Positions 1 through 60,794 of a DNA stretch of 60,794 nt are shown one piece after another. Where the stretch lies: NCBI GenBank assembly GCA_027658995.1, contig JAQDQK010000021.1, forward strand, positions 1-60,794. Direction: 5' to 3'. Positions within the stretch are counted from its first letter, which is position 1. Each line of letters opens with the position of its first letter. The position numbers were made by a program, and so were the translations under genes. The notes beneath the pieces are model-generated. The model did no database searches, was not told the DNA's origin, and saw nothing but the letters and a program-made list of their open reading frames with translations. Origin of the DNA: Propionibacteriaceae bacterium AM104-82 (GTDB taxonomy: Bacteria > Actinomycetota > Actinomycetes > Propionibacteriales > Propionibacteriaceae).

Positions 1-18
1 ACCCCTCGCCCTCACCGC

Positions 19-285
19 CTAAACGAAGGAACCGCTACACCACTCCACTGGACTTGACCTGAAGCCCTCCGCCTCCGCCGCGCCGAGAGACTCGGCCGAG
101 ACCTCATAGCCGTCCAGATAGCTCTCGACGTAGGCCTTCAGCGATGCCGAGTCGGTCACGCTGGAGACCGGGTTGTCACCGCCGTCGGGATGGTCGAGAT
201 CTCCGGTGACGGCGACATAGACCGCCGAGGCGACCGCTTGCAGACGGTCGGCGGACACGGCTTCGGGCTGCTTCTTCGAGGACAT
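19..285 (-). CDS. Small acidic hypothetical protein (88 aa)
   Basis: I do not recognise this protein. It is short and acidic, with no signal peptide or membrane segment and a single Cys near the C terminus. ATG at 285 is the only reasonable start, but the ribosome binding site in front of it is weak. It lies downstream of, and on the same strand as, the GH125 gene, about 115 bases away, so it could be the distal gene of that operon or an independent unit. The reading frame is convincing in composition (Ala/Ser/Asp/Glu rich, balanced codons), but no motif supports a function. Confidence 0.45.
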   Translation of the reverse strand: MSSKKQPEAVSADRLQAVASAVYVAVTGDLDHPDGGDNPVSSVTDSASLKAYVESYLDGYEVSAESLGAAEAEGFRSSPVEWCSGSFV

Positions 286-314
286 GGCGACGATTCAAGC
301 ACGCGCACGGGCCG

Positions 315-329
315 GTCCGACTGTCGGAC
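315..329 (-). terminator. Small inverted repeat downstream of GH125
   Basis: GTCCGA-CTG-TCGGAC is a perfect 6-bp stem with a 3-base loop just past the GH125 stop codon. It has no T-tract. It could be a weak terminator for the HAD-GH20-GH125 operon or an operator for the 88-aa ORF. Confidence 0.3.
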
Positions 330-402
330 GACAGGATGACGCTATTCAAGACCTGCTCCGATATCCCCAAAGTAGGGATGACCACTCGGTGGGTCGAGAA
401 TC

Positions 403-1677
403 TCAGACTCCTCGCTGGCTGCCGTCTGCGATCGTCATCATCAGCTCACATGCCATGGAGTTCGACCAGCTGAACCAGGCACGAGTGAACGTGTCCGGGT
501 CGTCCACGTCGAAGCCCTCGTGCGTCCAGCCGGTACCGCCGTCGGTGGCGAGGATCGTCTGCAGGCAGGCGCGAGCCTCCTCGGGGGTGCCGGTCAGGCC
601 CTGCACCGCCAGGGCGATGTGCCACACGTAGCGCGGTGGCGTGTGCGGGCTGCCGATGCCGGCGGCATAGCGTCCGGAATAGAAGAAGGGGTTGCGCTCG
701 CTCAGCACCCAATCGCGAGTGGCCTGGTACCGCGGGTCGGCGCTGGCGACGTCCGAGGTCAGCGGCAGCGACAGCAGTGACGGCATGTTCGCGTCATCCA
801 TGAACAGCTGCCCTCCCAGCCCGTCGACCTCGTAGGCGAACCGCCCTTCGACGACGCCATAGCGTTCCACGCCGTTTGCGATCTCGTCGGCCAGCGCGGT
901 GGCATCGGACTTCAACGACTCCTCTCCCCAGTGGTCGGCGAACTCGCCGATCTGCCGCAGTGCCCGCAATGCCATGAACTGGGCGGGGATGTTGTATCCG
1001 TAGGTGCAGGCGTCATCGGAGGGCCGGAAGCCGCTCCAGGTCATGCCCGTGTGGGCGACCGGGGTGCCGCGCCCGTCCGGCCCGAGGGTATCGCCCGGCT
1101 CCGAGTCGCGGACGTGGCGGTAGGTCGACCCTTCGAAGTGGCGTTGCTCGGTGCGCCAGAGCTCGACGATGGCTCGGCAGCCGGAGCGGACGGCGGCATC
1201 CAGATGGCCTGCGTCGCCGGTGGTGCGCCACAGCCGTGCGGCGAGGTCCACAGCAAAGGCGAGCGAGTCGATCTCGTATTTGCGCTCCCACACCCCAGGG
1301 TCGAGCTCCAGGTCCTCCGCGTCGAAGTGTGCGCCGGTAGGCCCGTCGTTGAAGGCGTTGGCGTACGGGTCCAGCGCGATGCAGGCCCACTGCCTGGTCA
1401 CGACGCCCCGCAGCACCTCCGCCACCTCCCGGACGTGGGCGAGCCGCAGGAAGGGCAGCACCTGTGCGGAGGAGTCCCGCAACCACATGGCGGGAATGTC
1501 GCCGGTGATGACGAAGACCCCCTGCGGGCCACGCGTCATGGTGGTGCCCCAGGTGTCGAGCAGCATCGCCTCGAAGCGTTCGGCGGCGACAGGACCGACT
1601 GTGGCGTCGATGCGGGCCGCCCAGCCGCGGATCTCCGCGACGAGGGCCTCACCAGGTGGGTTGGTGATGGGACGCAT
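403..1677 (-). CDS. Glycoside hydrolase family 125, exo-alpha-1,6-mannosidase
   Basis: This 424-residue protein matches the GH125 (DUF1237) family, inverting exo-alpha-1,6-mannosidases that trim non-reducing alpha-1,6-mannose from high-mannose N-glycans and yeast mannan. The family hallmark DIPAMWLRDS is at about residues 60-69, followed by a block with SGFRPSDD and TYGYNIP that carries the expected acidic residue, and a C-terminal AWFSWSNSM block. There is no signal peptide, so it should act in the cytoplasm. The start is ATG at 1677, with GAAGGGA upstream, 12 bases after the GH20 stop. It is the last gene of the HAD-GH20-GH125 operon. Length is normal for the family. Confidence 0.93.
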   Translation of the reverse strand: MRPITNPPGEALVAEIRGWAARIDATVGPVAAERFEAMLLDTWGTTMTRGPQGVFVITGDIPAMWLRDSSAQVLPFLRLAHVREVAEVLRGVVTRQWACIALDPYANAFNDGPTGAHFDAEDLELDPGVWERKYEIDSLAFAVDLAARLWRTTGDAGHLDAAVRSGCRAIVELWRTEQRHFEGSTYRHVRDSEPGDTLGPDGRGTPVAHTGMTWSGFRPSDDACTYGYNIPAQFMALRALRQIGEFADHWGEESLKSDATALADEIANGVERYGVVEGRFAYEVDGLGGQLFMDDANMPSLLSLPLTSDVASADPRYQATRDWVLSERNPFFYSGRYAAGIGSPHTPPRYVWHIALAVQGLTGTPEEARACLQTILATDGGTGWTHEGFDVDDPDTFTRAWFSWSNSMACELMMTIADGSQRGV

Positions 1678-1689
1678 ACTGGATTCCCT

Positions 1690-3225
1690 TCAGGCTGAGG
1701 TGGTATCGATGGGTTCGCGGCACCAATTAACCTCCATCGCGGTGAGCCGCTGGAGGTGGCGGTCCAGGCCGTCCAGGCTGTCGGCGCCCTCTGTGCTGCC
1801 CGCCCAGAGCTGTTGAGCCAGGGCGCTTCCCCTAGGCCACAGCAGCGTCTCGGCCCGACCCCAGGTGTGGACGTACTCGGTCCAGAGCTGGAACTGGCCT
1901 CCGAGCACGTGCGGCTGAGCGGCGTCATCGATGCGCAGCTCGTCGGCGAAACCGGCCACCTGTTCCAGCGTGGTCGGCCCGCCGATGGTCACCGGCTGGT
2001 CGGGGGCGTCGTACTGCCCGTAGTCGAGATAGGTGTACTGGACGGGGGCGGCGATCACGTCGAACCCTCGGACGGCGGCCTCGGAGATCGCGGCGCGGTC
2101 ACGCCACGCCATGACGGTGATCCCTTCAGGGGCGCCGAGTTCGAGCACCTCGTCCCAGGCGACAGGACGGCGGCCGGCGGCCAGCACATGTTCACAGATC
2201 TGCCGTTCGAACCACGCCTGGGCCTCCTGCCCGGTCGTGATCCCCTGGTGCGCCATCAACGCCTGCGAGGCCGGGTCGCTGAACCACTCAACGGATGGGC
2301 ATTCGTCGCCGCCGATGTGAATGGGGGAGCCCGGGAAGAGCTCCATTACAGTGTCGAGCACGTCCTTGCAGAACTGGACGGACCGATCGGTCAAGGCCAG
2401 GACATGGTCGGAGATACCGAAGCAGGTCCGTGGGTGCTTCACGTGATCGCACGCACCCAGCTCCGGGTAGGCCGCGATGGCCGCCTCCATGTGGCCGGGC
2501 ATGTCGATCTCCGGCATGATCGTGATGCCGAGTTCCGCGGCCCGGGCGACCAGGCGCCCGATCTCCTCCACGGTGTAGTGACCTCCATGGGGACGGCCGT
2601 CGTGCTGGGGGAAGTCATCCCGATCGTCCTCGTCCGGTGGGGGCTGGTGCCCTGGCAGCGTGCCGGGACGCCACGCTCCTGCCTCCGTCAACCGCGGGTA
2701 CTTCGCGACCGGCACCCGCCACCCCTGATCGTCGGTGAGATGCAGGTGGAGGACGTTGAGCTTGTGTGCAGCCATGACGTCGAGGTGCTTGAGCAGGCCG
2801 TCGAGCGGCAGGAAGTGGCGCGCCACATCAATCATCGAGCCACGCCAGGCGAAGGCGGGCTCGTCCTCGATGTCGACGCACGGCAGGGTCAGGTCGTCGG
2901 GTTCCATCGGGCCAGGCCCTACCACCTGGGTAGGCAGGAGTTGCAGCAGGGTCTGCACGGCCCAGCCCTCCCCGGAGTCGTCACCGGAGAAGATCTGCAC
3001 ACCCTCCCGGGACACCAGCAGTCGGTACGCCTCGGGGCACAGGTCTTTCTCGCGGTGGAAGTCCACGCCGACTCCATCGCCGGTGGTGGTGGAGACGCCC
3101 GCTGCCCTACCCAACCGCTCGGAGAGCAGACGCGCCCCCGGCCCACCTCCCCTGATCGGCAGGGGCGCAGGAAGGCGCAGCACGCCGTCCTCAAGGCGGA
3201 CGTGTCGGGGGGTGGGCAAAAGCAT
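1690..3225 (-). CDS. Glycoside hydrolase family 20 beta-N-acetylhexosaminidase
   Basis: GH20 enzymes remove terminal beta-linked GlcNAc or GalNAc by substrate-assisted catalysis. The catalytic HIGGDE motif is at about residues 303-308 (D307 and E308), and the barrel strand HKLNVLHLHLTDDQGWR is near 154-170. The first ~125 residues form the family's non-catalytic GH20b-type domain. No signal peptide is seen, so the substrate must be imported. I chose ATG at 3225 (MLLPTPRHV) because it overlaps the HAD stop codon as ATGA, the coupling seen at most junctions in this locus; an earlier in-frame start at 3249 would overlap HAD by 25 bases. Likely role: removal of the core or antennary HexNAc of imported N-glycan pieces. 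Confidence 0.93.
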   Translation of the reverse strand: MLLPTPRHVRLEDGVLRLPAPLPIRGGGPGARLLSERLGRAAGVSTTTGDGVGVDFHREKDLCPEAYRLLVSREGVQIFSGDDSGEGWAVQTLLQLLPTQVVGPGPMEPDDLTLPCVDIEDEPAFAWRGSMIDVARHFLPLDGLLKHLDVMAAHKLNVLHLHLTDDQGWRVPVAKYPRLTEAGAWRPGTLPGHQPPPDEDDRDDFPQHDGRPHGGHYTVEEIGRLVARAAELGITIMPEIDMPGHMEAAIAAYPELGACDHVKHPRTCFGISDHVLALTDRSVQFCKDVLDTVMELFPGSPIHIGGDECPSVEWFSDPASQALMAHQGITTGQEAQAWFERQICEHVLAAGRRPVAWDEVLELGAPEGITVMAWRDRAAISEAAVRGFDVIAAPVQYTYLDYGQYDAPDQPVTIGGPTTLEQVAGFADELRIDDAAQPHVLGGQFQLWTEYVHTWGRAETLLWPRGSALAQQLWAGSTEGADSLDGLDRHLQRLTAMEVNWCREPIDTTSA

Positions 3226-3923
3226 CACGAGAGAGCCTCCGGGTGCCATGCGGAGATCCGCGGATCGGTCAGGTCAGCAACGTTGAGGTGGCCTAGGTGT
3301 GCCGCCTCCGGCCCGATGGTCACGACGAATGCGCCAGCTGCGCGGGCCGCCATCGCGCCCATCGGGGAGTCCTCGAACACTACACAGTCGCCGATCGCCG
3401 CTCCACAGCAGGCGGCGGCTGTCAGGTACAGATCGGGGGCCGGCTTGGGGTGCTCCACGTCCTCGGTGCCGAGCGCGGCCGTGAACATCTGGCCCCAGCC
3501 GAGCGAGGAGACCACATGTTCGACGACGGCGGTAGGCGAGTTGGAGGCGATGGTGATCGGCACCGTGATGCTCAGCCGCTGGATAAGGTCGAGCGCTCCG
3601 GCTGTCGGTCGCACCCCATCCGCGAGCTGTCCCATGAGCAGGTCGATCATCCGCTGCGACAAGGCGACCGGGTTGGCGTCGGGAAAGTCGCGCAGCAAAT
3701 CGTCGACGACATCGCGCACCGTGCCGCCGAGGACCCCCTTGCCTGCGGCGTCACCGCCAGCCTCCTCCCAGAGCTGCCGAGCAGCCGCGAACCAGGCATC
3801 CTCCGAAGCCACCAGGGTGTTGTCCATGTCGAAGAGCACTGCGGCCACCCGTTGGGGCAGCCGCGTGCTGGTCGTCGTCGCGCCGCTCAAAGGTCCTCCC
3901 AGAAGTCGTCCGCCCCTCAGCAT
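3225..3923 (-). CDS. HAD-superfamily sugar-phosphate phosphatase / beta-phosphoglucomutase-like
   Basis: This 232-aa HAD subfamily IA protein has the nucleophile motif I, AVLFDMDNTLV, at about residues 27-37 (first Asp nucleophile), motif II Ser/Thr in TIASNSPT, and the acidic motif IV in VFEDSPMGAMAARAAG. Such proteins dephosphorylate sugar phosphates or isomerise phosphoglucose. It is the first gene of a HAD-GH20-GH125 operon, divergent from a PfkB kinase. ATG at 3923 gives a long lead-in before motif I; a TTG about 30 bases inside, preceded by GGGAGG, is an alternative. A GATAAT -10-like hexamer lies just upstream on this strand. The substrate cannot be fixed from sequence. Confidence 0.85.
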   Translation of the reverse strand: MLRGGRLLGGPLSGATTTSTRLPQRVAAVLFDMDNTLVASEDAWFAAARQLWEEAGGDAAGKGVLGGTVRDVVDDLLRDFPDANPVALSQRMIDLLMGQLADGVRPTAGALDLIQRLSITVPITIASNSPTAVVEHVVSSLGWGQMFTAALGTEDVEHPKPAPDLYLTAAACCGAAIGDCVVFEDSPMGAMAARAAGAFVVTIGPEAAHLGHLNVADLTDPRISAWHPEALS

Positions 3924-3997
3924 AACCAGCCTGATTATCTTTGACCATTTCGAGCGAGTTTGCTCAATTTTCGTCCACTGCCGGTAGATTCCGTGCC
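3924..3997. promoter_or_regulatory. Divergent promoter region with GAGC-N6-GCTC operator candidate
   Basis: The short gap between the divergent HAD and PfkB genes holds GAGC-GAGTTT-GCTC at 3952-3965, flanked by TTTC and AATTTTC. A similar site, GCTC-GTTTTT-GAGC, is in front of the DeoR gene at 12643-12656. Both contain TTGAGCAA (or its complement) and CGCTCG. A TAGATT -10-like hexamer (3985-3990) ends 7 bases before the PfkB ATG, so that transcript may be leaderless. The DeoR-family protein of this locus is the natural candidate binder. Confidence 0.55.
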
Positions 3998-4963
3998 ATG
4001 CAGGCTTCCCCCACCGCCGATGTGCTCACCGTCGGCCTCTCCTACCGCGACCTCATCTTCACGGGGGTGGACCAGCTCCCCGAGCCAGGCGAGGAACGGT
4101 ACGCGGGAGGCTTCCACGAGATGTGGGGCGGCATCGCCACCATGGCACGCATCTGCGCGGCACTAGGCATGAACACCTCGCTTGCCACCGCCGTCGGCTC
4201 GGACGACTCCAGCCTGCGTCTGCTGAGCGAGGCCCAGGCCGCTGGCATCGACACCAGCCTGACGGCCCGGCACGAAGGGTGGCGGCTGCCCGTCACCGTC
4301 GCCATGTCGCTGTCGCACGACCGGGCCATGCTGACCGTCGAGGACGACCTCCCCACCGACGTCGCCGCACACCTGGCCGACCAGACGTTCCACGTCCCGG
4401 CCATCATCGTCGACCTGCGCGACCCCGCCGCCCCGTGGTTGCAGCGCTCCCGCGCCGCAGGCTCGACGGTATTCGCGTCCCGCGGCTTCGACCCCACCGG
4501 GCGCTGGAGCGATGACGAGCTCAGCGGCCTTGGCGGGACCGACGTGTGGATGCTCAACGACTTGGAAGCGACCTCCTTCACAGGCCTCGCCGACCCCCTC
4601 GCTGCTGCGCGGCGGCTCTCCCGCCGTGTGCCTCTGGTCGTGGTGACCAGGGGTGCGGCAGGCATGGTCGCCGTGGATTCGGGCACGGGTGCGGAGGCGA
4701 CGGTACCTGCCTTCCCGGTGACCCCACGCAGCACCACCGGAGCCGGTGACACGACGCTGGCCGCCCTCGCCTTCGCGCACGGCCTGCCCTGCGCCGGGTT
4801 GGAGGACCAGTTGAATGTCGCTGCCTTCGTCGCCAGTGCGGTGCTCGCGTCGCCGCAGGGTGCAGGCACCCCGCCCACCCGGCAGCAGCTGACGAACCTG
4901 CTGGCATTGAGCGAGGACCCCCGCGCCAGGCGACTGCGCGACATGCTGGGTGCTGCGCGATGA
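3998..4963 (+). CDS. PfkB-family carbohydrate kinase
   Basis: This ribokinase-fold sugar kinase has the PfkB signature 2, TTGAGDTTLAALAF, with the catalytic base Asp at residue 251 and the anion-hole GAG before it. The early glycine-rich substrate segment YAGGFHEMWGGIATMARICAALG is also present. The start at ATG 3998 (MQASPTADVLTVG) is preferred over an upstream TTG at 3941, which would place the promoter inside the gene. It phosphorylates a sugar or nucleoside of unknown identity; in this locus, a sugar released by the mannosidases or hexosaminidase is likely. Its stop overlaps the next gene's ATG by 4 bases, so the two are translationally coupled. Confidence 0.88.
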   Translation: MQASPTADVLTVGLSYRDLIFTGVDQLPEPGEERYAGGFHEMWGGIATMARICAALGMNTSLATAVGSDDSSLRLLSEAQAAGIDTSLTARHEGWRLPVTVAMSLSHDRAMLTVEDDLPTDVAAHLADQTFHVPAIIVDLRDPAAPWLQRSRAAGSTVFASRGFDPTGRWSDDELSGLGGTDVWMLNDLEATSFTGLADPLAAARRLSRRVPLVVVTRGAAGMVAVDSGTGAEATVPAFPVTPRSTTGAGDTTLAALAFAHGLPCAGLEDQLNVAAFVASAVLASPQGAGTPPTRQQLTNLLALSEDPRARRLRDMLGAAR

Positions 4964-6345
4964 CCACGCCCTTCTCGATATTGGTGTTCGGCGACACCCA
5001 GTACCTCTTCGACGGCGAACGTCGACGCCCCGAGTTCCTGCGCGAAACCTTCCGCCATGTCCGTGCACTGCTGGACCGCAGAGCCATCGCCCCGCTGCGC
5101 CACATCGTCCACGTCGGCGACGTCACCGAACACGGCTGGCCGGACGAGGTCGAGGCCGCGCTGGCCGTACTCGCTGCCGGGGCGACGCTCCTGGGACGGC
5201 CTGGCATGACCATCGCGACCGGCAACCACGATGTCGCCCACCACTCGGACGATGAACGAGGCCCAACACCGTTCCGAGCCACCTTCGGGCCAGGCTGCCA
5301 ACTGCTGGCCGGAGGTCACGCGGCAGGAATCGAACACGGCCCAGGCGGCTACCCGTCGTGGCGCGTGGTCACCGCCTCACACAAGACTCGACTCGGGGTG
5401 CTGGCTTTGGACTGGCGACCGTCCGAGACCGGTTGGCGCTGGGCCGACGAGGTGCTGACGGCGCACGCCGACGTCCCCACCATCGTGGTGAGCCACGAGA
5501 CGGCCCACGACGGCGCCCTCACTCCGCACGGAGAGCTGATCCAGGCGCTGCTGAGCAGCCACCCACAGGCCTTCCTCGTGCTCGGCGGGCACGAATGGCC
5601 CAGCACCCGCGTGAGCCTGCCTGGGCGCGAGTACCACGCCGTCAACTATCAGGAACTGCCGTTCGGCGGCGCGGGGGCCGCGCGCGTCTACGAGTTCGAC
5701 CCCCGCAGGGGCGAGTGTCAGGTGAGGTCGCTGTGCCCGGCCGTCGAACTGCCGGAGATCGCGCGCTCAGTAGAGGCGCGTCGACGGCTGGCTCTCAGCC
5801 GCGCCGACGACCAGTTCGCGTTCCCGCTGCCCTCAAAGCTCGGCGGGAGGGAGATTCCGTGGCAGGCAGAGGGGCTGCGGCTGGTGGCCGACGTCTGCCC
5901 TGACGGCGAAGCCGAGTTCGATCTGGAGCTGGCCAGAGGCTTCGTCCTCCAGGTCGACGCGACGTTGCCCACGGCGATGCAGGATGCCTGGCAGGTCTTG
6001 CTGACCAGGTTAGGCCCGGCGCCGGACGGGTCCGCAGAGCCGCTGGCGGCGATGAGCCTGTCGTCGGAGAACTTCCTGGGCTGGATGGCGTTCACTAGCA
6101 GCGGCGAGACCTGGGCGACCTCACACGAGAACCGACCGGGGGCCCAGGTGAGCATCGTCGTGGCCAACGGCCCTGAACCGGGAGTCTGGGTCGACGGCGA
6201 CGCGGTGGGACGGGTCGACGACCAGCTCGCAGGACCGCTGGCGCAGGGCACCTGGCGCTGGCGCGTCGGCGCGGGCGAGTACGGGGGCCAGTGGGCCGAC
6301 CCGTTCCGCGGCACGGTGCGCCGGGTCAGGGCCTGGGCCGACTGA
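4960..6345 (+). CDS. Calcineurin-like metallophosphoesterase with C-terminal beta domain
   Basis: The N-terminal ~270 residues are a binuclear metallophosphoesterase: GDTQY near residue 11, HVGDVTEHG near 48-56, TGNHD near 87-91, then VVSHETAHDG and LGGHEWP supply the remaining metal-binding His. The C-terminal ~170 residues look like an all-beta, LamG/concanavalin-type module that may bind carbohydrate. There is no signal peptide. It is coupled to the PfkB kinase by an ATGA overlap and its stop codon abuts the convergent phosphodiesterase stop (TGATCA). Together with that enzyme it suggests that the glycan handled here carries phosphomono- or phosphodiesters. The substrate is unknown. Confidence 0.85.
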   Translation: MTTPFSILVFGDTQYLFDGERRRPEFLRETFRHVRALLDRRAIAPLRHIVHVGDVTEHGWPDEVEAALAVLAAGATLLGRPGMTIATGNHDVAHHSDDERGPTPFRATFGPGCQLLAGGHAAGIEHGPGGYPSWRVVTASHKTRLGVLALDWRPSETGWRWADEVLTAHADVPTIVVSHETAHDGALTPHGELIQALLSSHPQAFLVLGGHEWPSTRVSLPGREYHAVNYQELPFGGAGAARVYEFDPRRGECQVRSLCPAVELPEIARSVEARRRLALSRADDQFAFPLPSKLGGREIPWQAEGLRLVADVCPDGEAEFDLELARGFVLQVDATLPTAMQDAWQVLLTRLGPAPDGSAEPLAAMSLSSENFLGWMAFTSSGETWATSHENRPGAQVSIVVANGPEPGVWVDGDAVGRVDDQLAGPLAQGTWRWRVGAGEYGGQWADPFRGTVRRVRAWAD

Positions 6346-7356
6346 TCACCACTCGAACGACGGATCGCGGGTGGGACCGACAGGTTCGACGTCGCGCTGG
6401 ACGCCGACATCCTCAGCGTCCCAACTGCCCTGGCGGATGCCCAGCGCGTCTAGAAGCAGCCACATCACCTGCTCACTCCGCAGGACGGAGGCCGCGGCCA
6501 GCGGCTCGGGCAGCCGCCCGCCCACGCGGTGCGTGATCAGGAAGCTGCGGCGCACCTCCACCTCGTCCTCCCCGTGGCCGCCTTCCGGCTTGTGGCCGTG
6601 ATCGGTGGTGACAGCGATCAGCCAGTCCTCCCCCAACTGTTCGTGGCGTTCCGACACTGCCTTGACGAGGTGGCGCGTCCACTCGTCGGCCTGGCGCATC
6701 GCGCAGCGGTACTCCTCGGAGTCGGCACCGAACTCGTGGCCCGCAGCGTCCACTCCTTCGAAGTACACCACTGAGGCGTCCGGGCCTTCGTGCAGCAGAC
6801 GCCACGCGGCCCACTCGGCGACCTCCGCGTCGGAGACGCCGATCCCGCGGCTGATCCCGGGGTGGAACACCTGGTGCTGCCCGGTGCGCTGCTGGTCGGT
6901 CCGCGACTGGAGGATCGGGCCCGGCGCCTTGACGAAAGCATCCCAAGTCGCCGCGACCATCGTCCGGGCGGCGGGGTTGGCGAAGTAGACCCTGGAGAGA
7001 ATGTCAGGTCGGCGGGCCAGGTCGTGGCCCACGAACTCATTCCACCAGACGTTGCACTCCTCGTGGGTGGAGCCGGTCAGGATCGACGACCACCCCGGCC
7101 CGGAGTCGGTCGGCGGCGTCATCCACATGGGAATGATCCGCCCCCCGGAGTGGCCCGCGGCGGTGTGCAGCCGAGCCAAGGTGGGCATCAGCGGTCCCGC
7201 GGCAGCGGCGACGTCGACCGTGTTGTCGGCGCCGCCCGTGCTGAACCGCTGGTCGGACGGGTGGTCGGGCGCTGCGAAACCGGGGTCCGCAGCAACGGCA
7301 GCTGGGAGGGCCACATCTACCCTGACGCCGTCAATGCAGATGAATAGGAGTTTCAT
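6346..7356 (-). CDS. Alkaline-phosphatase-fold type I phosphodiesterase / nucleotide pyrophosphatase family
   Basis: This 336-aa protein belongs to the alkaline phosphatase superfamily of metal-dependent phosphodiesterases. The first metal ligand is in LLFICIDGVRVD (residues 3-14), the nucleophile region is GWSSILTGSTHEE, and metal ligands follow in YFEGVDAAGHEFG and TTDHGHKPEGGHGEDE. No signal peptide is visible, unlike many secreted relatives. It is the last gene of the DeoR-GH4-GH38 operon and overlaps GH38 by ATGA. An attractive but unproven role is cleavage of a phosphodiester in the imported glycan (for example mannose-phosphate-mannose). A nucleotide pyrophosphatase role is also possible. 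Confidence 0.83.
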   Translation of the reverse strand: MKLLFICIDGVRVDVALPAAVAADPGFAAPDHPSDQRFSTGGADNTVDVAAAAGPLMPTLARLHTAAGHSGGRIIPMWMTPPTDSGPGWSSILTGSTHEECNVWWNEFVGHDLARRPDILSRVYFANPAARTMVAATWDAFVKAPGPILQSRTDQQRTGQHQVFHPGISRGIGVSDAEVAEWAAWRLLHEGPDASVVYFEGVDAAGHEFGADSEEYRCAMRQADEWTRHLVKAVSERHEQLGEDWLIAVTTDHGHKPEGGHGEDEVEVRRSFLITHRVGGRLPEPLAAASVLRSEQVMWLLLDALGIRQGSWDAEDVGVQRDVEPVGPTRDPSFEW

Positions 7357-10300
7357 GCGTTCCTCCGGAGACGGAGCGTGAGGATCTGGAATGGATGAAG
7401 GGCGAGTGTGACGGCACCAGCCACCTTCCCGCCCGGGAACTGCTGCGTGGCCCGCTCGACGGGCTGCTCAAGCAGGTCTACCTCCGTGATTTTGGCTGAC
7501 GGCTCCGCTAGTTCGAGGCTCAACCGGCTCCGCGCACCTGCCGCCTCGTGCAGCCGGACGATGAGGTCCCCTGACCCGTCGAAGGCAGGTTTGATCGCGT
7601 CGATCACCGCCCAAGACTGTTCGCTGGCGGGGGTCAGGCTCACCGGTGCCGACAGGTTCAACGAACCGGCGAGCACCCGGAGCGGCTGGTTGAGCCGTAG
7701 CCCGGCAGCGTGCGACGCCTCCAGATCCGTACCGACGGCAAGGCTATAGCGCAGCGTGTGCCTGCCAGCGTCGGCGGCGGGATCGGGCGAGTTGGGTGCC
7801 CGGAGAAGGCTGAGCCTCGCCTCGACGCCGCCCGTGGGACTGGCCTCGGAGCCACCGGCCACGACGACATCGTGCCCGTAGCCGCTGTCGGTGCTGAGGG
7901 TGACGCCGTAGCCCGGCTCGCGCAGCCACAGCCAACGATGCGCCACGGTCTCGAACCTCGCGTGGTCCCACGACGTGTTGACGGCGATGGGACGATCCAC
8001 GTGTCCGAATTGCATCTCGGCGGCGGTGTGGGTGGCGCGCACGTCGAGCGGGAAGACGACCTTGAGCAGCTTCTCCCGCTCCTGCCAGTCCGCCTCGACG
8101 GCGAAGTCGACAGCAGCTGAACCGGCGTCCAGCGAGATCACCTGCGTGAGCCTGGAGCTGTTGACCTGCCGCGTCACGTGCACCGTGGCGCGCAGGTCGG
8201 AGTCGAGCCTTACCTCGATATCCTCCAGGCCAGTGAGGTCCTGAGACGAACGCAGGTACTGGGCCTCGAGCTCCCAGGCATCGAAGCAGCTCGGGTGGTC
8301 GGGGTGCAGGCGCAGCACATTGGCCCGCTGGCCAGGCAGCAGCACCTCCCGCTCGCACGAGAGGTCGAGGACGGAGCTGAGGGTGCCGTCCGCCTCGATG
8401 GCGATGCGGACCAGCCCGTTGTCGAGGACGATCCGGTCGCTGTCACGGGTGAGTCTCACGGGGGCCACCTGCTCTGGCAGGCCGCTGTCGGGGGTCAGCA
8501 CGGCGGCGGAGAAGGGCTCCGCCGACACCAGACGAAGGTCGCCGTCGACCTGGATAACCTCTGTGCGGCGCGCGTCGGACGGGTTAAGGAGGGAGTGGCC
8601 GCCGTCGGTGCTCAGCTTGTCCCACGCCACGTCGAGCAGTTCCCCGACCTCGGTGAGGATGGCGTCGTATTCGGCAATGGCTTCGCGGTTGACCCAGGCT
8701 GTGCTGCTGCCGGGAAGGATGTCGTGGAACTGGAGCACCAGCACGCGGCGCCAAAGTTCCTCGAGTTTGACGTGCGGGTACTCGTGGTCGGCGGTCGCGG
8801 CGGCCGACGCCAGCCATTCGATCGCCTGGAGTGCAGCCTCACTGCGACGGTTGCCCTGCTTGAGGGCCATCAGCGACGTGAAGATGCCGCGGTGGAACTC
8901 GAGGTACAGCTCCCCCGTCCAGGTGTCGGGGTCGTACTCGGCCCGCGCGGAGCGCTCGAACTCGGCGGGCGAGCCGTGGGACAATACGGGACCCCCCTCC
9001 AGGTCGGCGAACCGGCGGACGCGCTCGACCATCTCCCGGACAGGACCTCCCCCGCCGTCGCCGTAACCGTAGGGCAGCAGTGAATGACGGGCCCGGCCCT
9101 TCTCCTTGAAGTTGCGCTCGGCGCCCAGCACCTCTTCGGCGCTGACGGTCGAGTCATACGAGTCACATGGCGGGAAGTGTGTCCAGATGCGCGTGCCATC
9201 GATCCCCTGCCACCAGAAAGTGTGGTGGGGCAGCTTGTTGGTGCGGTTCCAGGACAACTTCTGCGTGAAGAACCAGCGCATCCCGGCCAGGCGCGCGATC
9301 TGCGGCAACTGCCCGTTGTAGCCGAACGAATCGGGCAGCCAGAGGCAGTCGGTGGTGACCCCGAACTCGTCCTTCATGAATCTCAGCCCGGAGGTGAACT
9401 GGCGAACCAGCGACTCGCCGCTGGGCATCATCGCATCGGGCTCGATCCACATACCGCCGACAAAGTGCCACTGGCCACGGTCGATGGCCTCACGCACGCG
9501 GTCATACACCTCAGGCGAGTCCTGCTTGACCCACAGATGGTGTTGCGGTGCCGAGTTCGCGAAGTGAAAATCTGGGTACTCGTCGGCGAGGGCCACGACG
9601 TTGCTGAAGGTGCGCACGATCTTGCGTCGTGTCTCGCGGATCGGCCAGAGCCACGCGGTGTCGATGTGCGCATGACCCACAGCGGTCATGTGCTGGGCGG
9701 AGCCAGCGGCCCCGCTGCTGAGCAGTGGTTTCAGGATCTCACGGGCGGTACCCGCGCCGGCTGCGACACCGTCGGTGTCAACGGCGTCGGCGGCGTCCTC
9801 GAGCCCCCGCAGGAGCACCGCACGCCAAGTCGAGTCGACCGGAAGCTGACGCATCAGGCCGTCCAACACGTCCAGGTCGAGGTGAAGCCCCCAGACTTCC
9901 TCGTCCCGCTCGACGATCTCGGCTCCCCCGAAGCGCCACACTGGGCGTTCGGCCCGGGTAAGGGTGTCGCCCTCCTGCGTCGACCGCCCAAGCTTGAGCG
10001 TCATGTCCGGGTTCGCGGCGGCCTCGATCATGAGCTCCACGGACCCGTCGCCACCGATCAGGGCACGCTGCTCAGCCAGGGAGCCGAAGGTCAGCGGCAC
10101 GGTGCGGTTCATCGGGTTGACCGCCTTCAACGGCCAGCCGTCAACGGTGTAGACCATGCCCTCGGACTGGTTACCTGCCCAGTCCCCGACGAATCCGAGG
10201 TCGACGCGCAGTTCGAGCCTGCGCGTGGTGTCGTCGGCGGGAACGGCCCCGCGGACCTTAAGCCACCACGTCGACCAGGCTGGTCCCCAGAGGGTGTCGA

Positions 10301-10469
10301 CCGGGAACGGAAGGTACTGCGCTGCTGCCGCTTCCTCGAACGGCACCGGCTCGCCGGGCACCTGCCAGGCTGAGACCTCCAGCGGTGCGACGACACGGTA
10401 GAGGCCGCCCGCCACACGCTCCCGCAGCCGCTCCAGTCGTTCCTCCACCAACTCGCGGTTGTCGTGCAT
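7353..10469 (-). CDS. Glycoside hydrolase family 38 alpha-mannosidase
   Basis: At 1038 residues this is the usual length of bacterial GH38 alpha-mannosidases. The zinc-binding motif GHAHIDTAWLWP is at about residues 265-276 (H266, D270), and the nucleophile Asp is in MWIEPDAMMPSGESLVRQF (D345). Further expected motifs are LWLPDSFGYNGQLPQI and the middle-domain REAIAEYD region. There is no signal peptide, so it acts on imported alpha-mannosides. ATG at 10469 overlaps the GH4 stop as ATGA, and its own stop overlaps the phosphodiesterase start the same way. It should complement GH125 (alpha-1,6) by removing alpha-1,2, alpha-1,3 or other mannose links; the exact linkage is not readable from sequence. 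Confidence 0.95.
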   Translation of the reverse strand: MHDNRELVEERLERLRERVAGGLYRVVAPLEVSAWQVPGEPVPFEEAAAAQYLPFPVDTLWGPAWSTWWLKVRGAVPADDTTRRLELRVDLGFVGDWAGNQSEGMVYTVDGWPLKAVNPMNRTVPLTFGSLAEQRALIGGDGSVELMIEAAANPDMTLKLGRSTQEGDTLTRAERPVWRFGGAEIVERDEEVWGLHLDLDVLDGLMRQLPVDSTWRAVLLRGLEDAADAVDTDGVAAGAGTAREILKPLLSSGAAGSAQHMTAVGHAHIDTAWLWPIRETRRKIVRTFSNVVALADEYPDFHFANSAPQHHLWVKQDSPEVYDRVREAIDRGQWHFVGGMWIEPDAMMPSGESLVRQFTSGLRFMKDEFGVTTDCLWLPDSFGYNGQLPQIARLAGMRWFFTQKLSWNRTNKLPHHTFWWQGIDGTRIWTHFPPCDSYDSTVSAEEVLGAERNFKEKGRARHSLLPYGYGDGGGGPVREMVERVRRFADLEGGPVLSHGSPAEFERSARAEYDPDTWTGELYLEFHRGIFTSLMALKQGNRRSEAALQAIEWLASAAATADHEYPHVKLEELWRRVLVLQFHDILPGSSTAWVNREAIAEYDAILTEVGELLDVAWDKLSTDGGHSLLNPSDARRTEVIQVDGDLRLVSAEPFSAAVLTPDSGLPEQVAPVRLTRDSDRIVLDNGLVRIAIEADGTLSSVLDLSCEREVLLPGQRANVLRLHPDHPSCFDAWELEAQYLRSSQDLTGLEDIEVRLDSDLRATVHVTRQVNSSRLTQVISLDAGSAAVDFAVEADWQEREKLLKVVFPLDVRATHTAAEMQFGHVDRPIAVNTSWDHARFETVAHRWLWLREPGYGVTLSTDSGYGHDVVVAGGSEASPTGGVEARLSLLRAPNSPDPAADAGRHTLRYSLAVGTDLEASHAAGLRLNQPLRVLAGSLNLSAPVSLTPASEQSWAVIDAIKPAFDGSGDLIVRLHEAAGARSRLSLELAEPSAKITEVDLLEQPVERATQQFPGGKVAGAVTLALHPFQILTLRLRRNA

Positions 10470-11857
10470 CAGGACTGCTCCTTGAGGTAGGAGAGGTCGT
10501 CGAAGTTGGCCACGAGGTCGTCGAGGAGTTCCTCGGCGACGCCGAACGAGTCGACCAGCGGGTGGTGGGTGAGCGCCAGCAACGCGTCCTGGCGGGACTT
10601 GTTGACGGCAGCGTCGATGGTGCGCTGCTCGACATACTTCGCGTTGACGACCATGCCTCGCCCATGGTCGGGCAGCTCGGCGCCGGGAAGGGGCGTGACG
10701 CCGTTACCGTCCACCCGGCAGGGGATCTCGATCACGGCGGCGTCGTCCAGGTCGGGCAGGATGGAGTTGTTCGCGACGTTGAGGATCAGCTCCGCGGGCA
10801 CGTCATTGGCGATTGCGTGCATGATGGCCAACGCCACCTTGTCGTAGCCGCCCGTCTCCAGGTCGGCGTCGTCACGCTCGAAGCTTCCCGCAGCCTCGCG
10901 GTTGGTGGCCATGTAGGTGACTTCGCGCTCAAGGCGGGTCTGTTCCCAGAGGTCGTAGGCGCTGCTCTGTGCGGTTCCCACCGCCTCGTAGAAGCGGCCC
11001 TGCTGTTCGAGCAAAAAGCGGCCTCTGGTCTGGTCGGTGCCGCTGTCGATGGTCAGGTCTTCACGGGAGAAGTAGTAGTAGTGCAGGTACTCGTTGGGTA
11101 CCGCGCGGAGCGCCTTGACGAGTTCCGCCCCGAAGAGGCGGCCCTCCTCGAAGCTCTCGATCAGATCGGGGCGCTCGAACAGGCGCGGGAGCACGTCTTC
11201 GCCGTCGATCTCGAGGCCGGTCAGCCAGCCGAGATGGTTGAGGCCGGCGTAGCGCAGCCGGACCCGGTCGCTGCCGGCGCTGAGCAGCGGCACGTCCGGC
11301 GAGACCAGACCGGCCCGCTTCAGGACGTCGATGATGCGGCGGGCCATGCCAACCGGGGAATCGCAGATGCCGATGACGCGCTCACCGAGGTGCCGCTGCA
11401 TCACTTCGGTGATCACTCCGGCAGGGTTGGTGAAGTTGATCACCCAGGCGTCGGGCGCGAACTCCTTAATGGCGCTGACCACCTCAAGCACAGCCGGAAT
11501 GCCGCGCAGCGCGTAGGAGATGCCGCCGGCTCCGACAGTCTCCTGGCCGATCACACCGTGGCTGAGTGCGATCTGCTCGTCCAAGGCGCGCCCGGCGGTG
11601 CCACCGACACGGACGGCGGAGAAGATGAAGTCGGTGTCGCTGATCGCTTCGCGGAGATCGGTCGTGCTGATCAGCTCGGGAGCCTCGTCGGAGGATTCTG
11701 ACAGCTCGCGGAGCACACGGGTGATCGCCTCCAGCCTGCTAGCGTCGGTGTCGTAGAGACGCAGCTGCGTGACCCGCTCAGGGGCCTCGTCCGCCAGGAG
11801 TGCTTTGTAGACGAGCGGCACACGGAAACCGCCGCCGCCGAGGATGGTGAGCTTCAT
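10469..11857 (-). CDS. Glycoside hydrolase family 4 (NAD-dependent 6-phospho-glycosidase type)
   Basis: GH4 enzymes hydrolyse glycosides by an NAD+- and metal-dependent oxidation-elimination route, often on 6-phospho sugars. The Rossmann start is MKLTILGGGGFRVPLVYKAL, and the family motifs GVIGQETVGAGGI, INFTNPAG, GICDSPVGMARR (Cys metal ligand) and LNHLGW (His metal ligand) follow. It resembles the 6-phospho-beta-glucosidase subgroup. I start it at ATG 11857; the longer reading into the DeoR gene is an artefact. It overlaps DeoR upstream and GH38 downstream, each by ATGA. No PTS is present here, so any 6-phosphate would have to come from the substrate or the PfkB kinase. Confidence 0.92.
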   Translation of the reverse strand: MKLTILGGGGFRVPLVYKALLADEAPERVTQLRLYDTDASRLEAITRVLRELSESSDEAPELISTTDLREAISDTDFIFSAVRVGGTAGRALDEQIALSHGVIGQETVGAGGISYALRGIPAVLEVVSAIKEFAPDAWVINFTNPAGVITEVMQRHLGERVIGICDSPVGMARRIIDVLKRAGLVSPDVPLLSAGSDRVRLRYAGLNHLGWLTGLEIDGEDVLPRLFERPDLIESFEEGRLFGAELVKALRAVPNEYLHYYYFSREDLTIDSGTDQTRGRFLLEQQGRFYEAVGTAQSSAYDLWEQTRLEREVTYMATNREAAGSFERDDADLETGGYDKVALAIMHAIANDVPAELILNVANNSILPDLDDAAVIEIPCRVDGNGVTPLPGAELPDHGRGMVVNAKYVEQRTIDAAVNKSRQDALLALTHHPLVDSFGVAEELLDDLVANFDDLSYLKEQS

Positions 11858-12609
11858 ACTGTCCTGATTTCGATGTTGTGGAGTGCGCACCGTTCCGCCA
11901 GAGTCGGTGCAAGTTGAGCGGCGTCGGTAATGATCCCGTCCAGTTCGTCGATGTCGAACGGGGAATTGCCGCCCTTTCCGGGGAACTTGTCCGCGTCGGC
12001 GAGCAGGTGGGCCTTGGTAGACGCTGCCCTGATGGCGCGCTTCACGTCGCTCTGCGCGTAGGAGGTGTCGCGGACCCTCCCGGAGTCCGAGATGCCCGAG
12101 CATCCTAAGAAGGCAAGATCCGCGTGCTGACGCGCAAGGGCGTCGGAAACCTGCACGCCGGTGAGGCATTGATACTGCTCGGACCAACGCCCGCCGAGCA
12201 GGACGATGTCGGCCCGGTGGGTCGAACGGAAGTGCTCAAAGGTTGGCAGGGAGGCGGTCAGCACCGTCACATCCTTGGCTTCCATCGCCAGGGCCACGTA
12301 GTGCGCCGTGGTGCCGATGTCGAGGATCACGGTCGCCCCGTCAGGGATGAGGGCGGCCGCGGCGGCGCCGATGCGCTGCTTGCTGGCGCCCCGTCTCGCA
12401 AGCGCCTCCTGGAATGGGTCGTCCATCTCGCGGTGGAGTTGGACCCCTCCCCAGGTGCGCTCGACCAGGCACTGTTCCTCCAGTTCGGCGATGTCGCGCC
12501 GAACCGTGGCCGGACTCGCCTGCAGCATGTCGGCGACCTCGGTCACCGCCACCGGTCCGCGCGCATGGAGCAGGCGGAGTAGTGCTTCATGACGGGCAGA
12601 TTTCAACAC
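11854..12609 (-). CDS. DeoR/GlpR-family transcriptional repressor
   Basis: The N-terminal ~55 residues form the DeoR winged helix (LLRLLHARGPVAVTEVADML then SPATVRRDIAELE). The C-terminal DeoR sensor domain has the sugar-phosphate-binding signature DIGTTAHYVA and LADADKFPGKG. Such repressors usually respond to a phosphorylated sugar intermediate, which fits a locus with a kinase and phosphatases. It begins with GTG at 12609, heads the GH4-GH38-phosphodiesterase operon and is divergent from the ABC importer. GAGC/GCTC inverted repeats lie in its own control region and in the HAD/PfkB gap, so it probably autoregulates and controls the whole locus. Confidence 0.92.
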   Translation of the reverse strand: MLKSARHEALLRLLHARGPVAVTEVADMLQASPATVRRDIAELEEQCLVERTWGGVQLHREMDDPFQEALARRGASKQRIGAAAAALIPDGATVILDIGTTAHYVALAMEAKDVTVLTASLPTFEHFRSTHRADIVLLGGRWSEQYQCLTGVQVSDALARQHADLAFLGCSGISDSGRVRDTSYAQSDVKRAIRAASTKAHLLADADKFPGKGGNSPFDIDELDGIITDAAQLAPTLAERCALHNIEIRTV

Positions 12610-12930
12610 AAGAGCAAACGTACCCCACGAGTCGCCAGTTTCGCTCGTTTTTGAGCAATTCGATCAATCTTCTTCACTCTGTCGAGTTTTGTTGCTACAT
12701 TGGGTAGGACAACGACGGTCGAGGAAGATCAAGCGACGTGCAATCCCTAGTCATGCTCCATTTGAGCACAAAGCGCCACGGGCGGGCCCCCACCGGGTCG
12801 GCGCTCGCGTCGCGCGGTGCGTCCCCTCATGGTCGAGGACGTTCACCCAAGCCGCCTTGCACATACTTGATCGATTCCTTCATGCCTACTTGGGCCCCCA
12901 GCTACTCCACATCCACTAACTAGGAGAGAC
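12610..12930. promoter_or_regulatory. Divergent control region, DeoR operon against ABC importer, with two GAGC inverted repeats
   Basis: This 321-base gap has no credible gene. It holds GCTC-GTTTTT-GAGC at 12643-12656 (inside TTTCGCTCGTTTTTGAGCAA) and TGCTC-CATTT-GAGCA at 12754-12768. The first resembles the site between the HAD and PfkB genes. The ABC transcript probably has a leader of up to 200 bases. The first importer gene is preceded by AGGAGAG at 12922-12928. I see no convincing riboswitch fold. Confidence 0.55.
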
Positions 12931-14241
12931 ATGACAGTTTCACGAAGAGCAATCATCCAGGGCGGAGCTGCAGGGCTCGGCTTTCTGACCCTCGGGCTCG
13001 CCGGCTGTTCGTCGGCCGCACCACAGGGCGGCTCCACGCCTGGCGGATCCGCAGGCGCGGCCACCAACTTGGTCCTGTGGACCTGGCCCGAGGGCTTCGG
13101 CAAGCGAGCGCTCGGGGAGGTTGCGTCTCAGTTCCCCCAGTACCAGGTCCGCCAGGATGTCATCGGAGGCGACTTCAAGCAGAAGCTCACCACGACCTTC
13201 ACGGCGGGCTCAGGCCTCCCTGACATCACTGGCGTCAAGGGTGAGGACATCGCCTTCTTCAAGAGCCAAGCCAAGTTCTTCGTCGATCTCAACACGCTAG
13301 GCGCTGCGGACATCAAGGGCGACTACCTCGAGTACAAGTGGAACCAGGCCACCACCGAGGACGGCAAGCAGATCGGTATCCCGATCGACGTCGGACCCAC
13401 CGCACTGTTCTACCGTGTAGACATCTTCGAACAGGCAGGCCTCCCCACCGATCCCCAGGAACTTGCCGCGTCGATCCGCACCTGGGACGAGTACATCGAA
13501 CTCGGCAAGAAGCTCCTGGCGGCCAAGCCCAACACCTACCTCATCCGCAACGCAAGCGGACTGTTCGACACCGGATGGCAGCAGAGCGGCAAGGGCTTCA
13601 TCGACGCCGATGGAGTCTTCATCGGAGATCAGCAGCACATCCGCAGCGCATGGGATACCGCGGTGAAGGCGCTCGACGCCGGCATCGTCGCGACCATTGA
13701 GTCGAACACTGCCGACAGCGCCGCCGCCGTCAGCGAAGGCCGCCTGCCCGCAGACTTTGGGGCGTCCTGGCACCTGGCGGACCTGATGGTCGACGCTCCC
13801 GAGACCGCAGGAAAGTGGCATGTCTGCGAGCACCCGGGAGAGGCGTTCAACAACGGCGGCTCGTTCCTGACGGTCCCCGAGGGCGTGGCGGACCCCGCCA
13901 AGTCATTCGAGGTCATCAGGTTCCTTCTCAACGCTCAGAACCAGGCCTACGAGTTTGAGGACAAGGGTAACTTCCCTGCTACGCCGGCGTCCTTCACGAT
14001 GCCTGAGGTCGCGGGGCCCGTCGAGTTCCTCGGTGGCCAGGTGGCCGCAGAGGTCTTCGGCCACGCCGCAAAGACCATCATTCCGCGCTTCGAGCACTTC
14101 AACGAGGGCACTGTCAACGCGCCGTTCTATGCCGAGATCGACCTCGTCGAGGCTTCTGGCAAGGATCCAAACAAGGCGTGGGACGATGCCGTGACCGCTG
14201 CGAAACGCCTCGCGCAGCAGGTCGGCCTTACGGTGAAATGA
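12931..14241 (+). CDS. ABC sugar transporter, substrate-binding lipoprotein
   Basis: This is a family 1 extracellular solute-binding protein (436 aa). The N terminus carries a twin-arginine motif (SRRAII, residues 4-9), a hydrophobic core and a lipobox ending in LAGC with the lipidated Cys at 26, followed by a Gly/Ser-rich linker. The mature part reads as a sugar-binding fold, with LVLWTWPEGFGKRA and ITGVKGEDI near its start. It should capture an oligosaccharide outside the membrane for the two permeases that follow; its stop overlaps the first permease ATG. Position next to intracellular mannosidases and hexosaminidase makes an N-glycan-type oligosaccharide the likely ligand. Confidence 0.93.
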   Translation: MTVSRRAIIQGGAAGLGFLTLGLAGCSSAAPQGGSTPGGSAGAATNLVLWTWPEGFGKRALGEVASQFPQYQVRQDVIGGDFKQKLTTTFTAGSGLPDITGVKGEDIAFFKSQAKFFVDLNTLGAADIKGDYLEYKWNQATTEDGKQIGIPIDVGPTALFYRVDIFEQAGLPTDPQELAASIRTWDEYIELGKKLLAAKPNTYLIRNASGLFDTGWQQSGKGFIDADGVFIGDQQHIRSAWDTAVKALDAGIVATIESNTADSAAAVSEGRLPADFGASWHLADLMVDAPETAGKWHVCEHPGEAFNNGGSFLTVPEGVADPAKSFEVIRFLLNAQNQAYEFEDKGNFPATPASFTMPEVAGPVEFLGGQVAAEVFGHAAKTIIPRFEHFNEGTVNAPFYAEIDLVEASGKDPNKAWDDAVTAAKRLAQQVGLTVK

Positions 14242-15218
14242 GCGTGTCTGCCAGTAGGCGTGGAGATGCCCAGATCTCCCCGCCGGTCGACAACTTCCGT
14301 ACGTTGTCGACCTGGCAGCGCGTCAAGAAGGCGCTGCCTCAGTACGGTGCCGTATCCCCGTACTTCATCCTGTTCCTGCTGTTCGGCGCCATGCCCATGG
14401 TGTTCACCATGGCCCTGGCGTTCACCAACTGGTCAGGGCTCGGCGACATTCATTTTATCGGCTTGGAGAACTTCCGGTACCTGATCACCGACCGTCTCTT
14501 CTACAAGTCACTGGTCAACACGATCGTGTTGTGGGTCATGGGCACGGTTCCCACCTTGGTGATCGCGACGATTGTGGCCCTGATGCTGAACTCAACCCTG
14601 AGATTCTCGACCACCTACCGCGTCATCTACCTGATTCCCAACGTCACCTCGATGGTGGCAATGGGCATCTTGTTCAGTTCGCTGTTCTCCAGTCAGTTCG
14701 GTTTGGCCAACTCACTCGTCAACCTCTTCGGTTTCGACAACATCGCCTGGCTCCAGAACGAGTGGGGCATCAAGATCGCCATCTCCGCGCTGACGACCTG
14801 GTCGTTCGTCGGATACAACGCCCTCCTGATCCTCGCGGGGCTCCAGGCCATCGACAAGACACAGTACGAGTCGGCAGCAATCGACGGGGCCAACGGGTGG
14901 CGGACGTTCTTCCACATCACTCTGCCACAGTTGCGCTCGATCGTACTGTTCATCACCCTGATGTCGACGATCGGTTCGCTCCAGAGCTTCACAGAGGCCC
15001 AGGTCCTGACCTCGTCAATGAGTTCCGGATCGGCATCGGCGGGTGGCGTAGGGAACTCCGGGCTGACGATGGTCCTGTACTTCTACTCCGTCGCATTCCA
15101 GGAGAACCGCTTCGGATACGGCGCCACCATCGCTTGGGGCGTGTTCGTCGTGGTGATGTTCTTCTCGGCCATCAACTGGCTCGTTACGCGTGAGCGCAAG
15201 GTGAGGGGTGTGCGATGA
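14238..15218 (+). CDS. ABC sugar transporter permease (MalF/UgpA type)
   Basis: This is an integral membrane permease of 326 residues with six predicted membrane segments, starting after a ~40-residue cytoplasmic arm (SPYFILFLLFGAMPMVFTMAL is the first). The EAA loop that docks the ATPase is YESAAIDGANGWRTFFHITLP. ATG at 14238 overlaps the binding-protein stop as ATGA; the upstream in-frame start at 14178 lies inside that gene and is rejected. No ATP-binding gene is in the operon, so a shared MsiK/MsmX-type ATPase encoded elsewhere is expected, as is common for actinobacterial sugar importers. Confidence 0.94.
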   Translation: MSVSASRRGDAQISPPVDNFRTLSTWQRVKKALPQYGAVSPYFILFLLFGAMPMVFTMALAFTNWSGLGDIHFIGLENFRYLITDRLFYKSLVNTIVLWVMGTVPTLVIATIVALMLNSTLRFSTTYRVIYLIPNVTSMVAMGILFSSLFSSQFGLANSLVNLFGFDNIAWLQNEWGIKIAISALTTWSFVGYNALLILAGLQAIDKTQYESAAIDGANGWRTFFHITLPQLRSIVLFITLMSTIGSLQSFTEAQVLTSSMSSGSASAGGVGNSGLTMVLYFYSVAFQENRFGYGATIAWGVFVVVMFFSAINWLVTRERKVRGVR

Positions 15219-16120
15219 GTTCCATGAGTGAGCGCGCTGTACCGGCTGCTCTTGCCGGCGCGGCGATCGAGACCAATCGGCGACCGAGAAGAAAGCCGCT
15301 AACGAGGCGGGGTGCGATTCCCCGTCACCTGGCCTTGTTCGCTGGCGCACTCGTCTCGCTGTTCCCGTTCTACTGGATGTTCGTCCTCTCAACGAACGAG
15401 TCGGCCGTCATCTACCAGTACCCACCGGTGATGACGCCTGGCGACAAGCTCGCGACCAACTACGGGTCGATTATGGAGCGCATCAACATCTGGGGCGCGA
15501 TGTCGAACACCCTCATCGTGGCAGTCAGTGTTACGGTGCTCGTGCTGCTGATCTCCTCGCTCGCGGCGTTCGCCTTCGCCAAGTTCACCTTCCCCGGCAA
15601 GAATGTGCTGTTCACCATCGTCCTCGCGACGTTTCTGTTGCCCTCACAGTTAGCAACCATCCCGCAGTTCCTGTTCATGAGCAAGCTTGGTTGGGTGGGT
15701 GACCTGAAGGCGCTAATCTTCCCATCCCTGGCGAGCGCTTTCGGCGTGTTCTGGTTGCGCCAGTACACCACCAATGCGTTGCCGACGGAGCTTCTGGAGG
15801 CTGCCACAATCGACGGAACGGGGTTCCTGCGCCAGTATTGGCACGTCTGCCTTCCTACGATCCGTCCCGCATTGGCGTTCCTAGGGATGTTTACCTTCAT
15901 CGGTTCTTGGAACGATTTCATGTGGCCATTGATCGTGTTGAACGACCCGAGCAAGCTGACCCTGCAGGTCGCCCTCAGCCAGCTGAAGACCGCACACGGC
16001 ACGGACTACGGCATGCTCATGGCCTCATCGCTGATCGCCGTCCTTCCGCTGCTACTGATCTTCGCGCTTGGCGCGAAGCAGTTCATGGCTGGCATCACAG
16101 AGGGCGCCGTCAAGGGCTGA
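15215..16120 (+). CDS. ABC sugar transporter permease (MalG/UgpE type)
   Basis: This is the second permease of the importer, 301 residues. Six membrane segments are visible (LALFAGALVSLFPFYWMFVL is the first) and the EAA loop reads LLEAATIDGTGFLRQYWHVCLP. ATG at 15215 overlaps the preceding permease stop by 4 bases. It would form the heterodimeric channel with the upstream permease. A strong hairpin follows its stop codon, ending the operon. Confidence 0.94.
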   Translation: MSSMSERAVPAALAGAAIETNRRPRRKPLTRRGAIPRHLALFAGALVSLFPFYWMFVLSTNESAVIYQYPPVMTPGDKLATNYGSIMERINIWGAMSNTLIVAVSVTVLVLLISSLAAFAFAKFTFPGKNVLFTIVLATFLLPSQLATIPQFLFMSKLGWVGDLKALIFPSLASAFGVFWLRQYTTNALPTELLEAATIDGTGFLRQYWHVCLPTIRPALAFLGMFTFIGSWNDFMWPLIVLNDPSKLTLQVALSQLKTAHGTDYGMLMASSLIAVLPLLLIFALGAKQFMAGITEGAVKG

Positions 16121-16135
16121 GCCTCTCCATAGCCC

Positions 16136-16172
16136 GACGGCGTGTCCACCCTGGGGCGGTGGGCACGCCGTC
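16136..16172 (+). terminator. Strong hairpin after the ABC importer operon
   Basis: A 15-bp stem (16136-16150 with 16158-16172; GACGGCGTGTCCACC paired with GGTGGGCACGCCGTC, one G-T wobble) with a 7-base loop lies just after the second permease. It lacks a T-tract, as is usual in high-GC actinobacteria. The rest of the 16121-16441 gap shows nothing further beyond a TGGAG ribosome binding site before the MFS gene. Confidence 0.75.
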
Positions 16173-16441
16173 AGCCATCTGCGCAGATGTACTCAGGGGC
16201 CCGGGTGGCCAGATACCACCGAGCTCGCTCACCGCACGAAGATGGTCTCGGGAACGCTGCTCACGAGCGGCTTCATCGGTGGCGCTCCTGCATGGGTCAC
16301 ATAGACCCGAAGCCGCATGTGAGTGGGTAGTCGACTGACAGAGAGGTCATTCACACTTTCCCCCTCGCGGACCGGTTCGCGACTGATGGCGAATCTCCGA
16401 CAGACTCTGCTGTAGCCGCTCGCTCTCTCCTGGAGTCATCC

Positions 16442-17620
16442 ATGCTCGCCACGCCTCAAGCCCGTCGCAACGGGCTCCTGGTGCTGTTCGCCCTCTCAGG
16501 GCTCGTCATGTCGTCGTGGGTCTCGAGGACGCCAGACATCCGCGACCTCGTCGGCGCGTCGACGGTGGAGATGGGCCTGATCCTGCTCGGCCTGTCGGCA
16601 GGGTCGATGGTCGGCGTGCTGGCCGGCGGACCCTTGGTCGCACGGTTCGGCGCCAAGCGGATCACCCTCATCTGCGCCACCCTCTTCTCGATCGGGGCGG
16701 CCGTGATCGGCGTCGGCGCCGGCCTCGGAAGCGGGCCCATCGTGGCGCTCGGCCTCGGCATCTTCGGGTTGGGGATGGGAGCGGCAGAGATCGGGCTCAA
16801 CGTCGAGGGTGGCGAGGTCGAACTTGCACTCGGCCGCTCAACCCTCCCCCTCCTGCACGGCGCCTACAGCCTCGCGACCGCCGTCGGCGCGAGCATCGGC
16901 ATGGCGCTGACCGCCGCCCGCTTCCCGGTGGTGACGCACATGCTGATCGTCGCCGTCGCGGTGATCGTCGCGCTGACCTTCGCGATCCGTCCGATGCCCG
17001 CAAACGTCGGACGCCGGTCGCACGTCGCGCACGACACCCCGCGCACCCAGGTGTGGCGCGACCCCAGGCTGCTGCTGATCGGCGTCATCGTGCTGGCGCT
17101 CGCGATGGCTGAGGGCACGGCGACGGACTGGCTGCCGCTGCTGATGGTCGACGGCCACGGGTTCAGCGCGACGCTCGGGTCGGGCGTCTACGCGATCTTC
17201 GCCGCGACTATGACGATCGGGCGCTTCAGCGGAGGATGGTTCGTCGACCGCTTCGGCCAGGCGGCCGTGCTGGGCGCGAGCGCCGTGATCGGCGCCGTCG
17301 GACTGGCCCTGGTCGCCTTCGTCGACAATCCGGTGATTGCGGCCGCGTCGGTGATCCTGTGGGGGCTTGGCGCCGCCAACGGGTTCCCGGTCGCCATCTC
17401 CGCCGCCGGCTCGTCGGGTCCGGACTCGACGGCGCGGGTCTCGTTCGCCGCGTCGATCGGCTACGTGGCTTTCCTGGTCGGCCCTCCCCTGCTCGGTTTC
17501 CTCGGCGAGCACTACGGACTGCGGAACGCGATCGTCGTCGTGCTCGTCCTCGTGGCTGGAGCGGTCATGGCGACCGTCGCGCTCGGCCGGAGGACCACCG
17601 TCGCTCAGGGAGCGGACTGA
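16442..17620 (+). CDS. MFS transporter
   Basis: This 392-residue major facilitator has about 12 hydrophobic segments. The MFS loop 2-3 signature appears as GGPLVARFGAKRI and its second-half equivalent as GGWFVDRFGQAAV. It resembles the YbjJ-like group of MFS proteins with no firm substrate. ATG at 16442 follows TGGAG. It stands alone, with the glycan operon terminator upstream and a DUF3267 gene downstream on the same strand. Export of sugars or drugs is possible. Confidence 0.88.
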   Translation: MLATPQARRNGLLVLFALSGLVMSSWVSRTPDIRDLVGASTVEMGLILLGLSAGSMVGVLAGGPLVARFGAKRITLICATLFSIGAAVIGVGAGLGSGPIVALGLGIFGLGMGAAEIGLNVEGGEVELALGRSTLPLLHGAYSLATAVGASIGMALTAARFPVVTHMLIVAVAVIVALTFAIRPMPANVGRRSHVAHDTPRTQVWRDPRLLLIGVIVLALAMAEGTATDWLPLLMVDGHGFSATLGSGVYAIFAATMTIGRFSGGWFVDRFGQAAVLGASAVIGAVGLALVAFVDNPVIAAASVILWGLGAANGFPVAISAAGSSGPDSTARVSFAASIGYVAFLVGPPLLGFLGEHYGLRNAIVVVLVLVAGAVMATVALGRRTTVAQGAD

Positions 17621-17675
17621 CGCCACCGTTGTCACGGGCATGCTGGTTCGGACCCCTCGTCGGTTACCGTCGGGC

Positions 17676-18248
17676 ATGACCGAAGAGAACCCGACGACGA
17701 GTTCCGACGCAGTTGAATGGACGCCCGGCAAGAGCGTCGTGCTCTTCATGAACATCGCGGGCATCGTGCTGATGGCCCTTGGGCTGGTGCTGTACTTCCT
17801 CGCCTGGGCAGGCGAGGACGGTTCCACCTCGTTCGTGTTCTCAGGCCTGGCGATGCTCGTCGGCCTCGTCGTCACCCTCGCCCTGACCTTCATCCTGATG
17901 GTGACCCACGAGGGGATCCACGGAGTCGTCGTCGCGGCATTCGGGGCTAAGCCGAAGTTCGGCGTCACGATGATCGGCAAGGCCATCCCGGCGTTCTACT
18001 GCACCGCCCCCGGGAAGAGGTTCACCAAGACGCAGTTCCTGATCGTCGCGCTCGCGCCGCTGGTGATCCTGGGAGGCCTGCTCTTCCCTGTTGTCGCGTT
18101 CGTCCCGCTCGGAGGCTGGCTGGTCCTCCCCGCGGCCATCCACCTGGGCGGCTGCGTCGGCGACATGGCGCTGGCATGGGTGGCTGCCCGGCAGCCGCGC
18201 GGCACCCTGATCGAGGATATGAAGTCCGGGATGCGGTTCTACCGCTAG
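17676..18248 (+). CDS. DUF3267 membrane protein, putative intramembrane metalloprotease-like
   Basis: This 190-residue protein has about four membrane segments and an HEGIH motif (HExxH) at residues 78-82 inside THEGIHG, the mark of DUF3267 and zinc-metalloprotease-like membrane proteins. GAKPKFG and the later Gly-rich membrane segment fit this family. The start at ATG 17676 (MTEENPTTSS) is chosen by protein composition; ATG 17640 is also possible and no good ribosome binding site decides. Whether it is an active protease is unknown. Confidence 0.82.
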   Translation: MTEENPTTSSDAVEWTPGKSVVLFMNIAGIVLMALGLVLYFLAWAGEDGSTSFVFSGLAMLVGLVVTLALTFILMVTHEGIHGVVVAAFGAKPKFGVTMIGKAIPAFYCTAPGKRFTKTQFLIVALAPLVILGGLLFPVVAFVPLGGWLVLPAAIHLGGCVGDMALAWVAARQPRGTLIEDMKSGMRFYR

Positions 18249-18385
18249 GACCATCCAACCGGGCGCCCGACCCGAATCTGGCCCGCACCATCATGCGCCA
18301 TGGCGCATCGGACAGGGCCGCTCCCACCCATCGGCCGGGACCCACGCGGCCGTCATACGGCGGCGGCAGCCGTCGTGAGGGAGGC

Positions 18386-18775
18386 CTACAGCTTCGCTTC
18401 GGCGACCGAGTCGTCGATCACCAAGGTGACCCGCGTGTCACCATCTTCATCGGCGACCGCGACGTTGTACGCGCGTCGACCCACGAGCCTCTCGACGGCG
18501 TCCTGGAGCCGGGGCAGCTGAGAGTTCGCGAAGAGGTCCACCTGGCCGGACGGATGCTCGCTCGGTGCGACCTGAAAGGCCTCAAGGTGGCAGAGGAACT
18601 CGTCCAGCACGTCCTCCATCGGATACTGCGAGTCCTCGTCCGCCTCCAAGACGTAGTCGAGGGCGACGACGAAGTAGCCGTCATCGAGCTTCTCGAAGAT
18701 CCCCTCGTGATCGGTCGGCCGGAAGCGAGAGGAATCAGTGAGGAACTGCGGTTGGCAGATGCGGGTGAAGAGCAT
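18386..18775 (-). CDS. Hypothetical protein (129 aa)
   Basis: This is an acidic soluble protein with no motif I can name. It starts MLFTRICQPQF at ATG 18775; a longer reading upstream runs into the tRNA and is not credible. Sequence such as DGYFVVALDYVLEADEDSQ and a C-terminal DEDGDTRVTLVIDDS suggest a small alpha/beta fold. It lies downstream of tRNA-Ala on the same strand, about 165 bases away. No function assigned. Confidence 0.6.
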   Translation of the reverse strand: MLFTRICQPQFLTDSSRFRPTDHEGIFEKLDDGYFVVALDYVLEADEDSQYPMEDVLDEFLCHLEAFQVAPSEHPSGQVDLFANSQLPRLQDAVERLVGRRAYNVAVADEDGDTRVTLVIDDSVAEAKL

Positions 18776-18939
18776 GACGGCCTCCTGGAGCGTGCCACTG
18801 AATGACAACTGGTGTGCGACCGATCGTGTCACAGGTGCCGGTCGTAGGACCCTCAGACGAGGCTCGCGTGGCACCGAGGGAGGCGGTCGCCCAAGCGCAG
18901 GATCACCGGGCAGTTCAGCGTGCGTCCTCGCACGGATTG

Positions 18940-19012
18940 TGGAGCATAGGGGACTCGAACCCCTAACTTCCACCTTGCAAAGGTGGCACTCTACCAATTG
19001 AGTTAATGCCCC
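18940..19012 (-). tRNA. tRNA-Ala(UGC)
   Basis: The complement folds as a 73-base cloverleaf. The acceptor stem starts GGGGCAT and ends ATGCTCC with discriminator A; the D arm is followed by GCCACCTTTGCAAGGTGG with anticodon TGC; and the T arm is AGGGGTTCGAGTCCCCT. CCA is not encoded. The identity is Ala by anticodon. Confidence 0.97.
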
Positions 19013-19024
19013 GAGACTTGGACG

Positions 19025-19055
19025 AGTATAGGGCAGGAGCGCCTCTTGGCCACAA
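19025..19055 (-). promoter_or_regulatory. Promoter of tRNA-Ala
   Basis: On the minus strand TATACT (19025-19030) is a near-consensus -10 lying 12 bases before the mature tRNA. TTGTGG (19050-19055) is a possible -35 with a 19-base spacer. Confidence 0.55.
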
Positions 19056-19431
19056 CCGCCGCCAGCGACGCCCACACGTGCCCACCGCCTCCGGGACAGC
19101 GGTCGAGATAGACCCAGGACGCTCCCAGGGGCAACAGGAAGTTGCCGCCATGGGTAACCGAAGAGTTACGCCGGATCTCCCGGCGCCGGCGTGGCGTCCC
19201 ACAAATCGCTGCGGCGCCTGGCCGTCATTCGTGACGGGCCCGGACAGCGATCGACGGTCGCAAGGCCATGCCTCTCGGATGGTTCTTCCGGCCGATGATC
19301 GAGGCTGCTCGCAGCATTGAGGAGAAGGGCTCGGTCGGGGCGGCGTTCGCTACTCCGCCTTACAAACCAGAGTTATCCACAAATTCGCTGGGACGTTCGA
19401 TTTTGTCGGTGGGGGCACGTACCGTTGGTTC
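19056..19431. other. Intergenic region with one DnaA-box-like site
   Basis: About 375 bases without a credible gene lie between the tRNA promoter and the DUF222-HNH gene; the only ORF overlaps the tRNA. TTATCCACA at 19374-19382 is a perfect DnaA box, isolated here. TTCGAT (19397-19402) and TACCGT (19421-19426) could be the -35 and -10 of the downstream gene, whose ATG follows by 5 bases (leaderless). Confidence 0.4.
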
Positions 19432-19608
19432 ATGGAGCAGAATCGGGGGCTGACAAGCGGCGAGAGCCTCGTCGCGCAGCTGGAGGATGTGCTCCAGCGG
19501 CTCTGCCATCCCTCGGTCGAGTGGCCTGTGGACGCCCATGCCCAGCTTGACGTGATCGACCGGATCCGCCGTTCCGAGGCTCGGTTGAGGTCCCACTGGC
19601 CGTACTGA
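19432..19608 (+). pseudogene. 5' fragment of DUF222-HNH gene, cut off by a frameshift
   Basis: ATG at 19432 opens a frame reading MEQNRGLTSGESLVAQLEDV and on to EARLRSHWPY, then stops at TGA 19606-19608. This is the helical N terminus expected for a DUF222 protein. One frame over, starting near 19590, the sequence reads LAVLIADADRRKVADRAVG and runs straight into the long downstream ORF. A single missing base near TCCCAC (19590-19596) explains the break. There is no slippery heptamer, so mutation or sequencing error is more likely than programmed frameshifting. Confidence 0.7.
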
Positions 19609-19646
19609 TCGCCGACGCCGACCGGCGCAAGGTCGCCGATCGCGCG

Positions 19647-20810
19647 GTGGGCACGTCGATGACGTCGTGGCTCACCAGCCAGCACAATGCGACCAGTCGC
19701 GAGGCGGCCCGCCAGGTCCTTGCCGGGCGCGAACTCAACGCCCGGCCCACCGTCAGGTCGGCGGCCCTCGCCGGGGACGTCTCCCCCGAGCAGGCCCGCA
19801 AGATCACCAGCGTGCTCGACTCGCTCCCTGCGACGCTCTCGGCGGAGCAGCAGGAGCGCGCGACCGACATCATGGTGAGCCTTGCGAGGACGACCAATGC
19901 CGACAGGCTCGGCACCATGGCCCAGGCGGTACTCGACGCGGTCGCGCCCGAAGACGACGAGCGCAGCGCCGCGGAGCGCGAGGTCGCCCGGCTCGACCTT
20001 CAGCGGCGTCGCGCCTATCGGAACCGGTCCTTCACCTTCCACACGGAGGACGGCTCCCTGCTGTTCCGCGGTTCGCTCCCGCTGCTCGAGGGCGAGGCCC
20101 TGGTGCGCCTGCTCGAGTCGTACCGCGCGTCGGAGCGCACCAGCGGGGCGGACCGTCTCGATCCGCTCGCGCCCGTGGTGACCTCCGCGCACCGTTATGC
20201 CGATGCCCTGATCCGGCTAGTCGGCGAACACCAGCGGGCCCGGGTCGCGCCTGCGGTGTCCGGCGATCGCCCTCGGATCGTGGTCGTGATGCGCGAAGAG
20301 GCCCTCCGCGATCTGGCGGAGCAGTCGGGCCTTCTCGGCCGCGGCGACCGCGTCGCGCCAGGCGATCTTCGCCGGTTGTGCTGCGACGCCGACCTCGTGC
20401 CTGCCGTTCTCGGGTCCTCCTCGGAAGTGCTCGACGTCGGGCGGGAGGTCCGGCTCGTGACGCCGGCGATCCGCAAGGCGCTCGCCCTGAGGGACCTCGG
20501 CTGCGCATTCCCCGGCTGCGACAAGCCGGATGAGCAGTGCGAGGCCCACCACATCACGCCTTGGTGGCGGGAGGGAAGAACAGCTCTGGACAACTTGGTT
20601 CTGCTCTGCGGACACCACCACGCGCTGGTCGAGCCCGAGCGCTTCTTCCCCGTCGAGTCGGGTCCTCCCACCGGTCGCCCGGTGGCCGCGGACAGGTGGG
20701 AGGTTCGGCTCAACGAGCGTGGGCTCCCCGAGTTCCTCCCTCCGTCACGTCTCGACCCGACACGCACCGCTAGAAGTAAGGGGGCACGACTTGGCACATC
20801 CGCCGCCTGA
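19647..20810 (+). CDS. DUF222 / HNH endonuclease domain protein (body of a frameshifted gene)
   Basis: The DUF222 domain covers the first ~280 residues and is followed by an HNH nuclease at about 290-345: LGCAFPGCDKPDEQCEAHH, ITPWWREGRT, LDNLVLLCGHHH with the paired His and Cys residues intact. These proteins are multicopy and widespread in actinobacteria; their role is unclear, and some are mobile-element linked. Only GTG 19647 is available as a start, but the true N terminus is encoded out of frame at 19432-19608. If the frameshift is real, the product is truncated by about 70 residues. Confidence 0.85.
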   Translation: MGTSMTSWLTSQHNATSREAARQVLAGRELNARPTVRSAALAGDVSPEQARKITSVLDSLPATLSAEQQERATDIMVSLARTTNADRLGTMAQAVLDAVAPEDDERSAAEREVARLDLQRRRAYRNRSFTFHTEDGSLLFRGSLPLLEGEALVRLLESYRASERTSGADRLDPLAPVVTSAHRYADALIRLVGEHQRARVAPAVSGDRPRIVVVMREEALRDLAEQSGLLGRGDRVAPGDLRRLCCDADLVPAVLGSSSEVLDVGREVRLVTPAIRKALALRDLGCAFPGCDKPDEQCEAHHITPWWREGRTALDNLVLLCGHHHALVEPERFFPVESGPPTGRPVAADRWEVRLNERGLPEFLPPSRLDPTRTARSKGARLGTSAA

Positions 20811-20836
20811 ACCGCGGTCGGCCGATACTGGTCGCC

Positions 20837-21409
20837 ATGAGTTCGTCGCACTTCAACCGGGGGTTGCTCGGCCACGACATGGTCGTCATGCAGCAGATCA
20901 CCGCGTTCATGGCCAACGACTTCGAGTTGCTGAGCGCCGACGGTTCGGTGATCGGGCGGCTCGCGGGAATCGACTCCGATGGCAGCCGGTTCCTCGCGGG
21001 CCCACGGAAGTTCGAACTGCGCGAGCCGGACGGCACGCCGCTGCTGCTCATCGACGACGTGCCCGACTTCGGCCTCGACACCTTCGAGTTGAGGACGCCC
21101 GACGGCGGCTACGCCGCAACCCTGACCAAGCAGCTCACCTTCTTCCGCAACCGGGTCTCGATCAAGGCCGCCGACGGCAGCACCCTCGACCTCGAGGGCG
21201 AGATCTTCGACTACACCTTCGAGATCGTCGACCAGGGCGCCGTCGTGGCCACCATCTCCCGCGAGTGGGCTGGCATCTCGCGCAGCCTGCTCGGGCACAG
21301 CCGCTACGTCGTCTCGTTCGACCCCACCGTCGCAACCGACCGCAGGCTGCTGATCCTCGGCGCCGTCGTCGCGCTCGACCTGATCAGAATGAAGCAGCGC
21401 AGGGCCTGA
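20837..21409 (+). CDS. LURP-one-related / scramblase-like (tubby C-terminal-like) protein
   Basis: This 190-residue protein is built of repeated beta-strand pairs with the pattern FELLSADGSVIGRL, KFELREPDGTPLLL and FELRTPDGGYAATL, typical of the LURP-one-related/phospholipid scramblase family with a tubby-like barrel. A hydrophobic stretch, RRLLILGAVVALDLI, near the C terminus may anchor it to the membrane. Function in bacteria is not established. ATG at 20837 is 26 bases after the HNH stop. Confidence 0.8.
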   Translation: MSSSHFNRGLLGHDMVVMQQITAFMANDFELLSADGSVIGRLAGIDSDGSRFLAGPRKFELREPDGTPLLLIDDVPDFGLDTFELRTPDGGYAATLTKQLTFFRNRVSIKAADGSTLDLEGEIFDYTFEIVDQGAVVATISREWAGISRSLLGHSRYVVSFDPTVATDRRLLILGAVVALDLIRMKQRRA

Positions 21410-21418
21410 CCACCCGGG

Positions 21419-23446
21419 TCATAGCCGGGCGACCAGCACCCCGTAGCCGGGCACCTCCACCGAGCCCTCCAGCGGCTCGCCGGTGAACGCGTCGACGACC
21501 TCGCGGTGCAACACGACGTCACCGGCCCGGGGCAGGTAGTTCAGCACGAACAGCCACCTGTCCCCCTCGGCACCCGCACGGACGGCGATCTCCATCGACG
21601 GCGGCGCCGCGACAACACGGTCCAGGGGCGAAGCGACGCCGCAGACCTCCAGCAGTCGGACGACCATCTCTTCCGAGAAGCAGGCGCCCAGGTAGTAGAC
21701 GGCACCCTCCCCCACCCGGCGTCGGGTCAGGGCGACGCCGCCCGTGTAATGGTCGGCCGAGAAGCTGGCCAGGACCTCGGTCCGGTCGTCGGTGGCCTCC
21801 AGCACCTCGTTGAACACGGGCGCCGGCAGAAGGTCGCCGTCCCAGTCGAGCGTCATGTCAGCGTGAGCCCGGTCGACCAGGGTGTAGTCAGCCACGCGCA
21901 CGCCCGCCCACTCGTCGACGAGGCCGGGCATCGGCCGCATCGGGCAGCGTCCAGTCTCGTCCTTGTACCCCGTCCGCGCCCCGAAGATCAGCGTGCCGCC
22001 CGACTCGACGTAACCGCGCAGCAGGTCGGACGCCTCGGCCGTCATGATCGCCGGATGCGGGTAGACGAGCAGGTCGTAGCGCGCCAGGGTCTGGGCTGTC
22101 GTCGATCCCAGGTAGACGAAGTCGCACGGTGTGTGCGACCGCTGGGTCGCACGGAACCAGGCGTCCTCGCTCTGCCGCGCCACCGTGTCGTGCCACACGT
22201 CCAGGGACGCGTCGAACTCGTTGTCGTAGTCCTTGACGACGGCGACCTTCGCCTCGTAGGCGGCGCCGCGCAGATCGGCGAGAGCCTCCCATTCCCGCGC
22301 GAACGAGGCGACCTCGTCCAGCCTGCGGTTAGGGGTGTTGGCGTAGTCGTTGAGCCCGTGCCAGTAGATCTCGAGCCCCATCGGGCTGGTCCGCCACCGG
22401 AAGTAGGAGATCAGGTCGGCCCCGTGCGCGACCGACTGCAGGCTCCACAGCCGCAACTGCCCCGGCTTCGGCATCGGCGCCTCCATCCGGTTGGTCCAGC
22501 CGTGCGCGCCGCCCTGCTGTTCCATGATCCCGAAGGTCGGCGAGATCGCCCGCGTCCAGGCCAGGTTCCAACTCCAGGCCCGGTCCAGCATGTCGTCGGC
22601 CACGGCCGAGCGACCGACGTCGAAGGCGAAGTTCGGATAGGAGTCGAAGGTGATGAAGTCGAGGCCCGCGGCCATCAGTGCGTCGTAGTCGAGGTTCGGG
22701 AACAGTCCGTTGGTCGTGATCCACACGTCGTCGGCCAGGTGACGGCGCAGGATCTCGACCTGACGTCGCGTGAACTCGACGGCGCTGCGGGAGAAGAACC
22801 GCTTCTCCTCCAACTCGAGGTGCGGGTTGATCGACCCGTGCAGGCCCTTCCCCGCGAGCCGGACCTGGTCCCAGTCGCTGTAGGTACGACTCCAGAAGGT
22901 CGTGCCGAGGGCCTCGTTCAGCCTGTCGAGCGTCCCGAATTTGCCCCTCAGGTACTCGCGGAAGGCCGCGTGGTCGCCGTCGGAGAAGAACTCGGCGATC
23001 TCGCAGTTGAGTTCGTTGTCGATCTGCCAACCGACGATGGTCGGGTGCGACCCGTAGTGCCGCGCCACCTCCTCGACGATCCGGTCGCAGAACCGCAGGT
23101 ACTCCTCCGAGTTGTAGGAGTAGTTGCGTCGCGGCCCGTCGAAAGGATGTCCCTCGCGGTCGCGGTTCAGGATCCCTGGATGGTCGTGCTGCATCCACAC
23201 GGGAGGGGTCGCGGTCGGCGTGCAGAAGATCACGCGCAGGCCGTGGCGCTCGCAGATGCCGAGGAAGTCGTCGAACCAGCCGACCTGGAACTCGCCGTCG
23301 CGTGGCTCGAGCAGCGCCCAGGCGAACTCGGCGACCCGGACGGTGTCCAGCCCGAGTTCGCGCATCCGGACGACATCGTCCTCCCACAGTGACCGGTCCC
23401 AGTGCTCGGGGTAGTAGGCAACACCCAATCCGCGGTACGCATCCAT
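21419..23446 (-). CDS. Glycoside hydrolase family 42 beta-galactosidase
   Basis: The 675-residue protein has the GH42 layout: a TIM barrel, a trimerisation domain and a C-terminal beta domain. The acid/base Glu is in GWQIDNELNCE (E145) and the nucleophile Glu in FGIMEQQGGAHGW (E309). The N-terminal GVAYYPEHW motif is typical. No signal peptide. It cleaves beta-galactosides inside the cell, often arabinogalactan or galactooligosaccharides in this family. It follows a small membrane-protein gene on the same strand by 4 bases, so they are probably cotranscribed. Confidence 0.95.
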   Translation of the reverse strand: MDAYRGLGVAYYPEHWDRSLWEDDVVRMRELGLDTVRVAEFAWALLEPRDGEFQVGWFDDFLGICERHGLRVIFCTPTATPPVWMQHDHPGILNRDREGHPFDGPRRNYSYNSEEYLRFCDRIVEEVARHYGSHPTIVGWQIDNELNCEIAEFFSDGDHAAFREYLRGKFGTLDRLNEALGTTFWSRTYSDWDQVRLAGKGLHGSINPHLELEEKRFFSRSAVEFTRRQVEILRRHLADDVWITTNGLFPNLDYDALMAAGLDFITFDSYPNFAFDVGRSAVADDMLDRAWSWNLAWTRAISPTFGIMEQQGGAHGWTNRMEAPMPKPGQLRLWSLQSVAHGADLISYFRWRTSPMGLEIYWHGLNDYANTPNRRLDEVASFAREWEALADLRGAAYEAKVAVVKDYDNEFDASLDVWHDTVARQSEDAWFRATQRSHTPCDFVYLGSTTAQTLARYDLLVYPHPAIMTAEASDLLRGYVESGGTLIFGARTGYKDETGRCPMRPMPGLVDEWAGVRVADYTLVDRAHADMTLDWDGDLLPAPVFNEVLEATDDRTEVLASFSADHYTGGVALTRRRVGEGAVYYLGACFSEEMVVRLLEVCGVASPLDRVVAAPPSMEIAVRAGAEGDRWLFVLNYLPRAGDVVLHREVVDAFTGEPLEGSVEVPGYGVLVARL

Positions 23447-23450
23447 GCGC

Positions 23451-23789
23451 TCAGCCTATTGAGGCAAGCAGCGGCGCGAGCAGCAACCCGACCGCAAAGG
23501 AGGCGCCGTTGGCGATCAGCGCGACAAGCAGCGCGACCGTCAGCCCCGGCATCCGGACGAGTCGCCACAGCAGGAGACCCTCGACGACCACGATCGCCAC
23601 CTCGGCGACCAGCAGCCAACCCAACGACGGCGGATCGATCAGCCACAGCAGCGGATGGGTCGCCTGCAGCACGAACGCGACGGCCACCAACCGTCCGGCG
23701 CGCACCCCTGCGTCCCGCTTGGCGAGGGCCACGACCACCGGGACCTCCACCGCGCAGGTGAGCAGAAAGGCGATCAGCCAGGCCAGCAT
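23451..23789 (-). CDS. Small polytopic membrane protein (112 aa)
   Basis: This protein has about four hydrophobic segments: residues 3-20, 33-55, 58-78 and 84-110. The sequence ends in AVGLLLAPLLASIG. I do not recognise a family. It sits 4 bases upstream of the GH42 gene on the same strand, suggesting cotranscription, though a role in sugar uptake is only a guess. ATG at 23789 is the only suitable start. Confidence 0.65.
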   Translation of the reverse strand: MLAWLIAFLLTCAVEVPVVVALAKRDAGVRAGRLVAVAFVLQATHPLLWLIDPPSLGWLLVAEVAIVVVEGLLLWRLVRMPGLTVALLVALIANGASFAVGLLLAPLLASIG

Positions 23790-23848
23790 CGCCCGAGACT
23801 ATCGCCCAACGCCGCCGCATTGCCCGCCCCCGAAACTAGGATCGCCCC

Positions 23849-23986
23849 ATGTTGCTGCTCGACGTCGCCCCACAGCCCCTGCTTCCCGGCGGGACAACCA
23901 CCATCGTGATCGTCGTCATCGTGGTCGTGGTGCTGGCCATCGCCGCCTGGATCCTCATCAACAAGCGGCGCCCGCCGCGTGCCTGA
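23849..23986 (+). CDS. 45-residue single-pass membrane peptide
   Basis: ATG 23849 opens a 45-codon frame with a Pro/Gly-rich N terminus, a Val/Ile-rich membrane helix (about residues 17-37) and a basic tail KRRPPRA. This is the composition of a genuine N-out single-pass peptide. Its stop overlaps the GTG of the next gene by 8 bases, so the two are translationally coupled. It is divergent from the GH42 operon. The Val codons create a GTC/GTG/ATC-rich DNA stretch, so some low-complexity caution is needed. Confidence 0.6.
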   Translation: MLLLDVAPQPLLPGGTTTIVIVVIVVVVLAIAAWILINKRRPPRA

Positions 23987-24971
23987 CGGCCGGAGCCTCG
24001 CCGCTCCAGCCGTCGGCCTGCTGGTCGCCGCCACGGCCCTGGCGGCGCTGGCCATCGCGCAACCCCACGCCCTCGCAGCGTTCAGCGTCGCCGCGCTCGG
24101 GCCGCTGCACGTACTGCTCGCCCTGCGCTACCTGACGGGTCGCACCCTGCCGATCCTCGAAGGGCCGATCGGGCGGACACTCCTCGTGCTCGTCGCCGCC
24201 ATGGTCCTGATCCGGGCGATCACCGTGGCCTCGCCCCACCTCGGGCACCACCTCGAACTACTGGGCGGCGCGGCGCTCGTCGGCTTCGCGACGTGGATCG
24301 GGCTCCGCGGCACCCTCCGCTACGTCGCGCTCGGCATCGTGGCCGCGGTCACCGCCCTGTCGTTTGTCGAACTTCCCTGGTACTGGCACTTCCTCACCCA
24401 CGGGCACAACGTGGTGCCGCTGATCTTCCTGTGGGACTGGACGAGGCGGTTCCGGCCGATCGCGCGGCTGGGCTTCGTGGCGGCAAACCTGCTCTGGGTC
24501 GCGGCGATACCCCTGCTGCTGCTGTTCGGCCCGCTCGGCGGCCACGTCAACCCGGAACCGCCGGCCGTCGTCGGGCGGGTCGCCGATCCGGCCTTCCTGG
24601 TGGCGGCCGCCTCTCCCCCGGGTGCCGACGCGGCCATGGGGCTGCGCTTCCTCGCGGTCTTCGCGTTCCTGCAGGCGATGCATTACGTGTTGTGGATGCT
24701 GTTCTTCCAGGTCGCCGGGCGACGCGAGGTCGACCGGCTCGGGCGTAGCGTCCCGGCCGCCGTCGGCTGGCGGTTCTGGCTGATCGCGGCGCTGACCTCG
24801 CTCGTCATCTGGGCCACCTACGCCATCGGCTACAACGACGGAAGGGCCGTCTACGGCGTGCTTGGCGCCCTCAACGTCGCGTTGGAGCAGCCGATCGCCG
24901 TGTGGCTGCTGCTCGGCGCGCTCCCCTCGAGGCTGACGACCGCGCCGATCGCGACCCTCAAGGCCTCCTGA
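23979..24971 (+). CDS. Polytopic membrane protein of unknown function with membrane His residues
   Basis: This 330-residue protein has about nine membrane segments. Histidines sit in or next to helices: ALGPLHVLLALRYL (H44), WYWHFLTHGHNVVPLIF (H137, H141, H143) and LQAMHYVLWMLFF (H235). The pattern is loosely like polytopic iron enzymes of the Brp/Blh type, but I cannot assign it to that family. GTG 23979 overlaps the 45-aa peptide. A clear terminator follows its stop, shared with convergent glpD. No function assigned. Confidence 0.75.
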   Translation: MPDGRSLAAPAVGLLVAATALAALAIAQPHALAAFSVAALGPLHVLLALRYLTGRTLPILEGPIGRTLLVLVAAMVLIRAITVASPHLGHHLELLGGAALVGFATWIGLRGTLRYVALGIVAAVTALSFVELPWYWHFLTHGHNVVPLIFLWDWTRRFRPIARLGFVAANLLWVAAIPLLLLFGPLGGHVNPEPPAVVGRVADPAFLVAAASPPGADAAMGLRFLAVFAFLQAMHYVLWMLFFQVAGRREVDRLGRSVPAAVGWRFWLIAALTSLVIWATYAIGYNDGRAVYGVLGALNVALEQPIAVWLLLGALPSRLTTAPIATLKAS

Positions 24972-24979
24972 GACGGCGA

Positions 24980-25007
24980 AACCGCCGCCCCCGAGGGGAC
25001 GGCGGTT
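24980..25007. terminator. Bidirectional terminator between the membrane-protein gene and glpD
   Basis: AACCGCCG (24980-24987) pairs perfectly with CGGCGGTT (25000-25007). The loop CCCCCGAGGGGA can itself pair C4 with G4. It lies between two convergent genes. Confidence 0.75.
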
Positions 25008-25020
25008 CGACGCGTTGGGG

Positions 25021-26751
25021 TCAGTGGACCTCGCCCGCCGCGATGTCGGGGGCCTCCATACGCACCGCGGATGCGGCGGCGTCGTTGGCCTCCTGCTGGG
25101 CAGCCAGTTCCGCGGCGATCCGCTCGCGGTAGTTGGCCTTCTCCTTGTCGGTGGTCTCCTTGTCCCAGCCGAGCGCGGCCGCCGCGATGTCGGCGATCTC
25201 GTCGACCTCGGAGCCGCCCCGGTCGGGGGCCTCGGAGTTGAGGCGCACGCGGGCGATGAAGATGTCCTCGAGGTGGAGGGCACCCTCGACGGCGCACGCA
25301 CGGTGGACCTCGGCGCGGATGAACTGCGGCGCGGTCGCGAGCGGACGCGCGAGCGTCGGGTCCTCGTCGATCGCGGCGAGCAGTTCGGGAAGCTCGGAGC
25401 CGTAGCGACGCACCAGGTGGTGCATCCGGTCGGCGTCGAAGCCGTACTGCTTGCCCCAGCGCTCGGCCTGGTTGACCGAGGCCTCGAAGCCGTCGGCGCC
25501 GAGCAGCGGCAGGTCGAAGGTGACCGACGGGCGGGCCTTGGCCTCTGCGGCACCCAGCGCGAAGTCGACGGCGTCCTCGGCCATCACGCGGTAGGTGGTG
25601 AGCTTGCCGCCCGCGATCGCAACCATGCCGGGGATGACCTCGGTGACGGTGTGCTCGCGGGAGACCTTGGTCGACTTCGACTCGTCGAGCACCTTCGGCT
25701 GGAGCAGCGGACGAAGACCCGCGTAGGTGCCGATGATGTCGTCGCGGGTCAGCGGGGTGTCGAGCACCTCGTTGGCGTGGGCGAGCACGTAGTCGATGTC
25801 GGCAGAGGTCGGGACGGGGTGTTCGAGTTGCTCGTGCCATGCGGTGTCGGTGGTGCCGATCACCCAGTAGTGCTGCCACGGGATGATGAAGAGCACGGAC
25901 TTCTCGGTGCGCAGGAACAGACCGGTCTGGGCCTTGAGGCGCTCGCGCGGGATGACGATGTGGATGCCCTTGGACGCCAGCACCTTGAGGCCACCGCTGC
26001 CGCCCGCCAAGTCCTGGGTCTGCTCGGTCCACACGCCGGTGGCGTTGATGATCCGCTTGGCCTTGATGGTGAGCTTCTCGCCGGTCTCAAGGTCCTCGGC
26101 CTCGACGCCGCTCGCGTGTCCGCGGGCGTCCTTGAGGATGCCGGTGACCTTCACGCGGCTGGCGGCCTGGGCGCCGTACTTGAGCGCGGTGCGCACCAGG
26201 GTGATGACGAGGCGGGCATCGTCGACGCGGGCATCGTAGAACTCGATGGCGCCGCAGAGCGCGGAGGGCTTGATCTCGGGGAAGCGACGCAGCGCGCCCT
26301 TCTTGGAGAGGTGGTGCTGGATCGGGACGGTCTTCTTGCCGCCAGCGCCGATCACGGCCAGCGCGTCGTACATGCCGACGCCGACCGCCGAGTAGGCGCG
26401 CTCGATGACGGGCGTCTTCAGCGGCCACAGGAACGGCTGCGCCTCCACCAGGTGCGGTGCGATCACGGTCAGGAGGCGGCCGCGCTCCTTGAGGGCCTCA
26501 GCCACCAGCTTGAAGTCGAGGTTGTAGAGGTAGCGCAGTCCGCCATGGACAAGGCGCGAGGATCGCGACGACGTGCCGGAAGCCCAGTCCTGGGCCTCGA
26601 TGATCGCCGTGCTCAGCCCACGAGAGGCCGCGTCGAGTGCGATGCCCGCACCGGTGACGCCACCTCCGATCACCAGCACATCGAAGGTTTCCTCTGTCAT
26701 GGCCCGCAGCGAGTCTGTGCGCTGTTGCGGGGTCAGGACGGTCGTCGTCAT
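25021..26751 (-). CDS. glpD: Aerobic glycerol-3-phosphate dehydrogenase
   Basis: This FAD enzyme oxidises sn-glycerol-3-phosphate to dihydroxyacetone phosphate and passes electrons to quinone at the membrane. The FAD-binding motif is VLVIGGGVTGAGIALDAASRG (about residues 25-45), followed by the DAO-family block SSRSSRLVHGGLRYL and a C-terminal GlpD domain. The start is ATG 26751 (MTTTVLTPQQR), with AAGGAG 8 bases upstream; the reading extending to 26862 lacks support. It gives 576 residues, normal for the family. Upstream are paired TGCACGTTC repeats that could be operator sites. Confidence 0.95.
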   Translation of the reverse strand: MTTTVLTPQQRTDSLRAMTEETFDVLVIGGGVTGAGIALDAASRGLSTAIIEAQDWASGTSSRSSRLVHGGLRYLYNLDFKLVAEALKERGRLLTVIAPHLVEAQPFLWPLKTPVIERAYSAVGVGMYDALAVIGAGGKKTVPIQHHLSKKGALRRFPEIKPSALCGAIEFYDARVDDARLVITLVRTALKYGAQAASRVKVTGILKDARGHASGVEAEDLETGEKLTIKAKRIINATGVWTEQTQDLAGGSGGLKVLASKGIHIVIPRERLKAQTGLFLRTEKSVLFIIPWQHYWVIGTTDTAWHEQLEHPVPTSADIDYVLAHANEVLDTPLTRDDIIGTYAGLRPLLQPKVLDESKSTKVSREHTVTEVIPGMVAIAGGKLTTYRVMAEDAVDFALGAAEAKARPSVTFDLPLLGADGFEASVNQAERWGKQYGFDADRMHHLVRRYGSELPELLAAIDEDPTLARPLATAPQFIRAEVHRACAVEGALHLEDIFIARVRLNSEAPDRGGSEVDEIADIAAAALGWDKETTDKEKANYRERIAAELAAQQEANDAAASAVRMEAPDIAAGEVH

Positions 26752-26788
26752 GAATGCTCCTTTGCTCGTATGCCAACATTCCCCCCTC

Positions 26789-26824
26789 TGCACGTTCTGC
26801 GCAACCACTGTGCACGTTCGTGCA
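26789..26824. promoter_or_regulatory. Paired TGCACGTTC repeats in the glpD/hydrolase divergent region
   Basis: TGCACGTTC occurs at 26789-26797 and 26811-26819, spaced 22 bases (two helical turns). The second copy extends into the perfect inverted repeat TGCAC-GTTC-GTGCA (26811-26824). The spacing suits cooperative binding by a repressor. The SorC-type protein encoded at 27647 or a GlpR elsewhere are candidate binders. Confidence 0.45.
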
Positions 26825-26936
26825 GGGGTCGGTTGAGCGGGAAGTGTGGGGGTGCACGGCAACGTGGCGATCCCGCTCCCGAGCGTGGCTCCGCGCGCCT
26901 AGAGTTGGCCTCGGTCCACCAGTGCAAAGGAGCACC

Positions 26937-27572
26937 ATGAAGCCCGAATCAACCGCCCTTGTCCTGATCGAGTTCCAGAACGACTTCACCACCCCCGGCG
27001 GCACCCTGCACGACGCCGTCAAGCAGGTGATGGACGAGACCGGAACCGTGGAGCACGCCGTCCAGGCCGCCGACGCGATGCGTGAGGCAGGCGGCGCCGT
27101 CCTGCACGTCCCCATCTCGTTCGCCCCCGGCTACGGCGAGATCACCAGAAACCCCTACGGCATCCTTGCCGGCGTCGTCGACTCCACCTCGTTTGTGCGC
27201 GGCGAATGGGGAGCAGAGATCTGCGAGGACCTCACCCCGAAGGACGGCGACATCACCATCGAGGGCAGGCGCGGCCTCGACGCGTTCGGTTCGACCAACC
27301 TCGACTTCGTGCTGCGCTCCAAGGGCATCGACACCGTCGTGCTCGCCGGATTCCTGACCAACTGCTGCGTCGAATCCACCATGCGGAGCGCCTACGAGAA
27401 GGGCTTCGAGGTCATCACGCTGACCGACGCGGTGGGCGCCACCTCCCCCGAGGAACACGCCAACGCGATCGCCTACGACTACCCCATGTTCTCCAAGCCG
27501 ATGACGACCGAGGCCTTCGTTGAGGCCCTCACGGCGGACGAGAAGTTGGCCGATTCTTCGCGTGGCTACTAG
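26937..27572 (+). CDS. Isochorismatase-family cysteine hydrolase
   Basis: This 211-residue protein has the family triad: Asp in LVLIEFQNDF (residue ~15), Lys/Arg in the GRRGLDAF segment and the nucleophile Cys in AGFLTNCCVESTMRSA (about residues 140-155). These hydrolases act on amides such as nicotinamide or ureido compounds, or on isochorismate; the substrate is not readable. ATG 26937 has AAAGGAG 6 bases upstream. It is divergent from glpD and a terminator at 27592-27612 follows it. Confidence 0.88.
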   Translation: MKPESTALVLIEFQNDFTTPGGTLHDAVKQVMDETGTVEHAVQAADAMREAGGAVLHVPISFAPGYGEITRNPYGILAGVVDSTSFVRGEWGAEICEDLTPKDGDITIEGRRGLDAFGSTNLDFVLRSKGIDTVVLAGFLTNCCVESTMRSAYEKGFEVITLTDAVGATSPEEHANAIAYDYPMFSKPMTTEAFVEALTADEKLADSSRGY

Positions 27573-27591
27573 TTATTCCCACAAACGCGAG

Positions 27592-27612
27592 GGGCCCGGC
27601 TCGCCCGGGCCC
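27592..27612 (+). terminator. Terminator after the isochorismatase-like gene
   Basis: GGGCCCGG (27592-27599) pairs with CCGGGCCC (27605-27612) around a 5-base loop; one flanking G is bulged if the stem is extended. Confidence 0.7.
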
Positions 27613-27619
27613 TCCCCCC

Positions 27620-27625
27620 TATGAT
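27620..27625 (+). promoter_or_regulatory. -10 element of the SorC-type regulator gene
   Basis: TATGAT matches the actinobacterial -10 at 5 of 6 positions and lies 21 bases before the ATG, with a GAGGGGAGGA ribosome binding site in between. No clear -35 is visible because the upstream terminator occupies it. Confidence 0.5.
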
Positions 27626-27646
27626 GGCCGATCAGAGGGGAGGACC

Positions 27647-28621
27647 ATGGCAGACAAGAGCAGCGAATCATTGCTGACTGTGGCCCGCATGTACTACGTG
27701 CAGGGCGAGACGATGGACGCGATCGCCCACCAACTCAACGTTTCCCGCTCGACGGTGTCCCGACTGCTGAAGGAGGCCCGCGACCGCGGCCTGGTGCGCG
27801 TCACCATCGTCGACCCCGAACGACCCCTCGGCCGGATGGCCGACCTCTTCCAGAGGTACTTCAACGTCCAGGCCCACATCGTCCAGGTGCGACCCGGCGC
27901 AAGCAGCGTGTTCCGCCTCGACCAGGTCTCCCGAACAGCAGCCGACCTGCTCGCCGCCACCGTGCGCGACGGCGACATCCTCGGCGTCGCCTGGGGCACC
28001 ACCACCTCCGCGATCGCCGCCCACCTGCGCCCCCGCGACCTGCACGGCGTCACGGTGATAGGCCTCAACGGCGGCGCCAACCACCAGACGACCGGGCTGC
28101 CCTACGTCGGAAGCATCCTGCACCGCTTCGCCGAGGCCTTCAACGGCCAGGAACAGTTGCTCGCGCTGCCCGCCTTCTTCGACGAGCCCGCCACCCGCGA
28201 CGCGATGTGGCGGGAGCAGAGCACCCAGCACATCCTCAGCGTGCGGGCCAACTGCCGGATCGCGCTGTTCGGCGTCGGCGGCCTCAACTCCGAACTGCAG
28301 TCCCACGTCTACGCGTCGAACTACCTGAGCGAGTCCGACCTCCGCGATCTGCGCGACCTGGGCGTGGTCGGCGACGTGTGCACCGTGATGCTGCGCGAGG
28401 ACGGCTCCTACCGCGACATCCCCCTCAACGGCCGCGCCACCGGCATGACGCCCAAGGAACTGCAGCGGGTGCCCCGCCGGATCTGCGTCGTCACCGGCCT
28501 CTCCAAGACCGCCCCGATCCTCGGCGCGCTGCGCGCAGGGGTCGCCACGGATCTGGTGATCGACCAGGAGACCGCGCGCACGGTTCTGACCAGAATGAAG
28601 CCCGGAATTCGCCTGAATTGA
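27647..28621 (+). CDS. SorC/DeoR-type sugar-binding transcriptional regulator
   Basis: The N-terminal ~60 residues are a helix-turn-helix (AHQLNVSRSTVSRLLKEARDRG). The rest is the SorC-type sugar-phosphate-binding domain with GVAWGTTTSAIAAHL, VIGLNGGANHQTTG and a C-terminal GLSKTAPILGALRAGVATDLVIDQETA block. Such regulators sense sugar phosphates or related effectors. 324 residues is standard. It has its own promoter and may control the isochorismatase-like gene or glpD, both close by. Confidence 0.92.
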   Translation: MADKSSESLLTVARMYYVQGETMDAIAHQLNVSRSTVSRLLKEARDRGLVRVTIVDPERPLGRMADLFQRYFNVQAHIVQVRPGASSVFRLDQVSRTAADLLAATVRDGDILGVAWGTTTSAIAAHLRPRDLHGVTVIGLNGGANHQTTGLPYVGSILHRFAEAFNGQEQLLALPAFFDEPATRDAMWREQSTQHILSVRANCRIALFGVGGLNSELQSHVYASNYLSESDLRDLRDLGVVGDVCTVMLREDGSYRDIPLNGRATGMTPKELQRVPRRICVVTGLSKTAPILGALRAGVATDLVIDQETARTVLTRMKPGIRLN

Positions 28622-28708
28622 CCCGCTCCGGGGGAGTCGCGACACGGCGTTTATGTGTAGCGACCAGTCGCAATGCTGTTTCGGCGCGGCTGCCGTAGGC
28701 TGACGCCC

Positions 28709-29653
28709 ATGTCCGAAACTCTCCTGACCGATGTGACAGACGGCATCGCCCGCATCACCTTGAATCGGCCCCAGGCGATCAACGCCCTCGACGACTCCAT
28801 GATGAACGCCATGTACGAGGCCCTCACGGCCTGGATCAAGGACGACAACGTCACGGCCGTCGAGATCACCGCCAACGGCGATCGCGGCTTCTGCGCCGGC
28901 GCCGATGTGCGGGCCCTCGCATCCGTGGTCGAGGCGGGCGGCCCCTGGCTGCACTTCCTCGAGACCGAGTACGCGCTCGACATGATGGTCGCCAACTACC
29001 CCAAGCCCGTGAGCTCGCACATGCGTGGCATCACGATGGGCGGCGGCGTCGGCCTCGGCGGTCACGCCGACCGGCGCATCGTCTACGCCGACACGGTGAT
29101 GGCGATGCCCGAGACCAAGATCGGCTTCTTCCCCGACGTCGGCGTGATGTACCAACTCTCCCGCGCAGGCGCGATCGGGCGCCACATCGCGCTCACCTCT
29201 GCCACCTTCACCGGCGGCGACGCCCTGCTGCTGAACCTCGCCGACGAGTCGGCCGACGGTCCGCTGCCCGCTCCCCTCTTCGAGGACCCGAGCGCCTGGA
29301 TCGAGGAGTGCTACGCCTCCGACGACCCCATCGAGATCGCCAAGGCGCTCGAGTCGCACCCGGAGGAGGCCGCCCGCCAGGCCGGTCGCGACCTGCGCGC
29401 CCGCTCCCCGTTCGCCGTCTTCGTCACGCTTCGCGCGCTGATCAACGCGCAGAAGATGGAGCTCAGCGAGGTCCTCAACCAGGACCTGCGGCTCGCCGAG
29501 TCCGTGATCCCGATGGGCGACTTCGTCGAGGGCGTCCGCGCGCTGCTCGTCGACAAGGACAACGACCCGAAGTGGCGCTACGCCACCCTCGAGGACGTGC
29601 CCGTCGACGAGGTCGACAAGGTCTTCTCCTACCGATCCAACTGGCAGCGCTGA
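28709..29653 (+). CDS. 3-hydroxyisobutyryl-CoA hydrolase-like protein (enoyl-CoA hydratase/isomerase fold)
   Basis: This crotonase-fold protein (314 aa) has the CoA-binding and oxyanion region [11 protein letters not shown] and [19 protein letters not shown] and the catalytic segment [19 protein letters not shown], the form typical of 3-hydroxyisobutyryl-CoA hydrolases in valine breakdown. The C-terminal ECH_2 helical region is present. I chose ATG 28709 (MSETLLTDV) over the in-frame upstream TTG/ATG reading. It precedes trxB on the same strand, which has its own promoter. Confidence 0.88.
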
Positions 29654-29663
29654 GCCCTCCCGG

Positions 29664-29692
29664 TTGGGCGGCCCGTACCCAGCGCCTAGAAT
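29664..29692 (+). promoter_or_regulatory. Promoter of trxB
   Basis: TTGGGC (29664-29669) and TAGAAT (29687-29692) are separated by exactly 17 bases and end 38 bases before the trxB ATG; TTAGGAG supplies the ribosome binding site. Confidence 0.65.
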
Positions 29693-29729
29693 CGGGTACC
29701 GCTCACCCTTGACCCTTAGGAGCCGCCAC

Positions 29730-30674
29730 ATGTCCGCAGCCGATCAGATCCACGACGTCATCATCATTGGATCTGGCCCCGCCGGATACACGGCCGCCAT
29801 CTACGCCGCCCGCGCGAGCCTGAAGCCCCTCGTCTTCGAGGGCGCGCTCGAGTCCGGCGGCGCGCTGATGAACACCACCGAGGTCGAGAACTACCCCGGC
29901 TTCCCCGAGGGCATCGACGGTCCCGACCTGATGACGAACATGCGCGCCCAGGCCGAGCGCTTCGGCGCGATCCTCGTCTCCGACGACGTGACCGCCGTCC
30001 AACTCGACGGCGACATCAAGACGGTGCGCGACTCCGACGACGTCGAGTACCGCGCCAAGTCCGTGATCCTGGCGATGGGCTCCGGCTACCGCAGGCTCGG
30101 CCTTGCCGATGAGGACCGCCTCTCGGGCCGCGGCGTGTCGTGGTGCGCGACCTGCGACGGCGCGTTCTTCCGCGACAAGCCCATCGCGGTGATCGGCGGC
30201 GGCGACTCCGCCATGGAGGAGGCGACCTTCCTGTCGCGCTTCGGCACCAAGGTCGTCGTCGTGCACCGCCGCGACGAGCTCCGCGCCTCCAAGATCATGG
30301 CCGACCGCGCCATGAAGGACCCCAAGATCGAGTTCGCCTGGAACTCCGCCGTCGAGTCCATCAACGGCGAGAACTCGGTGCAGTCGATCACCCTGCGTGA
30401 CACCGTCGACGGCACCCTGCGCGACGTCGAGGTCAACGGGGTGTTCATCGCCATCGGCCACGACCCTCGATCCGAGCTGGTCAAGGGCCAGATCGACCTG
30501 GACGACGAGGGCTACGTCCTCGTCAACGGCCGCAGCACCGCCACCAACCAGGCCGGCGTCTTCGCATGCGGCGACCTCGTCGACCACACCTACCGGCAGG
30601 CCGTCACCGCCGCGGGAACAGGCTGCTCTGCCGCCCTCGACGCGGAGCGCTACCTGCAGGACATCGCGGACTGA
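29730..30674 (+). CDS. trxB: Thioredoxin-disulfide reductase
   Basis: This is an NADPH- and FAD-dependent flavoenzyme that reduces thioredoxin. It has the FAD motif [18 protein letters not shown] near the start, the redox-active CATC in [10 protein letters not shown] (about residue 137-140), the NADPH motif [12 protein letters not shown] and the C-terminal [14 protein letters not shown]. 314 residues is standard. ATG 29730 has TAGGAG upstream. trxA follows 45 bases later. Confidence 0.97.
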
Positions 30675-30685
30675 CGTCCGAAGAC

Positions 30686-30691
30686 TAGAAT
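30686..30691 (+). promoter_or_regulatory. Possible -10 of trxA
   Basis: TAGAAT, the same -10 hexamer as trxB, is 28 bases before the trxA GTG, with AAGGAG in between. The -35 is not clear. Confidence 0.4.
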
Positions 30692-30719
30692 CAACTCTTC
30701 AGCAAACAAGGAGACAACA

Positions 30720-31037
30720 GTGGCAGTAACAGACGTGACCGAGTCGTCGTTCGCAGACGAGGTGCTGATGGCAGATGGCCTCGTGGTCGTGGACTACTGG
30801 GCCGACTGGTGCTCGCCGTGCAAGCAGCTCTCGCCCATCATCGACGAACTGTCCTCCGAATACGGCGACGTGAAGTTCGTGAAGGTGGACACCAACTCCA
30901 ACCCGAACCTGGCTGCGGAGCAGGGCATCTTGTCGCTGCCGACGCTGCAGTTCTTCCAGGGTGGCCGCGTCGCGAAGTCCCTCTCGGGGGGCAAGACGAA
31001 GAACGCCCTGAAGAAGGCCATCGACGAGCTTCGCTGA
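30720..31037 (+). CDS. trxA: Thioredoxin
   Basis: This is the 105-residue thioredoxin fold with active site WCSPC (C31, C34). Gly of the usual CGPC is replaced by Ser, a variant that can shift redox potential. The cis-Pro segment is LSLPTLQFF. GTG at 30720 is supported by AAGGAG 9 bases upstream. Its stop overlaps the ATG of the next gene by 1 base. Confidence 0.95.
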   Translation: MAVTDVTESSFADEVLMADGLVVVDYWADWCSPCKQLSPIIDELSSEYGDVKFVKVDTNSNPNLAAEQGILSLPTLQFFQGGRVAKSLSGGKTKNALKKAIDELR

Positions 31038-31660
31038 TGACCGAGCGGCCCGACGACGAGGCGACCCCGCAGGACACGGACTCCGATTGGAAGGCCGTGG
31101 AAGCCTCGGGCGCCGGGCCGCACCCTCCGCTCCCCGGACGGGTCGTCTACGGCGGCCTCGGCCTGCTGGCGCTGCTGATCATCGGCGCCGTCATCGCTGG
31201 CATCGGGCTCGGCGGCGGATTTTCGGGGCCGACGCCGCAACCGAGCGTCTCCCCGACCCCGCAGCTCACCATGGAACCCCCCGTGCAGCTCGGCAGCTAC
31301 GTGCGCGGTGAGCTGAAGAAGGCCGAGGACGGCCGCCTCACCCGCGCCGACTACACCGACGGGACGGCCTCGATCGTCCTGCTGATGCACTGGCCGCAGG
31401 ACGACGTGTCGACGTTCATGACCGATGCCGGCTTCGTCTCGACCTCCGCGCCGGTCGCGACGGTCGGCCCCAGCATGACGGCCTCCCCCGAGCCGGTCAC
31501 GACCCTCTGCGGCACGTCGACCGATTTCTCGGCCCAGGAGACGCTCGGCTGCGGCGGCATCGTCAAGAACACCGGCCTGATGGTCGTGGCGCTCTCCTCG
31601 CAGGACGAGGAGGAGATCCGCGGGCTGCTCGAAGACTTTGAGCAGGCCGTCTTGGGCTGA
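31037..31660 (+). CDS. Membrane-anchored hypothetical protein (207 aa)
   Basis: A ~35-residue acidic cytoplasmic arm is followed by one membrane helix (VVYGGLGLLALLIIGAVIAG, about 36-55), a Pro/Thr/Ser-rich linker (PTPQPSVSPTPQ) and an extracytoplasmic domain with two Cys (TLCGTSTDF and LGCGGI) that could form a disulfide. I do not recognise the family. The start ATG shares a base with the trxA stop, so it is translationally coupled to thioredoxin. Confidence 0.78.
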   Translation: MTERPDDEATPQDTDSDWKAVEASGAGPHPPLPGRVVYGGLGLLALLIIGAVIAGIGLGGGFSGPTPQPSVSPTPQLTMEPPVQLGSYVRGELKKAEDGRLTRADYTDGTASIVLLMHWPQDDVSTFMTDAGFVSTSAPVATVGPSMTASPEPVTTLCGTSTDFSAQETLGCGGIVKNTGLMVVALSSQDEEEIRGLLEDFEQAVLG

Positions 31661-31676
31661 GCCCACCAACTAAGGT

Positions 31677-32987
31677 ATGGACGTGACCGACCAGGAACGA
31701 CACGACACCCGGCTCGACCGGTTCGTCGACAGCTATGCAGAGCGCACCAACGGCATGCGGGTCTCCGCCGTCCGGGCACTGTTCGCCGTCGCCAACCGCC
31801 CCGAGATCGTGTCGCTGGCCGGCGGAATGCCCAACATCAAGGATCTTCCCCTCGACAGCATCGCCGCGTCGATGGCCGAGATGATCGCCACCAACGGCAC
31901 CCAGGTGATGCAGTACGGCTCCGGCCAGGGCGAGTTGCCCATCCGTGAGCAGATCGTCGAGGTGATGTCGCTCGAGGGCATCTCGGCGCACCCCGACGAC
32001 ATCGTCATCACCGCAGGCTCCCAGCAGGGCCTCGACCTCGTCACGCGCATCTTCTGCGACCCGGGCGACGTCGTGCTCGCCGAGTCGCCGTCCTATGTGG
32101 GCGCTCTCGGCACCTTCCTCAGCTACCAGACCGAGGTGGTGCACATCGCCTCCGACGCTGACGGGATCGACCCGACGGCGCTGCGGGAGACCGCCGAGCG
32201 CCTCAGGGCGCAGGGCAAGCGGATCAAGTTCCTCTACACGATCCCCAACTACAACAACCCCTCCGGCGTGACGCAGCCGCTCGAGCGGCGCCGCGAGGTG
32301 CTGGAGGTGTGCGAGTCGGAGGGCATCCTCGTCGTCGAGGACAACCCCTACGGCCTGCTCTCGCTGGACGCAGACCCCATCCCCGCGATGCGCTCCTTCG
32401 ACGACAACGTGATCTACCTCGGCTCGTTCTCGAAGACGTTCGCGCCCGGCTTCCGGGTCGGCTGGGTGCTCGCGCCGCACGCGGTGCGCGAGAAGCTCGT
32501 CCTCGCGCAGGAGTCCGCGACGCTCTGCCCCCCGGTGTTCAGCCAGTTCGCGATCTCCAACTACCTGTCGACGCAGGACTGGAAGGGCCAGATCCGCGTC
32601 TTCAAGGACATGTACCGCGAGCGCCGCGACACCATGCTCGCCGCGCTCGAGGAGTACATGCCGGAGGGTTCGACCTGGACGCACCCTGCGGGCGGCTTCT
32701 TCGTCTGGGTGACGCTGCCCGAGGGCGTCGACTCGCAGGCGATGCTGCCCCGCGGCGTCGACGCGCGCGTCGCGTTCGTGCCGGGCCCTGCCTTCTACGC
32801 CGACGGCGGTGGCGCGCGCAACGTGCGGCTGTCGTACTGTTTCCCCACATCGGACCGCATCCAGCTTGGCGTGCAGCGCTTCGCCGGCGTGATCCGCAAC
32901 GAGCTCGAGGTGATGAGCACGTTCGGCGTCCACGTCTCCCCCACGAAGTCGCGGCGCGCGCCCGGCCCCGGCCCCGACCTGAGCTGA
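31677..32987 (+). CDS. PLP-dependent aminotransferase (class I, 2-aminoadipate/MocR-like)
   Basis: This is a fold-type I aminotransferase without a DNA-binding domain: VSLAGGMPNIKDLPLDSIA near the start, TAGSQQGLDL for the cofactor phosphate, NYNNPSGVT for substrate, and the Schiff-base Lys in YLGSFSKTFAPGFRVGW. It resembles LysN-type 2-aminoadipate or aromatic/branched-chain aminotransferases. Exact donor is not readable. ATG 31677 is 16 bases after the upstream stop. It probably shares a transcript with the ligase gene that follows. Confidence 0.92.
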   Translation: MDVTDQERHDTRLDRFVDSYAERTNGMRVSAVRALFAVANRPEIVSLAGGMPNIKDLPLDSIAASMAEMIATNGTQVMQYGSGQGELPIREQIVEVMSLEGISAHPDDIVITAGSQQGLDLVTRIFCDPGDVVLAESPSYVGALGTFLSYQTEVVHIASDADGIDPTALRETAERLRAQGKRIKFLYTIPNYNNPSGVTQPLERRREVLEVCESEGILVVEDNPYGLLSLDADPIPAMRSFDDNVIYLGSFSKTFAPGFRVGWVLAPHAVREKLVLAQESATLCPPVFSQFAISNYLSTQDWKGQIRVFKDMYRERRDTMLAALEEYMPEGSTWTHPAGGFFVWVTLPEGVDSQAMLPRGVDARVAFVPGPAFYADGGGARNVRLSYCFPTSDRIQLGVQRFAGVIRNELEVMSTFGVHVSPTKSRRAPGPGPDLS

Positions 32988-33013
32988 CCCCACCCGAGGA
33001 GAGTGCACGCCAC

Positions 33014-33943
33014 ATGACCGCCATCGTGATCGCCGGAGGCCTCAGCCACGAGCGCGACGTCTCGCTCAGGTCTGGACGCAGGGTCGCCCAGGCTCTGCGG
33101 GAGGTCGGCTGTGACGTCGTCGAGGCGGACGTGAACGCCGACCTGGTGCAACTGCTGCGCGACACCCCCGACCCCGTCGTCGTGCCGCTGCTGCACGGCG
33201 GCCTCGGCGAGGACGGCGCCTTCCGCGAGGTGCTCGGCCTGCTGGGCGTCCCCTTCGTTGGAGCAGACGGCGCCGCCTCGCGCCTCACCTTCGACAAGTC
33301 GGTCGCCACCTCGGTCGTCCGCGCCGCTGGCCTCGCCACGCCCCGGCAGATCGCGCTTCCCCACGACATCTTCCGCGAACTCGGCGCCCCTGCGCTGATG
33401 GACAGCATCGGCGCACAACTGGGCTATCCCCTGATGGTGAAGCCCTCACGCAGCGGCTCAGCGCTAGGCGTCACGAAGGTGAACTCGGCCGCCGAACTGC
33501 CCAGCGCACTGGTCGCCGCCTACGCCTACGGCCCTGTCGCGGTCATCGAGTCCTACCTGGAGGGCCTGGAGATCGCCGTCACGGTCATCGACGAGGGCGA
33601 CGGCCCCGTCGCACTGCCTGCCGTCGAGATCCTGCCCGAGTCGGGCGTCTACGACTACGAGTCACGCTACACGGCCGGCACCACCCGCTTCCTGACGCCT
33701 GCCGAACTGCCCGACGAGGTCCTCGCGGCCGCCAGCGAACTGGCCGTCGCCGCCCACACCGCGCTCGGGCTGCGCCACATCTCCCGGATCGACATGATCG
33801 TCGTCGACGGGGTGCCCGTCTTCTTCGAGGGGAATGTGGCGCCCGGCATGACCGAGACCTCCCTCACCCCGCTCGCGATGGAAGCAGCGGGTCGCGGCGT
33901 CGGTGAGGTCATCGCGGCGCTCGTCGCCGTCGCGGGTCGCTGA
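33014..33943 (+). CDS. D-alanine-D-alanine ligase family ATP-grasp enzyme
   Basis: This ATP-grasp ligase (309 aa) has the Ddl features AGGLSHERDVSLRSG (N-terminal Ser/Glu), VPLLHGGLGEDGAF, the ATP-binding Lys in PLMVKPSRSGSALGV and the metal-binding C-terminal motif. That motif reads FFEGNVAPGMTETSL where EVNTxPGMTxxSL is usual, so the Val-Asn pair is shifted to Gly-Asn. The Glu and Asn ligands remain. It makes the D-Ala-D-Ala dipeptide of peptidoglycan or a related dipeptide. ATG 33014. Confidence 0.88.
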   Translation: MTAIVIAGGLSHERDVSLRSGRRVAQALREVGCDVVEADVNADLVQLLRDTPDPVVVPLLHGGLGEDGAFREVLGLLGVPFVGADGAASRLTFDKSVATSVVRAAGLATPRQIALPHDIFRELGAPALMDSIGAQLGYPLMVKPSRSGSALGVTKVNSAAELPSALVAAYAYGPVAVIESYLEGLEIAVTVIDEGDGPVALPAVEILPESGVYDYESRYTAGTTRFLTPAELPDEVLAAASELAVAAHTALGLRHISRIDMIVVDGVPVFFEGNVAPGMTETSLTPLAMEAAGRGVGEVIAALVAVAGR

Positions 33944-33944
33944 G

Positions 33945-34631
33945 ATGACCGTTCACACCAAGCAGGCTCTCGCCGTCACGGCAGGGCTGGTGGTCGCCGT
34001 CGTGATGGTGATGCTCGGGCTCTGGCAGATGAGTTCCTACGAGGAGTCCACCCGCGACGTCTCGGCGGAGCGGGCCGCGGAACCCGCGGTGGCCCTGGCT
34101 GACAACGTCGCGGCGGACGGCGTGATCACCGACATCTACGGACACCGCGTCACGGCGTCGGGAAAGTACCTCCCCCAGAACCAGGTGCTGATCGGCACCG
34201 GCGGTCCCCTTCGGGTCGCTACGGTCTTCCGGATGGACGACGGTCGCAACGTCACGGTGGTGCGGGGTGCAATCTCGCCCGGGTCCGAGGTCCCGCCGGC
34301 GCCGGAGGGTGAGCAGTCCATCGAGGGAGTCTTCCTCGCGCCGGACAAGCCGTACACCGGCGGGCAGACCGACGCGGAGCACCCGACGCTGCGGATCCAG
34401 GAACTGGCCCAGGACTGGCCCGCCCCGTTGATCGCCGGCTACATCACCCTTCCCGAGGACGCCTCCGCCGCCCAGGGCCTCACCAAGGCATCCCTGGAAC
34501 TACCCGAGGCCGAGGGCTCCCCCACCCACCGCGGCTACGCGCTGCAGTGGTGGGTGTTCGCGGCCGGGGCGATCGCGTTCGGCCTCTACGCGGCCCGCGG
34601 CTTCGCCAAGGAGGAGCAGAAGGTCTCCTGA
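33945..34631 (+). CDS. SURF1-family protein
   Basis: This 228-residue protein has an N-terminal membrane helix (ALAVTAGLVVAVVMVMLGLWQ), the SURF1 signature LGLWQMSSYEE, a periplasmic-side domain with GKYLPQNQVLIG, and a second membrane helix (QWWVFAAGAIAFGLYAARG). SURF1 proteins assist cytochrome c oxidase assembly. ATG 33945 begins 1 base after the ligase stop, so it is the last gene of this run. Confidence 0.93.
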   Translation: MTVHTKQALAVTAGLVVAVVMVMLGLWQMSSYEESTRDVSAERAAEPAVALADNVAADGVITDIYGHRVTASGKYLPQNQVLIGTGGPLRVATVFRMDDGRNVTVVRGAISPGSEVPPAPEGEQSIEGVFLAPDKPYTGGQTDAEHPTLRIQELAQDWPAPLIAGYITLPEDASAAQGLTKASLELPEAEGSPTHRGYALQWWVFAAGAIAFGLYAARGFAKEEQKVS

Positions 34632-34635
34632 GGCC

Positions 34636-35013
34636 TCAGGCGGCCGCCTCCTCCGAACGGGCGAGTGTCGCCCGGACGTTCTTCGTCGCGAAGTGCTCGG
34701 CGACGAAGGAGAGGAACGGGACGGTGCCCGCGAGCATGATCGCGAGGAACCACTTCAGCGACCACTTCACGCGGCGTCCGAGGTCGTAGGCGGTGATCAG
34801 CAGGACGGCGTACAGCCATCCGTGCGGGACGCCGGTCCAGGTCACCACGCGCCCATCGCCCCAGATGTACTTCAGGGGCAGGCCGACGAGCATCAGCACG
34901 ACAAGCAGGCAGCCGACCACCCACGCCATGACGCGGTATCGGGTGAGGGCTCCCTTGACGCCCTGGATGTCCTCGGGATCGATGATGACCTGTTCCACGG
35001 TCTTCTCAGACAC
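34636..35013 (-). CDS. DUF3817 membrane protein
   Basis: This 125-residue protein has three membrane segments and the DUF3817 pattern: RYRVMAWVVGCLLVVLML, PLKYIWGDG, and VPHGWLYAVLLITAYDLGRRVKWS. The function of this conserved actinobacterial family is unknown. It is convergent with the SURF1 gene and lies downstream of parB on the same strand; the short AT-rich gap at 35029-35065 may hold its own promoter. Confidence 0.92.
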   Translation of the reverse strand: MSEKTVEQVIIDPEDIQGVKGALTRYRVMAWVVGCLLVVLMLVGLPLKYIWGDGRVVTWTGVPHGWLYAVLLITAYDLGRRVKWSLKWFLAIMLAGTVPFLSFVAEHFATKNVRATLARSEEAAA

Positions 35014-35073
35014 GGTGACTTCTCTCTAAGTTGATATGTCGATTTATTTGTTTGTCTGTATGATGGTTTACGG

Positions 35074-35961
35074 CTAGATCGTCGTACCGTCAAGAATGGC
35101 CATGATCCGCTCCAGGTCGTCCCCGGAGGCGAACTCGATGGTGATCTTGCCCTTGTTGCGACCGATGTTCACCTTCACGCGGGTGTCGAAATGGTCGCTG
35201 AGGTGGGTGGACAGCTCGCGCTCCCGCTCGTTGGGCAGCCGCGGTCCCCTGCTGACGCTGGCTCGCTGCTCGGTGCGACCCCTCCCGAGCGCCACGATCT
35301 CCTCGGTCGACCTGACCGAGAGTCCCTCCGCGACGATCCGCTCCGCGAGGCGCTCCTGCGACTCGGCATCGGGCAGGCCCAGCAGCGCACGGGCATGGCC
35401 GGCGCTGAGTACCCCGGCGGCCACCTTCATCTGCACGCGCTCGGGCAGGTTCAGCAGGCGCAGGGTGTTCGACACCTGAGGGCGGGACCGGTGAATCTTG
35501 TTCGCCAGGTCCTCCTTGGTGCACTCGAAGTCGCGCAGCAACTGGTCGTAGGCCTGGGCCTCCTCGATCGGGTTGAGGTCGGCACGGTGCAGGTTCTCCA
35601 GCAGCGCGTCGCGCAGCAGCGCCGTATCCTCCGTGCCCCGCACGATGGCGGGGATGGTGGGTCGGCCCGCCAGCTTGCTTGCGCGCAGCCGGCGCTCCCC
35701 CATGATCAGTTCGTAGGCGTTTCGACCCGCCTTCCGCACCACGACGGGCTGCAGCACGCCGAACTCGCCGATCGAGGCGGCCAACTCTGCGAGATCGTCC
35801 TCGTCGAAGTTGGTTCGGGGCTGCTGCGGGTTCGGCACGATCTGCTCAAGCGGCAGTTCCGCGAACGTCGATCCGTCCTGCAGCGGCGTGCTCCGGTCCT
35901 CGTCAGTACGGGCGAACAGGTCTCCAAGGCCTCGTCCGAGGCCACTCTGCTTCGTTGCCAT
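35074..35961 (-). CDS. parB: Chromosome partitioning protein ParB (CTPase clamp)
   Basis: This 295-residue ParB has the N-terminal ParA-interacting arm (SGLGRGLGDLFAR), the CTP-binding ParB/sulfiredoxin domain with IVPNPQQPR and the GERRLRASKLAG box, the helix-turn-helix with DLANKIHRSRPQVSNTLRLL that reads parS, and a C-terminal dimerisation domain. ParB loads at parS and slides on DNA near the origin. It starts 2 bases after parA on the same strand. Confidence 0.97.
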   Translation of the reverse strand: MATKQSGLGRGLGDLFARTDEDRSTPLQDGSTFAELPLEQIVPNPQQPRTNFDEDDLAELAASIGEFGVLQPVVVRKAGRNAYELIMGERRLRASKLAGRPTIPAIVRGTEDTALLRDALLENLHRADLNPIEEAQAYDQLLRDFECTKEDLANKIHRSRPQVSNTLRLLNLPERVQMKVAAGVLSAGHARALLGLPDAESQERLAERIVAEGLSVRSTEEIVALGRGRTEQRASVSRGPRLPNERERELSTHLSDHFDTRVKVNIGRNKGKITIEFASGDDLERIMAILDGTTI

Positions 35962-35963
35962 GG

Positions 35964-36935
35964 CTATCCTTCTGCTCCTCGGCGGGCGATCTCCTCGGCG
36001 GCCGCCTGGTACGCCTGGGCGCCGACCGACTTCGGTTGGTAGGTGATGACGGGGAGCCCGTAACTGGGGGCCTCTGCGATCTTCACCGAGCGTGGGATCT
36101 CGGTGTCGAGGGTCTGGGCGACGAAGTGCTTACGCACCTCGTCGGCTACCTCGCGGGAGAGGTTGGTGCGTGAGTCATACATCGTCAGCAGGATGGTGCT
36201 GAGCACGAGGTCGTCGTTGAGGTTGCCCTTAACCCGCTCGATCGTGCGCATCAACTGGGTGACGCCCTCGAGCGCGTAGTACTCGGTCTGGATGGGCACC
36301 AGGATCTCGGTCGCGGCCACCAGGGCGTTCAACGTGAGGAGTCCCAGCGACGGGGGACAATCGAAAAACACGTAGTCAACGCCGGATTCGTCGATGTATT
36401 GCTGGATCGCGTCACGCATCCGGTGCTCTCGTCCGCGTTCGTTGACGAGTTCCAGCTCAGCGGCCGACAGGTCGATCGCCGCAGGTAGAACATGGAGATT
36501 CAGGCTGTGCGGCGAAGGCTGCGCGTGTTCGATGATGCCGACCCGGTCCATGAGTACCTCATAGGTGCCCTTGGTTCCCGGGGCGTGGTCGATACCCAAG
36601 GCCGTCGAGGCGTTCCCCTGCGGATCGTTGTCGACCACCAGAACATTCAGGCCGCCGAGCGCGAGCGCCGTCGCGATGTTCACAGTGGTCGTCGTCTTGC
36701 CGACGCCGCCCTTCTGGTTCGCGACGACGATGATTCGCGGGGACTTCGGGCGGGGGAGTTGCTCACGCTCGAAGGATGCAGGATCGACGAGTTCGTCGCC
36801 GTACTCGTCCTCGACGGTGTGCCCATCGAGCGCCCTTCGGGGCTTCCCACTCGTTTCACGTGAAACGTTGCTGTGGTCCTTCCAGGGTTCCTCGTCCTCC
36901 AGACGGGGCTTCCGCTTCCGAAAGAACAACGCCAT
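35964..36935 (-). CDS. parA: Chromosome partitioning ATPase ParA
   Basis: This ParA/Soj ATPase has the deviant Walker A NQKGGVGKTTTTVNIA after a ~70-residue basic/acidic N-terminal extension, then FDCPPSLGLL (Walker B). It binds nucleoid DNA and moves ParB-parS complexes. The extension encodes NVSRETSG, where a parS site is built into the gene. ATG 36935 is the only start giving the whole N terminus; part of the extension could be 5' leader if a later start is used. Confidence 0.95.
   Translation of the reverse strand: MALFFRKRKPRLEDEEPWKDHSNVSRETSGKPRRALDGHTVEDEYGDELVDPASFEREQLPRPKSPRIIVVANQKGGVGKTTTTVNIATALALGGLNVLVVDNDPQGNASTALGIDHAPGTKGTYEVLMDRVGIIEHAQPSPHSLNLHVLPAAIDLSAAELELVNERGREHRMRDAIQQYIDESGVDYVFFDCPPSLGLLTLNALVAATEILVPIQTEYYALEGVTQLMRTIERVKGNLNDDLVLSTILLTMYDSRTNLSREVADEVRKHFVAQTLDTEIPRSVKIAEAPSYGLPVITYQPKSVGAQAYQAAAEEIARRGAEG
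36852..36867 (+). promoter_or_regulatory. parS site inside parA
   Basis: CGTTTCACGTGAAACG contains the perfect parS core GTTTCACGTGAAAC (36853-36866). It lies in the coding region for the ParA N-terminal extension. Confidence 0.93.
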
Positions 36936-37013
36936 GTGGCCCTCCTCGTAGGTACATCAGAACTCTACCGAAGCACCGCAAAGAACACGATCCGGACCCT
37001 CAACCAAGGCTTC

Positions 37014-37029
37014 CGTTTCACGTGAAACG
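37014..37029 (+). promoter_or_regulatory. parS site upstream of parA
   Basis: CGTTTCACGTGAAACG is identical to the copy inside parA and is 162 bases away from it. Together they form a partition-complex loading patch close to the origin. Confidence 0.93.
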
Positions 37030-37521
37030 CCCAAATCTCCCATTCGCCGAGACTCTTCGAGCCTGGCGAGCCCGCCCTGACGTTCATGACCGCTGGCAAG
37101 TTCACCGGCGATACTCGAGTAGGCAGCTGGCCGTCGTGTCGACGGGGGAGTGACGCGGTGGAGAACGAGGTACCAGCGTCCGCCCTCTGGACATGAATGG
37201 TAGCTTAGCCATGCTTCCGGCACGCCACATGAAGCCCGCACATAACGGTGAGCTAGCCTGCGTATCCCTCCAGCCCCAGCAATGAACCGCGACGGAAAGC
37301 AAGAGAGGCCGGCGCATCCCAAGCCCGGGTATCGATGATGGCCATGTGGGCAGCAAGCATTATGGGCGAACCGATGCCCCACGCCTCTTGGCGAATGCGT
37401 GCACAGCATGTCGCGGTCTAGGCTGGCCAACTGGGGCGGACCGGTCAGGCACCTGGCCCAGATATGAATCAGTGTACATCTATACCTGTATATCGACTTA
37501 TCGTTATCTCGATCTACCCCC

Positions 37522-37537
37522 TGTTTCACGTGGAACG
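37522..37537 (+). promoter_or_regulatory. Near-parS site (one core mismatch)
   Basis: TGTTTCACGTGGAACG has the parS core with one change (A to G in the right arm). It lies in the AT-richer middle of the non-coding stretch. Confidence 0.7.
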
Positions 37538-37737
37538 ATCGCTTGCGGTCCCCCCTGGGCAGCAAGAGCAGGCACCATGAGCCGGTAGAGCCTAACCGGG
37601 GGAACCCAGTCACCGCCCCGGATGGCTAGACGACCTCCCCAGGACAGTCATCCCACTGCCCAAACACTCAGAACACCGCAACTACAGTCCGTCGGCGTGT
37701 GCTGGCCCTCCAGGTCACGCGCCAAGGCGGACGCACA

Positions 37738-37769
37738 ACAGGGTCCCGGTCACTCGACCGGGACCCTGT
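37738..37769. terminator. 14-bp perfect hairpin downstream of the DHFR-like gene
   Basis: ACAGGGTCCCGGTC (37738-37751) pairs exactly with GACCGGGACCCTGT (37756-37769) around the loop ACTC. It serves the minus-strand gene that ends at 37804. Confidence 0.88.
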
Positions 37770-37803
37770 GAAGTTGCGCCGATAACCTGCGCGCACCCTC
37801 GAG

Positions 37804-38346
37804 TCAATTGGTGCGCTTGCGGTAGGTGAGGAAGGCGTTGCCCACCGGGGTCGCCTCCGAGCGGACCAACTCGAGCCGAAGCGGAGCCTCGAGGGAGTCG
37901 TACAGGCTGCGTCCTTCACCCATGAACACGGGATGCACCGTCAGGATCAGTTCATCGAGCAGGTCCGCCGCCAGCAGTTGCGCGATGACGGAGATGCCGC
38001 AGACGATCACGTCGCCGCCGTCGCCCGCCTTCAACTCGGTGACGAAGTCGATCAGGTCACCGTCGATCAGCGTCGAGTTCTCCCAGGCAAGATCGCCCGA
38101 CAGCGTCGAGGAGGCGACGTACTTCTTCATGGGGTTGATGACGAGGCCGAAGTCCTCGTTGTTCTGGGGCCAGTACTCGGCCCACTGCGAGTAGATGACG
38201 CGGCCCATGATCGCGGCTGAGGCGCCGTCCATGGCCTCGGTCATCAGTTCGCCCTCGCGCTCGCCGAAGGAGTCGAACTGGAAGAGGTTGGGGGATTCCA
38301 CCACTCCGTCGACGGAGCTGAAGAGGTGGGCGGTGATCTTTCGCAT
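37804..38346 (-). CDS. Dihydrofolate reductase-like / RibD C-terminal domain protein
   Basis: This 180-residue protein of the RibD_C/DHFR-like family begins MRKITAHLFSSVDGVVESP and has MGRVIYSQWAEYWP and GDVIVCGISVIAQLLAADLLDELILTVHPV, all typical. These proteins are NADPH-binding reductases of mostly unknown substrate. ATG 38346 has AGAGGA upstream; the longer reading to 38403 crosses the operator. It is divergent from an HxlR regulator and the two share a promoter region. Confidence 0.88.
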   Translation of the reverse strand: MRKITAHLFSSVDGVVESPNLFQFDSFGEREGELMTEAMDGASAAIMGRVIYSQWAEYWPQNNEDFGLVINPMKKYVASSTLSGDLAWENSTLIDGDLIDFVTELKAGDGGDVIVCGISVIAQLLAADLLDELILTVHPVFMGEGRSLYDSLEAPLRLELVRSEATPVGNAFLTYRKRTN

Positions 38347-38374
38347 GATGTGGTCCTCTCGGTCGTGTAGCTCT

Positions 38375-38391
38375 ACTTTGACTTTCAAAGT
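38375..38391. promoter_or_regulatory. Operator palindrome in the DHFR-like/HxlR gap
   Basis: ACTTTGA-CTT-TCAAAGT is a perfect 7-bp inverted repeat centred between the two divergent genes. HxlR-type regulators bind sites of this size, so autoregulation is likely. Confidence 0.7.
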
Positions 38392-38396
38392 CTCCT

Positions 38397-38424
38397 TTGT
38401 CAAGGAAAGTTTTCAAGCTAGACT
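38397..38424 (+). promoter_or_regulatory. Promoter of the HxlR-type gene, probably leaderless
   Basis: TTGTCA (38397-38402) and TAGACT (38419-38424) are spaced 16 bases; the ATG follows only 6 bases later, which implies a leaderless mRNA. Confidence 0.6.
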
Positions 38425-38430
38425 CGGACC

Positions 38431-39072
38431 ATGGCGATTCGGGGCTACGGACAGTATTGCGGCCTCTCCCGCGCACTCGAGGTGCTGGGGGAGCGGTGGG
38501 GGCTGCTGATCGTCCGGGATCTGTTCAGCGGTCCACACCGCTTCGGGGAGTTGGAGCACTCCCTCGCCCCGATCCCGACCAGCGTGCTGGCAACCCGGCT
38601 CAAGGACCTGGAGAAGGCAGGCATCGTCGAACGCATACCCGTCACGATTCCTCGTCGCGGCACGGCCTACACCCTCACCGAGGACGGAATGGCACTGGAG
38701 CCGACGCTCGTCGCACTGGGTCGCTGGGGCGCCGAGCGGATGGGGGACCCACGCCCGGGGGAGAGCGTCACGCCCGAGTCGCTGGCCATGGCGCTGCGCA
38801 CCACCTACACGAAGCCCGGCGCAATGGAGGGCGCCATCGAACTGCACCTCGCCGACATCGTGCTCGGGATCCGGATCGACGGTGACGGGCTCCACCTCGC
38901 GCCGGGACCCCTGACAGATCCGCCGACCGTGCTGCGCGTGACGCCAGACATCAAGCGCCTCATCGTCGGCGAGCTGACGCAGGATGAGTCGCGGGCTCAG
39001 GGCATCGTCGATGTCGAGGGGGACCCCGTCGGGCTCGACCTGTTCGCGGCCGCCTTCACCCTCGGCGCCTGA
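38431..39072 (+). CDS. HxlR-family winged-helix regulator with C-terminal SCP2-like domain
   Basis: The first ~105 residues are the HxlR wing-helix (LGERWGLLIVRDLFSGPHRF, PTSVLATRLKDLEKAGIVER). The C-terminal ~100 residues resemble a sterol-carrier-like/alkyl-binding domain (EGAIELHLADIVLGIRIDGDG). HxlR regulators often respond to electrophiles or redox stress. It is divergent from the DHFR-like reductase, which is probably its target. Confidence 0.9.
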   Translation: MAIRGYGQYCGLSRALEVLGERWGLLIVRDLFSGPHRFGELEHSLAPIPTSVLATRLKDLEKAGIVERIPVTIPRRGTAYTLTEDGMALEPTLVALGRWGAERMGDPRPGESVTPESLAMALRTTYTKPGAMEGAIELHLADIVLGIRIDGDGLHLAPGPLTDPPTVLRVTPDIKRLIVGELTQDESRAQGIVDVEGDPVGLDLFAAAFTLGA

Positions 39073-39093
39073 CCGACGAGACGCCCGCGTGAA

Positions 39094-39720
39094 TCAGCGG
39101 GCGGTGACGCGGATCGCGCGGGTCGGGTCGACGCCCGGCGCGGCACGCAGTTCGAGCACCTCGGCGCTCAACTTGTCAGCAGTCAGTCGCTTTCCCGCCG
39201 AGCGGATCTCGTCCTCGGCGGACTCACCCTTGAGGGCCACGAGGGCTCCCGAGGGGAGGAACAGCCGGGTGGTCCAGCCGAGCAGCTTCTCCAGCGGTGC
39301 GACAGCGCGACACGCGACGACGTCGAAGCGTTCCTTGCAGTCCTCCGCACGCAAGCGAAGCACCGTGACCCGGTCCCCGAGGCCCAGTTCCTCGACCGCC
39401 TCGGTCAGGAACGTGGAGCGACGAAGCAGTGGTTCGATCAGCGTCACGTGCAGGTCGGGTCGCACGATCGCGATCGGAAGGCCCGGCAGGCCCGCCCCAC
39501 TGCCAACGTCCGCGACGTCGACGCCCTGGCCGATCGCGTCCACGAGGGAGAGGGAGTTGGCGATGTGGCGCTGCCAGATCTTGTCCCCCTCGCGCGGACC
39601 CATCAGGCCCCACTCGATCCCGCGGGTCCCGAGGATCTCGGCGTAACGCACGAGCTCGCCAGCCCCCTCCGGGAAGGCCCCGGTGAGGATCTGGCGAGCG
39701 TCCAGCTCCGGTGAGCTCAC
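39094..39720 (-). CDS. rsmG: 16S rRNA m7G527 methyltransferase RsmG (GidB)
   Basis: This SAM-dependent enzyme methylates G527 of 16S rRNA. Key features are [32 protein letters not shown] (SAM-binding) and [15 protein letters not shown] start it at GTG 39720 ([10 protein letters not shown]) because it overlaps the KhpB stop by 4 bases (GTGA); the long upstream reading is an artefact. 208 residues is typical. Confidence 0.95.
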
Positions 39721-40187
39721 TTCGTGCGGACGACCACGCGACGGTGCGGGGGCTCGCCCTCCGACTCGGAGACCAGGTCTGCCGCGGCGACCTCGTCGTG
39801 GACGATCTTGCGCTCGTACGCGTTGAGGGGAGCCATCCGGACCGGCTCGCCCGTCTCCTGGACGGCGGCGATCGCGTCCTTGGCCATCACGACCAGCTCC
39901 GCACGGCGACGCGCGCGGTAGCCGGCGACGTCGACCATCAGGCGCGAGCGATGTCCGCTTTCGGTCATGACGACCAGGCGGCACAGCTCCTGCAGCGCGT
40001 CGAGCACCTCGCCGTCCTTGCCGACCAGCAGCTCCGAGTCGGTGTCGATGGCGATGTAGGCGCGGCCGTCCTGCACCGAGTTCTCGATGTCGCCGTCGAG
40101 GTCTGCGATGTCGAGCAGCTCCTCGAGGTAGTCGGCGACCAGGTCGCCCTCGGCGAGCATCGTCGCTTCGGTCTCGTGATTAGACAT
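39717..40187 (-). CDS. khpB: RNA-binding protein KhpB/Jag (KH and R3H domains)
   Basis: This 156-residue protein has the KH-type [14 protein letters not shown] segment (about 77-90) and an R3H domain with [10 protein letters not shown] (about 124-133). The N-terminal Jag domain found in Firmicutes is absent. It is an RNA chaperone in the conserved yidC-khpB-rsmG run. ATG 40187; stop overlaps rsmG. Confidence 0.95.
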
Positions 40188-40228
40188 GGAGTTCCTCTCC
40201 TCGTGCCCTCACGCGGGGCGTGGCTTGG

Positions 40229-41329
40229 CTAGTTCTTCTTGCGGGTGGCGCGCGACTGCGCGCGCGGCTGCTGGCGCGAGACGACGCGTCGGCCGTCCTC
40301 CGTGGTGCGCACGGTCTGCCTGGTCACCTGCTGGCGCACGACCTTCGGAGCCTCCGTGGTCTCCTCGCCCTCCGACGACGTGGTCGTCGTGACGCGGCTG
40401 GTCGCGGGGGTCTTCTTGGTCTTGCGACGCTTCTCCGCGCGGGCGAGCACGATGGCCTCCGGGTCGCGGCCCTTGGCGAGCATCCGCTCTTCCCAGTCGA
40501 TGTAGGCGGGCGTGTTCGGCGCGGGGTTGTTGCGGATCAGGATGCCCTGCTGGGCCATGGTCCAGATGTTCGAGGTCAGCCAGTAGATCAGCACGCCGAT
40601 CGGGATGACGACGGCGGACACGGCGTAGATGATCGGGAAGAAGTAGAGCATCATCTTCTGCATCTGCGCGGCCTGGCCGGTCTGCGACTCCGGCGGCATG
40701 TTCTTGCGCATCAGCTGGAGCTGGGTGACGAAGAAGACGCCGACCATCGCGATCACCAGAATGATGCCGAGCACCTGGGTGGCGCCGAAGGGGGAGATCG
40801 GGAAGATGTTGCCCGCGAGCTTCGCACCGAAGATGGTGGCGTGCTGCAGCGAGTCGACAAGTTCCGGCGCGTCCTTGAGCCACTGACCGCGGACGGGGCC
40901 CTGCGAGACGCCCTGGAGCACGCGGAACAGCGCGATGAAGATCGGCATCTGGATCAGCATCGGCAGACACGAGGCCATCGGGTTGACGCCCTCGGATTGG
41001 TACAGCTTCATCGTCTCCTGACCGAGACGCTCCCGGTCAGAGCCGTACTTCTTCTGCAGGTCGGCGATCTTGGGCTGCAGGATCTGCATGTTGCGCGCCG
41101 AGTTGATCTGCTTGACGAACAGCGGGATCAGCAGCGTGCGGATCGTGACGGTGAGCATGATGATCGACAGCGCCCACGTCCAGCCGCTGTCGGCGCCGAG
41201 CAGCGGCGAGAACACCCAGTGGAAGAAGACGAGCAGGCCGGACACGGCCCAGTAGAGCGGCTGCATCATGGCGGACAGCACACCCATGAAGCTGTCCCAC
41301 AGGTTCAGCGAGACGAACAGTTCGATCAC
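40229..41329 (-). CDS. yidC: Membrane protein insertase YidC
   Basis: This is the YidC/Oxa1 insertase, 366 residues with five membrane segments. The hydrophilic-groove helix region is ALSIIMLTVTIRTLLIPLFV (its conserved Arg retained), and the C-terminal tail is long and basic (RKTKKTPATSRVTTTTSSEG), able to bind ribosomes. Start is GTG 41329, directly against the YidD stop. Confidence 0.96.
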   Translation of the reverse strand: MIELFVSLNLWDSFMGVLSAMMQPLYWAVSGLLVFFHWVFSPLLGADSGWTWALSIIMLTVTIRTLLIPLFVKQINSARNMQILQPKIADLQKKYGSDRERLGQETMKLYQSEGVNPMASCLPMLIQMPIFIALFRVLQGVSQGPVRGQWLKDAPELVDSLQHATIFGAKLAGNIFPISPFGATQVLGIILVIAMVGVFFVTQLQLMRKNMPPESQTGQAAQMQKMMLYFFPIIYAVSAVVIPIGVLIYWLTSNIWTMAQQGILIRNNPAPNTPAYIDWEERMLAKGRDPEAIVLARAEKRRKTKKTPATSRVTTTTSSEGEETTEAPKVVRQQVTRQTVRTTEDGRRVVSRQQPRAQSRATRKKN

Positions 41330-41623
41330 TTACGACACCTCATTCGGCTGGGACGTGGTGTCCCGGGTTACATCAGAGTTCTGTTTCGCCCAGGCGGCGG
41401 CGGCCGCGGTCCCAGGCACGTAGTCCACGCCACCCATGGACCATGGGTGGCAGCGGGACAAGCGCTTGACGATCAACACGACGCCCTTCGCGGCGCCATG
41501 GGTCTCCAGGGCGGTGAGCCCGTACTCGGAGCAGGTCGGGTGGAACTTGCACACGTCGCCGTACATCGGCGAGATGAACCTGCGCCATCCCTTCACGAAC
41601 CAGATCAGCGGGTACTTCAGCAC
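41330..41623 (-). CDS. yidD: Membrane protein insertion efficiency factor YidD
   Basis: YidD is recognised by [31 protein letters not shown] with conserved Cys and by RLSRCHPW. I take GTG 41623 as the start, which overlaps the rnpA stop by 7 bases; an ATG at 41656 is also possible and would overlap rnpA by 40 bases. It aids Sec/YidC insertion. Its TAA stop abuts yidC. Confidence 0.92.
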
Positions 41624-41970
41624 GATGCCGCCGCCTTGGTGAACGCGCGGCTCCATGCGTCGCGCAGGTCGTCCCCGAGGCGCTGCGGCTCGGTGGCGGC
41701 AGCAGGGAGGGCCCGCACGACGACATCCGTCACGAACGGCGAGGCGAGATCGGAGGCGAGGTGACGCAGCCGCCGCTTGACGCGGTTGCGGGTCACTGCA
41801 TTTCCCACCTTCTTGGAGACAACAAAACCCACCCGGGTGAACTCGGGTGGATCTTGGAGGGTTGTGCGCCCGACGTGCACGACCACGGTCGGCGTCGCCG
41901 CTCGTGAGCCACGCCGCACGGTGGTACCGAAATCACTCGGTCGCTTGAGGCGACGCGGACCCGGCAGCAC
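41617..41970 (-). CDS. rnpA: Ribonuclease P protein component
   Basis: This 117-residue RnpA has the N-terminal RLKRPSDF segment and the signature [15 protein letters not shown] (about 65-79) that contacts the RNase P RNA. It processes pre-tRNA 5' ends with that RNA. It overlaps yidD at its 3' end and lies 14 bases from rpmH. Confidence 0.96.
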
Positions 41971-41984
41971 GGACGCCCTGGTCC

Positions 41985-42122
41985 TTACGCGGAGAGCTCG
42001 ACGCGTCCCTTACGACGACGGGCGCTCAGGATGGCGCGGCCGGCGCGGGTACGCATACGGGCGCGGAAACCGTGAGTACGGCTCCGGCGACGGTTGCTCG
42101 GCTGGAACGTACGCTTGCTCAT
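41985..42122 (-). CDS. rpmH: Ribosomal protein bL34
   Basis: The 45-residue product [20 protein letters not shown]... is bL34, Arg/Lys-rich as expected. ATG 42122 has AGGGAG upstream. It heads the rpmH-rnpA-yidD-yidC-khpB-rsmG run and is divergent from dnaA. Confidence 0.97.
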
Positions 42123-42481
42123 GGGATTACTCCCTCTACATCGAAAAGTTGGCAACTGCCCGGATGGGCAGGGGGAAGTGGCGCCGAAAGTTGGCGACTG
42201 TCCAACGATACGCGGACAGAGCCCGGTTATCCAAACCCGCAAGGGTACAGCCGGACAACTAAGCAAATAACACTGATGTAGTCCAGTCGACACTCCGGCG
42301 TGTTGTCGTTTTCGCCTTGCGTAGGCCCCAGAAGAGCACTAGTTTCGTTGTTCTGCTCGGCTGGTTATCCACAAGGTCCACCTCGCGAGCAGCATTCCAG
42401 GAAGAGTTATACCCTCTTGTGGACAACCTTGTGGACGAGCGACGAGGCGGGCAGGAAGCGCACCGCCGGGAAGTGGGTGCG
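42123..42481. promoter_or_regulatory. rpmH-dnaA divergent region with DnaA boxes
   Basis: This 359-base gap has no gene. DnaA boxes are TTATCCACA at 42365-42373 and TGTGGACAA (complement of TTGTCCACA) at 42418-42426, with a weaker TGTGGACGA at 42430-42438. They probably mediate dnaA autoregulation and could contribute to the origin. Confidence 0.75.
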
Positions 42482-43837
42482 GTGAGCGAATCACCAACGC
42501 CGGACCTGGCCGGCCTCTGGGATGAGGTCGTCGACAATGCCGACCTCTCATCCCGCGCCTGGCTACGGCGGACCCGTCCCATGGACATGCACGGAAGCAC
42601 CCTGATGCTTGCGGTCGCCGACGAGACGACCCGCGAGCGCGTCGAGACCCGGCTGCGTGCACAGATCGAGGACAGGCTCAGCGAGGTATGTGGACAACCC
42701 ACGCACCTGGCCGTGATGATCCACCCCGAGTTGGTGCTCGAGGAGCCCGTCCCCGAGCCCGCGCCGCCCGCCGACCTACCCCCGCAGCCGATGCTGCCGC
42801 GCTCCAAGGCGCAGGAGGTCCGGCTCAATCCGCGCTACACCTTCGAATCCTTCGTCGCCGGTTCCTCGAACCGCTTCGCGCACGCCGCGGCCGCCGCCGT
42901 CGCCGAGACGCCAGGCAAGTCGTACAACCCGCTGATGATCTACGGCCCCTCCGGCCTCGGCAAGACGCACCTGCTGCACGCGATCGGCCACTACGTCAGC
43001 AACTACTACGAGCAGTTGCGCGTCAAGTACGTCTCCACCGAGGAACTCACCAACGACTTCATCAACGCGATCTCGTCGAACCGGACGGCCGAGTTCCGCA
43101 GTTCCTACCGCGACGTCGACGTCCTGCTTGTCGACGACATCCAGTTCCTGGAGTCGAAGATCCAGACGCAGGAGGAGTTCTTCCACACGTTCAACACGCT
43201 GCACAACGCGCAGAAGCAGATCGTGATGACCTCCGACCGTCCCCCGAAGCTGCTCGAGGCGCTCGAGCCCCGGCTCAGGTCGCGCTTCGAGTGGGGCCTG
43301 ATGACCGACATTCAGCCGCCCGACCTCGAGACCCGCATCGCCATCCTCCGCAAGAAGGTCGCCTCACAGCGCCTGACGGCAGGCACGCAGGTGTTGGAAC
43401 TGATCGCCTCGCGCATCCCCACCAACATCCGCGAACTGGAGGGTGCGCTGACCCGCGTCGCCGCGCTCGCAAGCCTCAACCAGCAGGAGATGACGGTCGC
43501 GCTGGCGGAGGAGGTCCTCAACGACCTGATGCCCGACGACGCCGCCCCGGTCGACGCGCAGGCGATCATGGACGCCTCCGCGCAGTACTTCGGCATCACC
43601 ATGGACGACCTCACCGGCAGCAGCCGGGTGCAGATGATCGCACAGGCGCGCCAGATCGCGATGTACCTGTGCCGCGAGATGACCGACCTGTCGCTTCCGA
43701 AGATCGGCGCGAAGTTCGGCGGCCGCGACCACTCGACGGTGCTGCACGCCGTGCGCAAGATCACAGACAAGATCGGCGAGGACAGGGCGCTCTACAACCA
43801 GGTCACCGAGCTGACCAACCAGATCAAGCAGTCCTGA
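42482..43837 (+). CDS. dnaA: Chromosomal replication initiator DnaA
   Basis: All four domains are present: the N-terminal helicase-loading domain ([19 protein letters not shown]), a short Pro-rich linker, the AAA+ domain with [14 protein letters not shown] (Walker A) and [11 protein letters not shown] (Walker B), and the DNA-binding domain ending in [19 protein letters not shown] 42482 is chosen. At 451 residues it is shorter than many actinobacterial DnaAs because the linker is brief. Confidence 0.97.
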
Positions 43838-43839
43838 CC

Positions 43840-44460
43840 TCAGAGGCGGCCGAGCACCACCCCGATGCCGTCGCCGCCCTCCTTCGTCGGCGGTTCGTCG
43901 ATGCTCTCGATCACCCAGAGCCCCGCCTGCTCGAACCGTTCGACCATCCGGGCGACCTGACGGTGGTAGCGCAGCATCCGCACATCCAGGCCGAACTCCC
44001 GGTAGCCCTCCCCGACCTCGCGGGGGCCGTCGCCGGTCTGGAAGCCTGCGATCACCGCGCCTCCGTGGCGCAGCACCCGTGCCGCCTCCAGCAGCGCCCG
44101 GTCGAGGTCACGGTCATCGATGTGGATGGTGGAGAACCAGAACATCACGCCGTCGACGCTGCCCGCGGCGATGGGAAGGTGCGTGATCGTCGCGACCGCC
44201 GTCTGCAGCCATGGGTGATCGCGGCGCGCCATTGCCAGCATGCCGGGGGAGAGGTCGACGCCGACGCACCTCAGCCCGAGCGACCGGACGTGCTCAGCGA
44301 CGCGGCCGGTGCCGCACCCGGCGTCCAGGACGAGGCCCCCCTCGCCCACCTCCGCGACGAACCGCTCCAGGGCCTCGAGTTCGGCGGGTTCCTCCGGACC
44401 CATGCCGGGGAAGTAGTTCGCGTACGCCTCTGCCACCACGTCGTATCCGTCGGAAGTCAT
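43840..44460 (-). CDS. Class I SAM-dependent methyltransferase
   Basis: This 206-residue methyltransferase has motif I LVLDAGCGTGRVAEHV (about 43-58), the post-I acidic residue in VGVDLSPGML and a downstream HLPIAAGSVDGVMFWF. Substrate unknown. It is convergent with dnaA (2-base gap between stops) and sits between dnaA and the DnaA-box cluster, where no gene is normally found, so it looks inserted. Confidence 0.9.
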   Translation of the reverse strand: MTSDGYDVVAEAYANYFPGMGPEEPAELEALERFVAEVGEGGLVLDAGCGTGRVAEHVRSLGLRCVGVDLSPGMLAMARRDHPWLQTAVATITHLPIAAGSVDGVMFWFSTIHIDDRDLDRALLEAARVLRHGGAVIAGFQTGDGPREVGEGYREFGLDVRMLRYHRQVARMVERFEQAGLWVIESIDEPPTKEGGDGIGVVLGRL

Positions 44461-44808
44461 GGCCTACTCCCTTCCGATTGTGCGCCGCGATGCGCATGCC
44501 TCGAGCGTAGTCAGAGCCTGGGCACAACCATGTGTCCACGGCTGGGGAAGGGCCTGTGGATAACTATCCGCCCGTCGGCCGTCCACAAATCCTCCACGTG
44601 TAGTTTTCGTTCCGTCCACAGCCCGTCAACATCGCCAATCGCGGCCCGGCTTGGCGCTTCGAGAGTTATCCACAGCATCAACAGGGGTTATGAGTAAGAA
44701 GAAGATGTAATTACTTCAAGGGACTAAAAGTCACTCATGTGGGTAACGCCCTCATCTGTCCGCCAAGCCTGACACGATGGAACGGGCCACCACCAGAGGG
44801 GAAACACC
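44461..44808. other. Likely oriC: DnaA-box cluster with AT-rich flank
   Basis: The gene-free stretch holds TGTGGATAA at 44555-44563 (complement of TTATCCACA), TTATCCACA at 44666-44674, CCGTCCACA at 44579-44587 and 44612-44620, and a degenerate GTGTCCACG at 44532-44540. AT-rich sequence follows at about 44686-44735 (GTTATGAGTAAGAAGAAG, TGTAATTACTTC). Position downstream of dnaA fits actinobacterial origins. Confidence 0.8.
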
Positions 44809-45204
44809 ATGACGTCACGACCCATCCACTTCGAGATCCATGTCGACGACATGCGGCGCGCGCAGGACTTCTACGCGTCCGTGTTCGGCTGGGGCTTCGA
44901 GGACTACTCCGACTACGCGGGCCAGCCCTACTTCGGGATCGTCACCGGCCCCGAGGATCAGCCTGGCATCAACGGTGCACTCATGATGCGCCGGGAGCCC
45001 CTCGCGCCGAACAACCCGATCGGAGCCTCGGTGCTGACGATGGGCGTCGACAGCTACGACGCCGCCGAGGAGGCGATCCTCGCGGGCGGCGGCCAGGTGG
45101 CGCTTCCCAAGTACGCACTGCCCGGAATGGCCTGGCAGGGCTACTTCACGGATCCGGACGGCAACATCTTCGGCGTGCACCAACCCGACCCTGACGCGGC
45201 CTAG
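44809..45204 (+). CDS. VOC-family (glyoxalase/bleomycin resistance fold) protein
   Basis: This single-domain vicinal-oxygen-chelate protein (131 aa) has HFEIHVDDMRRAQDFYASVFGW at the N terminus and YFTDPDGNIFGVHQ at the C terminus. The metal-binding His/Glu positions of one half are seen. It may be a lyase, dioxygenase-like or resistance protein. It lies right beside the putative oriC. Confidence 0.9.
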   Translation: MTSRPIHFEIHVDDMRRAQDFYASVFGWGFEDYSDYAGQPYFGIVTGPEDQPGINGALMMRREPLAPNNPIGASVLTMGVDSYDAAEEAILAGGGQVALPKYALPGMAWQGYFTDPDGNIFGVHQPDPDAA

Positions 45205-45255
45205 TGCGGTAGTCATGCCGATTTCCGTGTCACGGTCCGCTGGTAAGTTGGGGCC

Positions 45256-46188
45256 GTGAGCATCGCAGCGCGGGCCAAGGGCCTCACCAAGATCTACGGC
45301 TCCGGTTCGGCGGTCGTGACGGCGCTCGACAACGTCGACTTCGAGGTCACCCAGGGCGAGTTCACCGCCATCATGGGTCCCTCGGGTTCTGGCAAGTCGA
45401 CGCTGATGCACCTCCTCGCCGCACTCGACACCCCGACCGAGGGCGAGGTGTGGATCGGCGACACCGCGGTCGGCAGCCTCGCAGACACGCCGCTGACGGT
45501 GCTGCGCCGCGACCGGATCGGCTTCATCTTCCAGGCGTTCAACCTGGTGCCGACGCTGACGGCCCGCGAGAACATCGTCCTTCCCCTAGCTATTGCCGGT
45601 CGCGCGGTCGACGACGCATGGTTCGACAAGGTGATCGACACGCTCGCCCTGGGCGACCGGCTCACCCACAAGCCGTCCGAACTCTCCGGCGGCCAGCAGC
45701 AGCGCGTCGCCTGCGCAAGGGCGCTGATGAACCGGCCCGACATCGTCTTCGGCGACGAGCCGACCGGCAACCTCGACTCCACCTCGGCGGCCGAGGTGCT
45801 CGGCTTCCTGCGTCGAAGCGTCGACGAGTTCGGCCAGACGGTCGTGATGGTCACGCACGACGCGCACGCGGCCAGTTACGCCGACCGGGCCGTGTTCCTC
45901 TCCGACGGACGCATCGTCGACGAACTGCGCGGCGCGAACCAGGAGGACCTGCTGAGCGCCATGGCCCGCATCTACCCGCGCCACGACGCCGACCCGGCGG
46001 CCGGGCCCCCGACCGAGGACGCGAACCCGGCCGACTCCGCCACGCCTGCCGGTGAAGTCACCCCCGCCAGCGACGCGGGCCCCGCGGTCTACCGCGACGG
46101 CGGCCAGGCCCCGACGCACCCCGGTGAACCCCAGGGCGACGAGCCCACCGTCGAGCGTTCGCTCGCCAGGCGCGCGGCCCTGGACTGA
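45256..46188 (+). CDS. ABC exporter ATP-binding protein (MacB/LolD type)
   Basis: The ATPase has Walker A MGPSGSGKSTLM (about 39-50), the signature LSGGQQQRVACARAL, Walker B DIVFGDEPTGNLDS and the D-loop. A ~65-residue Ala/Pro/Asp-rich C-terminal tail is unusual for the family. GTG 45256 follows a TAAGTT -10-like hexamer by 25 bases. It starts 67 bases before nothing else and its stop is 2 bases before the permease ATG, so they are a pair. Confidence 0.94.
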   Translation: MSIAARAKGLTKIYGSGSAVVTALDNVDFEVTQGEFTAIMGPSGSGKSTLMHLLAALDTPTEGEVWIGDTAVGSLADTPLTVLRRDRIGFIFQAFNLVPTLTARENIVLPLAIAGRAVDDAWFDKVIDTLALGDRLTHKPSELSGGQQQRVACARALMNRPDIVFGDEPTGNLDSTSAAEVLGFLRRSVDEFGQTVVMVTHDAHAASYADRAVFLSDGRIVDELRGANQEDLLSAMARIYPRHDADPAAGPPTEDANPADSATPAGEVTPASDAGPAVYRDGGQAPTHPGEPQGDEPTVERSLARRAALD

Positions 46189-46190
46189 GC

Positions 46191-48755
46191 ATGCTGCGCG
46201 CAACCCTGAAGTCGCTGTGGGCCCGCAAGGTCCGCCTCATCCTCAGCGCCCTGTCGATCGTGCTTGGCGTCGCCTTCGTCGCCGGCTCGCTGATGTTCAC
46301 GAACCTGCTCAAGGACAGCGTCGACCAGATCGTCAAGGGCGCCCTCGGTGACATCAACGTCAGCGCCGAGGCAGGCGGCGTTGCCGGCTTCGAGAACGTC
46401 AACCCCAGCGAACTGCCCCAGTTGACTCCCGATCAGATCGGGCAGATCGGCGCCGTTGACGGCGTGGAGAAGGCCGTCGGGATCGTCTCGAGCACCCAGG
46501 TCTACCCGCTCGACAAGGACGGCAACCTGCTCTCCTTCGTCGGCGCACCCGGCATCGCCATGAACTGGCACGACACCCCGGCAGCCGACGGCCAGACCGG
46601 CGCACGGATCGTCGAGGGGCGGGCGCCAGAGGCCGCAGGAGAGGTGGCACTCGACCCGTCCACCGCGAAACGCGGCGGCTACGCGGTCGGCGACACCGTC
46701 GAGGTCTCCACCCCGCGCGACGGCATCCAGTCCTTCACGCTCGTCGGCACCGGAACGTTCGGAGCCGGCTCAACCGCCGGCGCCAGTTACCTGTTCTTCA
46801 CCGCCGCAGAGGCGCAGCGCATCATCCAGCAGGGCCAGGACACGTTCTACGCCGCATGGGTCCAGACCTCGCCCGGGGCCGACGTCGACGCCGTCGCCAA
46901 GGCCGTCGCGGCGGTGCTTCCCGACGGCTTCGTCGCGGAGACCGGCCACGCGATGGCCGAGACCATCCAGGACCAACTCGACGTCGGCCTGGGATTCGTG
47001 AACACCTTCCTCCTGGTCTTCGCGGGCATCGCGCTGCTGGTGGCGACGCTGCTGATCCTCAACACCTTCTCGATCCTGGTCGCCCAGCGCTCCCGCGAAC
47101 TCGCGCTGCTGCGCGCCGTCGGGGCCAAGCGCTCCCAGGTGCGCAACTCGGTGCTGCTGGAGGCCCTGATCATCGGCGTGTTCGGTGCGACCCTCGGGCT
47201 GCTGGCCGGCTACGGGCTCGCATGGGCGATCCTCGCCGCGCTGCGCGCCGTCGGCATGGATCTTGGCCCCGTCGCCCCCGAACTGACCTGGCAGACGATC
47301 GCCGCGTCCTACGCCATCGGCATCCTGATCACGGTCGTGGCCGCCTACCTGCCCGCCAGGCGGGCGTCCAGGACCCGTCCGGTCGAGGCGCTCGCGGCCG
47401 CCGCGCAGTCCGGCCCCGAGAAGATCGGCGGCCTGCCGATGGCGGGCATCGCGCTGATCGAGGTCGGCGTCGCCGCCATCGTGTGCGCCGTGTGGCTGCC
47501 CGTGCCGCAGCCGCTCGTCTGGTTCGGGGCAGGTGCCGCGCTGCTGCTGGTCGGCATGGTGCTCGCGGCCGCCATCGTCGGCGCCCCGATCGTGTGGCTC
47601 TTCGGCCTGGTCTTCCGCAAGGGCTTCGGCGAGGTTGGCAAGCTCGCCCAACTCAATGCCGTTCGCCAGCCCCGCCGTACCGCCGCCACCGCGGCGACGC
47701 TGATGATCGGACTGACTCTGGTCAGCGCCGTTGCGATCCTCGCCAACAGCACCACCACCTCGCTCGGCAACCGCCTCTCCGCCGACCAACGCGGCGACTT
47801 CCTGATCGCCCCCGTCGGCTACCAGCCCTTCGACGCGAAGGTCGCCGAGAAGGCGCGCCAGGTCGACGGCGTCGCCGACGTCTACGAGTACTTCCGCAGC
47901 TCGGCGCAGGTCGCGGGCCAGGAGCAGCCGGCGAGCGTCTTCGCCGCCACCCAGGACGCCGTCGAGCGGGGCACCGCGCTCAAGATGCTCGCAGGCGGGC
48001 TGCACGCAGACGGGGGAGTCCAACCCGCGGTGATCGCCACCGACTACGCGACCGAGCACGGCCTCGCGCTCGGCCAACTTCTCGACCTGACCGGCCCGAA
48101 GGGCAGCGTCGAGGTCCTCGTCACAGGCATCCACAACTGGGGCACCGCCTTCCCGTCCGGTCAGATCGTGATCACCCCAGAGGCGCTCGCCAAGATCGCC
48201 GACACCTCGCTGGTCTCCGACCTGGTCGTGTTCACCGAGGACGGCGCAGACCAGGAGGCCGTCCGCACCGGCCTGCAGGCAGCGGTCAAGGACATCCCCA
48301 CGGTCGCCGTCTCCGACGTGCATGAGTTCGTCGAGGCCCGCGTCGCCCAGTTCGGCCAGCTCTTCGCGGTGATCTACGCGCTGCTCGCGCTGGCGATCAT
48401 CATCTCGGTCCTCGGCATCGTCAACACGCTCGGCCTCTCGGTGATGGAACGCACCCGCGAACTGGGGCTGCTGCGCGCGGTCGGCCTGACCCGCGGCCAA
48501 CTGCGCACCATGGTGACGCTGGAATCGGTGATCGTGGCGACGCTCGGCGCCCTGCTCGGCGTCGTCCTCGGCGTGATCTTCGGTTCCGCGCTGGTGAAGC
48601 TGCTCGACGACCAAGGCATCGACACCCTCGCGATCCCGGGCTGGCAGTTGGCTGTCTTCGTCGTCGTGGCGGCCCTGTTCGGGGTGCTCGCCGCGGTCGG
48701 ACCCGCCCGCCGGGCGGCCAGGTTGAACGTGCTCGATTCCATCGCGACCGAGTGA
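46191..48755 (+). CDS. FtsX-like/MacB-type ABC permease
   Basis: The 854-residue permease has an N-terminal membrane helix (LILSALSIVLGVAFVAGSLMF), a large external domain, two FtsX cores with membrane bundles at about 265-410 and 430-500 for the first and 770-850 for the last, and the ELALLRAVGAKRSQV and ELGLLRAVGLTRGQL loops that contact the ATPase. It likely exports a lipid, peptide or lipoprotein-related substrate. It follows the ATPase by 2 bases. Confidence 0.95.
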   Translation: MLRATLKSLWARKVRLILSALSIVLGVAFVAGSLMFTNLLKDSVDQIVKGALGDINVSAEAGGVAGFENVNPSELPQLTPDQIGQIGAVDGVEKAVGIVSSTQVYPLDKDGNLLSFVGAPGIAMNWHDTPAADGQTGARIVEGRAPEAAGEVALDPSTAKRGGYAVGDTVEVSTPRDGIQSFTLVGTGTFGAGSTAGASYLFFTAAEAQRIIQQGQDTFYAAWVQTSPGADVDAVAKAVAAVLPDGFVAETGHAMAETIQDQLDVGLGFVNTFLLVFAGIALLVATLLILNTFSILVAQRSRELALLRAVGAKRSQVRNSVLLEALIIGVFGATLGLLAGYGLAWAILAALRAVGMDLGPVAPELTWQTIAASYAIGILITVVAAYLPARRASRTRPVEALAAAAQSGPEKIGGLPMAGIALIEVGVAAIVCAVWLPVPQPLVWFGAGAALLLVGMVLAAAIVGAPIVWLFGLVFRKGFGEVGKLAQLNAVRQPRRTAATAATLMIGLTLVSAVAILANSTTTSLGNRLSADQRGDFLIAPVGYQPFDAKVAEKARQVDGVADVYEYFRSSAQVAGQEQPASVFAATQDAVERGTALKMLAGGLHADGGVQPAVIATDYATEHGLALGQLLDLTGPKGSVEVLVTGIHNWGTAFPSGQIVITPEALAKIADTSLVSDLVVFTEDGADQEAVRTGLQAAVKDIPTVAVSDVHEFVEARVAQFGQLFAVIYALLALAIIISVLGIVNTLGLSVMERTRELGLLRAVGLTRGQLRTMVTLESVIVATLGALLGVVLGVIFGSALVKLLDDQGIDTLAIPGWQLAVFVVVAALFGVLAAVGPARRAARLNVLDSIATE

Positions 48756-48777
48756 GCGGGCCTGCAGAACACCCGGC

Positions 48778-48783
48778 TATGAT
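48778..48783 (+). promoter_or_regulatory. -10 of dnaN
   Basis: TATGAT lies 45 bases before the dnaN GTG, with a GGGGAGC ribosome binding site. The -35 is unclear. Confidence 0.45.
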
Positions 48784-48828
48784 GCTGGCGACGAGCTTTT
48801 GCACAACGGACCATCAAAGGGGAGCTTC

Positions 48829-49989
48829 GTGAAGATTCGAGTTGAGCGCGACGCGTTGGCTGACGCCGTGGCCTGGGTGGCCCGCAGCCTCCCCAACCGC
48901 CCGACGGCACCGATCCTCGCAGGCATGCTCCTCGAGGCCGACGCAGACGGCCTGACGCTCTCCAGCTTCGACTCGACGACGTCCGCGAAGGTCACGCTTC
49001 CCGCCACCGTCAGCGACGAGGGCACCGTGCTCGTCTCGGGCCGCCTCCTCTCCGAGATCGCCCGCTCGCTGCCGAACAAGCCCGTCGAGATGGTCGCCGA
49101 CCACACCAAGGTCGAGCTGACCTGCGGCCAGGCCCGCTTCACGCTCCAGACGCTGCCCGTCGACGAGTACCCGACGCTCCCCGACATGCCCACAGAGACC
49201 GGCCAGGTCGAGGGCTCGGCGTTCGAGAAGGCCGTCGGCCAGGTCTTCGTCGCCGCAGGCCGCGACGAACTGCTCAACGTCTTCACCGGCATCAAGCTCG
49301 AGATCAACGGCGAGCAGCTCTCCCTGCTCGCGACCGACCGCTACCGGATGGCCCTGAAGGAACTCACCTGGAACCCGGGCAACCCCGGCGTCGAGGCCAA
49401 CGTCCTGATCCCCGGCAAGGTGCTCGCCGACACCGCCAAGTCGATGACCTCCGGCGAGTCCGTCACGATCGCGCTGTCGACCACCGAGGCCGAGGGCGAG
49501 GGCCTCGCGGGCTTCGTCGGCGAGGGCGCGAAGGGCAGCCGCGAGGCGACCACCCGCCTGCTCAGCCAGGCGTTCCCGAAGGTCCGCCACCTGATGGACG
49601 TCAACGCGACGGTCTCCGTGCGCGTCAGCACCGCCGATCTGCTCGCCGCAGTCAAGCGCGTCTCGCTCGTCGCCGAGCGCAACACCCCGCTGCGGATGCG
49701 CATCAACGACGACCACATCGCGCTCGAGGCCGCCACCGGCGACCAGGCGCAGGCCTCCGAGGCCCTCGAGGCCGAGATCGAGGTCGTCGGCGACGAGAAG
49801 TCGATCACGGATGCCGGGTTCAACCCGCACTACCTGCTCGACGCGCTGACCGCCCTCGACGCGCCGTTCGCGCACTTCTCCTTCACGCTCCCCGGCAAGC
49901 CGTGCCTCATCATGGGGCTGGCAAGCATCGACGCCGATCCGCTGACGGACTACCGCCACGTGATCATGCTGATGCGCCTGCCCGGCTGA
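48829..49989 (+). CDS. dnaN: DNA polymerase III sliding clamp (beta subunit)
   Basis: This is the three-domain clamp, 386 residues. It starts VKIRVERDALADAVAWVAR and ends with the typical HVIMLMRLPG-type terminal segment (YRHVIMLMRLPG). GTG 48829 (first residue Met) has GGGGAG upstream. It is separated from dnaA by about 5 kb of non-core genes, unlike the usual adjacency. Confidence 0.97.
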   Translation: MKIRVERDALADAVAWVARSLPNRPTAPILAGMLLEADADGLTLSSFDSTTSAKVTLPATVSDEGTVLVSGRLLSEIARSLPNKPVEMVADHTKVELTCGQARFTLQTLPVDEYPTLPDMPTETGQVEGSAFEKAVGQVFVAAGRDELLNVFTGIKLEINGEQLSLLATDRYRMALKELTWNPGNPGVEANVLIPGKVLADTAKSMTSGESVTIALSTTEAEGEGLAGFVGEGAKGSREATTRLLSQAFPKVRHLMDVNATVSVRVSTADLLAAVKRVSLVAERNTPLRMRINDDHIALEAATGDQAQASEALEAEIEVVGDEKSITDAGFNPHYLLDALTALDAPFAHFSFTLPGKPCLIMGLASIDADPLTDYRHVIMLMRLPG

Positions 49990-50028
49990 TCCCCACATCC
50001 GCCCACCTTCGAACCCCAAGGAGTCCTC

Positions 50029-50907
50029 ATGCGCGTCGGTCTGATCGGTCTGGGAAAGATGGGCGGCAACATGCGCGAGCGGCTCCGCCGCGGCGGCGTG
50101 GAGGTCGTCGGGCTGGACCGTAACCAGGAGATCTCCGACGCCGTCGACGAGGCCGACCTCGTCTCGAAGTTGGACGGCCCCCGCGTGATCTGGCTGATGG
50201 TGCCGATCCAGGCCGTCACGCCCGTCATCGAGATCCTCCGCCCGCTGCTGAGCCCCGGCGACATCGTCATCGACGGCGGCAACTCCAAGTGGACCCACGA
50301 CGTCAAGCACGCGGCCTACCTCGCAGAGGCGGGCATCGAGTTCCTCGACGTCGGCACCTCCGGCGGCGTGTGGGGCCTCGAGAACGGCTACGCGCTGATG
50401 GTCGGCGGCCCCGAGAACGTGGTCGCCACCGCCATGCCCGTCTTCGAGGCGCTCAAGCCCGAGGGCGAGTTCGGCTTCGTGCACGCGGGCAGCCACGGCG
50501 CAGGCCACTTCGCAAAGATGGTCCACAACGGCATCGAGTACGGCCTGATGCAGGCCTACGCCGAGGGCTGGGAACTGCTCGAGGCCTCCGACATCGTCAC
50601 CAACGTGCCCGAGATCTTCGAGTCGTGGCGCGAGGGCACCGTGATCCGCTCCTGGCTGCTCGACCTGATGGTGCTGGCGCTGCAGGACGACCCGCACCTC
50701 GACGAGATCGAGGGCTACGCGGAGGACTCCGGCGAGGGCCGCTGGACCGTCAACGCCGCCGTCGACATGGGCGTGCCTGTCCCGACGATCGCCGCCAGCC
50801 TGTTCGCCCGGTTCGTGTCGCGCCAGGAGGACTCGCCCGCCATGAAGATGGTCGCGGCCATGCGCAACCAGTTCGGCGGTCACGCCGTCCAGGTGTCGAA
50901 GGACTGA
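50029..50907 (+). CDS. gnd: 6-phosphogluconate dehydrogenase (decarboxylating, short form)
   Basis: This is the short (292 aa), GntZ-like form. It has the Rossmann GLIGLGKMGGNM, GGNSKWTHDVKHA, GTSGGVWGLENGYALMVGG and the catalytic-Lys block HGAGHFAKMVHNGIEYGLMQ. It makes ribulose-5-phosphate. It is placed between dnaN and recF, a common actinobacterial order. ATG 50029 has AAGGAG upstream. Confidence 0.95.
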   Translation: MRVGLIGLGKMGGNMRERLRRGGVEVVGLDRNQEISDAVDEADLVSKLDGPRVIWLMVPIQAVTPVIEILRPLLSPGDIVIDGGNSKWTHDVKHAAYLAEAGIEFLDVGTSGGVWGLENGYALMVGGPENVVATAMPVFEALKPEGEFGFVHAGSHGAGHFAKMVHNGIEYGLMQAYAEGWELLEASDIVTNVPEIFESWREGTVIRSWLLDLMVLALQDDPHLDEIEGYAEDSGEGRWTVNAAVDMGVPVPTIAASLFARFVSRQEDSPAMKMVAAMRNQFGGHAVQVSKD

Positions 50908-50913
50908 GCAGAC

Positions 50914-52065
50914 CTGTTCGTCACCGAACTGGCCCTCACCGACTTCCGCAACTACGAGACCGCCACGCTCAACCTCACCTCCGGGGTGACGGTCTTCGTC
51001 GGCTCGAACGGTCAGGGCAAGACCAACCTCGTCGAGGCCGTCGAGTACCTGTCGACGATGACCTCGCACCGGGTCGCCGCCACGGCGCCGCTGATCCGGG
51101 CGGGAGCCGACGCCGCGATCGTGCGCGCCAAGGTCCAGGCCTCCGCCGACGATGACCGCGTCATCTCGCTCGAACTGGAGATCGCCAACGGGCGATCCAA
51201 CGTCGCCAGGCTGAACCGCGCACCTCTGCAGCGCCCCCGCGACCTGATCGGCGCCCTGCGCACCGTGGTGTTCTCCCCGGTCGACCTCGCGATCGTGCGC
51301 GGCGACCCGTCGGATCGGCGCGGCTGGCTCGACTCCCTGGTCGTGACCCGCTGGCCGCGGATGGCGGGCGTCAGGCAGGACCTGGACCGCGTCCTGAAGC
51401 AGCGCAACGCCCTCCTGAAGTCGATGTCGGGCCGCTCCATGACGCCCACCGGCGGCGACGAGGAGATCACCCTCTCGGTCTGGAACGACCAACTCGCCGC
51501 GATCGGCGCGGAACTGCTGCACGCCCGCCTCGACACCTTGGCCGACGTGCTTCCGCACGCGCAGCGCGCCTACGAGACCATCGCACCTGTCAACAACCAG
51601 ATCGACGCCACCTACAAGACCATCCTCGACCTCGACGACGTCTCCGGCGCCACGGACGTGCGCGCCGAGTTGGCGAAGCGTCTGCTTGCCGCGATGGAGC
51701 GGTTGCGGCGCGACGAGATCCAGCGCGGCGTGACGCTTGTCGGCCCGCAGCGCGACGACGTGGAACTCAACATCGGCCCGCTGCCCGCCAAGGGCTACGC
51801 GTCGCACGGCGAGAGTTGGTCGCTTGCCCTCGCGCTCCGGCTGGGCGGCTTCACGCTGGTGCGCGACGACGGCACCGAACCGGTGCTGGTGCTCGACGAC
51901 GTGTTCGCCGAGTTGGACGTGGCGCGCCGCGAGCGCTTGGCCACAGCCATCGAGGGCGCCGAGCAGGTCCTCATCACGGCCGCCGTCGGCGCCGACGTCC
52001 CCGAGTTTCCCGCGGAGCGAAGGTTCCGCGTCGAGGCCGGCACGGTCGCCAGGGACGAGACCTGA
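50914..52065 (+). CDS. recF: DNA replication and repair protein RecF, apparent CTG start
   Basis: This SMC-like ATPase loads RecA at gaps. Walker A is GSNGQGKTN (residues 30-38 if initiation is at 50914), and VLVLDDVFAELD is the Walker B/D-loop near the end. The N-terminal strand FVTELALTDFRNYE is encoded before any ATG/GTG/TTG; the only start codon in frame after the gnd stop is CTG at 50914, with AAGGA 10 bases upstream. GTG 50986 would delete 24 conserved residues, including the first strand. 383 residues is normal. Confidence 0.9.
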   Translation: MFVTELALTDFRNYETATLNLTSGVTVFVGSNGQGKTNLVEAVEYLSTMTSHRVAATAPLIRAGADAAIVRAKVQASADDDRVISLELEIANGRSNVARLNRAPLQRPRDLIGALRTVVFSPVDLAIVRGDPSDRRGWLDSLVVTRWPRMAGVRQDLDRVLKQRNALLKSMSGRSMTPTGGDEEITLSVWNDQLAAIGAELLHARLDTLADVLPHAQRAYETIAPVNNQIDATYKTILDLDDVSGATDVRAELAKRLLAAMERLRRDEIQRGVTLVGPQRDDVELNIGPLPAKGYASHGESWSLALALRLGGFTLVRDDGTEPVLVLDDVFAELDVARRERLATAIEGAEQVLITAAVGADVPEFPAERRFRVEAGTVARDET

Positions 52066-52070
52066 CCGCT

Positions 52071-52111
52071 CAACTGTAAATTCTTCAGCAATTTACAGAG
52101 GACTTACACTT
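52071..52111. repeat. Upstream copy of 41-base Fic-flanking repeat with 9-bp inverted repeat
   Basis: This copy starts CAACTGTAAATT and ends TTACACTT. It contains CTGTAAATT-CTTCAGC-AATTTACAG (52074-52098), a perfect 9-bp inverted repeat, and TACACT (52105-52110), a -10-like hexamer 6 bases before the fic GTG (leaderless). The matching copy at 53431-53471 agrees at 34 of 41 positions. Confidence 0.8.
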
Positions 52112-52116
52112 GACGT

Positions 52117-53439
52117 GTGAAGCTGCCCGCAACGCCTCCCGATGATGGAGTGACGCTCGCCGAACTCGAGATGACTCAACTGTTCCGCGCGACCGAACTT
52201 GCGCGCGCAATGCCTGACTACCCGTCCTGGGACAAGCTCCGCAGGCGTCCGGCTCCCGAGGGCCTGACCCATGAGCAGTTGTGGATGGGAGTGCGCTTCA
52301 GCCGGAGCTACGAGCCGCTGCCCTTCAGTGATCGGCTGGGCAACCCATTCCAGGTCGCCCGACCCGTCATCGTGCAGCGACTCCTGCACGAGGTGTCGAT
52401 CAGGACTGCAGGCACCCTCACGTCGTCCGTCCCCGGGATGCCGGAATCGCAGGTGGACCGCTTCCTGCTGAGTTCCATCCGGGAGGAGGCCGTGTCGTCG
52501 AGTCTCCTTGAGGGCGCCGTCACCACGCGCCGAGTCGCGCACGACATGCTGCGGGCCGGGCGCGCGCCCCGCACAAAGGGCGAGCGCATGGTTGCGAACA
52601 ATTTCGCGGCCATGCAGTGGATCCGCCAGCACCGCGAGGACGACATCACGGAGGAAGCGGTGCTGCACCTGCACGCCCTCCTGACCGCCGGAACGCTGTC
52701 TGATGCGGCCGATGAGGGACGGCTTCAGACCCCAGAGGAGGAGCGGGTCGTCGTCGGAGGCGCCAACGACGAGGTGCTCCACGAGCCTCCCCCGGCCGAC
52801 CAACTACCCGCCAGGCTTGCCCGGCTGTGCGCCTTCGCGAACGGTGCCGGTGCGGGCGAGCCATGGCTCCACCCCCTTGTCCGCGGCATCGTCGTCCACT
52901 TCATGTTCGGTTACGACCACTACTTCGTTGACGGCAACGGTCGCACCGCTCGAGCCCTGTTCTACTGGGTGGCCCTGCGTGAGGGCCACTGGCTGGTTGA
53001 GTTCCTGTCGCTGTCCCAGCGACTGACGAAGGCCCCGGCGAGGTACGCCCGCGCGTACCTCGACACGGAGGTCGACCATGGTGACGTCACCTACTTCCTG
53101 ATCCACCAGTTGACGACGCTCCAGCAGGCACTCGACGACCTCGACCAGTACCTGTCGCGCAAGGCCACGGAGGATGCGCAGGCCGCACGGCGGGTCCGAT
53201 CGCTTGGACTCAATCATCGGCAGTTGGCGGTGTTCAGCCGAGCACTGGCCGACTCGACAGTCAGGTTCACCGTCAAGAGCCACGCCAACAGCCACGGGAT
53301 CACGCTCCCGACCGCTCGCACCGACCTCGTGTCCCTGGAATCGATGGGGATCCTGTTCTCGACGCGGGTCGGCCGGAGCCTGGAATGGAGGCCCGTCGAC
53401 GACATCGCCCATGCCGTGGAATCGTCGCCGCAACTGTAA
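52117..53439 (+). CDS. Fic-family AMP-transferase with C-terminal winged helix
   Basis: The Fic motif HYFVDGNGRTAR (residues 268-279) keeps the catalytic His, the metal-binding Asp, Asn and both Arg. The inhibitory helix motif S128-x-x-x-E132-G133 (SSSLLEG) marks a self-inhibited class II Fic protein. The C-terminal ~80 residues look like a DNA-binding winged helix (NHRQLAVFSRALAD, HGITLPTARTDLVSLESMG). GTG 52117 follows the repeat's TACACT by 6 bases. It probably AMPylates a protein and represses its own operator. Confidence 0.9.
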   Translation: MKLPATPPDDGVTLAELEMTQLFRATELARAMPDYPSWDKLRRRPAPEGLTHEQLWMGVRFSRSYEPLPFSDRLGNPFQVARPVIVQRLLHEVSIRTAGTLTSSVPGMPESQVDRFLLSSIREEAVSSSLLEGAVTTRRVAHDMLRAGRAPRTKGERMVANNFAAMQWIRQHREDDITEEAVLHLHALLTAGTLSDAADEGRLQTPEEERVVVGGANDEVLHEPPPADQLPARLARLCAFANGAGAGEPWLHPLVRGIVVHFMFGYDHYFVDGNGRTARALFYWVALREGHWLVEFLSLSQRLTKAPARYARAYLDTEVDHGDVTYFLIHQLTTLQQALDDLDQYLSRKATEDAQAARRVRSLGLNHRQLAVFSRALADSTVRFTVKSHANSHGITLPTARTDLVSLESMGILFSTRVGRSLEWRPVDDIAHAVESSPQL

Positions 53440-53471
53440 AATCATCACCAATTTACAGTTGGTTTACACTT
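53431..53471. repeat. Downstream copy of 41-base Fic-flanking repeat
   Basis: CAACTGTAAA (53431-53440) and TTTACAGTTG (53452-53461) form a perfect 10-bp inverted repeat. The fic stop codon TAA is inside the left arm. TTACACTT closes the copy. It lies 50 bases before dciA, so it could serve as an operator-promoter for it. Confidence 0.78.
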
Positions 53472-53521
53472 CGAGTCGGTTCAGGTGCCTCGACTCCAGC
53501 GTCGGAGGGTAGTCTCAGGCC

Positions 53522-54049
53522 ATGAGCCAGGAACCGCACGACCCGACGGGCCTCGAGCTCGCGTCGGAGATCGCGCGGGCCACCGTCGAGGCCTCCGAAT
53601 ACGGCGTCGCGCTCCCCGAGCCGGCCGCCCCGAAGCAGCCGCGCCGCAGGCAGCGCGTCCTCGAACAGCAGCGCTCAGGCGCCCACCCGGACGACCGCGA
53701 CCCGCAACTGGTGGGGGCGGTCCTCGACCGCGTCGTCGTCGAGCGGGGCTGGAAGCGGCGCATCGGCCTGTCGACGGTGCTCAGGCACTGGCCCGACCTG
53801 GTCGGCGAGGCCAACGCGGAGCACTCGACGCCGGTCAACTACGACAACGGCGTCCTGATCGTCGACTGCGACTCGACGGCGTGGGCGCAGGCGATGAGGT
53901 ACACGGCCTCGGTGCTGGTCGCCCGGCTGAACGAGGCGCTGGGGGAGCGGACCGTACTGCGCGTCCAGTTCCGCGGCCCCCAGGCCCCGAGTTGGAAGAA
54001 GGGCCCCCGGTCCGTGCAGGGCCGAGGGCCGCGCGACACCTACGGCTAG
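53522..54049 (+). CDS. dciA: DciA-type helicase-loading protein (DUF721)
   Basis: This 175-residue protein has a basic, Pro-rich N-terminal arm and a C-terminal DUF721/DciA domain (VLRHWPDLVGEANAEHSTPV, DNGVLIVDCDSTAWAQAMRY). DciA interacts with DnaB helicase at replication start in bacteria without DnaC. It usually stands between recF and gyrB; here gyrB does not follow. Confidence 0.92.
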   Translation: MSQEPHDPTGLELASEIARATVEASEYGVALPEPAAPKQPRRRQRVLEQQRSGAHPDDRDPQLVGAVLDRVVVERGWKRRIGLSTVLRHWPDLVGEANAEHSTPVNYDNGVLIVDCDSTAWAQAMRYTASVLVARLNEALGERTVLRVQFRGPQAPSWKKGPRSVQGRGPRDTYG

Positions 54050-54067
54050 CCGCGGGTCGCGCCCGCC

Positions 54068-55060
54068 TCAGGCGGCGGGGCGCTCCACCGGGTGATCGAC
54101 GCACCACCGGAACGACTCGACGATCGCGGCCACGACGTCCTCCTGCTCGATGCCGAGCAGGTCCATGGTCTGGGCCGGGTCGTTGACCGCGTGCCTGTTC
54201 TGGAACTCGGCGGTGTGCACGACCGGGACGCCATGCTCGACGCCCTTGGCGCGGCACTCCTCGTCGCGGGCGGCGTAGGCGGGAAGCACGGCCTCGAGCG
54301 GGACGACCTTGACGTCCTCCGGGTCGCGCCCGATGGCCTCGCAGGCCAGCCGGTTGAGCTCCAGGTAGCTGAGGTCGTAGGCGTTGATGGCGTACTTGCC
54401 TCCGTGCTCGCCGCGCTCCATGGCGCCGACGGCGGCCTGTCCGACCTGGCGCGCGGTCACGGCGGAGGTGGTGCCGCCGAGCACGCCGACGATCGGCTTG
54501 ACGTGGGTGACGGTGTCGATGACGAACTGCCACAGCGGCCGCTGCCCGCCGACCAGCCCGAAGATGTAGGGCAGCCGAAGCGTCATGACGTCCATCGCGC
54601 CCTCGCCCTCGAGGCAGGCGATCTCCTCCTGCGCGAGCCGGGTGCGCGGGTAGGGGTCGCGGCCGTAGGGGAAGTCGGTCCAGCGCTCGCCCATCTCGGC
54701 GGTGTAGGAGCCGTAGAGCACGAACTTCTTGACCCCTGCCTGGCGGGCCAGGCGCGCGATGCGCTGCGTCCCGACGACGTTGGCCTCGTAGAAGAAGTGG
54801 GCGGCGGGGATCGCGGGGACAGTGCGCTCGTCGGCGCCGATGGCGTAGAAGACGGCGTGCTTGCCGCTGAACAGGTCGAGGACCTGCTCGTCGGGCAGGT
54901 CGCACAGGTTCTCCCACACGGCCTCGACCTCGGCGGGGAGGGTTCCGTTGTCGGAGCCCGGCAGCGACACGGCGGTGACGTCGTAGCCGTGCTTCAGGAG
55001 CTCGGTGATGGTGTGCGACCCGAGGAGGCCGGTGCCGCCGAGAACAAGGGTGCTCGTCAC
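54068..55060 (-). CDS. NAD-dependent epimerase/dehydratase family protein
   Basis: This extended SDR (330 aa) starts with TLVLGGTGLLGSHTITELLKHG (NAD(P) binding) and has the expected GTQRIARLARQAGVKKFVLYGS block. The usual YxxxK pair is not clear in the Ser-Tyr region (VLYGSYTAEMGERW). The upstream perfect palindrome at 55095-55116 suggests TetR control. It occupies the place where gyrB is normally found. Confidence 0.88.
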   Translation of the reverse strand: MTSTLVLGGTGLLGSHTITELLKHGYDVTAVSLPGSDNGTLPAEVEAVWENLCDLPDEQVLDLFSGKHAVFYAIGADERTVPAIPAAHFFYEANVVGTQRIARLARQAGVKKFVLYGSYTAEMGERWTDFPYGRDPYPRTRLAQEEIACLEGEGAMDVMTLRLPYIFGLVGGQRPLWQFVIDTVTHVKPIVGVLGGTTSAVTARQVGQAAVGAMERGEHGGKYAINAYDLSYLELNRLACEAIGRDPEDVKVVPLEAVLPAYAARDEECRAKGVEHGVPVVHTAEFQNRHAVNDPAQTMDLLGIEQEDVVAAIVESFRWCVDHPVERPAA

Positions 55061-55094
55061 AGATGGACCTTTCGTCTGGGGCCGTCAGGCCCTT

Positions 55095-55116
55095 TTACTT
55101 GCCGACCGGCAAGTAA
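55095..55116. promoter_or_regulatory. TetR-type operator palindrome before the epimerase gene
   Basis: TTACTTGCCG-AC-CGGCAAGTAA is a perfect 10-bp inverted repeat with a 2-base spacer, 35 bases upstream of the ATG. This is the form of TetR-family operators. No TetR gene is in the window. The remaining 55117-55350 shows no gene. Confidence 0.8.
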
Positions 55117-55350
55117 TTCCAGAATAGGTCTGACCTGTTCGGGTGTTCGGGGAGGTGCCCGTCAACCCGTCGATGCCCATGTGCTACTGCGTCCGCTACC
55201 ACGGCGGGCGCGGGCATCGCGTCGAGCAGTAGTCCGTGTTCGATGGCGGGAGCGGAGCGTTTGATCGTTCAGATCGGAGGCGAGTTACGAATGCTGCTCA
55301 ACGCCTGACCTTCACCGGGCTCATGCACAACAGTGACCCGCGGGCCGAAC

Positions 55351-56781
55351 TCAGGGCTGGTACACGACGGCGGTCTCGATGATCTCGTTTGCCAGGTCGT
55401 TCTCGTTGTCGACTGCGTGCTCGGGATCGCCGAAGCTGATCAGGATCCACGTCCCGCCGACCTCGGCGCCGACGCCCGAGAATTGGTTGACGCTGCGACC
55501 GAACTCGAGGTGCATCACGTGCGGTCGTTCGGACTCGGGCACATCCTTCAGGGGGCAGTCGACGTCAGGGACGGTGCCGACCGGTGTCGCGACGTAGGGG
55601 GTCTCGGGCATGGTGCCGACGCACGGGCCTTCCCAGGGCCAGTTCGACTCGACCCAGGTGTCGGGGACCTGGACGGCGACCCCCTCGCCCGTGACCCACT
55701 TCCAGCCGGGCTTCGGTTCGCCGAGGTCCTTCACGATGACGGAACCGTCCGACGCGCGCGGCGGCGCGGAGCCCGGGGGCACCGGGGCGCAGCCGCCAGC
55801 GTTGCCGCCGTTGGCCTCGAGCCCCATCATGGACCCGTAGATCGCCTCGCACAGCGCGGGCGTGTACTCGCGGATGCTTCGGCCGTCGTCGATCCCGCAC
55901 GCCCCTCGGACGAAGATGTCCTGGCTGCCGCCGTCCTGAGTGACGCGCAGCACGCCCGGCCGATCCGTGGTGCAGGCCGGGTCAGGGCTCGCCAGGACGG
56001 GGGCCTTCTGGAGCGCGATGGCCAGCGCGGCCGCGTCGTCCACCTTGAACTCCCACGAGCGTTCCAGCGTCACCCCGGCCGCACTGGAAGCATAGGAGCA
56101 GTACGACATCGATCCGGTCGGAGAGGTCGACGTCAGGTCCCACGGCTCGGGCCGCGTCGACGCATCCGTGAAGGGGATCTCGCTCGGGCAGGCGTTCTCA
56201 TCGACGGTGACCGCCACGGCGCTCTTCAGGATGCGCGCGGCGAGCGCCTCCTGCGCGGGGGTCGGGTCGTCCGGCATACCGACCCACACCGTCACCCCGC
56301 CGACGGTGCGCGTCTTGGCGGGGCCGTTGTCGATGGGTTGCTCGCGCCCGAGCAGGAACTCCAGGACGACGTCGGAGCGACCGGTGGCGGGGCAGTCGAC
56401 CGGGTCGGGATCGGCGAAGCCGCGGACGGGGGCATCGGCGACCGCAGCGCACCCGCTCTCCCGCAACGACGAGGGCAGCCATCCCTCGGGGATCTCCGCG
56501 GCGATGCCGTGGGCAGAGGCCCAGGTGAAGCCATTGCTCGGCTCCGGCAGCGCCGTCAGCGGCGCAGGTGCGGGGTTCGCGATCGGGACCTGCGGGGGCT
56601 CCCGGTCGAGCAGGATCCCTCCGACGGGGACCGCGACGGCGACCACGAGGGCGGCCGCGGCGACGGCGATCAGCCAGGGGTTGCGTCGACGCGGCGGAGG
56701 GGCGCTGCGCAGCGGAAGGGGCGCCTCGTTCGCGTGTTCGGCGAAGGCGTCGCGGAAGGCCTGTTCGGCGCGGTCGGTCAT
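55351..56781 (-). CDS. Membrane-anchored protein paired with SigE-family sigma factor
   Basis: This 476-residue protein has a ~35-residue cytoplasmic arm, one membrane helix (PWLIAVAAAALVVAVAVPVGGILL) and a large external part with two related halves, each with paired Cys (for example PVDCPATGRSDVV and PDVDCPLKDVPESE). Halves share a PEGWLPSSL/PDTWVESNW pattern. It could act as an anti-sigma or sensor partner of the adjacent sigma factor, whose stop it overlaps by ATGA. No anti-sigma motif I can name. Confidence 0.75.
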   Translation of the reverse strand: MTDRAEQAFRDAFAEHANEAPLPLRSAPPPRRRNPWLIAVAAAALVVAVAVPVGGILLDREPPQVPIANPAPAPLTALPEPSNGFTWASAHGIAAEIPEGWLPSSLRESGCAAVADAPVRGFADPDPVDCPATGRSDVVLEFLLGREQPIDNGPAKTRTVGGVTVWVGMPDDPTPAQEALAARILKSAVAVTVDENACPSEIPFTDASTRPEPWDLTSTSPTGSMSYCSYASSAAGVTLERSWEFKVDDAAALAIALQKAPVLASPDPACTTDRPGVLRVTQDGGSQDIFVRGACGIDDGRSIREYTPALCEAIYGSMMGLEANGGNAGGCAPVPPGSAPPRASDGSVIVKDLGEPKPGWKWVTGEGVAVQVPDTWVESNWPWEGPCVGTMPETPYVATPVGTVPDVDCPLKDVPESERPHVMHLEFGRSVNQFSGVGAEVGGTWILISFGDPEHAVDNENDLANEIIETAVVYQP

Positions 56782-57263
56782 GCTGTCTCCTCTGCGCCGT
56801 CGCCGAGGCGTTCGCGTAGCGTGGCGAGCGCCCGGTGGACGTGGGAACGTGCGGTGGACTCGGGGATGTCGAGCAGTTCGCTGATCTCGGCGAAGCTGGC
56901 GTCCTCCCAGAAGCGGAGGACGACGGCCGCGCGCTGCCGCGGCGGAAGTTGGGCGCACAACTGCCAAGCGACCATCTTGTCTGGCACCTTGTCGCTCTCG
57001 GCAGGCCGGGCGATCTCGTGTGTCAGCGAGACGAGCACCGGCCTGGAGCGGCGCCGGGCCGAGATCACGGCGTTGGTGACGCACCGCTTCGCGTAGGCGG
57101 TGATGTTGCCGTCGGCCACGATGGCGTCGTAGCGGCGCGACACCGCGCTCAGCACGTCCTGGACCAGGTCGCGGGCCTCCTCGCGGTCGCCGCACAGCAG
57201 GTAGGCGTAGTTGATGAGCGAGCCCTGCGCGCCCAGCACCCACTCCTCGAAACTTCCCGCCAT
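56778..57263 (-). CDS. SigE-family (ECF-type) RNA polymerase sigma factor
   Basis: This 161-residue sigma-70-like factor has region 2 (YLLCGDREEARDLVQDVLSAVSRRYD) and region 4 (LPPRQRAAVVLRFWEDASFAEISELLDIPESTARSHVHRALATLRERLG). It is of the SigE-family actinobacterial type. I choose ATG 57263 (MAGSFEEW); a TTG 12 bases upstream would add MSRD. Overlap with the membrane protein suggests a sigma-regulator unit. Confidence 0.9.
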   Translation of the reverse strand: MAGSFEEWVLGAQGSLINYAYLLCGDREEARDLVQDVLSAVSRRYDAIVADGNITAYAKRCVTNAVISARRRSRPVLVSLTHEIARPAESDKVPDKMVAWQLCAQLPPRQRAAVVLRFWEDASFAEISELLDIPESTARSHVHRALATLRERLGDGAEETA

Positions 57264-57414
57264 GTCCCTACTCAACGCCCTCCGACCGGTTTTCGTTGCG
57301 TCTCCTTCTCAACCTACGGGCCGAGAGGCCCGGATCCGACGGCTTCGACAAGGCCCGGCGGCGGGTTTGCTCAGCCTGCGGGCGTCGCAGTCGCCGGATC
57401 CCTAAGCTGACGCC

Positions 57415-58059
57415 ATGGACATCTCTGTTGTTGGCACCACGTCTGTGACCCTCCCCGCCGAGTGCGTCGTGGTCACCTTGTCGCTGTCGTTCACCGGCCC
57501 TGATCGCGACACGGTCGCCCGGGACACCGCCCAGCTCGCCGAGCGGGTCAAGGCCGAGCTCGACGCCGTCGTGGCAGACGATGGCGGCAGCGACGCCCGC
57601 CTCAGCGCCCTGCGGACGTGGACGAACATCCCCTACGACAGCGAGGGGAAGCCGGGCCAGCCGCAGCACGTCTCCCAGGTGCGCGGCAGCGTGACGATCA
57701 AGGACCTGACCCGCGTCGGGCCGTTCCTCGGCTCCGTGGCCACCACCGAGGGCGTCCAGGTCGAGGGCCTCAACTGGAAGCTGTTCGACGCGACGATGCT
57801 GAAGCTCCAGCCCGAGGTGCTCGCGGGCGCGTTCGAGGACGCCTCCCGCCGGGCGCAGTGGATCGCAGAGGCAGCCGGACGCAGCGTGCTCGAGGTGTCG
57901 TCGATCGAGGACAACGGCGCACCCACCTACGGCTTCGCCCGCGGAAAGATGGCCATGGCGATGGCCGACGGGGCGCCGAGCTTCGATCTCGACCCGGAGG
58001 ACGTCGAGGTGACCGCCACCCTCGGGGTGAAGTTCGCCGCCCGGCGGACTGGCGAGTAG
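57415..58059 (+). CDS. SIMPL domain-containing protein
   Basis: This SIMPL (DUF541) protein of 214 residues has VVVTLSLSFTGPDRDTVARDTA at the start, VRGSVTIKDLTRVGPFLGSV in the middle and the C-terminal VEVTATLGVKFAAR strand. Unlike most SIMPL proteins it lacks a signal peptide. Function in bacteria is not established. ATG 57415. Confidence 0.88.
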   Translation: MDISVVGTTSVTLPAECVVVTLSLSFTGPDRDTVARDTAQLAERVKAELDAVVADDGGSDARLSALRTWTNIPYDSEGKPGQPQHVSQVRGSVTIKDLTRVGPFLGSVATTEGVQVEGLNWKLFDATMLKLQPEVLAGAFEDASRRAQWIAEAAGRSVLEVSSIEDNGAPTYGFARGKMAMAMADGAPSFDLDPEDVEVTATLGVKFAARRTGE

Positions 58060-58182
58060 CCCCGAAAGGGGGAGACCGGCGGCGCGACGCGCCGCTGAAA
58101 GATCACAATTGCGGCAAACCCCTTCCGCTCGCCGGTTCCCCGTGATTCCATGGTGGCTGATGGACTTGGGGGAGGGGATGCA

Positions 58183-59418
58183 GTGAAGCTCCGTGCGATC
58201 GCTTCAGTGCTGTCTGCCCTTGTCGCGTGCGGCTTGGTGGGATATGTCGTAGCCGACCCGATGACATCGGTCGAGGCCGTGCCCGACATCCAGCCCACCT
58301 CCAGTTTCTCGCCGCCCGCCGATCCGACGCGCGCCGTCGACGGCCCACGGGTCGCCGTCTACTCCGAGGAGGGCGCGACCGGCGCGACGCAGCACGTCCT
58401 CGACCCGCTCAACGCCGTCACCCCCGAGGCCGTCGGGCAGTCGGGCAGCCCCGTTCCGCTTCCGACCGCGCCCGCGACCATCAAGAAGGAGACGGTCAAG
58501 CCGATCGGCAAGGCCGCTGCGGGCGCGCTCCTGACCCGGCCCGTCAACGGACGCACCACGTCGAAGTTCGGCATGCGGTTCCATCCGATCCTGCGGGTCT
58601 GGAAACTGCACACCGGACTCGACTGGGCCGTTCCATGCGGCACGCCCGTTGGGGCGGCGCAGGCGGGCACCGTCGTCAAGGCCGGTTGGGCCGGGGGCAA
58701 TGGCATCCAGGTCAAGGTCGACCACGGGATGCTGCGCGGCTACCGCGTCGTGACGACCTACAACCACCTCTCCTCGATCGGCGTGCGGGTCGGCCAGAAG
58801 GTCGAGGCGCTCGACGGCGTCGGACGGGTCGGCAGCACCGGTTACTCGACGGGGTGCCACATGCACTTCGAGGTGATCGTCAACGGCCAGTTCACCGACC
58901 CCGAGCCCTGGCTCAACGGCGATCCTGTGGTGATCGACCTGTCGAGCATGCAGCACACGTCGGTGCCGAAGCCATCGGCGAGCGTTACGCCCTCGCCGTC
59001 GAAGAGCCCCAGCCCGACACCCACGCCGAGCGTTACGCCCACGCCGTCGAAGACCCCCAGCCCGACACCCACCCTGACACCTCCTCCGCCGACCGGGACT
59101 CAGACGCCACCTAGCCCGACGACCAAGCCGACGCCCAGCCCTGGCACGACGCCGGCAGTCACCCCAAGCGGGGCAGGCTCGCCGACCGCGACGCCGACCA
59201 CCGACCCCTCCGCGACCGCCTCCGCGTCGTCGACCCCACCGACGACGACCGGCTCGCCGACGGCTGGGCCAACCGAGACCAGCACTCCGACGCAGACAAG
59301 CACCGCGACCGAGACCAGCACCGCTACGCAGGCCACCACCGCGTCCGAGACGGGCAAGGCATCCGAGACCGCGGTCGCGGAAGAGGCGCCGACCGGAACC
59401 GACTCGCCCGCCGCGTAG
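58183..59418 (+). CDS. M23-family metallopeptidase with long Pro/Thr/Ser-rich tail
   Basis: The N-terminal helix (LRAIASVLSALVACGLVGYVVA) is a signal/anchor. The LytM/M23 domain spans about 125-250 with HTGLDW (H143, D147) and CHMHFEV (H226, H228) zinc ligands, so it may cleave peptidoglycan cross-bridges. The C-terminal ~160 residues are Pro/Thr/Ser/Ala-rich (KSPSPTPTPSVTPTPSK), a cell-wall-spanning linker. GTG 58183 has GGGGGAGGGG upstream; an ATG at 58150 adds 11 residues. Confidence 0.88.
   Translation: MKLRAIASVLSALVACGLVGYVVADPMTSVEAVPDIQPTSSFSPPADPTRAVDGPRVAVYSEEGATGATQHVLDPLNAVTPEAVGQSGSPVPLPTAPATIKKETVKPIGKAAAGALLTRPVNGRTTSKFGMRFHPILRVWKLHTGLDWAVPCGTPVGAAQAGTVVKAGWAGGNGIQVKVDHGMLRGYRVVTTYNHLSSIGVRVGQKVEALDGVGRVGSTGYSTGCHMHFEVIVNGQFTDPEPWLNGDPVVIDLSSMQHTSVPKPSASVTPSPSKSPSPTPTPSVTPTPSKTPSPTPTLTPPPPTGTQTPPSPTTKPTPSPGTTPAVTPSGAGSPTATPTTDPSATASASSTPPTTTGSPTAGPTETSTPTQTSTATETSTATQATTASETGKASETAVAEEAPTGTDSPAA
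58981..59076 (+). repeat. 48-base tandem duplication in the M23 peptidase tail
   Basis: The unit starting AGCGTTACGCCC occurs at 58981-59028 and 59029-59076 with about 44 of 48 bases identical, giving two 16-residue PT-rich units. Such repeats can expand or contract by slippage. Confidence 0.8.
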
Positions 59419-59422
59419 CGCG

Positions 59423-60046
59423 TCAGTCGCGCAGGCGCACCGCGCACCAGTCGATCAGGGGCGTGACCCTTCGCCACGCGGCGGCGACCTCGGCCGCGAA
59501 CGCCTCCACTGACTCGGAGACCACCTCGCGCTCGGCCGCGAGCGACGTGTGCCGCAGCAGGTCGATCCGTGGATGCTGCCTCGAGTAGCCGCGCGGCGCG
59601 GTCTTGACGCCGTCTCCTGTCTTCAGCCATCCGTCGGCGAGCAGGCCGGCCAGGAGGTCGTCGAGTTGCGATCCTGTCGCCTCGTCGTCGATGGCGGCAC
59701 GCACCCGCGCCAGCGCCTCCGGCTTCGCCGCGTAGTAGCCGCCAACGGCGATCGCCTCAGAGGCGTTCACCTCGAGGTAGAAACCGCAGGCGGGAGCCAC
59801 CGACACGAACACGCCCTGGTGCGTCTTGTACGGGGACTTGTCCGCGCTGAACCGCACGTCACGGTTGGGGCGGAACAGTTTCGGCTTCCCGAACTCCTCC
59901 TCGAGCAGGGCCGCGACGGCCAGCAGGGGTGCCTTGACGTCCGCGTCGTACCTGTCCTTGTTGGCCAGCCAGAACTCGCGCGAGTTGTCCTCCTCCAGGT
60001 CGCGGTAGAAGGCCTGCGCTGCGCTCGGAAAGCCGGTGGACGTCAC
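59423..60046 (-). CDS. DUF2461 (TIGR02453) family protein
   Basis: This 207-residue protein has the family's REFWLANKDRYDADVKAPLLAV, RPNRDVRFSADKSPYKTHQGVF and GFYLEVNASEAIAVGGYYAAKPEALARVR segments. The role is unknown. It is convergent with the M23 gene (4 bases between stops). ATG 60046. Confidence 0.92.
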   Translation of the reverse strand: MTSTGFPSAAQAFYRDLEEDNSREFWLANKDRYDADVKAPLLAVAALLEEEFGKPKLFRPNRDVRFSADKSPYKTHQGVFVSVAPACGFYLEVNASEAIAVGGYYAAKPEALARVRAAIDDEATGSQLDDLLAGLLADGWLKTGDGVKTAPRGYSRQHPRIDLLRHTSLAAEREVVSESVEAFAAEVAAAWRRVTPLIDWCAVRLRD

Positions 60047-60139
60047 CCGGCAAGCCTATGCCGCCCATCAGGTCGCCACCATTTCATCAGGGCATATTCG
60101 GGAAAATTGCGCCGCATCAAAATAAATCCCGAATCGGTG

Positions 60140-60168
60140 TTGACGAATGCCGAGAGGGCGTATTAGTG
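60140..60168 (+). promoter_or_regulatory. Promoter upstream of the 26-aa peptide
   Basis: TTGACG (60140-60145) with TTAGTG (60163-60168) at 17 bases or TATTAG (60161-60166) at 15. It lies in an AT-rich stretch unlike the rest of the window. Confidence 0.5.
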
Positions 60169-60204
60169 TTGCTCCCGGTTATTCGACAGGAAGGAGGTCG
60201 CACC

Positions 60205-60285
60205 ATGATTCAGATCCAGATCGCCATGACGGCGGTTCGTCTTCGCACTGGCAGCACTGCGCCCTCCGCCGGGCGTCGCGCCTGA
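60205..60285 (+). CDS. 26-residue peptide with strong ribosome binding site
   Basis: ATG 60205 follows AGGAAGGAGG by 7 bases, the strongest site in this end of the window. The frame encodes 26 residues, Ile/Gln-rich at first and Arg-rich at the end, then TGA. Two hairpins (60325-60341 and 60343-60358) separate it from the next ORF, the architecture of a leader peptide with an attenuator. I see no homolog. Confidence 0.55.
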   Translation: MIQIQIAMTAVRLRTGSTAPSAGRRA

Positions 60286-60324
60286 CCCGACCGGGTCCCC
60301 GCAGCACGCAACCACATCCACTCC

Positions 60325-60358
60325 GGGACGGTATCCGTCCCACGCGCCCTCAGGCGCG
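60325..60358 (+). terminator. Paired hairpins between leader peptide and 78-aa ORF
   Basis: GGGACGG-TAT-CCGTCCC (60325-60341) and CGCGCC-CTCA-GGCGCG (60343-60358) are perfect stems of 7 and 6 bp, one base apart. They may form an attenuator or block ribosome access to the GTG at 60383. Confidence 0.5.
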
Positions 60359-60382
60359 CAGTTCCTGTCGAAAGCATCCCTC

Positions 60383-60619
60383 GTGAACGTCACGCATCAG
60401 TCCACCGTCCCCCGATCCAGCCCTGACACCGTCATCGTCGTCCCCTCGCTCGACCGCCTCGCCTGGCGCGACCGATGGGCGCTGAGGCTCAGCCTGTGGG
60501 TCATCGAGCGCACCGTGCATCCGAGCCAACCGCACCTGGAGGCCCAACTCTGGCGAGCCAGCCAGCGTGAGGTCGACCGACGCGAAGCGGCCTCGCTGCA
60601 TTGGCTCCCGCCCCGCTAG
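60383..60619 (+). CDS. Small hypothetical protein (78 aa)
   Basis: GTG 60383 opens a frame with a Trp/Arg/Leu-rich central helix (LDRLAWRDRWALRLSLWVIER) that could be amphipathic and membrane-associated, followed by a charged tail. I do not recognise a family, though short proteins with this DRLAWR-type helix occur in actinobacteria. The ribosome binding site is weak. It probably shares a transcript with the 26-aa peptide and is followed by a strong terminator. Confidence 0.55.
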   Translation: MNVTHQSTVPRSSPDTVIVVPSLDRLAWRDRWALRLSLWVIERTVHPSQPHLEAQLWRASQREVDRREAASLHWLPPR

Positions 60620-60668
60620 GAGAACCGAATCTGAGATGACGAAAGTCATCGACCACAATTTCAGAGCG

Positions 60669-60713
60669 ACAGATAGCGCGCACTATTCACCCAAATGAAT
60701 GCGCGCTATCTGT
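60669..60713 (+). terminator. Strong hairpin near the window end
   Basis: ACAGATAGCGCGCA (60669-60682) pairs exactly with TGCGCGCTATCTGT (60700-60713). Inside, ATTCA and TGAAT can pair further. It follows the 78-aa ORF by about 50 bases. The last 80 bases show nothing I can name. Confidence 0.8.
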
Positions 60714-60794
60714 GCTGCACTCATGCGGATTATCAGGCTCTTCACAGAAGTGAGTGGATTCGGGGTCTGAACCCGCCCGCGTCGAGTAGGCATC

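What the first reader, a model, noticed from the sequence alone, without database searches (positions are those of the whole stretch)
403..16120. Self-contained intracellular locus for a possibly phosphorylated high-mannose glycan
GH125 exo-alpha-1,6-mannosidase, GH38 alpha-mannosidase and GH20 hexosaminidase sit with a GH4 enzyme, a PfkB kinase, a HAD phosphatase, a calcineurin-like phosphoesterase, an alkaline-phosphatase-fold phosphodiesterase, a DeoR regulator and an ABC importer. None of the hydrolases has a signal peptide. Known mannoside loci usually lack two different phosphoesterases. The combination suggests import of a whole oligosaccharide bearing phosphomono- or diesters (for example yeast phosphomannan or mannose-6-phosphate N-glycan) and cytoplasmic dismantling. 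The phosphorylated-substrate part is inference.
Basis: partly seen in the sequence, partly recalled or inferred. Interest (0 to 1): 0.75.

Follow-up and report, generated by a model that had tools for sequence, protein, structure and literature searches.

The report
Mannoside uptake locus with built-in phosphoesterase
This stretch of an actinobacterial genome carries genes for a sugar importer, for predicted mannose-cutting enzymes and for a predicted enzyme of the alkaline-phosphatase type, a set that recurs in related bacteria; the cell likely uses it to import mannose-rich sugar chains that would carry phosphate groups and to take them apart inside, although the phosphate on the sugar is predicted and untested.

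Summary
In detail: window 403-16120 encodes GH125, GH20, HAD, PfkB, a metallophosphoesterase (MPE), an alkaline-phosphatase-superfamily phosphoesterase (AP-PDE), GH38, GH4, DeoR and an ABC importer. Closest named relatives are Tessaracoccus. AP-PDE is a core gene: of 85 near-full-length GH38 loci from 147 genomes of one order, AP-PDE, GH4 and GH125 accompany 12 of 12 in one clade and 0 of 73 elsewhere (9 of the 12 were already known from an AP-PDE search). Six of those genomes also hold a GH38 + GH5_18 N-glycan-type locus, which lacks AP-PDE. Among 40 loci chosen by GH4 alone, a phosphoesterase is present in 7 of 9 with GH38, 2 of 31 without, and 0 of 8 with PfkB but no GH38. So phosphoesterases follow mannosidase and importer, not the kinase alone. 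MPE is lineage-restricted and two expected metal-binding histidines are replaced. The C. acnes ortholog is published as "hypothetical N-glycan-processing locus 2" (PMC6160142), so the locus is not new; the AP-PDE link was not in the passages read. Likely an import-and-dismantle locus for phosphoester-bearing alpha-mannosides; substrate unproven.

The parts
403..1677 (-). GH125 exo-alpha-1,6-mannosidase
   Evidence: PF06824 408 bits; in 12 of 12 loci L081-L092 of the GH38 clade and 15 of 22 GH38 + AP-PDE loci L001-L023
1690..3249 (-). GH20 beta-N-acetylhexosaminidase, no signal peptide seen
   Evidence: PF00728 326 bits; in 11 of 22 GH38 + AP-PDE loci L001-L023
3225..3923 (-). HAD-IA sugar phosphatase (DxDxT motif present)
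   Evidence: PF13419; nearest NCBIfam model HxpB, below its cut-off; motif at residue 32; in 15 of 22 loci
3941..4963 (+). PfkB sugar kinase (GAGD motif); true start may be ATG at 3998
   Evidence: PF00294 80 bits; motif; in 13 of 22 loci
4960..6345 (+). metallophosphoesterase (MPE) with C-terminal lectin-like domain; DTQ and GHEW replace the usual DxH and GHxH
6346..7356 (-). AP-PDE: alkaline-phosphatase-superfamily phosphoesterase, cytoplasmic, metal-ligand set D9 S85 D203 H207 D252 H253 H261 complete
7353..10469 (-). GH38 alpha-mannosidase
   Evidence: PF01074 302 bits and three further GH38-type domains
10469..11857 (-). GH4 NAD-dependent glycosidase, CDSP motif
   Evidence: PF02056/PF11975; closest solved relatives 6-phospho-alpha-glucosidases 6dux and 1u8x
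11854..12609 (-). DeoR-family regulator
   Evidence: PF00455 128 bits, PF08220
12610..12930 (.). divergent promoter region with five GA[GT]CAA hexamers, candidate DeoR operator
   Evidence: 5 in 321 bases against 39 in the whole 60,794-base window and 6 in 5,217 bases of other intergenic sequence; enriched in Tessaracoccus-type loci, few or none in most others
12931..14241 (+). ABC importer substrate-binding lipoprotein
   Evidence: PF13416/PF01547; LAGC lipobox
14238..15218 (+). ABC importer permease A
   Evidence: PF00528 42.9 bits
15215..16120 (+). ABC importer permease B
   Evidence: PF00528 51.8 bits

Best explanation
The locus encodes an importer, predicted alpha-mannosidases and a predicted alkaline-phosphatase-type phosphoesterase (AP-PDE) as one recurring gene set, and likely lets the cell import alpha-mannose-rich oligosaccharides that would carry a phosphoester and dismantle them in the cytoplasm. 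Shown by sequence: the gene content, the recurrence, no visible signal peptides on the enzymes, and the clade-specific tie of AP-PDE to this GH38. Inferred, step by step: the SBP and two permeases take up the oligosaccharide; AP-PDE (helped in some lineages by MPE) cuts the phosphoester so that the mannosidases are no longer blocked; GH38 and GH125 remove alpha-mannose; GH20 removes beta-HexNAc; GH4 cuts a phosphorylated glycoside, whose phosphate is left by AP-PDE or added by PfkB; HAD removes phosphate from sugar phosphates; DeoR senses a phosphosugar and controls the operons.
For: (1) GH38-selected test: among 85 near-full GH38 loci from 147 genomes of one order, AP-PDE, GH4 and GH125 lie beside GH38 in 12 of 12 loci of one clade and in 0 of 73 others; also 0 of 15 distant GH38 loci examined. 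(2) Six of those 12 genomes (G002, G031, G056, G070, G078, G087) also hold a second GH38 locus with a GH5_18-type gene and no AP-PDE, GH4 or GH125; the gene of L155 matches the C. acnes exo-beta-1,4-mannosidase 6gvb at E 7.2e-289, the others by clustering with it. (3) GH4-selected test: AP-PDE or MPE in 7 of 9 loci with GH38, 2 of 31 without (Fisher p 6e-5), and 0 of 8 with PfkB but no GH38. (4) AP-PDE stays where PfkB is missing (9 of the 22 GH38 + AP-PDE loci L001-L023), three of which (L005, L006, L010) also lack GH4. (5) AP-PDE abuts GH38 on the same strand in 20 of those 22 loci. (6) Its metal-ligand residues are invariant in 32 rows and its model is confident. (7) The GH4 CDSP motif resembles CDMP of solved 6-phospho-alpha-glucosidases more than CNVP of a solved 6-phospho-beta-glucosidase. 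(8) GH38 linked to AP-PDE falls in two separate clades plus L049.
Confidence: 0.5

Rival explanations
1. Ordinary N-glycan or high-mannose import locus: the glycan carries no phosphate. The phosphoesterases only tidy up phosphosugars made inside by PfkB, or adjust the DeoR inducer level.
For: GH4 + PfkB pairs exist without GH38 or phosphoesterase (L213-L220), so the phosphate that GH4 needs can be made inside. The C. acnes ortholog was proposed as a second N-glycan locus (PMC6160142, passages). HAD and PfkB are common neighbours of sugar loci (established knowledge).
Against: AP-PDE persists in 9 of 22 loci without PfkB and a phosphoesterase is absent from all 8 PfkB + GH4 loci without GH38. 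The N-glycan-type locus with GH5_18 in the same genomes has none. No beta-mannosidase was recognised in the locus; the published authors noted the same for C. acnes.
Confidence: 0.3
2. The substrate is a glycoinositol-phosphate: the glycan part of a GPI anchor, a fungal or plant glycoinositol-phosphoceramide, or a mycobacterial-type phosphatidylinositol mannoside. AP-PDE and MPE would cut an ethanolamine-phosphate, glycerol-phosphate or inositol-phosphate bond.
For: AP-PDE by sequence matches only ENPP7 and ENPP6 (alkaline sphingomyelinase and a choline-specific glycerophosphodiesterase) among solved structures at E 0.01. MPE resembles GpdQ and sphingomyelinase-like folds. L022 and L023 carry an inositol-monophosphatase-family gene in the run. 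GH2 joins in Kineococcus and Streptomyces.
Against: The ENPP similarity is weak (E 6.5e-4 and 1.2e-3) and the fold is shared with the whole superfamily. GH20 (11 of 22 loci) needs a beta-HexNAc that most such glycans lack (established knowledge). The IMPase family has many substrates.
Confidence: 0.15
3. AP-PDE is a nucleotide or nucleotide-sugar pyrophosphatase/phosphodiesterase that happens to ride in the operon.
For: Best Foldseek matches are Xac NPP and ENPP3, including a UDP-GlcNAc complex.
Against: Strict tie to one GH38 clade (12 of 12 against 0 of 73) is hard to explain for a housekeeping nucleotide enzyme; identity to the NPPs is low (11-16% in Foldseek's listed rows; 19-24% in VIA-align's).
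Confidence: 0.05

Closest known systems
Cutibacterium acnes 'hypothetical N-glycan-processing locus 2' (GH4 AEE71274, GH38 AEE71275, GH125 AEE71278, GH20 AEE71279, HAD, sugar kinase, SBP, permeases; PMC6160142, S6 Fig legend and Table 3, passages read)
   Same: Same enzyme families. The numbering fits the order GH4-GH38-AP-PDE-HAD-GH125-GH20 of L008 C. avidum, whose locus is homologous to the window gene by gene. The paper also notes a GH4 of unknown activity and no beta-mannosidase.
   Different: In the passages read, the remaining genes are called hypothetical proteins and the kinase ROK (PfkB-like in L008 here). By accession number AEE71276 is probably the AP-PDE (inference). A phosphoester-bearing substrate is not in the passages read. 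In the window GH20 precedes GH125 and PfkB-MPE sits between AP-PDE and HAD. MPE was not found in the Cutibacterium loci L008, L009, L012.
C. acnes N-glycan locus 1 (GH38 + GH5_18 + GH20, CaMan5_18 6gvb)
   Same: Importer, GH38 and GH20, cytoplasmic enzymes.
   Different: Has GH5_18; AP-PDE, GH4 and GH125 were not found in 10 of 10 loci L154-L163 that carry the GH38 + GH5_18-type pair.
Streptococcus pneumoniae N-glycan import system (GH38, GH125, GH92; PMC5215778, search listing only; details recalled)
   Same: ABC import and cytoplasmic GH38/GH125 trimming.
   Different: No phosphoesterase described to my recall; not tested here.
Bacteroides yeast alpha-mannan loci with GH76, GH92, GH38, GH125 and a carbohydrate phosphatase (recalled, not read)
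   Same: Alpha-mannan target with phosphate removal.
   Different: SusCD-based, with GH76 and GH92, which most genomes tested here lack.

Membership tests
C. acnes N-glycan locus 2 type | GH4, GH38, GH125, GH20 and HAD together with SBP, permeases and a kinase | tested here: met
   Window genes against the published gene list
C. acnes N-glycan locus 2 type | Same gene order | tested here: inconclusive
   GH4-GH38-AP-PDE order shared with L008; GH125 and GH20 swapped and PfkB placed elsewhere; S6 Fig itself not seen
GH38 + GH5_18 N-glycan core locus | GH5_18 beta-mannosidase in the locus | tested here: not met
   No GH5 among the genes of 403-16120; note that Pfam gave no family for a known GH5_18, but every gene in the span has another assignment. 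GH5_18-type genes are present in loci L154-L163 instead
Alkaline phosphatase superfamily, two-metal phosphoesterase type | Two-metal ligand set D, S/T nucleophile, D, H, D, H, H (roles recalled) | tested here: met
   D9, S85, D203, H207, D252, H253, H261 invariant in 32 of 32 rows; fold. H261 as third histidine ligand is inferred
NPP-type phosphodiesterase | Activity on phosphodiesters rather than monoesters | not testable with these tools
   Phosphatases, NPPs and sulfatases tie in structure
Sulfatase (AP fold) | C/S-x-P-x-R formylglycine motif (recalled) | tested here: not met
   S85-G-P-G-W89; W89 invariant
Class III metallophosphoesterase | DxH ... D ... NH ... H ... GHxH ligand set (recalled) | tested here: not met
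   D12-T-Q14 and G-H211-E-W213 in MPE; the fold is present
GH4 6-phospho-glycosidase | CD/N.P motif, metal Cys and His, catalytic acid and base as in GlvA 1u8x (roles recalled) | tested here: met
   C162, D163, P165, H205, E103, Y254 align with 1u8x and are invariant in 12 rows
GH4 6-phospho-glycosidase | Hydrolysis of a 6-phosphoglycoside with NAD+ and Mn2+ | not testable with these tools
   Needs enzyme assay
Yeast alpha-mannan degrader | GH76 endo-mannanase and GH92 in the genome | tested here: inconclusive
   GH76 in 5 of 16, GH92 in 3 of 16 genomes with the locus; the window's own genome is not held

The most novel reading that the evidence does not exclude
A cytoplasmic phosphoglycan pathway: the importer takes up an alpha-mannoside with a phosphodiester cap (mannose-6-phosphate N-glycan, fungal mannosylphosphate or GPI-like glycan), AP-PDE uncaps it to a mannose-6-phosphate end, and a CDSP-type GH4 releases that sugar as mannose-6-phosphate, making it the first GH4 6-phospho-alpha-mannosidase.
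Probability: 0.2. Interest if true: 0.8.

Novelty: new variant of a known kind. Interest (0 to 1): 0.5.

Why it matters
If true, actinobacteria including Cutibacterium have a dedicated, ABC-based route for phosphorylated mannosides, a kind of glycan thought of mainly as a lysosomal sorting tag or a fungal wall decoration. The pathway would differ from the SusCD/GH76/GH92 route recalled for Bacteroides. It would give a function to an AP-superfamily subfamily and to a GH4 clade for which no substrate was found here. It would also explain why Cutibacterium genomes keep two GH38 loci.

Tried and rejected
Sulfatase reading of AP-PDE: rejected on the motif (S-G-P-G-W instead of C/S-x-P-x-R). Yeast mannan as the sole substrate: weakened by missing GH76/GH92. 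PfkB as the only source of phosphate: weakened. Nucleotide-only function of AP-PDE: not excluded, judged unlikely. A near search in plasmids found no match. A phylogenetically controlled test of GH38 against phosphoesterase had only 3 usable pairs. A first 8-mer motif search in the promoters gave nothing above shuffles; a 6-mer search over ten divergent regions of seven loci gave GATCAA (18 times) and GAGCAA (10 times), with no 6-mer as frequent as 18 in 1000 Markov shuffles, but the motif is weak outside Tessaracoccus-type loci. No paper in the listings for GH4 phosphate recognition looked usable (none opened). Searches for GPI-glycan or phosphomannan loci listed no paper whose title or abstract start describes this locus type; only the listings were read. 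Tessaracoccus + mannosidase gave only PMC6160142.

Rows dropped: in the GH38 tree proteins under 900 residues, loci above L165, 9 rows that duplicate other rows and three quarters of rows L103-L140 were left out. Of the distant GH38 places, 15 were fetched; others (for instance in G065, G016, G123 and short pieces) were not. Of 96 GH4 places 40 were examined: the 32 best less the one in G001 already seen, and 9 of the next group. Several fetched loci are cut by contig ends (L099, L105, L112, L119, L122, L160, L180, L191, L197, L199, L208, L219, L220), so absences there are weaker. Of 229 AP-PDE relatives only the best 80 were kept by the tool; 26 of these 80 hold a GH38 in the stretch (L001-L020, L022, L023, L049, L076, L079, L080) and 54 do not. 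The two protein searches scored only the 7,999 and 7,997 candidates sharing most words. Gene calls come from a home-made codon scorer and missed GH4 and AP-PDE in L091; tblastn found them.
Full report
Check of the observation. The genes form four runs: DeoR-GH4-GH38-AP-PDE (minus strand), PfkB-MPE (plus), HAD-GH20-GH125 (minus) and SBP-permease-permease (plus). Neighbouring reading frames overlap by a few bases in several places (GH38/AP-PDE, PfkB/MPE, DeoR/GH4, permease/permease). No enzyme shows an N-terminal signal by hydropathy, and the SBP has a lipobox. The closest named proteins are from Tessaracoccus. No whole genome is held for the window. The window also holds parA, parB, dnaA and dnaN, so the locus lies about 26 kb from dnaA.

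GH4. The nearest solved structures are 6-phospho-alpha-glucosidases. The CDSP motif resembles their CDMP. It is found in the window and in 20 of 21 GH4 genes of related loci in which the motif could be read; L017 has CDTP and L014 is in pieces. Positions aligned with the metal ligands, acid and base of 1u8x (roles recalled) are invariant in 12 rows. Two arginines of the window GH4, R87 and R275, are also invariant; a role in phosphate binding is recalled or guessed, not tested.

Context from AP-PDE outwards. The best 80 of 229 AP-PDE loci were fetched from named genomes. In L001-L020, L022 and L023 (22 loci), GH38 and an importer are present, and AP-PDE directly follows GH38 in 20 of these 22; L013 and L017 are the exceptions. 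Counting by tblastn over these 22, GH4 is in 19, DeoR in 20, PfkB in 13, HAD in 15, GH125 in 15, GH20 in 11 and MPE in 8. L021 has AP-PDE but no GH38. Streptomyces L076, L079 and L080 have GH38, GH4, DeoR, PfkB, importer, AP-PDE, GH2 and MPE. L049 has a GH38 of another clade next to a distant AP-PDE. The remaining 54 of the 80 loci, L021 included, have no GH38 match in the stretch.

Context from GH38 outwards. To avoid choosing by AP-PDE, GH38 was searched in 147 genomes of the order of T. antarcticus; 76 had a match. The profile was built from AP-PDE-linked GH38s. I fetched about 8.4 kb on each side of 85 near-full-length places (L164 in two pieces and L165 weaker) and of 15 distant ones. AP-PDE, GH4 and GH125 occur in 12 of 12 loci L081-L092, in 0 of 73 loci L093-L165 and in 0 of 15 loci L166-L180. 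Among the 12, PfkB and HAD are in 8, GH20 in 7 and MPE in 2. Six of the 12 genomes also have a second GH38 locus with a GH5_18-type gene; the one tested, in L155, matches the C. acnes enzyme 6gvb. No AP-PDE was found in those loci. A tree of 71 GH38 proteins puts the 28 AP-PDE-linked ones in a 23-row clade, a 4-row Kineococcus-Streptomyces clade and L049 (quick method, some long branches).

Context from GH4 outwards. GH4 was searched in 394 genomes of the class; 94 genomes matched at 1e-100, with 96 places. Forty places were fetched. AP-PDE or MPE is in 7 of 9 with GH38 and 2 of 31 without. PfkB alone does not bring it (0 of 8), although over all 40 loci PfkB is associated too (7 of 16 against 2 of 24). 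The importer SBP and GH2 follow the phosphoesterase equally well, and related genomes are not independent; the pair test on the tree had no power. In the Streptomyces-like loci either AP-PDE or MPE can be the phosphoesterase present, which fits similar roles.

What it does. The reading that explains the pattern best is that the imported alpha-mannoside carries a phosphoester. A phosphoesterase is kept where the mannosidase and importer are, also when kinase and GH4 are missing, and is not found in kinase + GH4 pairs or in the N-glycan-type locus of the same cells. The alternative, that the phosphoesterases tidy up phosphosugars made inside, is weaker but alive. Which phosphoglycan it is cannot be told: GH20 and GH125 speak for N-glycan-like chains, weak ENPP6/7 similarity and an inositol-monophosphatase-family neighbour leave room for inositol-phosphate glycans, and missing GH76/GH92 speak against a full yeast-mannan degrader.

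Known or new. The orthologous C. acnes locus is in print as a hypothetical second N-glycan locus with a GH4 of unknown role and no beta-mannosidase (PMC6160142; 12 of 18 passages shown). I found no report of the phosphoesterase link in the searches (listings, plus passages of that one paper); subscription papers are largely outside the library. It is therefore called a new variant of a known kind of locus.

Noticed in passing
window 42419-49986: dnaA (42419-43834) and dnaN (48829-49986), usually neighbours, are separated by an ABC ATPase (45256-46185) and a MacB/FtsX-type permease (46191-48752).
   Followed up: no
window 12610-12930 and 3924-3997: GA[GT]CAA hexamers, five in the DeoR|SBP region and one in the HAD|PfkB region, enriched in Tessaracoccus-type loci; candidate DeoR operator.
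   Followed up: partly
L187, L188, L191, L193-L200, L202-L208, L210-L212 and L213-L220: GH4 genes of the same CDSP type stand without GH38, PfkB or phosphoesterase in 21 of 40 fetched loci, and with PfkB but no GH38 in 8 more (L213-L220); a kinase + GH4 module of unknown substrate.
   Followed up: partly
L014 3131-16950: In Tessaracoccus coleopterorum several genes of the locus are split by frame breaks (SBP, GH4, MPE, PfkB, GH125 among them), perhaps sequencing errors.
   Followed up: no
window 21422-23446: GH42 beta-galactosidase on the minus strand, not part of the locus.
   Followed up: no
window 52117-53436: Fic/DOC domain protein near the dnaA-dnaN region.
   Followed up: no
window 19659-20807: DUF222 + HNH endonuclease protein, about 650 bases beyond tRNA-Ala(TGC) at 18939-19012.
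   Followed up: no
L022 11354-12118 and L023 11586-12251: Inositol-monophosphatase-family gene next to HAD in two Actinomycetaceae versions of the locus; a protein at L004 3-983 clusters with them.
   Followed up: partly
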